DNA from: Utricularia gibba
Taxonomy: Eukaryota; Streptophyta; Magnoliopsida; Lamiales; Lentibulariaceae
Direction of reading: 5' to 3'
Assembly: GCA_002189035.1 (NCBI GenBank)
Contig: NEEC01000013.1
Span: 1,240,001-1,304,000, forward strand
Length of the DNA: 64,000 nucleotides
Below the pieces are notes generated by a model. The model worked only from the letters and a program-made list of their open reading frames with translations, was not told the origin of the DNA and did no database searches. Shown piece by piece: positions 1 to 64,000 of this stretch (positions are counted from its first letter, which is position 1; every line of letters starts with the position of its first letter). Both the position numbers and the translations under genes were made by a program.

Positions 1-993
1 TCATGCTTGAAGATGATGTTGCTTCCAATGTAGCAATCGGAAATCATGGAGCCGAGTTCCTTCAGAAGCAACACCGTGATCACCGGGCAATGTCTCTTCT
101 AACTCACTGCAACACTGGCAGGTATTCACTTCTCCTTCTCCAAAAGAAGATTTTGGGGTTTTACCTGAACATTTCTTATAGCTTAGCAACTGCTGGATAC
201 GGAACTGCACTCGGCGTGATTCGCTCACTTCATGAGATGGGTGCTTTGGAAAGAGCTTACTGCACGGAAACACGGCCTTACAACCAAGTGAGTGCACCAG
301 ATGATGGGTTGTCATTGTAGCTGAAGATGGTCCATCAAACTGATAATGGTGGTTCTCAGGGTTCAAGATTGACAGCTTTTGAGTTAGTGCATGACAAGAT
401 ACCAGCTACCCTGATTGCCGATTCTGCTGCAGCAGCGTTGATGCAGGCCGGGCGGGTTAATGCGGTGGTCGTGGGAGCAGACCGCGTAGCAGCCAATGGT
501 ACCACCTATTTGAACCTGTTGTGAAACCTCTCAACAAGCTTGCATACCATGTCTCCATCGCTTTGCAGGCGACACCGCCAACAAGATTGGGACTTACAGT
601 CTGGCAATTGTAGCTGCTCACCATGGTATCCCGTTTTACGTAGCGGCTCCTTTCACCTCCATAGATCTTTCCCTTCCTTCTGGTCAAGAAATCGTCATAG
701 AAGAAAGATCTGCAAAGGAGCTTCTAAATTCCCGTGGAGGACTTGGAGAGCAAGTCGCAGCTTCGGGGATTTCTGTTTGGAACCCCGCCTTCGATGTCAC
801 CCCAGCCTCTTTGATCACCGGTATCATCACTGAAAGGGTACGAGCTTTAACCTCATGTCGTTATGCATCCACCAATGGTGATTCCATTACCTAGCACCCA
901 GTTAACATTTCTTGGTTCCAGGGTGTTGTGACGAAGGATGGTTCAGAATCGCTAGACATCAAAAGCTTCGTTGCCAAGTCGAAGTCCAGTTGA
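1..993 (+). CDS. MTNA: Methylthioribose-1-phosphate isomerase, 3' part (five exons)
   Basis: Converts methylthioribose-1-phosphate to methylthioribulose-1-phosphate in the methionine salvage (Yang) cycle; cytosolic, eIF2B-alpha-like fold. The 5' end lies outside the window. Exons read 1-121, 182-287, 360-498, 569-837 and 922-993, all joined in frame at GT-AG introns. Family landmarks seen in order: [80 protein letters not shown] and the C-terminal WNPAFDVTP. The TGA stop is at 991-993, and a polyadenylation-like AATAAA sits at 1079-1084. The open frames seen without splicing are exon fragments running into introns. The gene converges on RPS29, about 360 bp away. Identity is secure; the exact exon ends are from consensus reading. 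Confidence 0.93.
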
Positions 994-1355
994 CACTGAA
1001 TTGTCAAGGCCGTTTGAGAGGCTGCTTCGGGTTTTGACTGTGTTCTGTAATAAGCTATCTGTAACTTTGCATTCAATCAATAAAGCTGTGGAGCACATGT
1101 CCGCAGGTGCTGCTGCTACATGCAACTTATCATCTTGTTCTCCAGTTTAAACCATGGCAGTTGGATAATTCTTTTGAAACCAGTAATAGTGAACAATTGG
1201 CTACTCAAAGTGCATGTTTCATGAAACGAAAACAACAAATACGCAGTTTCAGAAAGAAAACATGGAGACTTTTGTCAAATGATAACTAAAAGAACCCAGA
1301 TTCAGAAGCATGACACATCCCTCTCACGAAATTTGGGAAGCAGCTTGCTCTTGGA

Positions 1356-1791
<436 letters not shown>

Positions 1792-1806
1792 TCGCGGAGG
1801 CAGCCG

Positions 1807-1906
1807 AAACCCTAGAGAAAATGCAGCAAGAGTAAAGAAGCACTAGCAATTCACAAATCAGGTGCAAAACGGCTCAAGTTACAAATCTCTAATTGGGCCG
1901 GGCCCA
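1807..1906 (-). promoter_or_regulatory. Telo-box plus site II elements upstream of RPS29
   Basis: A telo-box (AAACCCTAG, 1807-1815) lies 16 bp upstream of the RPS29 start codon. Two TGGGCC/GGGCCCA elements sit at 1894-1899 and 1900-1906. The pairing of telo-box with site II (TGGGCY) motifs is established for plant cytosolic ribosomal-protein promoters, so assignment to RPS29 is a reasonable inference. Confidence 0.7.
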
Positions 1907-2713
1907 TTAAAATATCTTCCCGGCGCCCATTTTGGACTGTAATGGCTTATAAAGCTAAAAATTTAATTATAAAAAAGAATATGTGATTAAATAAAAAAAT
2001 ATTTTAATTTTATATTAGATTTTTTTCTAGAATAAAATAATATAAAACTATGAGAATTAAATTTACGAAATGAAGAATAACATACAAAAAATATATATAT
2101 CTAATAATAGTTTAGGTCAATCTGTTTTAAAATCATGTATTTAATTTAAAATTTTCCATTGAAAAAATGTATTTAATTCAAAAAAATAAATTAAAATAAA
2201 TAATCATTTTTTATTTTATAAAATTTTAAAATATATTTAAAAACTATTAAAATTCGAATAAATTATTCGCCTTGTGCTCTGAAGAAAAGTATTCTTTGCG
2301 GCAACATTTTTCTCGGAAGGTTAGCAGGAAATTTCCAGCTCTGGTTGCTCCCGCCTTGTCTTCCCAACGGAGACTTCTTCCAATTGCTGGCCACCTTCTT
2401 TTCCCTTCCGTCGCTTTTAATATTCATAGTAAGTTGTATGATAACCGTGCCAATTGCCAGTAAAGATTTTCGTTTCGGACAGAAACACGAGGGCATTTCT
2501 CTACCTTGCGGGAATTTAATAGATTCTGAAGAATTAAGAAGGGGGAATTCTGAAAAAAGGCTTATTTTTTTGGTCGGTTCTTGCTTATTAAGCCAGTTAT
2601 CCGATCACTCTTATCTGGGTTCGCTTTTGTTTGGGAATTTGGCGTTATGGTTTTGTTTCTTCACATGAGATTGTGAAATTATAGGAGCTTTAGGTCCCCT
2701 AATACCAATTTCG
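1907..2713. other. Intergenic: AT-rich stretch then 5' leader of the first exchanger
   Basis: About 1950-2260 is very AT-rich with no credible gene. From about 2270 the base composition rises. The segment just before the exchanger start (about 2630-2713) resembles the segment before the second exchanger (about 6320-6405); both read AT(A/G)TAG|GAGCTTT, which could be the acceptor of a 5'-UTR intron. Confidence 0.5.
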
Positions 2714-4564
2714 ATGATGGGGCATTATGCATGTTCCCGTAAGCGTCTCAGATTGATTGGGGGTTTCAACGGATGCTGTGTGTTGGTTTTTGTTCTCTTT
2801 TTAGCTTGCAAAGAGTACAATCGGTCTCAGAAAACAGTATATAGATATGATCATTCCGTTTACGGTGGAAGAATATTGCAGAGTACAATCGAGTCTATTG
2901 ATGAAAAAGCAATATTTGATAGCAAAGGGCCGATCAGGGATCCTATAAATTGCCCAGGGATTTATCGCCACGAGGGGTTCGACTCCAAGTGTGATTACTT
3001 GAGGGCTAATCCAGATTGCAATTCTGGGGGTTTCTTTAATTACCTCGCCTTCTTTTACTGCTACTGTTCAAAATTTCAGACCCTGGGATACGTTGTTCTG
3101 GGGATTTTATTGGTATGTGCATTTTATTTACTGGGTAGCACAGCGTCTGATTACTTCTGTTGCTGCCTGGAAAAGCTTTCATTTTTGTTGAAACTTCCGC
3201 CGACGGTTTCTGGGGTAACTCTGCTTCCTTTAGGTAACGGTGCTCCTGATGTGTTTTCTGGAATTGCTGCTTTTGTTGGTCAGAATTCTGGTGATGTGGG
3301 GTTTAACAGCGTTCTCGGTGGAGCCCTTTTTGTGACCTGCATAGTAGTTGGAGCTGTTTCCTTTTGTGTGGCGGACAAGAATTTGCAGATTGATAAGAAG
3401 TGTTTTATCAGAGATGTTGGCTTTTTCCTGGTTGCAATTTTTTCCTTGTGCATCATTCTGGCAGTTGGGGAAGTGAGCGTTCTAGGTGCTATTGCATTTG
3501 TTTCCATTTACGTATTGTACGTTTTGAGTGTTGCTGCAAAGGAGTTGCTGGGGAAACGAAGGGGATGGAATTTGTTGTCTCTCTTGCGAGCATTACCTGT
3601 CAGCAGACATGTAGAAGGAATCATCGATGATGATGCAAAATACATTCCCTTGATTGAGCTAGAATCTGAGGATGATGTCACACATTTGGTAGAGGAGCTG
3701 CCTCACTGGGCCTGGTCTACAAATGTTGCTATTTATTCTCTAGAAACTGTAAGACAACCAGATGGCGACAGGCATATCTGGTCTTCTAACTGCTGCCCGT
3801 CTCTCGACTGTTCTAAACTCAGATCAATACTTGAGCTCCCAATGGTGATTCCTCGCAGGCTCACTATCCCCATCGTGGATGAAGATAGATGGTCAAAAGG
3901 ATACGCCATGTCCAGTGCCTCTTTAGCTCCCATTCTCCTTGCCTTCCTATGGAGTTCTCAAGATAATGTCACCCCTGCTGCTAAACAAGCCGCATACGTT
4001 CTCGCCTGCTCTCTGGGCCTCATACTCAGTCTCCTTACATACAAGTTCACCCGAAGTGACCGCCCTCCGGAGCGGTTCATCCTGGCTTGGGTCTCAGGCG
4101 GCTTCCTGATGAGCATCGTATGGTTCTACATCATCGCAAATGAGCTCGTCGCATTGCTGGTGACCTTAGGCGTCATCTTCGAGCTCAAGCCATCTCTCCT
4201 GGCGTTCACAATCCTTGCCTGGGGCAACTCTTTGGGTGATCTGGTGTCGAATACCACCATCGCCAAGACCAACGAGCAGGGCGTACAGATCGCCATGTCC
4301 GGCTGCTATGCAGGGCCGATGTTCAACACTCTGATCGGTTTGGGGATCTCCCTGCTCCTCAAATCATGGCACGAAAGACCAGCACCTTACAAATTCGCAG
4401 GTGATGGAAGCTTGTACTTGAGCCTTGGGTTCCTGATGCTGTCCCTGCTCTGGTCCCTCGTCGTCTTGCCGCGAAACGACATGCTCCCCAGCCGATTCCT
4501 CGGCTCCGGCCTGGTGATCATCTACCTCATCTTCCTGGCTCTTGGTGCAACGGTTGCTGCCTGA
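2714..4564 (+). CDS. Cation/calcium exchanger (CCX family), intact, intronless
   Basis: 616-residue membrane antiporter of the CaCA superfamily (CCX, related to K+-dependent Na+/Ca2+ exchangers); expected to exchange monovalent cations or H+ against Ca2+ or other cations at the plasma or an internal membrane. An N-terminal hydrophobic segment (about 15-35) is followed by a Cys-rich loop (NCPGIY, residues about 77-100) and many membrane spans. The two alpha-repeat signatures are visible: GNGAPDVFSGIAAF (from residue 174) and GNSLGDLVSNTTIAK (from residue 504). A long hydrophilic loop separates the halves. Single-exon structure is common in this family. The start ATG is the first in frame and matches the paralogue at 6406. 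Which CCX subgroup it belongs to cannot be decided here. Confidence 0.92.
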   Translation: MMGHYACSRKRLRLIGGFNGCCVLVFVLFLACKEYNRSQKTVYRYDHSVYGGRILQSTIESIDEKAIFDSKGPIRDPINCPGIYRHEGFDSKCDYLRANPDCNSGGFFNYLAFFYCYCSKFQTLGYVVLGILLVCAFYLLGSTASDYFCCCLEKLSFLLKLPPTVSGVTLLPLGNGAPDVFSGIAAFVGQNSGDVGFNSVLGGALFVTCIVVGAVSFCVADKNLQIDKKCFIRDVGFFLVAIFSLCIILAVGEVSVLGAIAFVSIYVLYVLSVAAKELLGKRRGWNLLSLLRALPVSRHVEGIIDDDAKYIPLIELESEDDVTHLVEELPHWAWSTNVAIYSLETVRQPDGDRHIWSSNCCPSLDCSKLRSILELPMVIPRRLTIPIVDEDRWSKGYAMSSASLAPILLAFLWSSQDNVTPAAKQAAYVLACSLGLILSLLTYKFTRSDRPPERFILAWVSGGFLMSIVWFYIIANELVALLVTLGVIFELKPSLLAFTILAWGNSLGDLVSNTTIAKTNEQGVQIAMSGCYAGPMFNTLIGLGISLLLKSWHERPAPYKFAGDGSLYLSLGFLMLSLLWSLVVLPRNDMLPSRFLGSGLVIIYLIFLALGATVAA

Positions 4565-6405
4565 GGTTGTATTCTTATAGATCGAGTGTAGGTATCCATA
4601 CTGAACACAGATAACCATGCGAGTTTTTAGTTGGGCCTGAAGCCCATTATAGTATCAATTCAAACATATCGAATACTTATTACAAATTTATTAAAATATA
4701 TGCAATTTATAAATAGCCAATGACTATAAATAAAATTCAACTAAATTCTATGCTTAAAATTAAATATTTCTAAATTTTTATTATTAAAAAATAAAAATAA
4801 TTACTTATTCTTGGTTCCTTGTTTTTTTTAATTATAATAAAGAGAGCTATAAAGAAAATTAACATTTATTTCCGTTATTATAATGATTGTTGGGAGTTGT
4901 GACAACTCTGTAAGATTCTAGTTTGGTGAGACCGTGCGCGTCTTGTCTGGTTACCGGATTGAGGCACCTGCTGGTGCGATCCGGTCCGGTTGAGTCGGCC
5001 CAGTCCACGCCTTCACCAGTTGCTCCTCCCACTGCCGTGTACCTGTTTTTGTGCAACTTCATATGCCCCGGATTATTTTATTGCTACGCTAACTAACTAT
5101 TTTAGTTGGTAACTTTCTGGTGATGCACGACTTTCAAAGAATCATTTAGAAAAATGATCATTCATATACTTTATTTCACATACTAAATTAAAAAATTTAT
5201 ATTATAGATGATCATTTTTTTCACATAATATCTGACACCTGATTTGATTTCTAATTCATTCGATTATCGATAGCCAAATGATCAATTATAGTGTCTAGGG
5301 ATTCGGGTTTTTGATTTTGGAGCATAACCAAAGGAAAAAAAATATATTTCAAGGGGAAGGTTTTTTTAATCATGAATATATTGAAAAATAAGTTCAATAA
5401 AAACTATTAAAATTATTATAAGAGAATTGAAATTAAATTCTTGATTAAATCAAAAAAGAATTTAAACTATTTTTAAAACAAGGATATGCATTGTGGTGTG
5501 ACATTGGAGGAAAGTGGTTGGCACATGGAACACATGTAATTAGGGATATATGCATTTAAATAATAATATATTTGATAACTTGGTTTTACTTTTTTAATAT
5601 CCATGTGTTAATAATAATATATATTTGATATATTAATTTAATAATATATAATTTTTTTATAAAACTACTGCAAAACACTCCAAGTTAAATATTTCAAAAC
5701 TCAAATTCTAGATATTTTTTTTTAAAAAATCTAATTTATTAGATATTTGTTTTAAATACATCTATCAAATATAATATTATTTTAAATATATATGTTTCAA
5801 AATTATGTACGAAAGAAAGTTTAATTTGTAGCATATATTTTTAAATATAAATATATTATTAATTATACTATTGGTAGTTGAATAAGCAAATAATAATAAG
5901 TTTAAAGATTTTTGGTGTAAATTTTGGAGTGGTTTTTCTGAAAGGTGTGGATAGAAAAAAAGGCTAGTGGTTTTCATTTGTGGGGATGAGGCCGTCAGCA
6001 TCACACGGACAAAGCCAAATGCGACACAAAGAGCGACACTGCAGCATAAATCAACGCGGTGAAAAGCTACGGTGTCCCACGCGCCGGTATGCGTGTCGGA
6101 ATCATCCGTGTTCTAGAGAAGGAGAAGGGTGATGGTGTTGTTTCCCGAATTTTTGTTTCCTGTTGTCATTCATAAATGCGATATGTGGGCGGATCGTCTA
6201 CTGTATGCCTCCATCTTTTTTGAATGTGTGAACTGACGGGCACTAAAGGCCAACGCTGTATCCCTGTTCTTGCTTAATGAGGTGGGTTTCTGATCACTGT
6301 CACCTGGGTTCGTTTTTCGTCTGAGAATTTGGTGTTATGTTGTTGTTTTCCAAATGGGTTTGTGAATTGTAGGAGCTTTCAGGTCTCCTGATTCCAATTT
6401 CGAGG
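4565..6405. other. Intergenic between the two exchanger genes
   Basis: AT-rich from about 4650 to 5950 except a GC-richer island at about 4910-5060. No ORF or RNA gene I can support. About 5990-6405 is more balanced and probably holds the promoter and leader of the second exchanger. Confidence 0.5.
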
Positions 6406-8257
6406 ATGGGGGTTTTAAGCGGCACAGGTTGCAGTAGGCGTGGTAGGTTGGTGGGGAGTTTCAATGGAGTTTGTGTTTTGGTTTTTGTTCTCTTTTTGAG
6501 TTGCAGAGAGTATGATCGGTCCCAGAAAACGGGATCTAGATATCATCATTCTTTCTACGGTAGAAGAGTATTGCAGAGCACAATTGAGTCCTCTGTCGAC
6601 AGAGTAACGCTTGATAGCAAAAGGCCGACCAAGGACCCTATAAATTGCCCGGGGATTTATCAACACGAGGGGTTCAACTCGAAATGTGACTACTTGAGGG
6701 CCAATCCCGATTGCAATTCCGGCGGTCTCTTCAATTACCTTGCCTTCTTTTACTGTTACTGCTATAAATTTCCAATCCTGGGATATGTTGTTCTGGGAAT
6801 TTTACTGGTGTGTGCATTTTATCTGCTGGGTAGCACTGCTTCCGACTACTTCTGTTGTTGTCTGGAAAAGCTCTCAACTTTGTTGAAATTTCCGCCAACG
6901 GTTTCTGGTGTAACTCTGCTTCCTTTAGGTAACGGTGCCCCTGACGTGTTTTCTGGAATTGCTGCTTTTGTTGGTCAGAATTCTGGTGATGTGGGGTTTA
7001 ACAGTGTTCTAGGCGGAGCTCTTTTTGTGACCTGCATCGTAGTTGCCGCTGTTTCCTTTTCTGTGGCAGATAACAACAACCCGCAGATTGATAAGAAATG
7101 TTTCGTTAGAGACGTTGGCTTTTTCCTGGTTGCCCTCTTCTCCTTGTGCATCATTGTTGCTGTTGGAAAAGTAACTTTTGCAGGCGCTGCTGCGTTTGTA
7201 TCCATTTATGTGATTTATGTCCTTTCTATTGCTGCAAAAGAGTTGCTCAGGAAACAGAGGGGATGGAAACTGTGGTCCTTCTTGCCTGTATCACCTGTCA
7301 CAAGACATTCCGAAGGAATCATCATCCAGGAGGAACCCGAGTACACTCCCTTGCTACAGCCAGAATCCGATGATGAAGTCCCGCCGTCGATAGAGAAGCT
7401 CCCGCACTGGATTTGGTCTTCAAATGTTGCTGTTTACTCACTGGAAGGTGCGGGAGTCACAGAGGAGGAGGAAAGGGCTACTTGCTGCTCATCATTCTCC
7501 TGCGCCAATCTCACATCAATACTCGAGATGCCACTGGTGATCCCTCGCCGGCTCACAATTCCGATCATCGACGAAGCACGGTGGTCGAAGGGATACGCGG
7601 TTGCTAGCGCCTGTTTATCTCCGATCCTACTCACCTTCCTCTGGAGCTCTCAGCACAGTTTCACTCCAGCTGCTACACAAACTGCATACACCGTTGCCTC
7701 CTCCCTCGGTGCCATCCTCGGCCTCCTCGCACTCATCTTCACCCGGCGCGACAAGCCCCCGGAACGGTTCGCACTGGCTGGGTCTCCGCCGGGTTCGTAA
7801 TGAGCATCGTCTGGTTCTACATCATCGCAAACGAGCTAGTCGCGCTGCTAGTGACCACCGGCGTGATCCTCCAACTCGCTCCATCCCTCCTCGCCTTCAC
7901 CATCCTCGCCTGGGGAAACTCCTTGGGCGATCTTTTCTCCAACACCACCATCGCCAAGGCCAACCCCCACGGCGTGCAGATAGCCATCTCCGGCTGCTTC
8001 GCGGGCCGATGTTCAACACCCTGATCGGCTTGGGGGTGTCGCTGCTCCTCAGATCATGGGCCGGACACCCGACACCCTACCGGGTCGAACCCGATGGCAT
8101 CCTCCTCCTGAGCCTGGGGTTCTTGATGCTGTCCCTGGTCTGGTCACTGGCAGTCCTCACCCGAACCGGGATGCGCCCCGGTCGACTCCTCGGGTTCAGC
8201 CTAGTGGCCATCTACCTGACCTTCCTGGGCCTCGGTGCGGCAATCGATAGGCCATGA
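6406..8257 (+). pseudogene. Tandem second CCX exchanger with two one-base frame breaks
   Basis: Close paralogue of the 2714-4564 gene over its whole length. The first frame runs 6406-7800 (464 residues) through GNGAPDVFSGIAAF and breaks at about 7778-7783, where the paralogue's codons for LAWVSGG are one base short. The second frame carries MSIVWFYIIANELVALL and GNSLGDLFSNTTIAK (7800 to about 8003). It breaks again at a GGG run (8003-8005) where the paralogue has an extra base, and the remainder (GPMFNTLIGLGVSLLLRSW to the stop near 8257) continues in a third frame. Apart from these two missing bases the coding potential is intact and the amino-acid divergence looks conservative. It is either a very recent pseudogene or a good gene with assembly errors. 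Confidence 0.85.
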
Positions 8258-10638
8258 ACCGGGTCAACCTAATTCCATTACAAACCCATACTAGCTATTG
8301 TATTATAAATAACAGTGGCTTCATTTTTATAATGAGAAAATTATAAGAACTAACACCTGAGTTTAACCTTAAAGTTTTAAATTTTTTTTTTAAAAAACAT
8401 TTCAATTTATCATAATTGTACAATGAATATCTAAATAGTTTTTAAAATTTTTAAAAAATTATTCGATTCACACCATTGTGAATCGTGTCTACTTTCAAAC
8501 CCTAATAAAATTTTATGCTAAGCTTTTTTGATTTAACATCTGAATTACGATAAATCAAATTATAATTCTGTTAGGATTATATCATGTTTGTATTTCTTAT
8601 GATTTTAAATAACGATGATTATATCGTATTCATGTATTATATGATTTACAATGAAGATAGTTATATTGTATCCCATATGAATTTATGATATAATGTTATA
8701 ACATGAAGTTTAAATATCAGTTAGTTTTGATAATATGAAAAGTTAAATATATAATTTTATAAGTTTATGACAAAATATTTACAAAAAAATAAATCGAAGA
8801 GTTTATTATTTAATTTTGAAACTTGATAATTAAATTTTTTATATTGAATGTAGACAAACTAAACTCTTTTTATAATGTATTGAATCTGATTAAATATATT
8901 ACAAAAAATAAAATAATTATATAAATTTTAATTTTTTTCATAAAAATTATTGAATTTGAATCCAGGAAGTACACGTGGTCCGTGGTGGGCCATAGGACAC
9001 TTATTTCATTGCGGGGCCCGCACCATGAGGAATGGGCTACTCCTCTTTGTACTTTTTTCTTTTTTCTTTTCATTTAAAATGTTGCAGTTTCAATTTTTTT
9101 TTTTTACTGATAAAGAAAAAAAGATAGATGTGTGTGGGTACGAGGGGGAGGATTGGCATCTTTGACATTGAAAACGGAATAAAGATTAAATATATTTAAA
9201 TAATCATTTATATTATATTACATGATTGATGACGAGGTTGGTCAAATCATTAAATAAAACGTTGAAAAAATTAAAATAAAAGATGGGCCCGACAGAGCCT
9301 GATCTCGCACTTGAATTAGTGGTCCAATGCTAGAGGGGCACTCAGTTAATGCATCTATCTTCACCCATGCCCTTTTTTTAATTTAATTTACTGCAGATAA
9401 AATGAATTTATATTTTTTGTGATAAAAAATAAATAGTAGCAATTTTGGGGTAATTGTTTATTATTATTATTATTATTATTATTTTACTTGATTTACTGCA
9501 GGGTGAAATAGTAATTCTGGGGGGGAGGGGTGAGGAACGGAACACGCGAGGGCAGGGAGCCACGTGCGGGGTCAGTGGAACGACGTCGTTTTCTGGGTGA
9601 GGGGGGTTGAAAAGGTCGGACCGATGTTGGGGTTGGTACGGTACCCGGGGGAGGGCGGTCCGGTCCGGAGCAGCAGAAGAGAGCTCAAAGGGAAAGCGAC
9701 AAGACGGGTCGCGGCTTGGTTACCTTAACAGTTCTCGACTTTGCACCAGCGGGTTGGTTCCCACCACCATGTCCTGCTCTGCAGCCCTGCCCTTTTAACT
9801 TGTAATTTGTTTGGTTTTTCTCGAAACTACCGCGCTTTTGATCTCCACCGTGAAAGAGGATCCCGGGTGGTTCCGGTGGGGTGGAGTGTTTTTTACTTTT
9901 TCTTCTTCGTCTTCTTTCAAATCAGCCTGACACAACTGCGTGCACTGCAGACCAAGTGTTGGATGACATAAATGAATCATTCATTCTGGGTATGGCAGAG
10001 GCTGGAATTTACGCTCATATTTACTCCCGTAACTGGCGTAGTGTAGCTTACAATTTGGGTATGTAATGGGTCTCTATGGTTACTTCCCATGCAGTAGTTG
10101 CAGGTAATATGTGAGTTACGCCACCGCCGCTGCCTCCGGTGGCAGACAGGAACCTCCTTTGTGGGTCTGCCCGCTGCTGCTCCTGCTGCAGCATCGCCCA
10201 TCTCTCCTCCTTCGCCCCCTCGACTACTACTAGTTCTATTGTTACCTTTAATTAAATGAAGCATTTTTAATGAGGAATTGCAAGATTGTGGTTGTAAAAA
10301 AGCTATTTTTTAGCAGAAATTCATGAAATGATAGTTTGTAATGACGATGTGTTTTTATTAAGAAAAAGAAGAAGAAGGAATCGTTATTGGCAAAACTTCG
10401 AGAAGGATTAAGGAACGGAACGGTTGCCGTAAATGAACCTTACTGACAGGATACATTCGCATACCTAACAACAGTGCTCTTTTCAACCATCTGTTTCCCT
10501 CTCTCACTGCAATCTCTGCGTTTTGTGTTTTTGTCAAAACGAAAAAAGATTACTTTTTTTAACTTCATACTCGCGTTTGTGGGCTTTTACAACCATTTCC
10601 AGTTTGAGGGTGAAAACTGCGTTATCTGGTCTGGAGAG
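8258..10638. other. Intergenic, with probable G-gamma promoter region
   Basis: 8260-9480 is AT-rich without a supportable gene, apart from a GC-richer patch near 8960-9030. About 9500-9800 contains CACGTG (9560-9565) and the palindrome AACGACGTCGTT (9579-9590), a motif often seen in plant promoters. A pyrimidine-rich leader precedes the G-gamma ATG at 10639. ORFs at 9600-10260 have no recognisable content. Confidence 0.45.
9459..9483. repeat. (ATT)n microsatellite
   Basis: About eight uninterrupted TTA/ATT trinucleotide units in an AT-rich flank. Confidence 0.9.
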
Positions 10639-12075
10639 ATGGCTGCTTTGAGGAGTAACGGCTCTGTGCCGTCGCTGCCGCCGCCACGCCCCAGATCACC
10701 GCCGGAGTATCCGGATTTGTATGGGAAACGGAAGGAGTTGGCCAAGGTCCAGATGCTGGAGAGGGAAATTGGTTTTCTAAGGGTATGCTTTTCTTTAAAA
10801 AGCACGCACTCCAGTTAAGCCACAGTTCTTCGGACATGGGAGCTTAGTGCGTGCGTCTTTTAACTATTCCCTTTCGACATAGTAAACGACATAAAAACCA
10901 TACCTTTAGAGTTTTACCCTGAAATGGACAGCACCCCTTTAATTTATTTCGCCACTTCTCTGTTCTTGGTGAGTAATTTTTCATCTCCAGTCTCAAGTAT
11001 GTGAATTTTTTTATTAAGCAGGAGGAATTGAAGTCCGTTGAGGCGCTTGAGCCAGCCTCAGTGTCATGTAAAGAGTAAGCCTTTTCTGTCTGAGTGCTTC
11101 AGTATTGCTGTTTCTAGGGACTTCTGTTGTTGCTATTCTGTTAAAATTCCGAAGAAACAATCGAATGTTTTTTTCTTTTTACTCCACAGGATTGCCGAGT
11201 TTGTGACTGGAAATGTGGATCCTTTCTTACCCACGTGAGACCAGAAATTGATTACAATTTTCAGTATTGAATTTGTGTTTGTGTCCTGGATTTGAGATAT
11301 TTATCTTGCATATTCTCTGCCTCTTTCCGGTATACAGAACCAAGGCGACTCAAAGATCATGTTGCTTCTGGAAATGGATGTGGTATTTGCCTCCCAATCA
11401 TGTTTACTCATTCTCCACTATATGTTTTTCAGCATTGCTGTTACTTCGATGTGGAAGTTTCCTTTGTTTCATGCCTAACCATCGTCTGTCTGTCTGTTTC
11501 CATGAAGCCGGTTGCCACGGCTAGTCATTTCCTGTGTATGCTGCGGTGGCTGCTCCTCCCACACGGAGATTCAATGCTGCTGCAACTGTGACAACATCAG
11601 ATGTGATTCTTGCTGCAGCAAGTGCAACAACATTGGATGTGACTCTTGCTGCTGCAAATGCAACCACATTAAATGTGACAATTGCTGCTGCTGCAGCAAG
11701 ACATGTTTCAGCTGCCGATTACCCAAACCCAAATGCCCTTCCATCTCCTGTGGTAAGAGCAGTTGCTGCAGGAAACCCGATTGTGGCGGGTGCTGCTGCC
11801 CCTGCTCCAGGTGCTGTTCCTTACCATCCTGCTCTTGCTTCCCTAAATGCCCCAAGTGCAGCTGCGTTCCTAAATGTCCACAGTGCAGCTGTGTCCCTAA
11901 ATGCCCAAAGTGCAGCTGCGTTCCCAAATGCCCAAAGTGTAGCTGCGTCCCCAAATGCCCAAAGTGTAGCTGCGTCCCCAAATGCCCAAAGTGTAGCTGC
12001 GTCCCCAAATGCCCCAAGTTCAAGTGCTCTTGTAATTGTTTTAAAAGCTGTTGGTACCCTTGCTGCTTCTGTTAG
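10639..12075 (+). CDS. Class C (AGG3/DEP1/GS3-like) heterotrimeric G-protein gamma subunit
   Basis: Membrane-associated G-gamma with a long Cys-rich tail; pairs with G-beta and, in characterised relatives, affects organ and seed size. Exons 10639-10782, 11022-11074, 11190-11234, 11338-11382 and 11508-12075 total 855 nt, 284 codons plus stop, all in frame. Residues about 20-95 form the G-gamma-like domain: a charged helix (YGKRKELAKVQMLEREIGFLREELKSVEALEPASVSCKE), then EIAEFVTGNVDPFLP and CCFWKWMC. Residues 96-284 are extremely Cys-rich and end in tandem CSCVPKCPK units. The exon 4/5 junction (TG|C) was chosen because only the acceptor at 11506-11507 opens the Cys-rich frame. Family identity is well supported; the subtype (DEP1 versus GS3-like) is not resolved. 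Confidence 0.88.
11846..12020 (+). repeat. Tandem repeat encoding (C-x-P-K-C-P-K-C-S) units of the G-gamma tail
   Basis: Roughly seven near-identical 24-bp units (consensus AAATGCCCAAAGTG(C/T)AGCTGCGT-type), each coding eight residues with three Cys. It stays open in several frames on both strands because the unit length is divisible by three, which explains the antisense frame at 11571-12023. Confidence 0.85.
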
Positions 12076-12279
12076 TAAAACCAGCCCTTGAATCCTTGTA
12101 ATTGTGCATCAGTTTCACCATTTTGTTATTGATGCTTCTGTTCTTAAGGTTTTGGTCTGTGGAGAACTCATCAAGAACAGCACAATAATTCATTTGTTCA
12201 AACAAATGGGGATCCTGCTAAACAAGAACAAGTATATCACTCCTGTTTAGCACAAATCATCGACTCTATAGATGGAGAG

Positions 12280-13460
12280 CTCAACGTTAGTCATGGTTCT
12301 GGTGCAGGGAACTTCTTGAGAACTGCTGAATGCAACAGAGAAGGAAGGCTAGTTGAACAGTCCTAGATCATGGAGCTTCCTGCCATGGTTTCGTCGTCGG
12401 AGTAGCCTAACGAGCATACGAACGAGCATACGAAGACAATGTAGTCATCGTTTTCAGCATCATACACGAACCCTGGATTGTCTGCCCTGCTCCAATGGCA
12501 CGAGGCAATGCACTGGAGTAGGTAGCCGCATCCTGAATCACGGAGTTGGTGTTATCGACAGTGAATGCCGTTGTCATCAGCTCTGATCCTACGGCGCTCG
12601 GGCACCATCCTGGATGAAGAGCCTTGAGCAGCGCAGAGACACCGCGTACATGCGGAGAGGACATGGATGGATGTTCCTGGTGAACTAACTGATAAGGCGT
12701 TAAAACTGAGATCAACATGAAGTAAAATGAACTATCACGGCGACCGGACGGCCTGTCGGATGGACCAACGGCCCCGTCCGCGCGGCCAAGATATTGAAAC
12801 CCAGCAACGGCAATCGGATGGTCGTGACAGAGCACTGGGTTATCATCAAGAGAAACGAAAAAAAAAACATTTTGGCCAAGATCGCAGCATCCATGGCAGT
12901 GACTACCCCCCGGTAACACGTGCACAGACAGCCGTGCTTGATGTATGCCTTCCATGGCCTTCGTAGTCTCGAGGGCTACGAGGTTTTGGATGGAGTCAGC
13001 ACCATCTTCCAGCTACAGTACTACAGTTACATCATCACTTCAGTTTATCAGCAAACCAGAGCACGATAACATGATCCATTTTTGGATACTCGAGCGCCGA
13101 TCAGCTTGTTGCTGCAGTTCGTGTTGCTGACAGGTTGGAGGTGGAGCAGCATGGCCACCATTGGGCTGAAGCACCGATAATCACATTCTGTTAATTAAGG
13201 CGGATCTCCATCCTGCTTTCCCCACCCCAAAAACCAAGTGAGCGTTTCATGTGCACCAATCGGAGGCTGCGCCGTAGCTTCCCGGCTTCGTGTGTACCAA
13301 GTGAGTGTTCTTGCAAGAACAAGTGACAGAAGCGTTGACAATGAAGCTGTAAAACCTCGCTGCCATTCCTAGAGAAAGGACAAAATACAGACTGTTTTCT
13401 TTTCAGATGGAAAGGCGGAAGGGCGTTCAGACGAGCTATTGAACCAGCATCTATTCATGC
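12280..13460 (-). pseudogene. Subtilase relic 1 (SBT1-type), heavily deleted
   Basis: Minus-strand fragments in gene order: NTNCSNKLIGARV-like (about 13070-13110), GHGRHTSSTA-like catalytic-His region (about 12925-12960), NILAARTGPLVHPTGRP (about 12770-12820), then SSPHVRGVSALLKALHPGW followed by DNTNSVIQDAATY (about 12510-12665). Frameshifts and large deletions remove the protease-associated domain and most of the core. The 3' part (about 12280-12400) resembles the end of subtilase exon 2. Compare the intact gene at 40275-42597. Confidence 0.85.
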
Positions 13461-14753
13461 AGTTCATACAAATAAGTCTTATGTTTCACACTATTTACAA
13501 CAATACCACTGTACGGGCATACCTTCTGTAAATCTCCATATTTAATAATCAATAATAATAATAATAACCACAACACAGCCTAGTTTTTGAATTCTTTAAA
13601 TAAAAAAGTCAATAGATAATTTTACAATTTACACATGACTTGTACGGAAAAAGAAACGATGGACAACCCCAAGCTCAATTAGGTCATCCTATCGTATGTG
13701 TCAACTTAACATTATGTGCCTGATTTTTTAATTTTTGCTTTAAATTATGTAGAATAGAATTAATTTTAAAATTTTCTAAATAAATTTAATTTTAAAATTA
13801 TAAATCGTTTTATGAAATAATAAAACTTATGTTATATACTTATAATATAAGAAATTATTTTCTAATTTAATACAATAATATAAGTAAATTTTTAAAGTAT
13901 ATATAGAAAGTGGATTATATAATTCTATTATTAATATTTTCTTTAATTACTGAAATAATAGTTCAAAAACTTTAGTAATTAATAAAGTTAATTATATAAT
14001 CTGATTTTATTATAAGCAAAAAATAATAAAAAAATATACAACAAAAAATATTGTCATAGCCGGGACCGTAGGCTTGGACTCGGGGGCCACCTCCGTGACG
14101 TTATTCTATGACCAGCACCTCTAATATGCCATACAATATTTTAAAAACACGTTGAACATATGATTAAATTATTATTATAATAAATTTAATCTTATTGAAT
14201 AATTTCTTATTTTATATAAAAGATTTATAAAAATAAATATTTTTTTTAAATGAATTGAATTATTCTTCAATTTACTTACAATCGGGATATAATCCTAAGT
14301 TGATATAATGATTTTATAAGACTTATCTTCACTCTTGGATTATGTAGTCAATTGCTATGTTTATAATACTGAAGTATATGTTTTTTTTGTATAGGGTATT
14401 AAGACTTTTTTTAAATTAAGAAGTATAGGTTTAGGGTCTCTTGGATTATGGGTATTATAAAAATTCAAAAAACTTATTATTTATAAATTAAAGTTAACTC
14501 TCTATGTTTTAAGAAATAAAAATAATTTCTTGATTTTATTTTTTAAAATTAAAATCGTTTGTATTTAACAAAACTTTCGATTCGCATTCTTTGATTTAGA
14601 TGGATTTAAATGTTTTTATGTTTGATTTTTCTTTTTATTGAACATGAGTATGGTATAATATAATGTCATTTATTAGGTATACGTCCAAGTTTGGAATGCA
14701 TACAGACAAACATTCAAGGAATCTAAATCCATCTTGTCCGTGTTGTACGGAGA
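13461..14753. other. AT-rich spacer downstream of subtilase A
   Basis: No gene seen. A short (AAT)n tract lies at about 13548-13567. A block near 14040-14160, with GGGACCGTA...GACTCGG...GCCACCTC...GTGACGTTA, recurs at about 20965-21060 and 39480-39570, so this spacer belongs to the triplicated unit. Confidence 0.6.
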
Positions 14754-17072
14754 CTAGGCAATGGTGAAGGCGATAGGGCTGCGGACGGTCCGTTTGAGGC
14801 ACTTCCAGGTGATGGAACCGAAAGCAGAACTGGGAAGATTCGTGCCGCTCACCTTGAAGGTAACTGTGTACTGATGCTTCTCGCCCTTGGAGAAGAACTT
14901 CAGTGTATCCGGGATCACCTTAACAGTGACGAAGGAGGGCACCGCCACTTCGACCCGGTAGATGAACACTCCGATTTCGACATTGGTCAAGGTTCTTGTG
15001 TAGGAAACTTCCCGGGATGGGTTGAATACGACGGAGAAGGAAGGGTAGTTGAACTGTCCCGGATCTCGGAGCTTCTGGATGTTAGCGCAAGCATTGCTCT
15101 TTTGTGCAATGGCGGCGACCTGGTTGTCGGAGTACCCCAAAGAGCATATGAAGGCTAGGTAGTCGCGGGGGTGGCATCGTACACCAGACCCGGATGGGCT
15201 GCTTTCTCCGGCTGGATATGCCCTGCTCCGATGGCGTAAGGCGTTGCTAGGCCTGAATTAGTAGCTGCGTCTTGAATGGGCGAGTTGGTGTTGTCGAGGG
15301 TGTACGCCGTTGTTATCAGCGCTGATCGTATGGCGCTCGGGCTCCAGTCTGGATGAATGGCGGTGAGCAGGGCGGAGACGCCGCTTACATGGGGACAAGA
15401 CATGGATGTTCCTGATGATGAATCGCATCGTCAAAAACGTACATAAAAAGTAAGTGACATTGAGTTTTCACTGCTTACCGGAGATAATGTTGTACGCCGT
15501 GATACGGGCATCCGATGGCAAATCCGATGGACCGGCGGCCTCTGTCCATGCTGCCAAGATATTAACCCCTGGCGCGGTGATGTCAGGTTTTAAGATCTGT
15601 GGTGTCACGGTATTCGGCCCTCTTGAGCTGAACCCTGCCACCACCGGCGCCGGCTTCACATTCAGAGCAGTTCCGCCGAAGCTCAACACCGCCGTCGGAT
15701 TCGATGTTCCCGCATATATCTTTATGGCACTGCCTTCCAGCTCTCCAACGCTCACTCCTGGCTCCAAGTAAGGATAGGCTTGCACAACCCGCCCTGTACC
15801 CAAATTGTTTGCTACAATAACACCAACACCGCCGGCTCGTTTCACTTCATTCGCCTTTTGACCAGGTGAACTGTTGCCAGCATTACAGACCACCAGCTTT
15901 CCTTTGACGGTGGTAGGGTTCAATGATCCACTCAAGCAAAATGGAGAAGCTGTAGGATAGACTAATCCGACAAGCTGATTCCCCATACCCTGTCCAGTGT
16001 ACAGAGAAATTCCGGTATAAACTGCCCCATTTCCGAGCTTCACGGTCGCCGGAAAAGTTCTATCAATGGTGCTAGCACCAACGGTTGTGATCCATGGCGC
16101 ACTGTTTGTAACTGATCCAGCGGAAGGACCCGAGTTTCCGGCCGAACAAACCACCGTAATCCCCAATTGATTTGCTTGGAAAGAGGCGATCGCGATCGCG
16201 TCACTGTAATAGGGTACGGGTCTGCCGCCAAGAGACAAGGAGAAAACGTTCACGCCGTCGCTTATAGCGACGTTCATGGCGGCGATTATGTCAGCTGAGC
16301 TGCATCCTTGCTCGAAGCAAACCTTGTAAATTGAAATCCTTGCACGGGTAGCCATCCCACGAGCGGTTCCATTGGCTAGTCCAAAGAAACTAGCTTTGGG
16401 CACATATGCCCCCGCCGCCGTGCTCGATGTATGCGTCCCGTGTCCTTCATAGTCTCGAGGGCTATGACGCACTGTCGTCCGATGGTCCGCCTCGTACCCT
16501 TTATAGAAAACTCGAGCTCCAATCAGTTTCTTGTTGCAGTTCTTTTTCGGATCGAAATCATTCGCCTTTTCGCACAGGCCCCGCCACCGTAAAGGGACTG
16601 GTAGCATCCCGGCATCGCTGAAGGATTTGGATTCCGGCCAGACGCCGGAGTCGACGACCCCAATTATCACATTCTGTGACTTAAGGTGGATCTCTATGCC
16701 ACTTTCCCCACCCCAAAAACCAAGCTCCCCTTCAAGCCCAAGAAACAGAGGAGTTCTCGTAGTTTGCAGCTGGTACATGGTGTTCTCGTACACCCCTAGA
16801 ACCGCATCAGAGCGACGCAGCGCATCCAATTCCTCGGGCGTCACCACGGCAGCGTAGCCATGAAACACAGTGTCGTAGGTGTAGAGAATGGCGCCCCTCT
16901 CGGAGGAAGTCACGGAGGTGAAATGATGGGCGTACCAATCGGCATGGGAGGCGTAGCTTGCAGGCTTCATGTGGTCTTTCATGTGTACCAAGTAGGTTTT
17001 CTTGGCAGAGCAAGCGACCAGAGCATTGAGCACAATGCCTATGGCGACGAAGACGTAAACCCTAGACGCCAT
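14754..17072 (-). CDS. Subtilisin-like serine protease A (SBT1/cucumisin type), one frame break in exon 2
   Basis: Secreted subtilase. Exon 1 is 17072-15479; a 67-bp intron (15478-15412) splits the Gly codon before the catalytic-Ser motif T-S-M-S-C; exon 2 runs 15411-14756/14754. The start is the Met of [23 protein letters not shown], a clear signal peptide, rather than the in-frame codon 75 bp upstream. Seen in order: I9 propeptide, D of [13 protein letters not shown] of CSAGNSG, a protease-associated insert, [11 protein letters not shown], and a fibronectin-III-like tail ending FTIA. Exon 2 loses frame at a G5 run (15167-15171) where copy C has G6, after VYDATP and before the frame coding GYSDNQ. 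As written the product would lack the C-terminal domain. Either a real lesion or a base-call error. Confidence 0.88.
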
Positions 17073-17125
17073 GGATGAAGAAAGGAGATAGATGTCGTGC
17101 TTCCCCGAACTTCGACGCACAGGCC

Positions 17126-17133
17126 CTTTTATG
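17126..17133 (-). promoter_or_regulatory. TATA-like box of subtilase A
   Basis: CATAAAAGGG on the minus strand about 55 bp upstream of the ATG at 17072, conserved at the same position in copies B (24068-24077) and C (42651-42660). It implies a very short leader of about 25-30 nt. Confidence 0.55.
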
Positions 17134-17147
17134 CATGCAACTGACAC

Positions 17148-17861
17148 AAATAAGGCTCGTATTTCAAGCTATTCACAAGAATGCCATCCAACATTACATG
17201 TATTTCTTAATATTTTTTCAATGATATTCATATTCAATTATCGAAGCTTGAGCCAAGCTATACTACAGTGGTCATATACTAAGCATCAAGGGAAATGTTC
17301 ATCTTTCCGGTCAGATGCATGGGATCGTTTCCGAGGCGCCACCCAATTTTATGATTATTTGATCCACTAGTTCTATTAAAATATTATTTACTCGTAGTTT
17401 TTGGATTATGAATCGAATTAAACCCATTGTAAGTATAGTATGAAAAATAAACAATTTATTTAATTATAATCATTTTAAATTTCAAATATTTTATAAAATA
17501 TATTGAATTAAACCCCAAAAATTATATATTTGAATTGAATCGGGTTAGTATTAACTATTAAAACGCCGTTATTAGGATTCAAATTTTTCATCGTCTTACA
17601 TTGCGAAGAAGATAATGTTGAGATGGGGCAAATGTGACTTACAAAATGGGGAATAATAAAAAAGAAATAGGTTTGGGGTGTTATAGATTTGAATAATGTC
17701 TGAATTATACAAACAATGAAATTTTAGAATGTAACATCGACCTACACGAGAGGGACTACAATTTTAAAGTGATATGGGGTTCACAATATTGCTTTTTTTT
17801 TATTTTGAAATGTCACATTAAATGGTCTATTTTGTAAGCAAAATATCCCTTGTGCATAGCA
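17148..17861. other. Upstream spacer of subtilase A
   Basis: No gene seen. The sequence is shared, with divergence, by the upstream regions of copies B (24100-24780) and C (42700-43410), including a TTGAATTAAAC / TATATTTGAATTGAAT stretch and a CTACACGAGAGGG segment. Confidence 0.6.
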
Positions 17862-17933
17862 GCGTTTGTAGTCCAACGGTTAGGATAATTGCCTTCCAAG
17901 CAATAGACCCGGGTTCGACTCCCGGCAAACGCA
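17862..17933 (+). tRNA. tRNA-Gly (anticodon UCC)
   Basis: 72-nt cloverleaf: acceptor arms GCGTTTG / CAAACGC plus discriminator A, D-arm region TAGTCCAACGGTTAGGATA, anticodon stem-loop TTGC-CTTCCAA-GCAA giving TCC, and T-arm CCGGGTTCGACTCCCGG. A-box and B-box internal promoter sequences are intact. A damaged copy lies at 43414-43484. Confidence 0.93.
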
Positions 17934-18011
17934 GATGATATTTTTTTTATGCTAATAAAAAAACAAATCCAATTTTTTGAAATTTCAAAGAAGATTATAA
18001 GTGTATTTAAA

Positions 18012-18115
18012 CACGATAGAGATCAGAGTTCCAATCAGGGAATGGGCTGCTCACCCCAGTGCTTTGGAAATCTCATTTGATGGTGTTTTTGAAAAGTATA
18101 TGTAGAATATAGATC
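18012..18115 (-). pseudogene. Truncated VIP3/SKI8 3' remnant (unit 1/2 boundary)
   Basis: Matches the 3' flank of the VIP3 gene (about 45065-45185): AGAGTTCCAATCAGGGAA, GGGCTGCTCACCCCAGTGCT, then GAAAAGTATATGTAGAAT. It is directly followed by a subtilase relic with no G-gamma sequence between, so the boundary has suffered a further deletion. Confidence 0.75.
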
Positions 18116-18117
18116 AT

Positions 18118-18345
18118 GGAGCTTCCTGTCATGGTTTCGACGTCGGAGTAGCCTACCGAGCATATGAAGGCAATGTAGTTATCATTTGCAACATCATTCA
18201 CGGGCCCTGGACTGTCTGCTTTGCTTGAATGGCACAAGGCATTACATTGGAATAGGTAGCCGCATCCTCAATCACAGAGATGATGTTATCAACATTGAAT
18301 GCCGTCATTATCAGCTCTGATTCGATGGCGGTTGGGCTATGAAGA
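18118..18345 (-). pseudogene. Subtilase relic 2 (exon 2 fragment)
   Basis: Parallels relic 1 (about 12360-12600): CATGGAGCTTCCTGTCATGG and GTCGGAGTAGCCTAC, then the reversed DNTN...AATY and SELIMT-like region. No catalytic core. It contains GGCGGTTGGGCTATGAAG (18327-18344), which is the empty-site version of the copia insertion at 33099-37639. Confidence 0.75.
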
Positions 18346-18857
18346 TGGTCAAGTTTATTATCATCGAGTTCGTACTGGTTTAATTGAAAATATGAAAATA
18401 AAGAAACACTTCAAATTTGATTAAATGTCCAGCCTATATGCAAAATGGTTGATATGATGCCCCAAATATGTGTTAACAAATTAAAATGAAAAACAAGATT
18501 AATATTTACCAGTTAAAATCCAGAAATTGGGAAATGTTCTAGAAACAATAAAATTCATTATGAATTTTCAACATAAGTACAACATTTTAAATATTAAACA
18601 GATTAATGATTTATAATACAAAGCTATCGGTAAAGCTTCTTTGTAACATCATATCATCTTCTTTATGCTTTCAGATAGAATTTCATCAACTCTTCTCTAC
18701 ATTCACACCACACCTAGTGAAGGGTAATGGAGATGTACTTTTATAACCACACGTCCCTTACATCTTATCAATCATACTCATTAATGTAAAACTGTCTTGC
18801 TCACCCACAACTTTCAACACTTCACACAAGCATTTCCATCAGAATAATACAACCTTT

Positions 18858-20700
18858 GTTGACTAGCATCAGCTGTTCACATGCATAATTTCCAGCTTGC
18901 TAGATACATAAGCGATGTCTTCAACATCAGCTACTTCGAGTCAATCACTACTATTGGCCAAGACTAAGTTTAGTTAATTTTCTTTTTTTGTTATATCCAA
19001 TCGTGCACGCATTTTTGTTCAATTTCATTAGAGTCCTGAAGTATATCTATGGGTGCTTTCTTCTGTTAATGAAATACGTACCATTTTCATCAATTGTTCT
19101 GTGAATTTGACAATGGGTATCAGAGCATCATGACCTCATAGAACAATGGATCGTCGTCATCGTTTGTGCAACCACAAATTCTCAAATTCGATGGTCATTA
19201 TGATCACTAGGCCTTATTGATGGAAAAATTCTTATGCTCAAAGGGATTTTGAGAATTGATTGAGAGTGGATTGCCCATGCATGTTGAAGGTGCGATGTTA
19301 GCACTCAAATCTATTGATATGCTTTTCCCCATCATAGTAAAGGTGATCGAAATTGAATGTCACATTATGCAAGAGGATAAGGCAACTTTGGTACTATGGC
19401 ATCACTGGTATCTCCATATTGGATATGAGCGCCTAAATCTATTGATACAAAGCAGATGGTTAATGGCATGCCAAAAGTTGCATTGAGAGCATCTACATGC
19501 ATTCATTGCTTGAATTGAAAAACAACATAGGGAGGCACAAAGCAAAATTAGTACTTGGAGAGATCAAAATCTACTAAAACTTGTCCATACGGATATATGT
19601 TGATCTATTAGCCCTCCAACTACCAGTGAAAAGAGGTATTTCCTGACTTTCATTGATGATTTTAGTAGAAACACTTGGATTTATTTTTTATCAGAGAAAT
19701 CACAAGCTTTCGAATGCTTGAGCTCTCTAAAGTGAAAGTGGAGATAGAATCAGGCATGTTGATCAAAGCCATGAGAGGCGATAGAGGAGGAGAATATCCC
19801 TCAACTGATTTCATAAATTTTTGTGTGGAAAATGGGATAAAGAGATTTCTTACCAATCTTAGAGCACCTCATCTAAACGGAGTAACGCTGCTTGAAATAG
19901 TCAGAGCTATGTTTTCTCATGCGGGGATGCCTAAATTGTTTTGGGTGGAAGCAGTGCAGTGGAGCGACTATCTGTTAAATAGATCAACAGCCACATCTAT
20001 CAGAGATAAAACACTTGAGCTGAAATAGAGCAACTCAAAACCAAGTGTCGAATTATTTTAAAATTTTTGGATGTCTTGCTCATGTACATCTTTCAGAAGC
20101 TGTACAAGAGGATAAGTTTGAAAAGAGGAGCTTTCCATGTGTTTTCATTGGACTCAGTGAGGAATCAAAAGGCTAGAGGCTCTACAATCCTATTTCTGAA
20201 CGCATAGTTATTAGTTTCGAGGAGGACAGCGTTTGGGATTGGAACCATATATCGCATTACCAGCTCCCATACTTGTAGTAGAGGATCCATTCCTCAACCT
20301 GCAGAACCAGAAGGTTCACAACTTGAGGAACCAGCAGTCCTCACTGATGCAAGTACTGAAAAATGAGGGAGTATCCAGCACTAACACATCACTGAGAAGA
20401 TCCCAAAGGCACAGACAACCAGCATCATGGTTGCAAGACTTCATCACATATATTACACATGAAGAAGAATTTGCAAACTTGGTTGCTTTGTTTACAAAAA
20501 TAAACCAGGATCCAGTGACCTTTGAACCTTGCAATTGAGAGTATCCCTTGGCCACAATTTGAGCTTTATGTTTGTTTAGAGAGCCATCTTCCTTGTGCTT
20601 TGTCTTAAAAATCCACTTGGGGCCTATTATTTTTGCTCCAGCAGGTGGTTCTACTTTCACCCATGTGTTGTTTTTTTTTTAATAGACTACATTTCTTTAT
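18858..20700 (+). mobile_element. Degenerate, internally rearranged Ty1-copia relic
   Basis: An LTR-like region (about 18858-19110) ends before a primer-binding-like GGTATCAGAGC (19118-19128). Gag-like sequence follows (ESGLPMHVEGAMLALKS, about 19256), then pre-integrase WHHWYLHIGYERL and integrase: TFIDDFSRNTWIYFL (about 19647), RGDRGGEYPSTDFINFCVENGI (about 19775), and APHLNGV where the usual E-Q-N-G is degraded. After SLRRSQRHRQPASWLQDF...FTKINQDPVTFE (to about 20530) the next reverse-transcriptase segment appears on the minus strand (PKWIFKTKHKEDGSLNKHKAQIVAKGYSQ, about 20655-20540). Stops and deletions throughout; no 3' LTR identified. Confidence 0.8.
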
Positions 20701-20901
20701 CTATTGCTTATCTCCAATGCGGAATTGTGCCATGAGTATTTTCTAAATCATTTAAATAAAAAGTCAATATGATAATATAAATATATTTTTAATATATATT
20801 AAGTAATATAATTTTTAAATTAATCTGCTCTTTAATCACTAATACATTAATTCAAAAAATTTAATAATTTATCAAGTTAGTTACATAATCTGAATGTATT
20901 T

Positions 20902-20938
<37 letters not shown>

Positions 20939-21698
20939 GTAGTAAAATATGTAATAAAAAATATTGTTGGGACCGTACACTAGGACTTGGAGGCCACCTC
21001 GGTGATGTTAGTCTAACACTACTAGCTGTAATGTGCCATAAAATATTTTAAAAACACAATCAACACATTTATCCATTTAGTTAAAACATTTATAAAAAGA
21101 AATATTATTATTTAAATACATTGAATTTATTCTTCAATTTCAATATAAATTTAAATTAATCCGGATATACTCCTAAATTGATCTCATGATTTTAAAACAC
21201 TAATAGACTCTTTTAGAAAATTGGTCGTCTCTCCCCTCTCCCCATAGTAGTAATAATTTTTATCACATGGGTGGCTATGAGTAATCTTTTCCATAGGGAA
21301 TATATACAAAATACCTGCTATGTTTATAATACTGAAATATAGGTATTTTGTATAGGGAATTAAGAAGTAGAGGTTTAGGGTCTCTTTGATTATATTTATT
21401 AATTTTTTTTAAAAAATAAAAGTTAGTCCTTTATATTTTATAAAAATAAAAAGCATTTTTCAAATTTCTATTATTTTTAAAATAAATTTCGTTCGTATTT
21501 AATAAAACTTTGAATTCACAGTCTTCGATTTATTTGGATTTAAATGTAAAGTTTCATTTTTTACTGAACATGAGTGTGATGTCATATCACTTATTGGATA
21601 TGAGCCCAAGTTGGAATGCATACACACAGAGATTCAAGGAATCTCCAGGTAGCATTCGCTAAACCCTAAGGCTTCATTGTGTTCGTGTTGTGCGGAGA
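20701..21698. other. AT-rich spacer downstream of subtilase B, with (AAT)n microsatellite
   Basis: The spacer is homologous to 13590-14750 and 39275-40270. It holds an (ATA)n run of about 11 units at 20904-20938. No gene seen. Confidence 0.6.
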
Positions 21699-24016
21699 TT
21701 AGGCGATGGTGAAGGCGACGGGGCTGCGGACGGTCTGTGTGACGGACTTCCAGGTGATGGAACCGAAAGCGGAACTGGGAAGATTCGTGCCGCTCACCTT
21801 GAAGGTAACTGTGTACTGGCGCTTCTCACCCTTGGAGAAGAATTTCAGTGTATCCGGGATCACCTTAACAGTGACGAAGGAGGGCGCCGCCACTTCGACC
21901 CGGTAGGTGAACTCTCCGATTTCGACATTGGTCAAGGTTCTTGTGTAGGAAACTTCCCTGGATGGGTTGAATATGACGGAGAAGGAAGGGTAGTTGAACT
22001 GTCCCGGATCTCGGAGCTTCTGGATGTTAGCGCAAGCATTGCTCTTCTGTGCAATGGCGGCGACCTGGTTGTCGGAGTACCCCAAAGAGCATATGAGGGC
22101 TAGGTAGTCGCGGGGGTGGCATCGTACACGAGACCCGGATGGGCTGCTTTCTCCGGCTGGATATGCCCTGCTCCGATGGCATAAGGCGTTGCTACGCCTG
22201 AATTGGTAGCTGCGTCTTGAATGGCCGAGTTAGTGTTGTCGACGGTGTACGCCGTTGTCACCAACGCCGATCGTATGGCGCTCGGCTCCATTCTGGATGA
22301 ATGGCGGTGAGCAGGGCAGAGACGCCGCTCACGTGGGGACAAGACATGGATGTTCCTGATGATGAATCGCATCGTCAAAAACATACATAAAAAGTAAGTG
22401 ACATTGAGTTTTCACTGCTTACCGGAGATAATGTTGTACGCCGTGATACGGCGATCCGATGCCAAATCCGATGGACCGACGGTCTCTGTCCATGCTGCCA
22501 AGATATTAACCCCTGGTGCGGTGATGTCAGGCTTTAAGATCTGTGGTGTCACGCGATTCGGCCCTCTTGAGCTGAACCCTGCCACCGCAGGCGCCGGCTT
22601 CACATTCGTAGCAGTTCCGCCGAAGCCCAACACCGCCGTTGGATTCGATGTTCCCGCATATTGCCTTATTGCACTACCTTCCAGCTCTCCAACGCTCAGT
22701 CCCGGCTCCATGTAAGGATAGGCTTGAACAACCCGCCCTGTACCCGGATTGTTTGCTACAATAACACCAACACCGCCGGCTCGTTTCACTTCATTCGCCT
22801 TTTGACCAGGTGAACTGTTGCCAGCATTACAGACCACCAGCTTTCCCTTGACGGTGGTAGGGTTCAATGATCCACTCAAGCAAAATGGAGAAGCTGTAGG
22901 GTAGACTAATCCGACAAGCTGATTCCCCATCTTCTGTCCAGTGTACAGAGAAATTCCGGTATAAACTGCCCCATTTCCGAGCTTCACGGTCGCTGGAAAC
23001 GTTCTATCAATGGTGCTAGCAGCCACGGTTGTGATCCATGGCGCGCTATTTGAAACTGATCCGGCGGAAGGACCCGAGTTTCCGGCCGAACAAACCACCG
23101 TCATCCCCAGTTGATTTGCTTGGAAAGCAGCGATCGCGATCGGGTCACTGTAATAGGGTTGGGGGCTGCCGCCAAGAGACAAGGAGAAAACGTTGACGCC
23201 GTCGCTTATAGCGACGTTCATGGCGGCGATTATGTCAGCTGAGTTGCATCCTTGCTCGAAGCAAACCTTGTACATTGCAATCCTTGCACGGGTTGCCATC
23301 CCACGTGCGGTTCCATTGGCTAGTCCAAAGAAACTAGCTTTGGGCACATATGCTCCCGCCGCCGTGCTCGATGTATGCGTCCCGTGTCCTTCGTAGTCTC
23401 GAGGGCTATGTCGCACTGTAGTCCCGGTATCCGCCTCGTACCCTTGATAGAAAACTCGAGCTCCAATCAGCTTCTTGTTGCAGTTCGTATTCGGATCGAA
23501 ATCATTCGCCCTTTCGCACTGGCCCCGCCACCGTAGTGGGACTGGTAGCATCCCGGCATCGCTAAAGGATTTGGATTCCGGCCAGACGCCGGTGTCGACG
23601 ATCCCGATTATCACATTCTGTGACTTACGTTGGATCTCGTTCTCACTTTCTGCACCCCAAAAACCAAGCTCCCCTTCATGCTCATCAAACTGAAGAGTTC
23701 TCCTGGTGTGCAGCTGGTACATGGTGTTCTCGTACACCCCTAGAACCGCATCTGAGCGACGCAGTGCATCCAATTCCTCGGGCGTCACCACGGCAGCGTA
23801 GCCATGAAACACAGTGTCGTAAGTGTAGAGAATGGCGCCCCTCTCGGAGGAAGTCACGGTGGTGAAATGATGGACGTACCAATCAGCAGCAGAGGCGTAG
23901 CTTGCAGGCTTCATATAGTCTTTCATGTGTACCAAGTAGGTTTTCCTGGCAGAGCAAGCGACCAGAGCATTGAGCACAATGCTCATGGCGATGAAGACAT
24001 AAACCCTAGACGCCAT
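21699..24016 (-). pseudogene. Subtilisin-like serine protease B (SBT1 type), two frame breaks in exon 2
   Basis: Exon 1 24016-22423 is fully open and carries the signal peptide [24 protein letters not shown]9 propeptide, [23 protein letters not shown] and NIISG. The intron 22422-22356 (67 bp) is in the same place as in A and C. Exon 2 (22355-21699) is one base short at GG (22284-22285; GGG in A and C) just after HVSG...HPDW-equivalent sequence. It is one base short again at G5 (22112-22116; G6 in C). The tail frame GYSDNQ...AFTIA is otherwise intact to TAA at 21699-21701. Sequence is close to A and C throughout. Confidence 0.85.
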
Positions 24017-24091
24017 GGATGAAGAAAGAAGATAGATTTCGTGCTTCCCAGAGCTTCGACGCACAGGCCCTTTTATGCATTCAACTGACAC

Positions 24092-24920
24092 AAATAAGGC
24101 TCGTATTTCAAGCTATTCACAAGAATGCCATCCAATATTATATGTATTTCTTAATATTTTTTTAAATGATATTCATATTTAATTACTGGAGCTTGAGCCA
24201 AGTTATACTAGAGTGGTCATAGACTAAGCATCAAGGGTTATGTTCATCAATCTGTCCATCTTTCCGTCACATGCATGGGATTTTATGATTATTTGATCAG
24301 CTTTTTTTACTCGTAGTTTTTGGATTATGAATCAAATTAAATCCATTGTAAGTATAGTATGCAAAATAAAATATAATTATTTAATTTTAATCATTTTAAA
24401 TTTCAAATATTTTATAAAATCTATTGAATTAAACTCTAAACATCATATATTTGAATTGAAATTGAGTTAGTTTTAAAACACCGTTATTAGGATTCAAAAT
24501 TTTCATCTTCTTAGAATCGCGTAGAAGATAATGTTGAGATGCGCAACTGTGACTTACAAGATGGGCAATAATAATTAAAAAAAAGAAATAGGTGTGGGAT
24601 GTATTTGATTAACATTTGAATTATACGAGCAATATAATTTTCGAATTTAACATCAACCTACACGAGAGGGTCCCCAATTTTAAAGTGATACAGGTTTCAC
24701 AATTATACTTTTTTCATTTTAAAAATGGTGTAAAATAAATTTTTTTATCCATAGGAGCAGATATCTATATAATTAATAGCTCTTGTACTAAATTTTAAAG
24801 AAGATTTTAAGTGTAAATGAGTCATAATATTTATCTTTTTTTAAAAAATATTTTAAATACATTATAATTAATTAATAGTTGCATTCTGTTTATGCAACTA
24901 ATATTTTATTAATAAAGTTT
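24092..24920. other. Upstream spacer of subtilase B; tRNA absent
   Basis: Homologous to 17148-17940 and 42646-43490. At the place where the other copies carry tRNA-Gly (around 24770) the sequence passes from ATCCATAGGAGCAG straight to AAATTTTAAAGAAGATTTT, so the tRNA has been lost here. No gene seen. Confidence 0.6.
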
Positions 24921-25400
24921 TCATAATTTCTCAGCCAATATTCTCCTTTTTGAGGCAGAACAATATCCACGATCAATAATCTCAACCACAACCTGGAAGT
25001 TGCATGCTTTAACAAGCTCAAAGGCATGTTCAGACACCTTAGTGGCTTCTATACCCTTCTTGCCCCTGGAAGTGCAGAACATATTGCTACAATCCCACTT
25101 CCAATTCCAACATCCAGGACACTCTGTACCGTGAATGAACCAATCTGCCCAGAAAGTAGGAGAACAATGCATTCTGATCACCAGCAAACTGTGCTTCAAT
25201 AGCACATTCCATTCTTTGCTTACACAGACGTCGCTCGTTTCCATTCATTATCACCAATCGATTTACCATAACAACAATGAGTACGCAAAAATACACACAG
25301 ATGACAGGACCAAAGTTTGCAATAGCAAGACAGAGATACACACAGCTGTGAAGACGAAGACGAAGACGAATAAAAAAAATAGAAACTTCAAAGCCCAAGC
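24920..25400 (-). pseudogene. PRMT10-like arginine methyltransferase relic (unit 2)
   Basis: Minus strand contains the SAM-binding motif I of the PRMT family, VLDVGIGSGIVAICSALPGARRV (about 25120-25050), then after a small deletion EATKVSEHAFELVKACNFQ and VVEIID (about 25045-24970). The order and spacing match PRMT10-type enzymes (V-Y-A-V-E-A-T-K then V-K-A-N-N then V-E-V-I-E-G). No THW loop or double-E segment, and frames are broken. Upstream, RRLCKQRMECAIEAQFAGDQ is not recognised. Confidence 0.6.
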
Positions 25401-25429
25401 ACATTCCTAGAGTTTACTTGGTAGCCAAT

Positions 25430-26150
25430 GCATGGACCCGCTGGCGGAGGCACTGCCAATTAGAGTTGCAACCCATTCGTTTTGAAACCAAACGGTTTTT
25501 TCGAACCTTTGGTTCATAAACTATGTTTCATATTGAATATGGTTCCAATTCCAAAGACTAATTTTAAGGCATTCACATGAGACGTTTCATATGTTAGTGA
25601 AACATGTTTTTTAGAATATTTTTTAAACTCCCGTTGTTAAGAATATTTAGAAATGATTTTGAAGATATAGCATGTTTTTTTGAGGCAAATACATAAACTG
25701 TTGAGGTTGTATTAAAACACATTGTTCTTATAAATATTTTTTCAAATTTCCATAACCGTTATTAATGATGTCTGAAACCATTTAAAAACAAAACCAATAA
25801 TTCATCCGTTTTGAACTGTCAATTCTGCATACAGACATTCACATTATCAAACTATTTCTAATTCGAACTGATTATAACTCTATTGCCAATGCCCATTGCT
25901 TTAGCCTTTGAGTTCAAGTGCAACGACGGTAGCAAACATGGGAAAATAAGCAGAACCCAATCACGAGATGTGGTCGTTTCATTTTGTTGGACACTGAACA
26001 TCAGTTGGTATGTCAAATTTTAAGGACAGGCAGAGCATCTTGTTGCTGATTTGGAAACTTTACTTTACAGTTCACGCCACCCGTGCAATTCGATGCGGTC
26101 AACCAGAAACAATAATCAGTTCTAGGGGCAATTTGAAACACAGAATGCAA
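25430..26150. other. Duplicated intergenic DNA
   Basis: Corresponds to 44290-45060 upstream of the VIP3 stop side: shared GGTAGCCAATGCATGGACCC and GACAGGCAGAGCATCTTGTT segments. No gene seen. Confidence 0.6.
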
Positions 26151-26391
26151 AAATTCAAACACGATAGAGATTAGAGATGCAGTCAGGGAAGGGGCTGCTC
26201 ACCCCAGTGCTCTGAATTTAACAAGGTCACAAAGCAACAGCATTGGAAAACTCATTTCCTAAATGTTTTTCAAGAGTATATATAGAATGACAAAATCTTG
26301 TCATCAAAAACACTGGCAAGCAAGCATGATCTCACATCAGTCTTCAACGGGGGTCCAAAGGCGGCCGTCCAGGCTTGGGTGCTGTGGTTGT
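26150..26391 (-). pseudogene. Truncated VIP3/SKI8 3' remnant (unit 2), split by copia insertion
   Basis: Matches the last exon and 3' flank of the VIP3 gene (about 45060-45280), including ATGATCTCACATC and TCTTCAACGGGGGTCCAAAGG, coding for the FGPPLKTDVRSCLLASVFDDK-like C-terminus. The sequence stops at 26391 at the copia LTR and resumes for about 20 bp after 31944. Confidence 0.85.
26387..26391. repeat. Target-site duplication GTTGT, left copy
   Basis: GTTGT immediately before the 5' LTR; the identical 5 bp follows the 3' LTR at 31940-31944. Removing the element leaves GTGGTTGTTCATGATCTG, which aligns with GTGGCTGGTCATGATCTG in the VIP3 gene (about 45280-45299). Confidence 0.85.
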
Positions 26392-26863
26392 TGTTGGTGA
26401 ATGATGGAGAAAAGAAGAACCGGTCGAGAATCACAGGAAGCCAAACCAGCAATCTGCGAGAATGAACTAGAATCTGAGATATCGCGCGAGAATGAACTAG
26501 AATCGAAGGAACTGGTGATTGTAGGTGACACGGCTGCTGATATAACAGGCCCTTTGGGCTCAATGCATTGAAACCCACCAGTACTAAAGCCCGATTCAAG
26601 GCCCATCTGTGGTACTGATCGGCCCAACAGCCCATGTGAAGTAAGACGGACTCGACAAGCAAGAATGCAGAAGAAAACTGACAGCAACTAAACGACACAA
26701 CAAGGGCTAGTTTATTTGCTATAAATACCTGCTCATGTATCAAAACATTATGATTTTTGCCTCAAAAAACAACCGAACAACAACGTTTTCCATATCTCTT
26801 TCACCAAATATTCTTCAAAGATCCCTGTTCTTCAAGCTATCTGCTTCAACCAAAATGCTAATA
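26392..26863 (+). repeat. 5' LTR of Ty1-copia element 1
   Basis: 472 bp beginning TGTTGGTGAATGATGG and ending CAAAATGCTAATA. Differs from the 3' LTR by many substitutions and by indels, so the insertion is old. It is followed by TGGTGAACCCGAC, the probable primer-binding site. Confidence 0.85.
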
Positions 26864-29800
26864 TGGTGAACCCGACATGAACCTTGTTTCTTCACCTTTC
26901 CTTCTACACTCTAACTTTGACACGAGTGTTCCTCTTAGAAGATCTTATGGCCTCCAATTTCAATCAACCGGCACCAACATTCTTTGGAAATGAGTATGAA
27001 CAGTGGGCCAACAAGATGAGGTACTACCTGCATGCCTGCAAACTGTGGGATGTGGTCTCAACAAACTATGCAAGCCCAATAGAAGAAGAACGAGCTACTT
27101 GGGATGAGAAAGCTGATTAGGCGCAGGTAGTGCTGGGTGGAGCTATAACTGGAGACATGTATGATCTCATCATGAATTGCACCACCCCTAAGCAAACATG
27201 GGACACGCTGGCGTCGATATATGGAAGTGACATACAAACAACAGCCATAGAGAAATCGCAACTATGGAAACAATATGAGACTCTGAAAATCCTACCAGGT
27301 TAGTCAATCTCCAATTTCTCTAAAGAACTAACCAAAGTCGTTTCAGGACGTGAATGTCTGGGAGAAAAAATTGAAGATTGCAGACTATGTGCTAAAATTA
27401 TCAGTGTCATACCCCCACAATATGAATATGCCCTAGCTCCATTCAAATTCAACGGACGCATTCATTCAATGAGTTCTAAACAACTTCTCCAAGGGCTAAA
27501 AGGAGCGGAGTTCAAACCCTATGTACTAGACCCGACACAAGTCTCCCATGTGGCCTTCAAAGCTCACGAGACTAGATTTCCCTGGAAGGAGCACACTGTT
27601 GATGCCTCTCATTCTCCTACCTTTGCTCCTGTCAAAGCAGAAAAAGATGGAGATGGAAACCCCTGCACTTATTGTAAGCAAAAAGGGCACTCATCGGGGC
27701 AATGCATCTGGAACTCGGAGGCCAATTGCCACTACTATCTGCTCAAGGGTCACGTGGACCATGTCTACCCTTTGGAAAAATATCACTAGTTGGGTGGGAA
27801 GACCATCGATCCTATGGACAAGCTAACCAACTCGATCAATGATGTATCTGTTGCACCTGAGGGAATAAGAAGAAAGTAGACTTTTATCCTCTATGTCAAA
27901 ATACCCTAATCACTTCATTCACAAACATGCGAAAACATGCAATATGGCTTGTCAATAATGGCTGCAACCACCATCTAACGGACGATGAAAGCATATTCTC
28001 AAGCATATTGGGACTTCCAGATAAATACATTGAGATTGCAGATGGGAAGATGTTACGTGTCATTGGAATAGGAACTGTGTGTATAGAGACTGAGCAAAGA
28101 CTGGTGAAAATTTCTGATGTGTATTTAGTACTACAAATATCCCATAACTTGCTGAGCTCTGGACAATTGGTAGAGAAGGGATTCAAAGTGCATCATGAAA
28201 ACCGCAAGTGTATTATAAGAGATGCTGAAGACAACATCATACTCATTGCCAATATGATCTATCGAGTCTTTCCTCTTGTGCTTACAAAGCCTTTCTACAC
28301 CAGGGATGTCTATCTTAAGGCAACAGAAAACTTGAAACTGTGGCATCAGAGACTTGATCACCACCACTACGCCTCACTATTGACACTGAAAAGGAAACAA
28401 CTTGCTGAGGGAATCCCATAATTGAGTGACAAAGAGGAAAACTATCAGATTTGCCTCGAATGTAAAATGAGCTGGAATACCTTACCCAAAGTCAAGACTC
28501 ACTCTGAACGCAAGTTGGAGGTTGTAACCAGCGATATTCGTGACCCCATGTCTATACCTACCAGTGCGGGAAATAATTATGTGACATTCATTGACGAACA
28601 TACTAAGTATACCTGAATATATCTGCTGAAACGCAAGGTGGAGGTGCAGTACTACTTCAGGATCTTCAAATCCCCGACTGAAGCACAAAGTGGATGTAAA
28701 ATATTAACTCTCCGATCAGACAATGGCGGTGAATACAAGTCAATTGAGTTAAAAAACTTGTGTGAGGACGATGGCATCGTCTACTAGTTTATCGCACTAT
28801 ACACCTCGGAACAAAATGGAATCTGTGAGCAGAAGAATCAAGCCATTGTCAACATGGCGAGATGTCTCTTGTATCAAAAGAATTTACCTCGAGAGTTCTG
28901 TGGCGAGGCAGTGAACACAGTGGTGTACTTGCTGAACCGATTGCCTACAAAGGGTACTAAGGACTATAAATCTCCGTATGAACTCTGGTTTAATAGAGTC
29001 CCTAACCTAGAGCACATGAAAATATTTGGCTCATTTATATCCCTAAAGAAAAACAGATGAAGTTGGACAAACGATCGAAACCTGGAATATTTTTGGGTTA
29101 TGCGGATGTTAGCAAGGCATTCAGAGTATTGAACCTGCGAACTCAAGAAGTTGAAATTAGTCTTGATATTACGGTGGATGAGGAAAATACTCATCAATGG
29201 GGAAACACTTCAGTGGATCGAGACACTTACACTAGAACAGTGCATCACCTGTTTCCCTCAGTTAGACATCTGAACAACCTGGAAGATGATACCTCCATTA
29301 TTCTCGAACAGATTACCCAAAGTGGTGAAAATGTTCATCAACTAGATTCCTCAGAAGGAACCACAACTATGAATGAGTCAAGCGAACAGCAAACACATGT
29401 ACTACCAACTTCAAGAGGAATACACACTCAAGAAAATGTAAGTCTACATCCTCAATGTACACAACAACTGACAACCAACAATGAACTAACTCAGACACCT
29501 CAAGAATCCACTCATGCAATTAATATGGAAGGCATCAACCAACTAGAAGTAAATCTCAATGAGGACAGACCAGTGTTAAATGATGAAGAAGGTGACCTAG
29601 AACTCTCACCTATCCGAGTGCCAGATGGCACGGACCCTGATTCAGATGCTTCAGAAGAAGCCTCAAATCGATCTCATGAAGACTCCTCACTGGCGCCGCA
29701 CTCATCCTATGCCATCTGGAGACCAATACTTCTCCCTACTAGCAACAGAGCTAATTATCTCGAAGACTATGGAGTAAGCCGGGAAGAATTACTTTATTCT

Positions 29801-31477
29801 CCCCATCATCTTAGCATCTGCTTCTCTGACTACGAAGATGAAATCCCGAAAAAGGGGTATAGATCTCTCCAAGATATCTATGATCGGTGCCTCCTGGTTC
29901 ACGAACCCATTGGAGTCTATGAAGCACTCAAGTTCCCAGAATGGTGAAATGCCATGGATATTGAATTGGCGTCAATCTGGAAACATGATGTATGGATGGC
30001 TGTGCCGAGACCTCCAAATATTAAACCCCTAGAACTGAAATGGATATTTAAAGCCAAGTTGAATCCAGATGAGACTCTAAATAAACTCAAAGCTCGCTTA
30101 GTCATGAAAGGATAATTGCAAAATGCTGGAATTGATTACCTTGAGACCTTTGCGCCAGTTGCTAGACTTGATACCATGAAGCTTATTATAGCTCTATCAG
30201 CCTATCACAGATGAACACTACATCATTTAGACATCAAGAGTGCATTCTTGAATGGGGAATTGAATGAAGAAATATATGTAAAACCTCCACCGAGATTTAT
30301 CATTGAAGATCAGCCTGATTACGTTCTGAAACTGAATAAAACACTATATGGGCTTAAACAGGTGCCGAAGGAGTGGTATTCCACAATTGACAAGTTTTTC
30401 CTGGAACAAGGATACATCTGGAGCAAAAATGACACTACCTTATACATTCTAGACAACTCTAAGGGCAAAGTTATTGTCACACTCTATGTCGACGATATTT
30501 TGATCACAGGGAATAATGACGAGCTCATTATCGAAGAGAAGGAACTGTTGCAACTTCAATTTGACTTAACTGATCTCGGCCTTGCCCGATATTTCCTTGG
30601 GATAGAGATCCTACAGAATGAAAACTTTATATTCAAAAACCAGAAGAAGTACACGGATGACCTATTGAAAAGAATGAATATGCAAAACACAAGACCTGCA
30701 TCCATGCCCTTCTCACGAGATGAGAAACAGAGAGCAAACTATCTAAAGGCAAATACCAGGCAAAACCTGTAAATATGCTCGAGTTCCAAAAACTTATCGG
30801 CTCTCTACTCTATCTCACCATCACTAGACCAAACATCACTTATGCCATATCCTTCCTCTCAAGATATATGCACATGCCACACACAATTCACATGCAAATA
30901 GCCAAAAAGATACTCAAGTACCTGAATTCCACAATTCATCTAGGATTATACTTCAAGAAAGGCACTAACCTCATTTTACAGGGCTTCGTCGATTCTGATT
31001 TTTCAGGAAACGAAGTTGTAAATCCATTACTGGGTACCTCTTCAACCTGGGATCAGCAGCGTTCTCTTGGAATAGCAAGAGAGAAGATGTTGTAGCGCAG
31101 TCATCGGCTGAGGCGGAATATATAGCCGGATCAATAGCAGTGAACCACGCCCAATGGCTAATCAAACTTTGTGAAGACCTGAAAATCCAAATCAACCGTC
31201 CAATTAGTCTAAAAATTCATAACAAGTCAGCAATCAGTATCGCTCAAAACCCGATAATGAAGAACGAAGCACATCAAGATTAAGTATCATGTGCTTAGAG
31301 ATTAAGTACATGGAGGATCTATAAAGCTGGAATATATACCTTAGGAGGATCAGGCCGCAGATATACTCACCAAGAGTCTTTTCCCCAAAAATTTTAATAG
31401 GATTTGCCAACTGCTAGGGCTTCGAATAAATCTTGAAATTGATTCAACCAGATCTTCTCTACCCCATCAAGGAGGAA

Positions 31478-31939
31478 TGTTGGTGAATGATGGAGAAAAG
31501 AAGAATCAATCGAGAATCACAGGAAGCCAAACCAGCAATTTGCAAGAAGAATCTAAGATATCGCACGAGAATGAACCAGAATCGAAGGAATTGGTGATTG
31601 CAGGGGCCAAGGCTGCTGATATAACATGCTCTTTGGGCTCAATGCACTGGAACCCGCCAGTACTAAAGTCCGATTCAAGGCCCATCTGTGGTACTGATTG
31701 GCCCAACAGCCCATGTGAAGTAAGACGGACTCGACAAGCAAGAATGCAGAAGAAAATTGACAGCTGCTAAAAGACGCAACAACAGCTATTTTATTTGCTA
31801 TAAGTACCTGCTCATGTATCAAAACATTATGCTTTTTGCCTCAAAAAACAACCAAACAACATCTTCCATATCTCTTTCACCAAATATTCTTCAAAGATTC
31901 CTGCTCTTCAGGCTATCTACTTCAACCAAAATGCTAATA
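31478..31939 (+). repeat. 3' LTR of Ty1-copia element 1
   Basis: 462 bp, TGTTGGTGAATGATGG to AATGCTAATA, followed by the second GTTGT target-site copy (31940-31944). Confidence 0.85.
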
Positions 31940-32420
31940 GTTGTTCATGATCTGAGAAGCTACCGATTACCCAAACCCAAGTGCCCTTCCGTCTCCTGTG
32001 GCAAGAGCAGTTTCTACGAGAAGCGACTATGGTTGAAGCTGTTGCCCTTGCTCCAGGTGCTGTTCTTGTTCCTTACCATCTACACTTCCTTCCCTAAATG
32101 CCCCAAGTGTAGCTGCATCCCTAAATGCCTCAAGTGTAGCTGCATCTCTAAATGCCCCAAGTGTAGCTGCATCTCTAAATGCCCAAAATGTATCTGCATC
32201 TCCAAATGCCCCAAGTCCAAGTGCTCTTGTAATTTTTTTAAAAGTTGTATCTACCCTTGCTGCTTCTGTTAGTAAAACCAGCCCTTGAATCCTTGTAATT
32301 GTGCATCAATTTCACTATTTTGTTATTGATGCTTCTGTTCTTAAGGTTTTGGTGTTTGGAGAACTCACCAAGGACAGCACAATAATTCAATTATTCAAAC
32401 AAATTAGGATCCTGCTAAAC
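31940..32420 (+). pseudogene. Chimeric junction: VIP3 remnant fused to a G-gamma exon 5 and 3'-UTR relic
   Basis: 31945-31960 continues VIP3 (TCATGATCTGAGAAGC). From about 31963 the sequence is the G-gamma Cys-rich exon (matching 11713 onward): YRLPKPKCPSVSCGKSS, then degraded sequence, then four or five CSCISKCPK units, FKSCIYPCCFC and a stop near 32272. The G-gamma 3' UTR follows (AAAACCAGCCCTTGAATCC and so on, parallel to 12076-12260). It has fewer repeat units than the real gene and no 5' exons. Strand given is that of the G-gamma part. Confidence 0.85.
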
Positions 32421-32469
32421 AAGAATAGGCTCCAGTTCTAGTAGAGAGCATTGACTCGATAGATGGATA

Positions 32470-33098
32470 CCTCAAGTTCAATGTTAGTCATCGTCCATGT
32501 GTAGGTAACTTCTTGAGAATCGCTAAATGTAATAGAGAAGGTTGGCTAGTTGACATGTCCTAGATCATGGAGGTTCTTGCCATGGTTTCGACGTCAGAGG
32601 CACATTGAATCTCTTTAGTTAGGGACCGGCCGGAGGCACGAAGTACTCGATTGAAAGTACGAGGATCAATTGAAGGCCATAGGCCGGAATGCAATAGGGT
32701 ATGTTGGAGCTCGATCGTTAGGGACCAGTCGGAATGCGGTAGGAAAGAATGCGGGAGTGCGTTTGCGGTAGTTTAGGAAGTACTTGACTTAAAAGGAATA
32801 GGTTGGATTTCATAAACCAACATATTCTTTTTTCTACTCTACGATCATTTCAGCTCTCCGTCGCAACGAGCAGCATAATCACTGTTGGCGAAAAAAAAAA
32901 GAAAAGAATCAAATGCATTGCACGGTATCTGAGCCTAGAAGGCAATGTAGTCATCATTTTTAGCATCATTCACGAGCCCAGGATTGTCTACTTTGCTCCA
33001 ATGGCATAAGGCATTACATTGTAATATGTAGCCACATCCTCAATCAAGGATATGGTGTTATCTGATGTCATAATTTGCTCCGATTCTATGATAGTTGG
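32470..33098 (-). pseudogene. Subtilase relic 3 with an unexplained 330-bp insert
   Basis: 32470-32599 and 32932-33098 together parallel relic 2 (18118-18330) and relic 1. Between them (about 32600-32931) lies sequence absent from both relics, with an inner repeat (GTTAGGGACC(G/A)G(C/T)CGG at about 32619 and 32729) and a poly-A stretch. I do not recognise it; a solo LTR fragment or other insertion is possible. The relic continues after the copia-2 element at 37640. Confidence 0.7.
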
Positions 33099-33436
33099 TA
33101 AAGAAACCATGGCTACAATGCCTTGAAAGAATAAAAATAGTGAAATAATTTCTACTCGAGATGATTGAAAGCAAATACACGTGAAGCCTTTTTATAGGCA
33201 ATGCTAGGTTAGTTTTAAAAATATGAAAGAACGCATCGCATCACCACTTTCTCTCAACCGCTATGGATAAGTCTTGACCAGGTAACATGTCACATTGATT
33301 ATCCTAAATGCGGGTTCAGGTGGCATCGACTATATCGTGACTCTGAACGTTCCGTATAGACAAGTAAGTCTCCTTATCTCCCCTATCCTTATAACTCCAT
33401 TCTACCTTATTACTTCATTGACCATCTCTTTCAACA
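33099..33436 (-). repeat. 3' LTR of Ty1-copia element 2
   Basis: 338 bp; minus-strand sequence TGTTGAAAGAGATGG to GGTTTCTTTA, adjoining a purine tract GAGCAAGGG internally. Confidence 0.85.
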
Positions 33437-36400
33437 CCCTTGCTCAAACTTAGCTGGGGTTTGAGGCTAAGTTTGGTTCGGAAGTATAGCAGTCTCTCTA
33501 TTGGCATTCGCTTAGTGAAGAGATCAGCGAATTGATGTTGAGTCGAAACGTGTCGAGTCACTAGATAGCCTAGTGCCACCTCTCCCGAACAAAGTGATTA
33601 TCAATCTCGACATGCTTGTTGTGTGAGTGAAGAACCGGATTGATGGTGAGATGTAAGGCACTTAGGCTGTCACAGTACAATATTGGTGGTGAGGGAAGCT
33701 TGATCCTTAAATCTCTCAATAGAAACTATAACCAGGTTACTTCAGCAGCTGCATATGTCATAGCATGATACTTTGCCTCTGTATTGGATCTTGAGATAGT
33801 GTGTTGCTTCTTCGAGCTCCAAGATATAGGATTGTGCCCTAGCAGAACACAATAGCCTGTGACAGATCGTCAGGTAAACAAGCAACCGCCCCAATCTACA
33901 TCTGAATAGGCTTCTAAATGAAGTGAGGTATGGCACTGATATGCAAGCCCAAGATGTAGTGTCCCTTTGATGTACTTCAAAATTCGAGTAGCTAACGAAT
34001 TTCCCAACCACTAATAAGAGCAATAGAAAGAATAAGACGAATGGTGCCTGGGCGAATCATAGGGGAGAATGTCTCAATGTAATCAAGATCATCAACTTGA
34101 TTATACCCTTTGGCTACAAGGCGAGCTTTGAGGCGATCAAGGGAACCATCAGGTTTAAGTTTCGCTTTGAACACCCACTTGCACCCAATGACGTGTTGTG
34201 TTTCCTCCCGTGGGACAAGAGTCCATGTATTATTTTGGTGAAGAGCGTGGAGTTCTTCGGACATAGCATGTTTCCAACCGACGTGAGAAAGCGCCTCTTT
34301 GACACTCCTAGGTTTAGAAGGCACGGAGGTATAGTGGTACAAGGCATACTTGGGGTTTGGTTTGAAAATTCTATGATGGGACCGGGTGGCCATAGAATGA
34401 GAGCGCGATATAGGATATGGATCAGTAGGCGTAGGAGCGGAGTCACGGACAGCCGAAGGGTCGCAGGGAGAAGATGGGGTTTGGGGTAGGCTAAGGGTAG
34501 AAGCATCGAGGCGGGTGAGGGAGGGTGGTGAAGGGGGATGGATGTCCAGGGAGGTTGGGGGGTTATCATCATGAGAAAACGAGTTGAGTGGGGGCGAGTC
34601 GGGTGGAGGACCCCTGGAGAGGAGAGGGAGACAGCACAGGGGCGAGGGTGATGGGTGTGAGGTCGACTTGAGTACTAGGAGAGTCAACATGGCTAGGGGA
34701 AGGAGGGCAATAAGGGAAAGGGGATGGGGGTATGGTGACGATGGGGTCGGCTAAAGTACAAGGGGGTCAGTAGGGGTAAGAGAAGAAGAGAGAGTTGGTA
34801 AGAGAGCAGGGAAGGGAGAGTTGACCACAGGAGCAGTGAGGGTGAGTTGGTGGGGCTCATCATCGTCCAACCTATCATGAAGCCATGTTTCACATAGGTG
34901 AGCAACTAAAGCAGGGGGTGGAGGGGAGGGATTAATAGATTTAAATGGAAATGTGTTTTCATCAAAAATAACATGACGAGAGATGTACAATTTTTTTTTT
35001 TTTTGGCTGGATCATAACATGAATAGCCATTATGACTCACATTATATCCTAGGAAGACAGATAAAGTGGTTTTTGGAGAAAATTTATGGTGCTTACAATC
35101 CCACAAATAAGGGAAGCACTTTGAACCAAAAATGCGTAAAATAGAGTAATCTCGATATGAACCAAACAAAGTGAAGTAGGGTGACTCCTTGTATAAAGCC
35201 AGTGAGGGCAATCGATTTTGGAGGTATATTGCAATAGCAAAGGCTTCAACCTAGAAGGTGAGGGGGAGGCCACTGTGGAACAACATGATCATACCATATT
35301 CACGAATGGTGCTATGATGACGTTCTGCCATCCCCATCTGTTCAGGAGTGTGCGGCCATGTGAAGTGGTGAATCATACCTATCTTAAGAAAGTGAGTTTT
35401 TAGAGAGAAATTGACAAATTCGCTCCCATTGTCAATGAGAAGTACTTTAATGGTTGCATGAAATTGTCTGAAAATATATGCCTCAAATTGAAAAAAGGTA
35501 GAGATAAAATCACTTTTTTGATGAAGGGGAAAGAACCACATAAAGCGAGTGTAGGCATCAACAAAGTAAGGATAATATTTAAAACCATTACGAGAGAGAA
35601 CTGGTGGCGGGCCCCATAAATCACAATAGAGTTTTTCAAAAGGGCTTTTTGATTCAACTGTAGAATTGGAAAACGGCAATTTAAAAAGTTTGCCATACTG
35701 ACAACTATCACAAAAAGTGGACTGACGTGGGTTGATCACCGAGATGAAACCTTTATTTTTGAGAAACGACACCATTGAGTCTTGAGGGTGTCCAAGACGT
35801 TGATGCTATTTTTCAAGGGAACATGACTTAAAACGAAAAGAAAAGAACGCTTCAAACGGTTGTTTGATCACATAAAGGCCTTCCCTACGCTGCCCGGTTG
35901 CTCGATTCTCCCCTGTTGTTGAATCCTTAACAAACATATTAGTGTCAGTATATTCACAGTTGACATTATGTTGAGTAGTAAGGTGTGAAACAGAGAGAAG
36001 GTTTTTGGTGAGTTGTGGCACATATAAGACATCATGTAAAAGAATGGAGGAATGATTGTGGGTAAGAGAAGAATTTCCCACACCAACGATGGGTAGTGCT
36101 GAGCCGTCTCCTATTTTCATAGCATCAGTACCTGCATATGGGAGTATGTTATTAAAGACATGTTTCGAACCTGTCATGTGATTGGTGGCACCGGTGTCTA
36201 CGGTCCACTCTGTATCACAAAGAGTGTTGTCCAGTGTTAAGGAGGCCAAAGCTTGAGGGAGTGGTTCACTTGTAGGTTCAGGTTGTGGACCTGGAAGTCG
36301 CCAGCAAATTTTTGCAATATGCCCTTGTACATCACAAATTTGGCAGATCTGATGTTTATATTGTTCACACTCTACAAGTGTCATCCTGCACTTGCCTGGG

Positions 36401-37311
36401 GGAGGTGGTGGTGCATGACCCCGCCTATCAAAGGTGCGTGTTGGTGCCTGCTGAGAAGAGTCCTTTGGACTAGTTGTAGATTGTTTTATATGACTTTGAC
36501 GACCTTGAGCTTGGAAGCCTCATCCTTATGAGACAAATTTTGAGTGATTATCATATTGGGTTAGAAAGCCCATCGGTGAGTTTTGAGAGTGAAATTGCTT
36601 CTCTAGGTCTTCATTGATTTTTCGTCAAATCTCAAAGCTGTGTAACTGTGGAATTAAATCTTTGTATGATGGCCGTGGTTCCTTCAGCATGGTGGTGGAG
36701 AATGCATCGTACCCAGGGCAAAGACTAGTTAAGAGAAAATAAACTTTTTCCCCATCAAGAATAATGTCTCCGATGGTAGCCAAGTTGTCACAAACTGTCC
36801 TGAACTGCATCAAATATTCATCAAGCTTTTGATCAGGACTCTTGTGACTTTGTATAAGTTGGTATCGTAGAGCATACCTGCGCTCTTCTGATTTTTGGGC
36901 ATAGGCATCTCGAAGTGTGGACCAGACAGAAGCTACTGTTTCACACCCAATGATCAAAGGCCATGTTTCATTAGAAACTGTGCCAACCATCCAGCTGCGA
37001 AGAAGCCGATCCGAGGTATGCCATTTGGTAAATTCTGCAGATTGTTTTGGGGAGGAAGGGGGATCTTGATCGTCGTAGGCTTGTTCAAATTGTGGTGGTG
37101 GTGGTGGCTACCGTCGAGACCTTGATTTTCTGCAAGACCAAAGACCATCTCCTTCCATAGATTATAGTTTTTGCTGGTGAGTTTCACGGTGATGAAATTT
37201 GCAACAGTGACGGCATTTACGGTAGCCATTGAAGAGAAGACGTGAGGAAGGCGGAAGCTTAGAGGAAATAAATGCTGACCAATGCAAGTGATCAACACTG
37301 CTTTGATACCA

Positions 37312-37639
37312 TAAATAAACCGTGGCTACAATGCCTTGAAAGAATAAAAATGGTGTAATAATTACTACTCAAGATGATTGAAAGCAATTACACGTGAAGA
37401 CTTTTTATAGGCAATGCTAGGTTAGTTCTAAAAATATGGAAGCACGCATGGCATCACCACTTTCTCTCAACCGCCATGGATAAGTCTTGACCATCTCTGA
37501 ACGTTTCCCAAGTGCGGGTTCAGGTGGCATCAACTATATCGTGACTCTGAACGTTTCGTATAGATAAGTCAGTCTCCTTATCTCCCTATCCTTATAACTC
37601 TGTTCTACCTTAATACTCCACTGACCATCTCTTTCAGCA
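37312..37639 (-). repeat. 5' LTR of Ty1-copia element 2
   Basis: 328 bp; minus-strand TGCTGAAAGAGATGG to GGTTTATTTA, next to the primer-binding site. It differs from the other LTR by substitutions and by short indels. Confidence 0.85.
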
Positions 37640-38790
37640 GTTGGGTTGTGAAGATAGTCCAATCTATTATTATCGAGTTCGAACTGGTTCAACTACTTCG
37701 AGTCAATCACTAGTCTTGGCCAAGACTAAGTTCACTCAGCTATCTTTTATCTGTTGTGTCCAATCTTGCACGCCATTTTCGCTCAATTCCGTTAGAATCT
37801 TGTAGCGAATTTATGAGCACTTTCTTTTGTTAATGAAATATGTACCATTTTCATCAATTGTATTCTGTGCATTTGACAATTATTATCAGAGCATCATGAC
37901 CTCATAGAACAATAGATCATCTTCATTGTTTGTGCATCCACAAATTCCCTAATTTGATGGTCACTATGATCGGTGGGTCTTACTGATGGAAAATTTCTTG
38001 CACTCAAAGGAATTTTGCGAATTGATTGAGAGAGGGTTGCCCACACATGCTGAAGGTGTGCTATTAACACTCAAATCGCAGAAGGAGTTTAATGAGAAGA
38101 AGATTAGAGATCTAAAGGTAAAGAACTATTTGTTTCAGTCTATAGATCGATGTTACTTGGAAACTATTCTTTGTAAGAATGCTTTTAAGAAAATTTGGGA
38201 AGCTATGACTACAAGATTCTTGGGTAATACATGAGTTAAAAGATCTCATTTGTAGTTATTTAGAAGAGAATTTGTAATCCTTAAAATGAGCAGTGATGAA
38301 AATATCACAGATTATGTTGGAAGTGTGTTTAGAGTTGCAAAAAAAAATGTGCAGCAATGGTGAGCATATGGTTGATAAAAAGGTAGTGGAAAAGATCTTG
38401 CGTTCCCTGATTAATGAGTATGATTAGTTATGTATTCTATTGAGTAATCTAGTAATATGGATGAGCTAACTATTGATGAGCTTCAAGGCTCCTTAGTTGT
38501 GCATGAGCAGAAAATCAAAAGAAACTAGACAAATGGCTCTATAGAACAAGTGCTGATCAATCAAACTAGTGAGATTATCCATAGCATGGGAAGAGGGAGT
38601 CACTTTCATGGTAGAGGCAATGCTAAAAAAAAAAAATAATGGAATGTTATCAATGTCACCAACTTTGTTATGCAGTTGAGAACTTAAACATGGTTTCATT
38701 ATATCCTATTTTCGTGAGAGTTCTGTTACCTTTTGTGTCTATAAAAGCATTTGTCCATAACTTGTATTGTCATCATCCTATTTTTGTCTA
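37640..38790 (+). mobile_element. Copia gag relic shared with unit 2
   Basis: 37640-37690 continues the relic-3 flank. Then LTR-end sequence (CTACTTCGAGTCAATCACTA, as at 18930) and a mutated primer-binding site TTATCAGAGC (about 37884) lead into gag: LHSKEFCELIERGLPTHAEGVLLTLKS, then RDLKVKNYLFQSIDRCYLETILCKNAFKKIWEAM. These match the relic at 18858-20700 in its first part. No integrase or RT follows; the element is truncated near 38690. Confidence 0.75.
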
Positions 38791-38799
38791 TCATACAAA

Positions 38800-39030
38800 T
38801 ACAAGACTGACGTAGCTTCCTAGCTTCATGTGTACCGAGTGTCCTCGCAAGGGCAAGTCACATAAGCATTGATAATGAAGGTGTAAAACCTTGACGACAT
38901 TGCTCGAGAGAGGACAAAATACTGATTGTTTTCTTTTCTGGTGGGAAGGCAGAAGCGCGTTCAGACGAGTCATCGAATCAACATTCTATGCATGCATTTG
39001 ATACAAATAAGACCAATATTTCATACTGTT
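38800..39030 (-). pseudogene. Subtilase 5' relic
   Basis: Parallels 13270-13460 beside relic 1: TTCATGTGTACCGAGTGTC...GCATTGATAATGAAGGTGTAAAACC...TTTTCTGGTGGGAAGGC, corresponding to the signal-peptide/start end of a subtilase. Coding sequence is not intact. Confidence 0.6.
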
Positions 39031-40274
39031 TACTGTTGAAATTCAGGATCCGATGAATTGGACGAACGCACACATGAAATCCAAGTACACAATAAATATG
39101 AATCATAATAGAAAAAATTAGGTACAACTGATTACTAGTAATCCATAATTTACTATATACTTGATTATTCCATTTTCATTTTTCAATGTGAAATTATGTA
39201 TTCTAATATTTACAACAATACCACTGCACCTTATTAATCCTCTTATTTAATAATCAATAATAACCACAATACAACCCATGAGTATTTTCTGAATCATTTA
39301 AATAAAAAGTCAATATGATAATATAAATATATTTTTAATGTATATATATACATTAAATAATATAATTTTTAATTAATCTTTTCTTTATAAGGTTAATCAC
39401 TAATAATTTATAAATTTAATTATATAATCTGAATGTATTTTATTATAATAAAAAATAATAAAATATGTAATAAAAATATTGTTGGGACCGTAAGCTAGGA
39501 CTCGGAAGCCACCTCGGTGACGTTACCCTAACACCATTAGCTGTAATGTGCCATGAAATATTTTAAAAACACGTCGAACATTTAGTAATGAATTTGAATT
39601 AAAATATTTTTATAATAAATTGAATCGTATTTAATAATTTTAATTATATTTTAAAAACATTTATAAAAAGAAATATTATTATTTAAATAAGCTGAATTTG
39701 TTCTTCAATTTAGATATAAATTTAAATTAATCCGGATATACTCCTAGATTGATCTCATAATTTTAAAACACTGATAGACTCTTTTATAGTTTTTATCACA
39801 TGGGTGCCAAAAATCTCAAGGAGTAAAAATGTAGTAGTAAAAAATCTAATACACCTAAAACTGATCTTCACTCTTTGATCATCTAGTCAATATCTGTGTT
39901 TATAATACTGAAATATAGGTATTTTGTATAGGGGATTATGAAGTATAGGTTTAGGTTCTCTTTTACTATGTTTATTAAAAAAATTTTGAAAAACTGAAAG
40001 TTAGTTCTTTATATTTTATAAAAATAAAAATATTTTTCAGATTTCTATTATTTTTAAAATAAAATTTGTTCGTATTTAATAAAACTTTGTATTCACATTC
40101 TTCAATTTATTTGGATTTAAATGTAAAGTTTCATTCTTTATTGAACATGAGTGTGATATCATATCACTTATTGGGTATAAGCCCAAGTTTGGAATGCATA
40201 CACACAGATTCAAGGAATCTCTGGGTAGCATTCGCGAAACCCTAAGGCTTCATTGTGTTTGTGTTGTGCGGAGA
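39031..40274. other. AT-rich spacer downstream of subtilase C
   Basis: Homologous to the spacers at 13590-14750 and 20735-21698. No gene seen. Confidence 0.6.
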
Positions 40275-42597
40275 TTAGGCGATGGTGAAGGCGACGGGGC
40301 TGCGGACGGTCTGTGTGAGGCACTTCCAGGTGATGGAACCGAAAGCGGAACTGGGAAGATTCGTGCCGCTGACCTTGAAGGTAGCTGTATACTGACGCTT
40401 CTCGCCCTTGAAGAAGAACTTCAATGTATCTGGGATCACAGTAACGGTGATGAAGGAGGGCACCTCCACTTCGACCCGGTAGGTGAACACTCCGATTTCG
40501 ACATTGGTCAAGGTTCTTGTGTAGGAAACTTCCCGGGATGGGTTGAATATGACTGAGAAGGAAGGGTAGTTGAACTGTCCTGGATCGACGAGTCTAGGGA
40601 TGTTAGCGCAAGGATTGCTCTTCTGTGCGATGGCGGCGACCTGGTTGTCGGAGTAGCCCAACGAGCATATGAAGGCTAGGTAGTCGCGGGGGGTGGCATC
40701 GTACACGAGACCTGGACGGGCTGCTTTCTCCGGTTGGATATGCCCTGCTCCGATGGCGTAAGGCGTTGCTAGGCCTGAATTAGTAGCTGCGTCTTGAATG
40801 GGCGAGTTGGTGTTGTCGAGGGTGTACGCCGTTGTTATCAACGCTGATCGTATGGCGCTCGGGCTCCAGTCTGGATGAATGGCGGTGAGCAGGGCGGAGA
40901 CGCCGCTTACATGGGGACAAGACATGGATGTTCCTGATGATGAATCCCATCGTTAGAAACAGAGATAGAAAGTGAGTAACATTGAGTTTTCACTGCTTAC
41001 CGGAGATAATGTTGTACGCCGTGATACGGCTATCCGATGGCAAATCCGATGGACCGACGGCCTCTGTCCATGCTGCCAAGATATTAACCCCTGGCGCGGT
41101 GATGTCAGGCTTTAAGATCTGTGGTGTCACGGTATTCGGCCCCCTTGAGCTGAATCCTGCCACCACCGGCGCCGGCTTCACATTCAGAGCAGTTCCGCCG
41201 AAGCTCAACACCGCCGTTGGATTCGATGTTCCCGCATATTGCTTTATTGCACTACCTTCCAGCTCTCCAACGCTCACTCCTGGCAGCACGTAAGGATAGC
41301 CTTCCACAACCCGCCCTGTACCCGGATTGTTTGCTACAATAACACCAACACCGCCGGCTCGTTTCACTTCATTCGCCTTTTGACCCGGTGAAATGTTGCC
41401 AGCATTACAGACCACTAGCTTTCCTCCGACGGTGGTAGGGTTCAATGATCCACTCTCACAAAATTGAGATGTTCCTGTAGGATAGACTAATCCGACAAGC
41501 TGATTCCCCATCCCCGGTCCAGTGTACAGAGAAATTCCGGTATAAACTGCCCCATTTCCGAGCTTCACGGTCGCTGGAAACGTTCTATCAATGGTGCTAG
41601 CAGCCACGGTTGTGATCCATGGCGCGCTATTTGAAACTGACCCGGGGGAAGAACCCGAGTTTCCGGCCGAACAAACCACCGTAATCCCCAGTTGATTTGC
41701 TTGGAAAGCAGCGATTGCGGTCGGGTCACTGTAATAGGGTTGGGGGCCGCTGCCAATAGACAAGGAAAAAACGTCGACGCCGTCGGTTATAGCGGCGTTC
41801 ATGGCGGCGATTATGTCAGCTGAGCTGCATCCTTGCTCGAAGCAAACCTTGTACACTGCAATCCTTGCACGGGTAGCCATCCCACGAGCGGTTCCATTGG
41901 CTAGTCCAAAGAAACTAGCTTCGGGCACATATGCTCCCGCCGCCGTGCTCGATGTATGCGTCCCGTGTCCATCATAGTCTCGAGGGCTATGACGCACTGT
42001 CGTCCGATGGTCCGCCTCGTACCCTTTATAGAAAACTCGAGCTCCAATCAGTTTCTTGTTGCAGTTCTTTTTCGGATCGAAATCATTCGCCTTTTCGCAC
42101 AGGCCCCGCCACCGTAAAGGGACTGGTAGCATCCCGGCATCGCTGAAGGATTTGGATTCCGGCCAGACGCCGGAGTCGATGACCCCGATGATCACATTCT
42201 GTGACTTAAGGTGGATCTCGATCTCACTTTCTCCACCCCAAAAACCAAGCTCCCCTTCAAGCCCAAGAAACGCAGGAGTTCTCGTGGTTTGCAGCTGGTA
42301 CATAATGTTCTCGTACACACCTAGAACCGCATCTGAGCGACGCAGCGCATCCAATTCCTCAGGCGTCACCACGGCAGCGTAGCCATGAAACACAGTGTCG
42401 TAAGTGTAGAGAATGGCGCCCCCGTCGGAGGAAGTCACAGAGGTCAAATGATGGACGTACCAATCAGCAGCAGAGGCGTAGCTTGCAGGCTTCATGTAGT
42501 CTTTCATGTGTACCAAGTAGGTTTTCTTGGCAGAGCAAGCGACCAGAGCATTGAGCACAATGCCTATGACGACGAAGACGTAAACCCTAGACGCCAT
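40275..42597 (-). CDS. Subtilisin-like serine protease C (SBT1/cucumisin type), intact
   Basis: The only undamaged member of the cluster: 751 residues from exons 42597-41001 and 40933-40275 with a 67-bp intron. Signal peptide [23 protein letters not shown] (1-23); I9 propeptide about 26-108; catalytic Asp141 (VIDSGVWPE), His211 (GHGTHTSS), oxyanion Asn313 (CSAGNSG) and Ser535 (G-T-S-M-S-C). A protease-associated domain lies between Asn and Ser, and a fibronectin-III-like domain with NYPSFSVIFNP and YTRTLTNVE ends at FTIA. Exon 2 reads through [22 protein letters not shown] because the G6 run at 40688-40693 is complete. Expected to be secreted to the cell wall; substrate unknown. The in-frame Met 48 bp upstream was not used because the signal peptide begins at 42597. 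Confidence 0.95.
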
Positions 42598-42645
42598 GGA
42601 TGAAGAAAGGAGGAAGATGCCGTGCTTCCCAGGGGTTCGACGCAC

Positions 42646-43413
42646 AGGCCCTTTTATGCATGCTGCTCACACAAATAAGCCTCATATTTCAAGCTATTCA
42701 CAGGAATGCCACCAGCCGACCATGAATTAATTATCTATTTTATTATTATTTTTAAAATGATATTCATATTTAATTATTGGAGCTTCAGCCAAGCAATACT
42801 ACAGTGCAAATATATTCAGCATCAAGGGATATGTTCATCAATCTGTCCATCTTCCCGGTCACATGAATGGGATCATTTCGATTTTACGATTATTCGATCA
42901 ATTGTTTTTACTAGTTTCGATTTGAAACTATTATTTACTCGTATTTTTTGAATTATGAATCAAATTAAACTCATTGTAAGAATGTATGAAAAATAAAATA
43001 ATTATTTGATTTTAATCATTTTAAATTTCAAATATTTTATAAAATATATTGAATTAAACCCCGAAAATCATATATTTGAATTGAATCTGGTTAGTTTTAA
43101 AATACCGTTATTAGGATTCAAAATTTTCATCTTCTTACAATCACGTAGAAGATAATGTTGAGATGGGCAACTATGACTTATAAGATGGGCAATAATAAAA
43201 AAAGAAATAAGCGTGGGATGTTATAGATTTGATTAATGTTTGAATTCTACAAACAATAAAATTTTAGAAAGTCTCAACCTACACGAGAGGGATTATAATT
43301 TTATAATGATACGGGGTTTCACAATAATATTTTCTTTTCATTTTAATAATGGTATAAAATAAATGTTTTATCCATAGGAGCCATCTAAATAATAATTATT
43401 TTATTAGTCAACG
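42646..43413. other. Upstream spacer of subtilase C
   Basis: TATA-like CATAAAAGGG at 42651-42660 (minus strand). The remainder is AT-rich and homologous to the other two upstream spacers. No gene seen. Confidence 0.55.
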
Positions 43414-43484
43414 GCGTTTGTAGTCCGACCTTTAGGATAATTGCCTTCCAAGCAGTAGACCCTGGTTCGACTCCGGCAAACGCA
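43414..43484 (+). pseudogene. tRNA-Gly(UCC) pseudogene
   Basis: 71-nt damaged copy of the tRNA at 17862-17933. The acceptor arms and CTTCCAA anticodon loop persist. The D-loop reads GTCCGACCTTTAGG instead of GTCCAACGGTTAGG, and the T-arm has CCCTGG with one C missing on the 3' side, so T-stem and B-box are impaired. Confidence 0.8.
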
Positions 43485-43649
43485 GCCGTTGTTTTCTAAT
43501 AAATTAAACGCAAATCCAATTTTTTGTTTATTCTAAATTTCAAAGAAGACTATAAGTGTATTTAAATCATAATATTATCTTTTTTATTTTAAATACATTA
43601 TAATTAATTAATAATTGGTTTATGTTCATGACACTAATATTTTATTAAT

Positions 43650-44270
43650 AAAGTTTTTACAATTTCTCTATCAATATTCTCCTTTTTAAGACAGAACAAC
43701 ATGTGCGATTGATCCTTCTATAACCTCAACCACAACGTGGAAGCTGCTTGCTTTAACAAGCTCAGAGGTATGTTCGGACAACTTAATGGCTTCTATGGGG
43801 AATACCCTTCTTGCCCCTGCAAGTGCAGAACATGGAAACTTTGTATCAAGTATAAATTATAATAAAAATAAGAAAGGTTATATGACAGTATAATTTTATT
43901 TTTTTATTATTTTATCTTATATTCAGGATAATTTATCTCATCAATCAAATATTCTATTTTTTTTATTTAATCATTTCTTTTATACTCTTTACCAAATACA
44001 ATCTAAATATATCAATCAATCCAGACAGTAGGAGAACAACGCATTATGATCACCAACGGCTTTATACAAATTGTGCTTCAGCAGCACGTTCTTTGCTTGC
44101 ACAGACATCACTCGTCTCCATTCATTATCACCAATCGATTTACCGTAACAACAATGAGTAGGCGAAAAGCCTCAGAGATGGCAGAACAAAGGTTTGCCGT
44201 AGCAAGAAAGAGATACACACAGCTGTAAAGATAAACACGAATAAGAAAAAGAGAAACTTCAAAGCCCAAA
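43650..44270 (-). pseudogene. PRMT10-like relic (unit 3)
   Basis: Minus strand retains IEAIKLSEHTSELVKASSFHVVVEVIEGS (about 43795-43710), which aligns to the post-motif-I helix and VEVIEG strand of PRMT10. Motif I, present in the unit-2 copy, is replaced here by about 190 bp of AT-rich sequence (about 43835-44020). Confidence 0.55.
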
Positions 44271-44289
44271 CACATTCTTAGAGTCTACT

Positions 44290-45166
44290 TGGTAGCCAAT
44301 GCATGGACCCCCTGGCGGGCGTGCAGCCAATTAGGGTTGCAGCCGGTCCCAAATTGAACGGTTTTTTAGAATCATTGGTTCATAAACCTGTGTTTCACTA
44401 TTCACTTCGATTTCGATTTTAAAGATTAATTTCTAAACTGTTATGAATGCTTGTACAACATGTCATTTTTTAAAAGATTTTTAAGACTCTCATAATGCTT
44501 GTTAAGAATATTTAAAAACGATCTTGAAGATAGATAGTGTTTTTTAAGCAATCACATAAGTTATTGAATATGTGTAGAAACATCATTTTTGTAAATGTTT
44601 TTTTAAAATTTTCTTAACAATTATACCTGAAATCATATAAAAACAAATACAATAATTCATTGATTTCGAATCGTCAGTTCTGCACAAATCGGAATCACAG
44701 TTTTTTGATTCCAAATATCTATCAAAACCAAAACTATACAGATATTCAAATTCCAAAACGGTTCCGGTTCCAACCGATTACAAATTTATTGGCAATGCCC
44801 ATTGCTTAAGCCTTCAACTTCAGCTGCAAGCCACGGTAGCAAACATGGAAAACTACGCAGAAACCAGTCGTGAGATGGCATCGTTTCATATTGTTGGATA
44901 CTGAACATCAGTTGGTATGTCAAATTTTAAGGACAGGCAGAGCATCTTGTTGATGATTTGGAAACTTCACTTTACAGTTCACGTCACCCGTGCGATTCAA
45001 GGCAGTTGACCGGAACCAACAGTCAGTTCTAGGGGCAATTTGAAACACAGAATACAAAATTCAAACACGGTAGAGATTAGAGTTCCAGTCAGGGAAGGGG
45101 CTGCTCACCCCAGTGCTCTGAAGCAAACCAGGGTCAGAAAGCAACAGCATCATTTGGATATGTTTT
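44290..45166. other. 3' flank of VIP3, template of the duplicated remnants
   Basis: Contains the sequence repeated at 25430-26270 and, in small part, at 18012-18115. No gene seen. Confidence 0.6.
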
Positions 45167-46483
45167 TCAAGAGTATATGTAGAATGACAAACTCTTGTCA
45201 TCAGAAACACTGGCAAGCAAGCATGATCTCACATCTGTCTTCAACGGGGGTCCAAAGGCGACTGCCCATACCTGGGCGGTGTGGCTGGTCATGATCTGGG
45301 AAGCTGCTCTCATTTTCAGATCCCAGATTCTAACACTATTGTCGCTTGAACCGGTTGCAACCGCAGCCCCATCAGGTGAAGCATCGACACTCAGCACCCA
45401 ACTAGAGTGACCAGACAAAGATGTGATCAAGGTCTTCCTCTCAGAGTCATGGATTTGCACAGTAGTGTCGTCTGAGGCAGAGAATAGGACCCTCGAGTCA
45501 AGAGGTGAGTAGACAATGCTTCGAACTGGAGAGGTATGACCTTCCAAGTTGTGCATGAACTTGGCACGAGCCACATCAAAAACGGAGATGGTACCATCCA
45601 TCAAGCCACAAGAGATTTGTCTCCCATCAGGGCTCCACGCCACTGAAAGGGCAAACCTCTTGCTCCTAACTTTCTCAGATGGTTTTGAAGCTTCGGGAAC
45701 TTCCAAGGTATCTATTAATTTCCATTCAGCGGTATCCCACAGCTTCACAGAACCACTACCACCTCCAGCGGCAGCCAATATCGTACCCTGTGTCACAAAA
45801 TGAAGCATTACGCGCATATTTCAGTGAGGGTACTGGAAATTCAGCTAACTCCAAGAATTATAGATAGAAGGCCAAAACGGGATGACTTATTACACGATCC
45901 AGGAGTTGATCAACATTCATACCACATAAGAATAAGCAGTTTTCAGGAATCAGCATCCAACAACTCCATATATGTTAATAATAGAGTCTGTTCTTCTACC
46001 TAATGAACATAACGCACTTAACCCAGTTCGATAAAAAGCCCCATCAACACGAAACCGACCAAGAAGTCTACATTCAAAGCTTTTGCGCAGGTATCTAACA
46101 AACTATAAATAATTTTCCAGAAACTCGCCTAAACCAGTCGATACCTGCGGGTTGAAACGTAGCTGCCAAACTTCCGAAGGAGGAGCCTCAAGGGTAGCAA
46201 CTGTATTGTTGGTGGCAATATCAAAGACCCTTACGAAGCTGTCAATGGAGGCGGACGCTGCGATTCTCCCAGACGGATGCGCCGCCACGGAAACGACGCC
46301 GAGGCAGTGACCAGTGTTCGTGCGCAGGTTCTGTGGGCCTTCGGGATTCCACAACTTCACCGTCTCATCAAGCGAGCCAGTCAACAGCAGCGGAGGCGAT
46401 TCTTCCGTCGCCGGCACCCACGCTGCCGTCCATAGGGAATCTTCGTGTGCGTTCTGGACGCTGTCTAGTGGCGATAGCTTCAT
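45167..46483 (-). CDS. VIP3: WD40 protein VIP3/SKI8 (Paf1 complex and Ski complex subunit)
   Basis: Seven-bladed WD40 propeller, 319 residues, from exons 46483-46145 and 45787-45167. In plants this protein serves the Paf1 transcription-elongation complex and the Ski RNA-decay complex. Seen: NAHEDSLWTAAWVPATEE, LLLTGSLDETVKLW, RTNTGHCLGV, ASIDSFVRVFDI, LEAPPSEVWQLRF, GSGSVKLWDTAEWKL, VAWSPDGRQISCGLMDGTISVFD, LFSASDDTTVQIHD, HSSWVLSVDASPDG, GSSDNSVRIWDLK, ending SFYIYS. The start at 46483 (MKLSPLDSV) was chosen over the frame's earlier codon because it matches the family N-terminus. A telo-box-like AAACCCTAG lies at 46497-46504. Truncated copies of its 3' end mark the boundaries of the repeat units to the left. 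Confidence 0.95.
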
Positions 46484-47459
46484 TGTACAATGTATAAACC
46501 CTAGCTCTGCGGACTGCGGAGCGAGGGAACAAGGCAAGTGCCAGAGCGACGACTTGGGGAGATTCTGCAATTTTCAGACGTTTTGGGGTTCACTTTGGAT
46601 ATTATTTTTAGGAGAAAATTGGAATAACACTAACTTAATTTTCACTCGATATAAATATTTTAAATCCTAATTTTTAAAATTAAAAATATATATTTTAAAT
46701 TATCAAAACTGTTTAACGCTAAATAATTTTTCAAAAAATTTTAAAAAATGAACCCATCAACATCATCAACCGTCTCTAGTTTCAATAAACTTTAATTTTT
46801 GGTATTCATGTTTTAAGTCAGATAAATTGAATAATATATTTATTAAGATTATATCGTATTTGTATTTCATATGATTCTAAGTGATGATCGTTATATCATA
46901 CTCATATCTTACATAATTTAAAATGATTAAGTTTATATCACGTCTTATATGATACGCTATTTTAATGATATTGAGATTAAAATCGATTAATGTTGGTAAT
47001 ATAATAGATTTAATATATAATTTTATACATTTAAGAGTAAATTATTTATAAAAAATAAATTGATAAATTTATAATATAATTTTGAAATTTAAAGATTAAA
47101 TTTTTTATAATAATTTCAAATTAAATTCACACAAACTTCATCCTTATTTTTAGATGTCAGTATTCTGTCTTTTTTCTACTCGTCTGTGTATGGGAAAATA
47201 TCTTTTGTGAGTGAGGAGGCTCTAAAGCTTGGCCCCAGCTGCAGCTGCTATGGATAATGCCATATTTGGGCATGGATTCGCCATCTTTATGTCATCATAC
47301 TGAAATTTGGTGGGGTTCTTGTATCCCCACTGGAGAATCATTCTATCGATGATGGGCGGACTGCGGAGCATGGTGAGTCACAATCACCGCTCTGAGTGGT
47401 TTCATTATTTTTTTTGTTCTCTTTTTTATAAGCCTCGAGAACTTGAATTTGACCTAGTT
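46484..47459. other. Divergent intergenic region between VIP3 and the CFIm25-like gene
   Basis: 46620-47150 is very AT-rich and featureless to me. 47200-47459 probably holds the promoter and leader of the downstream gene, with a possible leader intron between GCATG|GTGAGT (47370) and TTTTTTATAAG|CC (47431). Confidence 0.5.
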
Positions 47460-48737
47460 ATGGATGATCATCAGGAGAGTGTGTTGGAGAACGGGTGCGA
47501 TCATGTGAGAGCGGAAGCGGAGTCGGTGGACATATACCCACTCGACTGCTACTATTTTGGATTCAGGGCCCAGGTGCCCTTCAGAGATGAAACTGTGGCC
47601 GATCGTATCATGCGAATGAGAGCCAAGTTCGTGTTTTTATCATCAGTTTTGCGATTTAGTTTGATTGGGTGTTCTGCGGTTTTTTTTTTTTGAATGTTTG
47701 CTTTGGTTGGCCATCTTCAGTTATGATGCGTATGGGATGAGGAAGTGCGTAGCTGCGGTGATGTTGGTTGGTTTCCTGATTGCCCTGATTCATTTTATTA
47801 CGTCTATGTGCAGTTTTGTTCCGATTGTTCTTCAGGCCATTTGTTTACTATTCATGATTGAAGCTTTTTAGTAAAAAAAAAACCAGAGTCCTTAGCTTAC
47901 TGTGTGGTTCTTTTGGTTTGGCGTTTTACTCTCTACTTGCACAAACCTTACACTGTTTCCTTTCCTAGTAAAACTCCAAACAAGAGATGTATGTTTTCAG
48001 GTGGAATTGTTCAATCATCCGCATATCCTGTTGCTGCAAATTCGCAACTCCATAATTAAACTTCCTGGTGGTCGCTTACGCCCAGGTGAATCAGGTAATA
48101 AGCAGCCACTCTATATCTTTCTTGATGATCTAGAACTGCTGTTTATTTGATGGTTTCCTCAGATGACGCCTGCTTAAAACGCAAACTCTCAAGCAAGTTA
48201 TCTAATCCTGAAGACAACTCTGAGTGGGAGGTTTGTAGATTCATATATGCTCAAAAGAATCTTTTGATTCGTTTAGTTTCCTTCACTCTGATGCTCTTAG
48301 TCTCCAGGTTGGGGAATGTCTTGGGGTCTGGTGGAAACCTGACTTTGAATCTGTATTGTATCCTCATTTGCCTCCAAATGTGAAGAGACCTGTTGTAATT
48401 TCCGCGCTCCCTCAAGCTATGAACTTCGGTTTTAGTCCTTTCAACTTATTACATGCTCTGTCGTTTCAGGAGCGGACCAAACTGTATCTTGTCAAGCTGC
48501 CACAGAGCCGGAGGTTCATCGTTCCGAAGACCCACCGTCTTCTGGCTGTTCCCCTGTGCCGACTCCATGACAATGAGGAGGTGAATAGCTAACATGATCC
48601 AGCACAATCAAACAACATGAAGCTAGATTTTGCCTAATTCCAGATTTTATCCTTTTCAGACTTATGGCTCTGTCATATCCGGCATTCCACAGCTGCTTTC
48701 CAAGTTCTCCTTCAACTTCATCCACCCGGAAGTGTAA
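47460..48737 (+). CDS. Pre-mRNA cleavage factor Im 25 kDa subunit (CFIS1/NUDT21-like)
   Basis: Nuclear 3'-end processing factor that binds UGUA elements upstream of poly(A) sites; dimeric Nudix fold without hydrolase activity. Seven exons: 47460-47626, 47721-47766, 48001-48094, 48163-48230, 48308-48391, 48470-48580 and 48660-48737, giving 215 residues in frame. Landmarks: VDIYPLDCYYFGFR, HPHILLLQIRNSIIKLPGGRLRPGES, GECLGVWWKPDFESVLYPHLPPNVKRP, LYLVKLPQSRRFIVPKTHRLLAVPLCRLHDNEE, YGSVISGIPQLLSKFSFNFIHPEV. The Nudix box lacks the usual catalytic glutamates, as known for CFIm25. It resembles Arabidopsis CFIS1 more than CFIS2 (from memory). An upstream coding exon cannot be excluded. Confidence 0.92.
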
Positions 48738-49081
48738 TGGTGCTATCTATCTCACAACGTTGTCAGCATCGATATCTAGATTTGCAAGGATGCCGGATAA
48801 CGAAGAGGATAACATCTGAGTAGTGAGTAATGGACAGAGTAGAGTTTGCTTGTGGATAATCAAATAATTACGAGTGAAGTTCTCCTGGTTGGTGTCTGTT
48901 GATTATAGTTTTTATCCAGGCACAGTGATGCAAAACCCCTGCTGTGGGCTTTCAGTGCGGAATATAAAACTTTTTGTATGTAGGATGCCGAACGCTACAG
49001 AATAATATAATCTACACAACTGGAACAAGCAGCAGGTTCTCAAAAGTATGAAAACTGATCATCAAGTGTGCTTCTGGTATG
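48738..49081. other. Convergent 3' flanks
   Basis: 344 bp between the CFIm25-like stop and the kinase 3' end. No gene seen; both 3' UTRs are expected here. Confidence 0.5.
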
Positions 49082-52007
<2,926 letters not shown>

Positions 52008-52454
52008 CACACAAATCAATGAATAGTGCTTTTCCCGTGTCTGTTAACTGCACACTTTGATTTGCTCCGCGTGGAAAGCAAACTTTTGGATCGGAAATAC
52101 GCATTACACCCTTACCATGTTTAGAAACGCAGGGCTTCTGGGGCTGTCCACACTCCCAATGGAAAATATATATGAGATTATAATGTCAAGGATATTCGAA
52201 AATTACAACTAAGTTGATCATTGCCTGCGCCATTCAAGCTTCTTCTTTGAAGCCGCCGGCGGACAAACTCAGCGGTCAAATCCATGAATTACTGCGACTG
52301 CCATATCTAAAAGAGGGCAAATACCCCACGAATCCTTGTGGAAAGCTTTCTTTCTTCAGACAAGGAATTTGATTACAGTAACGTAAGGTGGGGAAAGAAC
52401 GAATTTTGAGAGTACACATGAAAATCTAAGAAGTATACAAAGGTACAAGGCAAT
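52008..52454. other. Intergenic between NDR kinase and transposase-like gene
   Basis: Promoter side of the NDR kinase and 3' flank of the gene at 52455. No gene seen. Confidence 0.5.
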
Positions 52455-53876
52455 TCACAAGAAACTCGAAGTTCCTGCGTGATCATGGTGCAACAGCTTC
52501 TGTGCAATTTGATCTCTTGTTCTCATGGCGATCACAGATCTCACGGGGTTCTCTTCAATCATCTCATCATCAACAAAGCTGGCGTTTGTGGTTTCGTAAT
52601 CCAGTTCATCGTTTCTCATCTCGCAGATATTGTGGAGTATGCAGCATGCGCCGATTATCAGCGGCAAGTCCTGAAGTTTCATCTCTGTTCTCTTCTGTAA
52701 GCAGCGCCACCGTGCTTTCATCCGCCAAAATGACTCCTTCGCGATCGCCTGAACCCCTTCGATTTTCTTGTTGTAAGCATGTTGACTCCACGAAAGGCCA
52801 CGGTTGGTGTAGGGAACAAGGAGCCAGTCTCTTAGAGCGTGCCCTGAGTTCCCAACAACCCATGAATCTTTCAAAAGACCTCTACTTGCTCCCTGATAAA
52901 GAGATGATTTTTCGAGAACTTGATCATCGGACAAGGAACCCGGCCAACCGACACTTATGTCGGTGAAAATCCCATTTGGATCAACGACTCCTTGAACTGT
53001 AACCGTGTAAGAAGGCTTGCGGTTTCTCTCTGTGTGGCGCTTGTTGAAATAGGAATCCACATTACTCTTGGGAGCGATGATGGGAATATGGGTTGTGTGC
53101 ATTGCTCCTGAAACATTTGGGATACCTGAAATGGACTCAAACTTCCTCGTCACCTCCAACATTTTCTCTTCATCAGGCCATTTTAAGAACTTGGGCATCA
53201 GAATTGTTCTTATAGCTGTTGAAACCTCGAGAACAAGCTTATGACAGGTAGAGATTCCCAATCCAAATCGTTTCGAGACCTCCCGGAGAGCTGACCCCGT
53301 TGCTAATCTCCAAATACAGACGGCCACGCGTTGCCGGACCGGGATAGCTGATCGGAGCATGGTGTCCTTTTTCGTGACTGCAGATTCAAGTTCATTGCAA
53401 ATCATATTGAATGTTGCTTTGCTCATTCCAAATCCCTTTTTGAACTCCGAATCTGGGAAATATGGACTATCAACTTGCTCCCACCACGCTTTCGATCGGT
53501 TTTTCACCCACACACGCCGCTGCGTGGCTCCTCCGCCACCGCCGGATTCACCGGAGGTTGTTGTCGTAGCATCCTCATCGAATCGGGTCCGTTTCATCGG
53601 CCGCGAGTCGACCAATTCGGTGAAATTACCACTCCCAAACTCGCTCTGCTCTTGCATCTTCTCAATTCCACTCCCCCCATTCAAGCCCAACGAGGGCTCT
53701 TCCTGACTCATCTCCAAATTCCCATCAAACCCCAAGAACGCAGACAAAAACTCCATCACAGACGACGAGTCCTCCTCAAACCCAGAAAAATCCCGCTCTC
53801 TGGCACCAGAAAAAGCAGCGGTGTAGTCGGTCTCCGACCAGTTGAACTCATCAAAAAAGGACGACGAGACTTCCAT
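52455..53876 (-). CDS. Domesticated PIF/Harbinger transposase-like nuclease (HARBI1/ALP1 relative)
   Basis: 473 residues, intronless. The acidic N-terminal third (SSSFFDEFNWSETDY) is not conserved in transposases. A helix-turn-helix-like segment follows (RQRVAVCIWRLATGSALREVSKRFGLGISTCHKLV), then a DDE_4-type core: SGIPNVSGAMHTTHIPI, VQGVVDPNGIFTDISVGWPGS, SDDQVLEKS, VGNSGHALRDWLLVPY, KESFWRMKARWRCLQKR, LPLIIGACCILHNICEMRN. Where active Harbinger enzymes have Asp in GA-I-D-G-T-H this protein has His, so catalysis is probably lost. The intact long frame and lack of terminal inverted repeats argue for a host gene like Arabidopsis At5g12010 (recalled, not aligned). The start is the ATG at 53876; the upstream in-frame codon at 53888 is TTG. 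Confidence 0.9.
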   Translation of the reverse strand: MEVSSSFFDEFNWSETDYTAAFSGARERDFSGFEEDSSSVMEFLSAFLGFDGNLEMSQEEPSLGLNGGSGIEKMQEQSEFGSGNFTELVDSRPMKRTRFDEDATTTTSGESGGGGGATQRRVWVKNRSKAWWEQVDSPYFPDSEFKKGFGMSKATFNMICNELESAVTKKDTMLRSAIPVRQRVAVCIWRLATGSALREVSKRFGLGISTCHKLVLEVSTAIRTILMPKFLKWPDEEKMLEVTRKFESISGIPNVSGAMHTTHIPIIAPKSNVDSYFNKRHTERNRKPSYTVTVQGVVDPNGIFTDISVGWPGSLSDDQVLEKSSLYQGASRGLLKDSWVVGNSGHALRDWLLVPYTNRGLSWSQHAYNKKIEGVQAIAKESFWRMKARWRCLQKRTEMKLQDLPLIIGACCILHNICEMRNDELDYETTNASFVDDEMIEENPVRSVIAMRTRDQIAQKLLHHDHAGTSSFL

Positions 53877-55658
53877 GGATTGAACCAACGGGAAGATAAG
53901 AAAAAGGGGCCGAGACCAAGGTTTATATAATCCCAGACGAAACCCATTCCAGGAAACGCGTATGACGCTTCCGAGGAAGATGCCCGGAAACTACCGCAGC
54001 CGAAGTAAGTGACGAGATAGCAACCGACGCACGAATTTAAAATTGAATACTATTTTTTTTTTTTTTCAACGCGTTGGGCCCCGCCAAGGGAAGATGGCCC
54101 GAAAATGCTCTTTTGGACGTATGTTAATTATGTTAATTGAATTTAATAAAATCTATAAAAATAATTAAATTGATTTTAAGAAAATATTCATTCTCATTAT
54201 TATAAATATTAGTTTATTGTTTGATGAAAATTCCAAACTCCGTTATCTGTTTTACATCTACTAATTTTCAAATAGTTTGAAAACTATATTCTAATTTCGA
54301 GAATTAAAATCAATGGATACGAGTTCGAAAATCATTACCTACAGTCACAAAATGGTAAAGCACCAATACCTTATATAAAATTTCTAAATTTACAATTAAA
54401 ATATTTATATATCAATTTAATTGATTGATAATATCCATCACAATAATATGATTTAAAATATATCATGAAATAATAGGATTTCATTCATTTCTAAATATTA
54501 AGAAAATTATTATATTTGATCAATAATATAATGTAAATGTTTGAAAACTAAGTTACATCCTAATCCTATATGAGTTGAGTTTTCAAAATAGGGAAAACTG
54601 CATGAATAGTTCTCACTGTTTATTAAAATAATATAATTGATTTTTAAAATATTATTGCTTATTCCCATTATTTAGAAATCGAAAAAAATCTATATTTGTT
54701 ATTTTAAAATTAATCCCACCCTTTAGATAAATAGTTGATTAAAATATTTCTTATTGAATTCCACAATAATAAAATTAATCATTCATCATTAACACATTAT
54801 TGAACATTGTATGTAATGCATATCAATGAAATTAGGATAATAATTATGATTTGATTATGTGGATCAATTTAGTTTTTTTGGAAAATAGTTTGAGATATAT
54901 GATGTCAATTTATTTTGAGAACGAATTAAATATACTATTTTCTTTAAATAATAGAAATCGATTATGTTGAGTATTCAAATAAGTAGAACTTATTATTCTA
55001 TTAGAACTACTTAATATAAATTAAGTATAACTAGTTATAATTAAAGAACAAATTATAGGTGTGTAATACTATGATGCACTAATTCCCCAGTTTAATAAAA
55101 ATTTACGTACTCAATACACGAATTCACAAATATATATAAATTAAAGTTATGTTATTCATTAATGTTAATCTTAATATTAGATTTCTTTTTTCAAATATTG
55201 ATTAATATGATATTTAAATATTTACATATTGATTTATTATTTTATTATTAATAATTAAATTTAAATTTTCATATATCAAGTTAATTATTTTTATTATATA
55301 ATTTTTTTTTAAAAAAACTAAATTTTAATAAATAATTTTTACTTTAAATACGCATATATCGTATCCATGTATCCCCAAATCTGTGAACGCACACTTGCAT
55401 CATAGTGTGTACAATAATAATAATAATAATAATAATAATACGATTTTCTTTAAATTAGAAACTATGTAATTGCATCAATTTACAGTGAAACATTTCCAGC
55501 TGTGTTTCTTAAAGAATGAAAAAAAAAAAGACTTCCGGTGTCCGGTAAAGTCAAAGTAACGTGTTTGACTATTGACTATTGACATTTGACAATGAGGATT
55601 TTTCTAACATTCTTCGCGATAACGAAGTTGCAGACAAACGACGCAGTAAAGGTTGCTC
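53877..55658. other. Long AT-rich intergenic region
   Basis: 53877-54030 is the promoter side of the transposase-like gene. 54060-55640 is very AT-rich with no gene I can support. An (AAT)n microsatellite of about 9-10 units sits at 55412-55440. Direct TTGACTATTGAC sequences near 55565-55580 contain W-box cores (TTGAC), too weak to assign. Confidence 0.5.
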
Positions 55659-58600
55659 TTACATGTCTTTTCTCCATTCCTGAATGGCTGAGTGGAGCAC
55701 ACGGTTCGCAATGAGAGTCTTGTGTGGCAGCTTCTGCTTGGTAACCGGTGAAACATCATACATTTGAAGCCACATTCGGATCGCCTCGTGCTCGTAGGTA
55801 AAACCGTCGGCTGCTATGTGGGGATTGTCCATGATTTCCTGCATTTCAGCGTTTCAGTAAATGATGAGCACTGCATGAAATGTAATGGGCTGTTGCTTCC
55901 AGTGATTGTGATTACCCGGAGAATTGGACAGTAGAACTGTAGAGGAGGGTGGCCTGGCTTCCCAGTAGTTGAAGCAAACGAATCGGCGAACCCGGCTAGC
56001 CTTTTGAGGACAGGGAGGACTTCTGATTCAAGGTCCGGCCGGTCTCTGCATCTGAGTTGGCAGCATCTCAAGGCGAGGCGCGCGAGTTCCTCGGCTTCAG
56101 GTAGAGGCCAACCTGCTACTGCTTTGTCAAGCACATTTGGAAAGGTGCCTCTGTTCTTTATGGCATTTTCGAACTGAGCTATAAGGCCATTGGGATGTCG
56201 AGAAGCTAGCAGCTGGAGTGTTATCACACCGAAGGAGTAAAGATCCGATTTGGGTCGAAGAGTTCCGGTTCTGGAATACTCGGGATCCATGTAGCAGAAG
56301 GTGCCTGATATCACGGAGTCCCTGAACTCTGTGATATAGTCAGGAACAACATCAGAGAGGATTTTTGCTAAGCCAACATCTCCGATCTTGGCCTTGAAAT
56401 GTTTATCGAGGAGGATGTTTCCAGGCTTCAGATCACGATGAACGATAGGCTCTTGCTTCGAATGATGCAGAAAGGCTAGCCCACAACCTACCTCAAAAGC
56501 TATCTTGAATCTGAGAGGCCAGGGCAAAGGACCCTTGTCGTTCCTGCGAAGGAGATGATCTTCAAGGCTACCGTTTTCCATAAATTCATACACTAGACCA
56601 CCAATTTCAGGGCAGGCACCCAGAAGAGACAGAATGTAAGGATGGTGCAACTGGCTCAGGACTTCTACCTGCATGGGAATTGCATTGGATAAGTTTCATG
56701 GAACACATTGGATCATGAGAATTCTAAAAATATGACTTCCATATAATCTTTGTGTAAGTTCATGTATGCTTCTCATGGCAAAGCTAGCTACTGTATGCAT
56801 AGAAAAAGCATTTGCTTGGGTTTAAAGGAAAAAGAGAGATTGCCAAGTTCGAACCTCCTTTAGAAACTCATCCTTTTTCTTGGATGCGTCAGAATGAAGC
56901 ACTTTGATAGCTACTGTGGTGCAATCAATGGATCCCTTGTACACTTTACCATACGCCCCTTCGCCAATAATGCTACGCTCAGAAAAGGAATCAGTTGCCT
57001 TCTCTATGTCCTCTCTGGTGTACTTTCTATACCTTTTATCAGAAGAAAACAGCGCTTCAACAATTTTCTTTTTTTCTAGTGATTCAATTTCTGCTTTCAG
57101 TTCAGCCAGATGCCTTTCATTTCTTTCCTTTTCCAGAATTTCTTTTGCTCTTTCGACTTCTTTCTGGGCTTCCACATACTTCTCCCTGGCTTCAGCTGCA
57201 ATTTTCCTGAACATTTCTTCTCTTCTTTGTGCAGCCTGTACTTTTTCTGCTTCTTGGATGCATTCAGAAGAAAGCAAGTCCACCTGTAGGCAGTAGTAAT
57301 GTCTAGTTTCACTCAAATAAAAAATTACTACCAATTCCAGCACCTTACCTTGCTTTGTGCGTGCACTAACTCTTCACAAGCTTGATTATAGAGTTCTTGT
57401 GTACTCGCCAACTCTTGCCGCAGTTGCTCTATTTCAGATACAGTCCCTGACTGCAAATCAGCAAGAACAAAAGCATTCAAGACTAAAAACTTGATAAAGG
57501 CAAGGCCGTCAAGAGCGTTTAACTTACTTGCTCCATGCTTGTTGAAGAGAAAGACTGGGATCCTCTATTTTTTGAGGCTGGAGACGCACTCTTCTTGCAG
57601 TCAGGACTACCTATTTTCTCAGAAGCCTCACTGGAACACATTGGGGAGCTCGGTGCTTGTGCCTGAGGATCTGTATAACCATCACCTGGGATAAACTTAT
57701 CACTGAAAGCAGAGAATGAACCGGAGCCAAGATCTTGTTGATGCCATGACCGAGTGTCATTATCACCATCTGGTAAAGTGGAAACAAATTTACAATGTCA
57801 TCACACTAAATATATCAAGAAATTTAAACATCGCCATACCATTCCTTGTCCCAGGGGAGCTGGATGAGTTCAGTATGAGCTTATTTCCAGAAATCACATA
57901 GACAGTGCAGGTATCTGGCGCATTTTTTAGAACAACTGATGGCACCTCTGAATCCCGTGGCTTCCTGAAAACAAGTTGTCGGTTTGAAATCCGGTTCTAA
58001 ACACAGAAAAACTGGAGCTCCACAAAATCTTGTAACTCTACCTTGAAAAATAGTTAGAAGAGCCAAGAACCAAACTGCTTGTTCTTGAATAAGCCACGTA
58101 CTTTAGCAACACCGATGCAATATCGCATCCTTCCAGTACAACAACTCTAATCTAGACTGGTGAGCATGACATAAGGTCCAGAAATAGGCACAATCATGAA
58201 GCTACAGTGATTCTATTAGTTTCTCCCTTTCAAAATTACATCACCAGAAGAAAGAACTAAAGAGTCCCTAACTGTAAGCGTTAAGTTTCCTACCTTTACT
58301 TTCCTGTACTTATACTTGAAAGCTAAAAGCTTTTCCTCGCACTGTTTCCTGATATCTTGAACATACATTTGGGCCACCTTCGAGTCTATCTCTTTGAATG
58401 AAATAGTACCACCGGCTGTTGATTACCATTAAACATGAATAATCAAACGCCCCAAGATATTAACTATTTGAATCTAACACAACAGATCTTCAAATCAACG
58501 ACTTTCACTCTTCATCTACGAAGTCAACGATGCAGCACCCACGAACACCATCGTTGCGGGAGATTAAGAAATTCAGAAAAAATTAATCTTTGAAAAGAAG

Positions 58601-58788
58601 AGCTCACAGGGAGTAGGAACGGAGACGATCGGAGACATAACATGAACGAGAATCAGACGAGAGGATTCTTTGATCAAATTATCGACAGCCCATCTCACCG
58701 CCCTCTGGGTCCCTCTCCCTTCCGTGCTTTTCACTGCCACCGCGACGTCCACCTTCTCTGTGACCGGAACAACGGCGCCGTCGCTCAT
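55659..58788 (-). CDS. USP-kinase-U-box protein (RLCK-IX / PUB51-52-like)
   Basis: Predicted cytoplasmic receptor-like kinase fused to a U-box E3 ligase. Nine exons (minus): 58788-58608, 58415-58294, 58151-58042, 57964-57840, 57769-57528, 57450-57349, 57283-56855, 56668-55916, 55838-55659; 747 residues, all phases consistent. N-terminal universal-stress domain (VDVAVAVKSTEGRGTQRAVRWAVDNL, LVHVMSP, VLEGCDIASVLLKY, GSSNYFSR). A long coiled coil of E/K/A-rich helices spans most of exon 7. Kinase: IGEGAYGKVYKG, AIKVLH, VHRDLKPGNILLD, KIGDVGLAK (Val in place of Phe in DFG), GTFCYMDPEY. The C-terminal U-box FYCPILREIMDNPHIAADGFTYEHEAIRMW ends near the C-terminus. Domain order is diagnostic; the substrate is unknown. 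Confidence 0.94.
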
Positions 58789-59069
58789 CTCGCCAGCAAG
58801 AAGAAGGTGGCTGATAGTTGTTTCTCGTTGCAGTGTGGATGCACCTTACTACCAAACAAGTTCCAGTCTTTTTTCTTTTGAAGGAAAATGGATATATTTC
58901 TTTTTATTGTATTTTTTTATTTTAATCCCACGGTAAGATAATTCGCAATAGAGCCGCCGCCGCCGCCATAGCCCAAGATAGCGACGCGCATGCCCTTTCT
59001 GTGGGAGGGAATCCCCACACGGATTTGAAGAGTTGATCAAAACATTCCAATTGTGGGGATTCGCGGTGG
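58789..59069. promoter_or_regulatory. Short bidirectional promoter between U-box kinase and TRB gene
   Basis: Only 281 bp separate the two divergent start codons. The right half carries a GCC-repeat leader (about 58951-58966). Shared regulation is inferred from spacing alone. Confidence 0.5.
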
Positions 59070-60857
59070 ATGGGGAATCCGAAGCAAAAATGGACATCCG
59101 AGGAGGAGGAGGCCCTCCGCGCCGGCGTCGCCAAGCACGGCGCTGGAAAGTGGAAGAACATCCAGAAAGACCCCGAGTTCAACCACTTTCTCTTTGCCCG
59201 CTCCAATATTGATCTCAAGGTACAATTTCTTGGCTCCTGGGGAATGAGATTCAAGCGTCAATGATGGGTTTGTAGAGGTTTTTGAACCTTCAGTTTTGTT
59301 TCGAATGTTTCTGTGAAATTCAAGAGATATCAACGTGTATGGATTGGAAACATTGAGGAAAATAATCTGATTTTAAAAAAAAGTAACGTGTATGGATTGA
59401 AGTTCCTGTCAGAAATGAACGATCCCTGGCTGGTCGTGTGCAGGATAAATGGAGGAATTTGAGTGTTGCTAGTGGCCAAGGGCAGAGAGACAAGTCAAAA
59501 GCACATAAGGCAAAGGCCAATGCTGCTGAAGCTCCTGCGATTCCAGCGCCGGCTCCACAGATCTCTACTTCGGTTGCTGCAATGCCACTCAATGCCTCAG
59601 GTGATGCTCTAGCACAAGAAGCACCAAGGTCATTTCCTGAAGGGAATAATACTGCCAAGTAGGTTACGCATTCACTTGCCTAGAGGTTTTTTTTTTCTCA
59701 TTTGTTGTGGCAAGATTCGTAAGTATGAATTAATGCTCTTTTCCTTACTATCTCTCAGATACAATGCAGTTATATACGAGGCACTGACTTCTCTGAACGA
59801 GGAAAATGGTGCTGAATGTAGTGCGATTGCTGCCTTTATTGAGGTTTGTTTTTATCTCAGCCTCCAGTGAAATCATATGTCATGACGGTTCGCATTTGAT
59901 AGTTTTCTAACCGAACATAAAAATGTTCTGGTCTTCTCATGAATAACTGGAGATGTGTTACCTGGGAACAGTCATTGTGTCCTGATAATGGTTTCTATTT
60001 GCGAAGATATTCGACTTCCTCACTTGAGTGAGTGTCATGCTGTGTGATTCTCAATAAGCTAATAAGCATAGCATTCACTTTGATGCTAATTTGCAAAACT
60101 ATTTGATCTGACAAGGCGGGAGGGTAACTCTCTTACGCTATTTGGTTTCTCGTTCAGCAAAAGCAAGAGGTGCCTCCAAATTTCAAAAGACTGTTAAGCT
60201 CTAAACTGAGGAGGCTCGTGCAGCAGAACAAACTCGAAAAGGTCAGTCTTAAGTTTTACTAGTTGAATTCGAGTTTTTTTGGTAGAGTGATTATCTGCAC
60301 TTCAATGACATGATGGACTCTCAAGCATGAGCAAATGCAATGTTGAACTTCAGGTGCAAACTAATAGCTATAGGCTGAAAAGAGATACAGGGAACTCGAG
60401 AAGCATATCTATGGCACCAAGTGAGCCTCTGCCTCAGCAAGTTCCGACTGGATACTCCCTCCAAGCCATAGGAGGCCACAACGAGGAGACAACTGAACAC
60501 GCAGCAATTTCTGCAGCCCACAGAATCGCAGAAGCTGAAAACAAATCCTTCGTGGCAGCAGAGGCCACCAAAGAGGCAGAGAGGGTTTCCCGCATGGCTG
60601 ATGACCAGAACGTGCTCTTTGCATTCTGTATAGAATGTCTAAAACAAAGTAATTTGTCTCAAAATCTCTTATGCATACCCCTTTCTCAATGTTTTCTTGG
60701 TAGATGGCGATCCATATGCAATTTCATCTGCTTTTCCAGGCACCCATGGAGATGTTCTGCTCAGGTTATAACTGAAAACAGTTGGCTGTGCAGCAGCAGC
60801 ATCAGCAGAAGCAGCTGGTGGGGGAAGACAGCAACGTTTGATGTTTCTGAAATGTGA
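59070..60857 (+). CDS. Telomere repeat-binding factor (TRB / single-Myb-histone family)
   Basis: Nuclear DNA-binding protein. Exons 59070-59219, 59444-59658, 59759-59843, 60158-60241 and 60354 onward. N-terminal telobox Myb: KQKWTSEEEEALRAGVAKHGAGKWKNI with the hallmark NIDLKDKWRNL spanning exons 1-2. Central linker-histone (GH1) domain: YNAVIYEALTSLNEENGAECSAIAAFIEQKQEVPPNFKRLLSSKLRRLVQQNKLEKV. A C-terminal Ala/Glu coiled coil follows (AAISAAHRIAEAENKSF...TKEAERVSRMADDQN). In these proteins the Myb recognises telomeric repeats or telo-box promoters. The C-terminus is uncertain: the last exon stays open to 60857, but splicing from about 60627 to 60740 (T|GTATAG to TTTTCCAG) would give a shorter end. 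Confidence 0.88.
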
Positions 60858-61471
60858 ATCTTCTGAGTGGTGGGTTGTAGATAGCCTCCAAGGGGTGTTG
60901 TCTTCCAATGTTCTTCTGGTGTTCGTTTAGAATATTCTATGATATTAGCGAAATCCCGAAATTATTTTCTTCTTATTATTATTAAAATCAGATTGGGGAT
61001 AGAAGCTACTTTTTAACCCTAACCCGACCCGTTTCCAACATTGCCCGCTACATTTGGTTCTTAGTGAATCAGTTGAAACGTGAGAGCTCTGTTCGGAAAA
61101 GTTACGGTTTTTGTCTTCGAAACGAACTAGAAAGTTTAGGGTTACCGGAATTTCCTACTTTTCTAGCTTCCGAGGAGTAAGGGCGGCGGATTTTTGTTTT
61201 CTAGAACTCCTATCTCAACGCTATTTTGGTTGGCGCGGGTCTTGAAGGTGTTAATCTGTTATTCTTGAACGTGATCTCCGATCTGGACCATATTGTGCTT
61301 CTTCCTTGCTGTTGGTGGCCAGGTTTATGCTTATTCTTCAGGTCGGACTTAAATGCTTCAAAAGAATACACGGCAATCGCTTCAATGCTGTGTATTAGAT
61401 AGCAATTCTTGTATTAAAGTCTCTACGTTGCTGCAAAATTTGTTTTTTTCATGCTGTGTTTAGGCTTTTTT
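60858..61471. other. Intergenic and leader of the uL18 gene
   Basis: Includes AACCCTAACCCGACCCG (from about 61016), telo-box-like and frequent upstream of ribosomal protein genes. No further gene seen. Confidence 0.5.
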
Positions 61472-62124
61472 ATGATGCTGCGATTTGGGGTTCGAAGGTT
61501 GAGCCGTAACGCCAGTGGAGGATGTGAAATAAGGCCATTTCTACAATACAGCGGTTTCCACTCTGCGAAGGTGCATTTTCTGTAGTCGTTACTATTTTGT
61601 TTCTTTCCTTTGGTTTTTTTTTCTTTCTATTGCTCTGGTTGTTTTCAACCTGCTACTCTGTATTGCTGCAGCTTTCTCTATCTCCAAGAAGCTTCTTTGG
61701 TGTTGAAGATTTTCTCGATGATGAAAACAGCCGCCCATACACATACCAGAAAGGGAAGAAGTCCAAGAATCCAGGGAAACATGTGTCGTTCAAGCAAAGA
61801 ACAGAAGCTTTCATGGAGCCATTTACTCTAGATGTCTTCATCTCGAAGCGTTTTGTCTCTGCTTCAATCACCCACAGAGTAACTTGCAAACAGGTTGCTG
61901 TTGCTGGAACTAACTCTAAGGACATCAAGGCTGTGCTGAAATCCAGATCAGATATACCAGCGTGTTTGGCTGTTGGTCGGTTCTTGGCTGATCGGGCTAG
62001 AGAAGCGGATGTTTATACCGCTGTTTATACTCCGAGGAAAACAGACAAGTTTGAAGGTAAAATTAGAGCGGTTGTCCAGTCCCTTATTGACAATGGTATT
62101 GATGTGAAAATTTATCTTGATTGA
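61472..62124 (+). CDS. Ribosomal L18p/L5e-family (uL18) protein, probably mitochondrial
   Basis: 183 residues from exons 61472-61570 and 61672-62124. Exon 1 encodes an Arg/Ser-rich amphipathic presequence (MMLRFGVRRLSRNAS) typical of mitochondrial targeting. Exon 2 has the uL18 fold: FTLDVFISKRFVSASITHRVTCKQVAVAGTNS, ACLAVGRFLADRAREADVYTAVYTPRK, KFEGKIRAVVQSLIDNGIDVKIYLD. The spliced join (HSAK|LSLSPRSFF) keeps frame. It likely binds 5S rRNA in the organellar large subunit; organelle assignment is inferred. The reading into the upstream intron (from 61597) is not used. Confidence 0.85.
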
Positions 62125-62430
62125 AGGGGGTTTCAGCTCCTTCCTGCTGTAGTTTAAACCTCAGGTAGGGTGGTTGTCATTTGCCTCTATTTTAGAGAAG
62201 ATACAGATAAATGTCTGTGATATTGCCTGGAAAAATATAAGAGAGAGCAGTCACTGAAATTATTTACCCTTTCACGTAATTTGAGTTACAAATACATGTA
62301 AAAATATGAAGAATGTATTCCAAAGAAAAGCAAGCTTATTAGGCACTGGCAGCCCCTGAGTGCTTCCGAGGTTCAGAATGTAAGAATGGAATGAATGATC
62401 TTCTACTTCAGATTTGAAGTTTGTAAGATG
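62125..62430. other. Convergent 3' flanks of uL18 and IQM
   Basis: 306 bp containing both expected 3' UTRs; no gene seen. Confidence 0.5.
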
Positions 62431-64000
62431 TCAAGCAGCAGTTGCTGTGTGGTTAACAGCGTCTATGGACTCGGTGGAGACGGGGGTTCTTGGGCTGGGA
62501 AGCCCCATGCCGGCAACATTAGGAGACAGTCGATGCTTGGGGCTCGGCCGGGGCGATGGAATGGGGCCGTAGTTAAAGAAATGCCCGTTGGACACTCGTG
62601 GTGAATAACGAACCTGTTCCAGTGCTCTGAGCTGCAGCTCTGTAGGATATTCACGGACGCATCCGATGCGAGGACCGGCACCGGTGCTCCACTTCCGGGA
62701 CATACGTCTGGTGAAACTAAAGATGGTAGCCTCTTCAGGTTTCAGAGATGGGATTTCCAGTTCACTAGCTGAACCCTTTTCTCCATTGTCATGGATTTCA
62801 GGAGTTGCAGCTCCCTCGACGATGCTGACATCGGCATCACTGATCTCTGGAGTGTCTTCTTGAGCGCTGTATCTCTGATAAGAAGGAAGATTGATCGGAA
62901 AATGCCCATTACTCATACGGTTCCAGTGATTGACTACAACTGGTCATACCTTTACTGAAGTAAGATCAATTGAGTGCTCCTCGAGGAAGATGAGAAACTC
63001 ATTGAAGTTCTCCTCTGTGGGGAGATAATGACCGCTGTATGGCCAAATAGCCTGTTTCAAAAGTTAACAATTTTTCGTCAGTCTTCAAGCCAGTGCAGAC
63101 CGGAAAACTGCAAAAACTCTACCTTTAAAACCCCATCATTGACCATCAGTCTTCCAGCAGCTGTGATGGCACCACCGGCGAGGAAACTGGAGTGCTGGAA
63201 CTGCCCCTTTTTCTTCTGCCCCACGTACAAGTTCCTGGTAGTGCTGAGAACGAATATCCATTTGGTTCCCTCAACGGAGTTCACCAAAGCACCACTTTGC
63301 TTGTACACAAGTTTCCCCTCTTCAATCACAACTTCATATGATTCTCTTTCTTTCTGCCAAAAAAGTGGTCTTGTGTTTAGCGTTACAGTGAATCAGGAGC
63401 TGAAAAGCATACTTGTGAAGACTCACCGGTCCTAAATACTTGATGCATTGTTGCTGCAACTTTGTCCTTGGGCACTCCTCCAGATTCACCTCCTTTCCAT
63501 CACCAATGTCCAACCTACAAATCCAATCAAAAGAGTCAGGATGAGGCACAGAGAAACTATGTATCAGTCAGCAATGGTTATTGTTGTCTAACCAATAAAA
63601 GAAAGGCTGTACGCTTTCGCTGGTAGACCATACATCATAATAGAGATGCAAGTTATGTCCATACCGGTGGCGTGGGTCAATCTGCAGCAGATTGTGTGCA
63701 TATCAGGGTAAAAGCATCCTAAGGTTTTCAGAATAAAGTCATCGCAGAGCAACTTACTGCCTCAAGCCAGTGTCTTAGAGCCAGTTTTTGGGCTTTCTCA
63801 TCCTTGGACAGGCCCTTCCCAACCTGAAAGGTGTTTCATTTTAAGAACTCGCACAGAAGAATGGACAGAAGTATGCTTATGGATCCTGTGCATCAGACCT
63901 TGGCGACCCTTTTTCGGGCTCTGGACCACCTGGAAGCAGCAGTTTCTGGTTTCTCGACATCAAAGAACAATATTGAGCTCATCTTAAGAGCTGCAAAGTC
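62431..64000 (-). CDS. IQM-family calmodulin-binding protein, 3' part
   Basis: Plant IQ-motif (IQM1-like) protein; the start and the IQ motif lie beyond the right edge. Exons (minus): 64000-63899, 63823-63758, 63681-63593, 63514-63427, 63353-63123, 63051-62950, 62874-62431. Landmarks: [173 protein letters not shown], and the C-terminal [18 protein letters not shown] with SPRPSPK. The last intron (62949-62875) was chosen because reading through it meets an immediate TGA. Its acceptor CTTCCTTCTTATCAG is strong and restores SVK|RYSAQED. Confidence 0.93.

Follow-up and report, generated by a model that had tools for sequence, protein, structure and literature searches.

Microhomology-mediated joining and unequal sister-chromatid exchange are reviewed models of how segments are duplicated in tandem (PMC8831618), tandem arrays have been described in maize (PMC6118310) and gene conversion between plant tandem duplicates has been surveyed (PMC6383267). 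We here analysed a window of 64,000 nucleotides (C375:1,240,001-1,304,000) from Utricularia gibba, using an assembly of 100 Mb in 516 contigs; this species has a genome of 101 Mb and a history of repeated polyploidy (PMC6982007). Positions 11,710-46,483 of the window hold three diverged direct units with the same internal order, as found by self-BLASTN and alignments. In agreement with the models of tandem segmental duplication, the units are arranged head to tail, the boundary genes are truncated, the junction has short homology, and a copy was apparently gained later between homologous units. In contrast to those models, the primary junction is here still readable despite roughly 12-30% unit divergence, and the short homology is 6 bp within two coding sequences, with no short-repeat array. 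The locus also resembles converted plant tandem duplicates in having clustered copies whose similarity exceeds what their age would suggest and which show mosaic tracts, but differs from these in that the units carry their own reference in the form of their flanks. No description of the locus was found in searches of mostly open-access literature.

We consider it highly probable that the block is an old tandem segmental triplication, modified later by deletions, by insertions of transposons and by gene conversion. Every process inferred is of a known kind, and the locus is an instance of well-preserved but ordinary genome evolution, with no new kind of system being opened by the triple subtilase array. 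Its value lies in that the primary junction, the order of two duplications and the later conversion are all readable in one sequence, together with a paralogous outgroup.

Layout of the three units and their boundary genes

The features of the block, with strands where applicable and the analyses used in parentheses, were as follows.

10603-12075, plus: left boundary gene, a complete G-gamma whose Cys-rich tail lies in ORF 11506-12075 (tblastn, reading frames)
About 11710-18108: unit 1, U1 (self-BLASTN, alignments)
12259-13384, minus: U1 subtilase relic, frameshifted, internal parts missing (tblastn, alignment)
14757-17129, minus: U1 subtilase, with a one-base frameshift in a G run of exon 2, common to U2 (tblastn, alignment)
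17862-17933, plus: U1 tRNA-Gly(TCC) (ARAGORN)
18005-18108, minus: U1 remnant of the VIP3 3' flank and last codons, followed by the U1/U2 junction (self-BLASTN, alignment)
About 18109-26391: unit 2, U2 (self-BLASTN, alignments)
18110-18337, minus: U2 subtilase relic, C-terminal part, stopping at an element shared with U3 (self-BLASTN, tblastn)
18338-20700: U2 retroelement remnants, including the U3-shared element (18328-18383, 18927-19311) with a U2-only insertion between (self-BLASTN, alignment)
21702-24073, minus: U2 subtilase, two one-base frameshifts in exon 2 (tblastn, alignment)
24972-25123, minus: U2 PRMT10-like relic exon (tblastn, distances)
26273-26391, minus: U2 truncated VIP3 3' end (tblastn, junction alignment)
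26392-31939, plus: Copia LTR retrotransposon at the U2/U3 boundary, TSD GTTGT, LTR K 0.085 (RVT_2 match, flanks)
31940-45307: unit 3, U3 (self-BLASTN, alignments)
31940-31963: primary duplication junction, with VIP3 to 31957, AGCTAC at 31958-31963, then G-gamma (flank joining)
31958-32272, plus: U3 orphan G-gamma tail, relic (tblastn, distances)
33099-37639, minus: U3-only Copia retrotransposon, ends approximate, LTR K 0.138 (self-BLASTN, LTR comparison, protein-domain match)
37645-38617: U3 retroelement remnant common to U2, with a relative on contig C451 (alignment)
40278-42600, minus: U3 subtilase, frame intact, one short intron (Pfam, reading frames)
43414-43484, plus: U3 tRNA-Gly, one base shorter than the U1 copy (ARAGORN, alignment)
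43692-43832, minus: U3 PRMT10-like relic exon (tblastn, distances)
45167-46483, minus: complete VIP3, two exons, right boundary gene (tblastn, Pfam)

The original prediction had described three diverged tandem units with a recurring gene order and suggested a self dot-plot of 10000-47000 as a check. Self-BLASTN did give long, collinear diagonals between the units, all on the plus strand, including 14317-18011 versus 39856-43566 (86.7%), U1 versus U2 at 14353-17810/21316-24724 (88.0%), U2 versus U3 at 20730-24773/39276-43393 (86.3%) and at 25141-26390/44013-45287 (76%), and U1 versus U3 at 11710-12402/31958-32599 (78%), with no match at E<=1e-8 in 20 base-shuffled versions of 10,001-47,000. The block, put at 30 kb in that prediction, is 34.8 kb long, with two Copia elements making up about 10 kb. 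Complete boundary genes were found at the outer edges only, as had been proposed, with the whole G-gamma at the left and the whole VIP3 at the right. That different parts were lost each time also held true: U1 retains the G-gamma 3' end (inside the whole gene), subtilase relic, subtilase and tRNA-Gly, having its PRMT10 exon deleted; U2 retains part of the subtilase relic, the subtilase, the PRMT10 relic exon and the VIP3 3' end, having lost the G-gamma tail and the tRNA, which ARAGORN did not find in U2 and for which the alignment shows a deletion; and U3 retains the G-gamma tail, a transposon-split subtilase relic, subtilase, tRNA-Gly, PRMT10 relic exon and whole VIP3. A VIP3 3' end recoverable in all three units was too much to claim, as in U1 it is reduced to approximately the last 6 codons and 3' flank. 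Smaller repeats are also private to U3; one of these, an insertion of ~173 bp at window 39034-39206, occurs at dozens of genome sites, often paired.

The left boundary gene is a candidate class-C-like G-gamma, judged from a Cys-rich tail that is plain in the translation and GGL exons that were recognised by eye only, the first exon giving no Pfam match. The right boundary protein carries WD40 repeats according to Pfam, and the gene is a putative VIP3, named from its N-terminus and from being the sole close match in the genome. Start exons and promoters are missing from the truncated copies of G-gamma and VIP3, which are most likely by-products without function. We also considered that the orphan Cys-rich tail of U3 could be expressed from the LTR as a free peptide interfering with G-protein signalling; the tail lies in an open frame (ORF 31724-32272) that has an ATG close to where the Copia 3' LTR ends. 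This is hardly credible, with the coding part at K 0.21 from the parent versus 0.20 for the part after the stop, and with the open frame passing through compensating indels. Within the Cys-rich tail there is a 27-bp in-frame tandem repeat (window 11836-12019 in the gene, 32094-32216 in the relic), having 6.8 copies in the gene, 4.6 in the U3 relic and about one in the aligned tail of a paralogous region on contig C480.

The C480 region is collinear with the entire window. At C480:281.1-290.3 kb it carries G-gamma, PRMT10 and a VIP3 relic, once each and in an order matching that of the unit, over some 9 kb. The single-unit outgroup expected in a related species was thereby found as a paralogous locus in the same genome, although one having no subtilase traces by tblastn and no tRNA found. 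Genes missing from the window unit are also present there, being an NT-C2 protein and a nitrilase-like fragment, the latter (carbon-nitrogen hydrolase, C480:284,136-284,561) lying between G-gamma and PRMT10. For the PRMT10 exon, K was 0.16 between U2 and U3 versus 0.30-0.38 to C480, and for the G-gamma tail 0.12 versus 0.33-0.40; because the distances between units are smaller than those to C480, the tandem duplication postdates the split of the two regions. PRMT10 is kept on C480 with relics in the window, and VIP3 is kept in the window with a relic on C480. This reciprocal loss between paralogous regions is an ordinary instance of the post-polyploidy fractionation seen in Utricularia (PMC6982007).

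Probable sequence exchange among the subtilases

Protein searches found three full-length subtilases on the minus strand, each preceded by a subtilase relic. They have the composition of plant subtilases (S8), with I9 prodomain, S8, PA insert and fn3_6 domains in Pfam and catalytic motifs in the translations, and match cucumisin and a subtilisin-like protease structure. The coding sequence lacks a single base of a G run once in U1 and twice in U2, and these losses may be real or consensus errors; the frameshift shared by U1 and U2 is a G6-to-G5 change that could stem from conversion or from an assembly error.

The subtilase coding sequences had a Ks of 0.115-0.118 in every pair, a value that codon bias may lower, whereas nearly all unit sequence outside them had a K of about 0.14-0.34. 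This contrast is clear on the 3' side, where the flank K of U1 versus the others was 0.24-0.34, and weaker on the 5' side (0.14-0.18). Site patterns in the coding sequence (84/84/58) favoured no pair and were clustered (122 adjacent-equal versus 75 expected, p<0.0002), including an 18-site run of U1=U3 and a tract of 208 bp identical between U1 and U3. Such tracts of conflicting similarity among the three copies point to exchange of sequence by ectopic gene conversion, which the earlier reading overlooked; as there are only three copies, any site pattern is a singleton that sets one copy apart, and the tracts are therefore unpolarised.

The same similarity would be explained without conversion if selection and codon bias had slowed the change of the coding sequence, which would agree with a Ka/Ks of 0.37-0.50, first exons uninterrupted in all three subtilases and a GC of 0.54 in the U3 gene. 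We find this unlikely, as selection does not predict the clustered conflicting runs, even though some of them might be mimicked if a single copy had changed its rate locally. An age for the cluster based solely on the subtilase gene (Ks 0.12) would be lower than the one that the flanks suggest.

Junctions and order of the duplications

The boundary Copia was inserted 18 bp from the primary junction, with GTTGT on either side. When its flanks were joined, VIP3 sequence continued through GAAGCT, followed by AGCTaCCGATTACCC of G-gamma. Both parent genes have AGCTGC at the corresponding position (G-gamma 11710-11715, VIP3 45302-45307), a 6-bp microhomology read from the present-day genes, the junction relic now being AGCTAC with one substitution. 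The chance of at least 6 bp of microhomology at a random junction is 0.0013, and the joint fits microhomology-mediated joining or template switching alike. Breakpoints inside both genes, as originally predicted, are thus directly seen at the U2/U3 boundary.

At the U1/U2 junction, by contrast, the final codons of VIP3 are followed by sequence from some 290 bp beyond the G-gamma stop, and AGCTGC is absent. Unequal crossing-over leads one to expect an identical junction between all units, but the breakpoints differ from those of the U2/U3 junction, and therefore either a later deletion or an independent event is needed. A later deletion could mask an originally identical junction, and we take the U1/U2 junction as a secondary deletion of the primary one. 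If this segment had been duplicated in tandem on two independent occasions, each leaving one of these junctions, that would account for the unlikeness of a joint at AGCTGC within both genes and one ~290 bp after the G-gamma stop; such a course is nonetheless improbable, since it needs two rare events ending in the same two genes, with a single deletion being simpler and deletions being frequent in the units. That collapsed or mis-joined repeats produced the unit order, which is read from the assembled sequence, has only a very slight chance, since units that differ by 12-30% and have private transposons with clean TSD are not alternative assemblies of one sequence.

Under the preferred triplication with secondary deletion, the order of events can be read from a retroelement that starts at the same subtilase-relic base in U2 (18338) and U3 (37645). 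U1 is uninterrupted across that site in alignment with the U3 subtilase (empty site near 12603), and in the flanks U1 was the odd one at 186 sites versus 96 and 96. Because of this empty site and the flank patterns, U1 split off first, with U2 and U3 arising from a second step. Grouping U1 and U2 as sisters, from their shared one-base deletion and overall identity, was rejected at the level of whole units, as flanks and shared element group U2 with U3. The U2-U3 flank K was uneven, 0.10 beside the subtilase coding sequence and 0.22-0.29 elsewhere, so that the time separating the first duplication from the second is only poorly resolved; the U1 alignment after the tRNA spans a deletion and was left out of dating. 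The proposal that the segment between G-gamma and VIP3 was duplicated in tandem is supported, with the differing U1/U2 breakpoints as a reservation, and its having been repeated once is supported by the retroelement common to U2 and U3 only.

We propose that the VIP3 3' coding part was first linked to the portion of G-gamma that encodes its tail, at the 6-bp microhomology and by a repair pathway that we infer. This would have duplicated the subtilase relic, subtilase, tRNA-Gly and PRMT10 relic, and would have placed at the junction a copy of either boundary gene that lacks the 5' part. A retroelement would then have entered the subtilase relic of one unit, which was duplicated again into U2 and U3, with unequal crossing-over being probable for this third unit, a process leaving no mark that the sequence could show. 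Separate losses of parts in each unit and private transposon insertions, including that of the Copia near the primary junction, would have followed and are directly visible. Finally, as the site patterns suggest, ectopic gene conversion would have kept the subtilase coding sequences alike as most of their surroundings decayed.

Other repeats were also seen in the window. A tandem pair at 2577-4548 and 6266-8238 has 77% identity over 2 kb, its second copy containing a sodium/calcium exchanger domain, and a direct match of 460 bp at 70% flanks the array on both sides (8390-8843/46680-47109).
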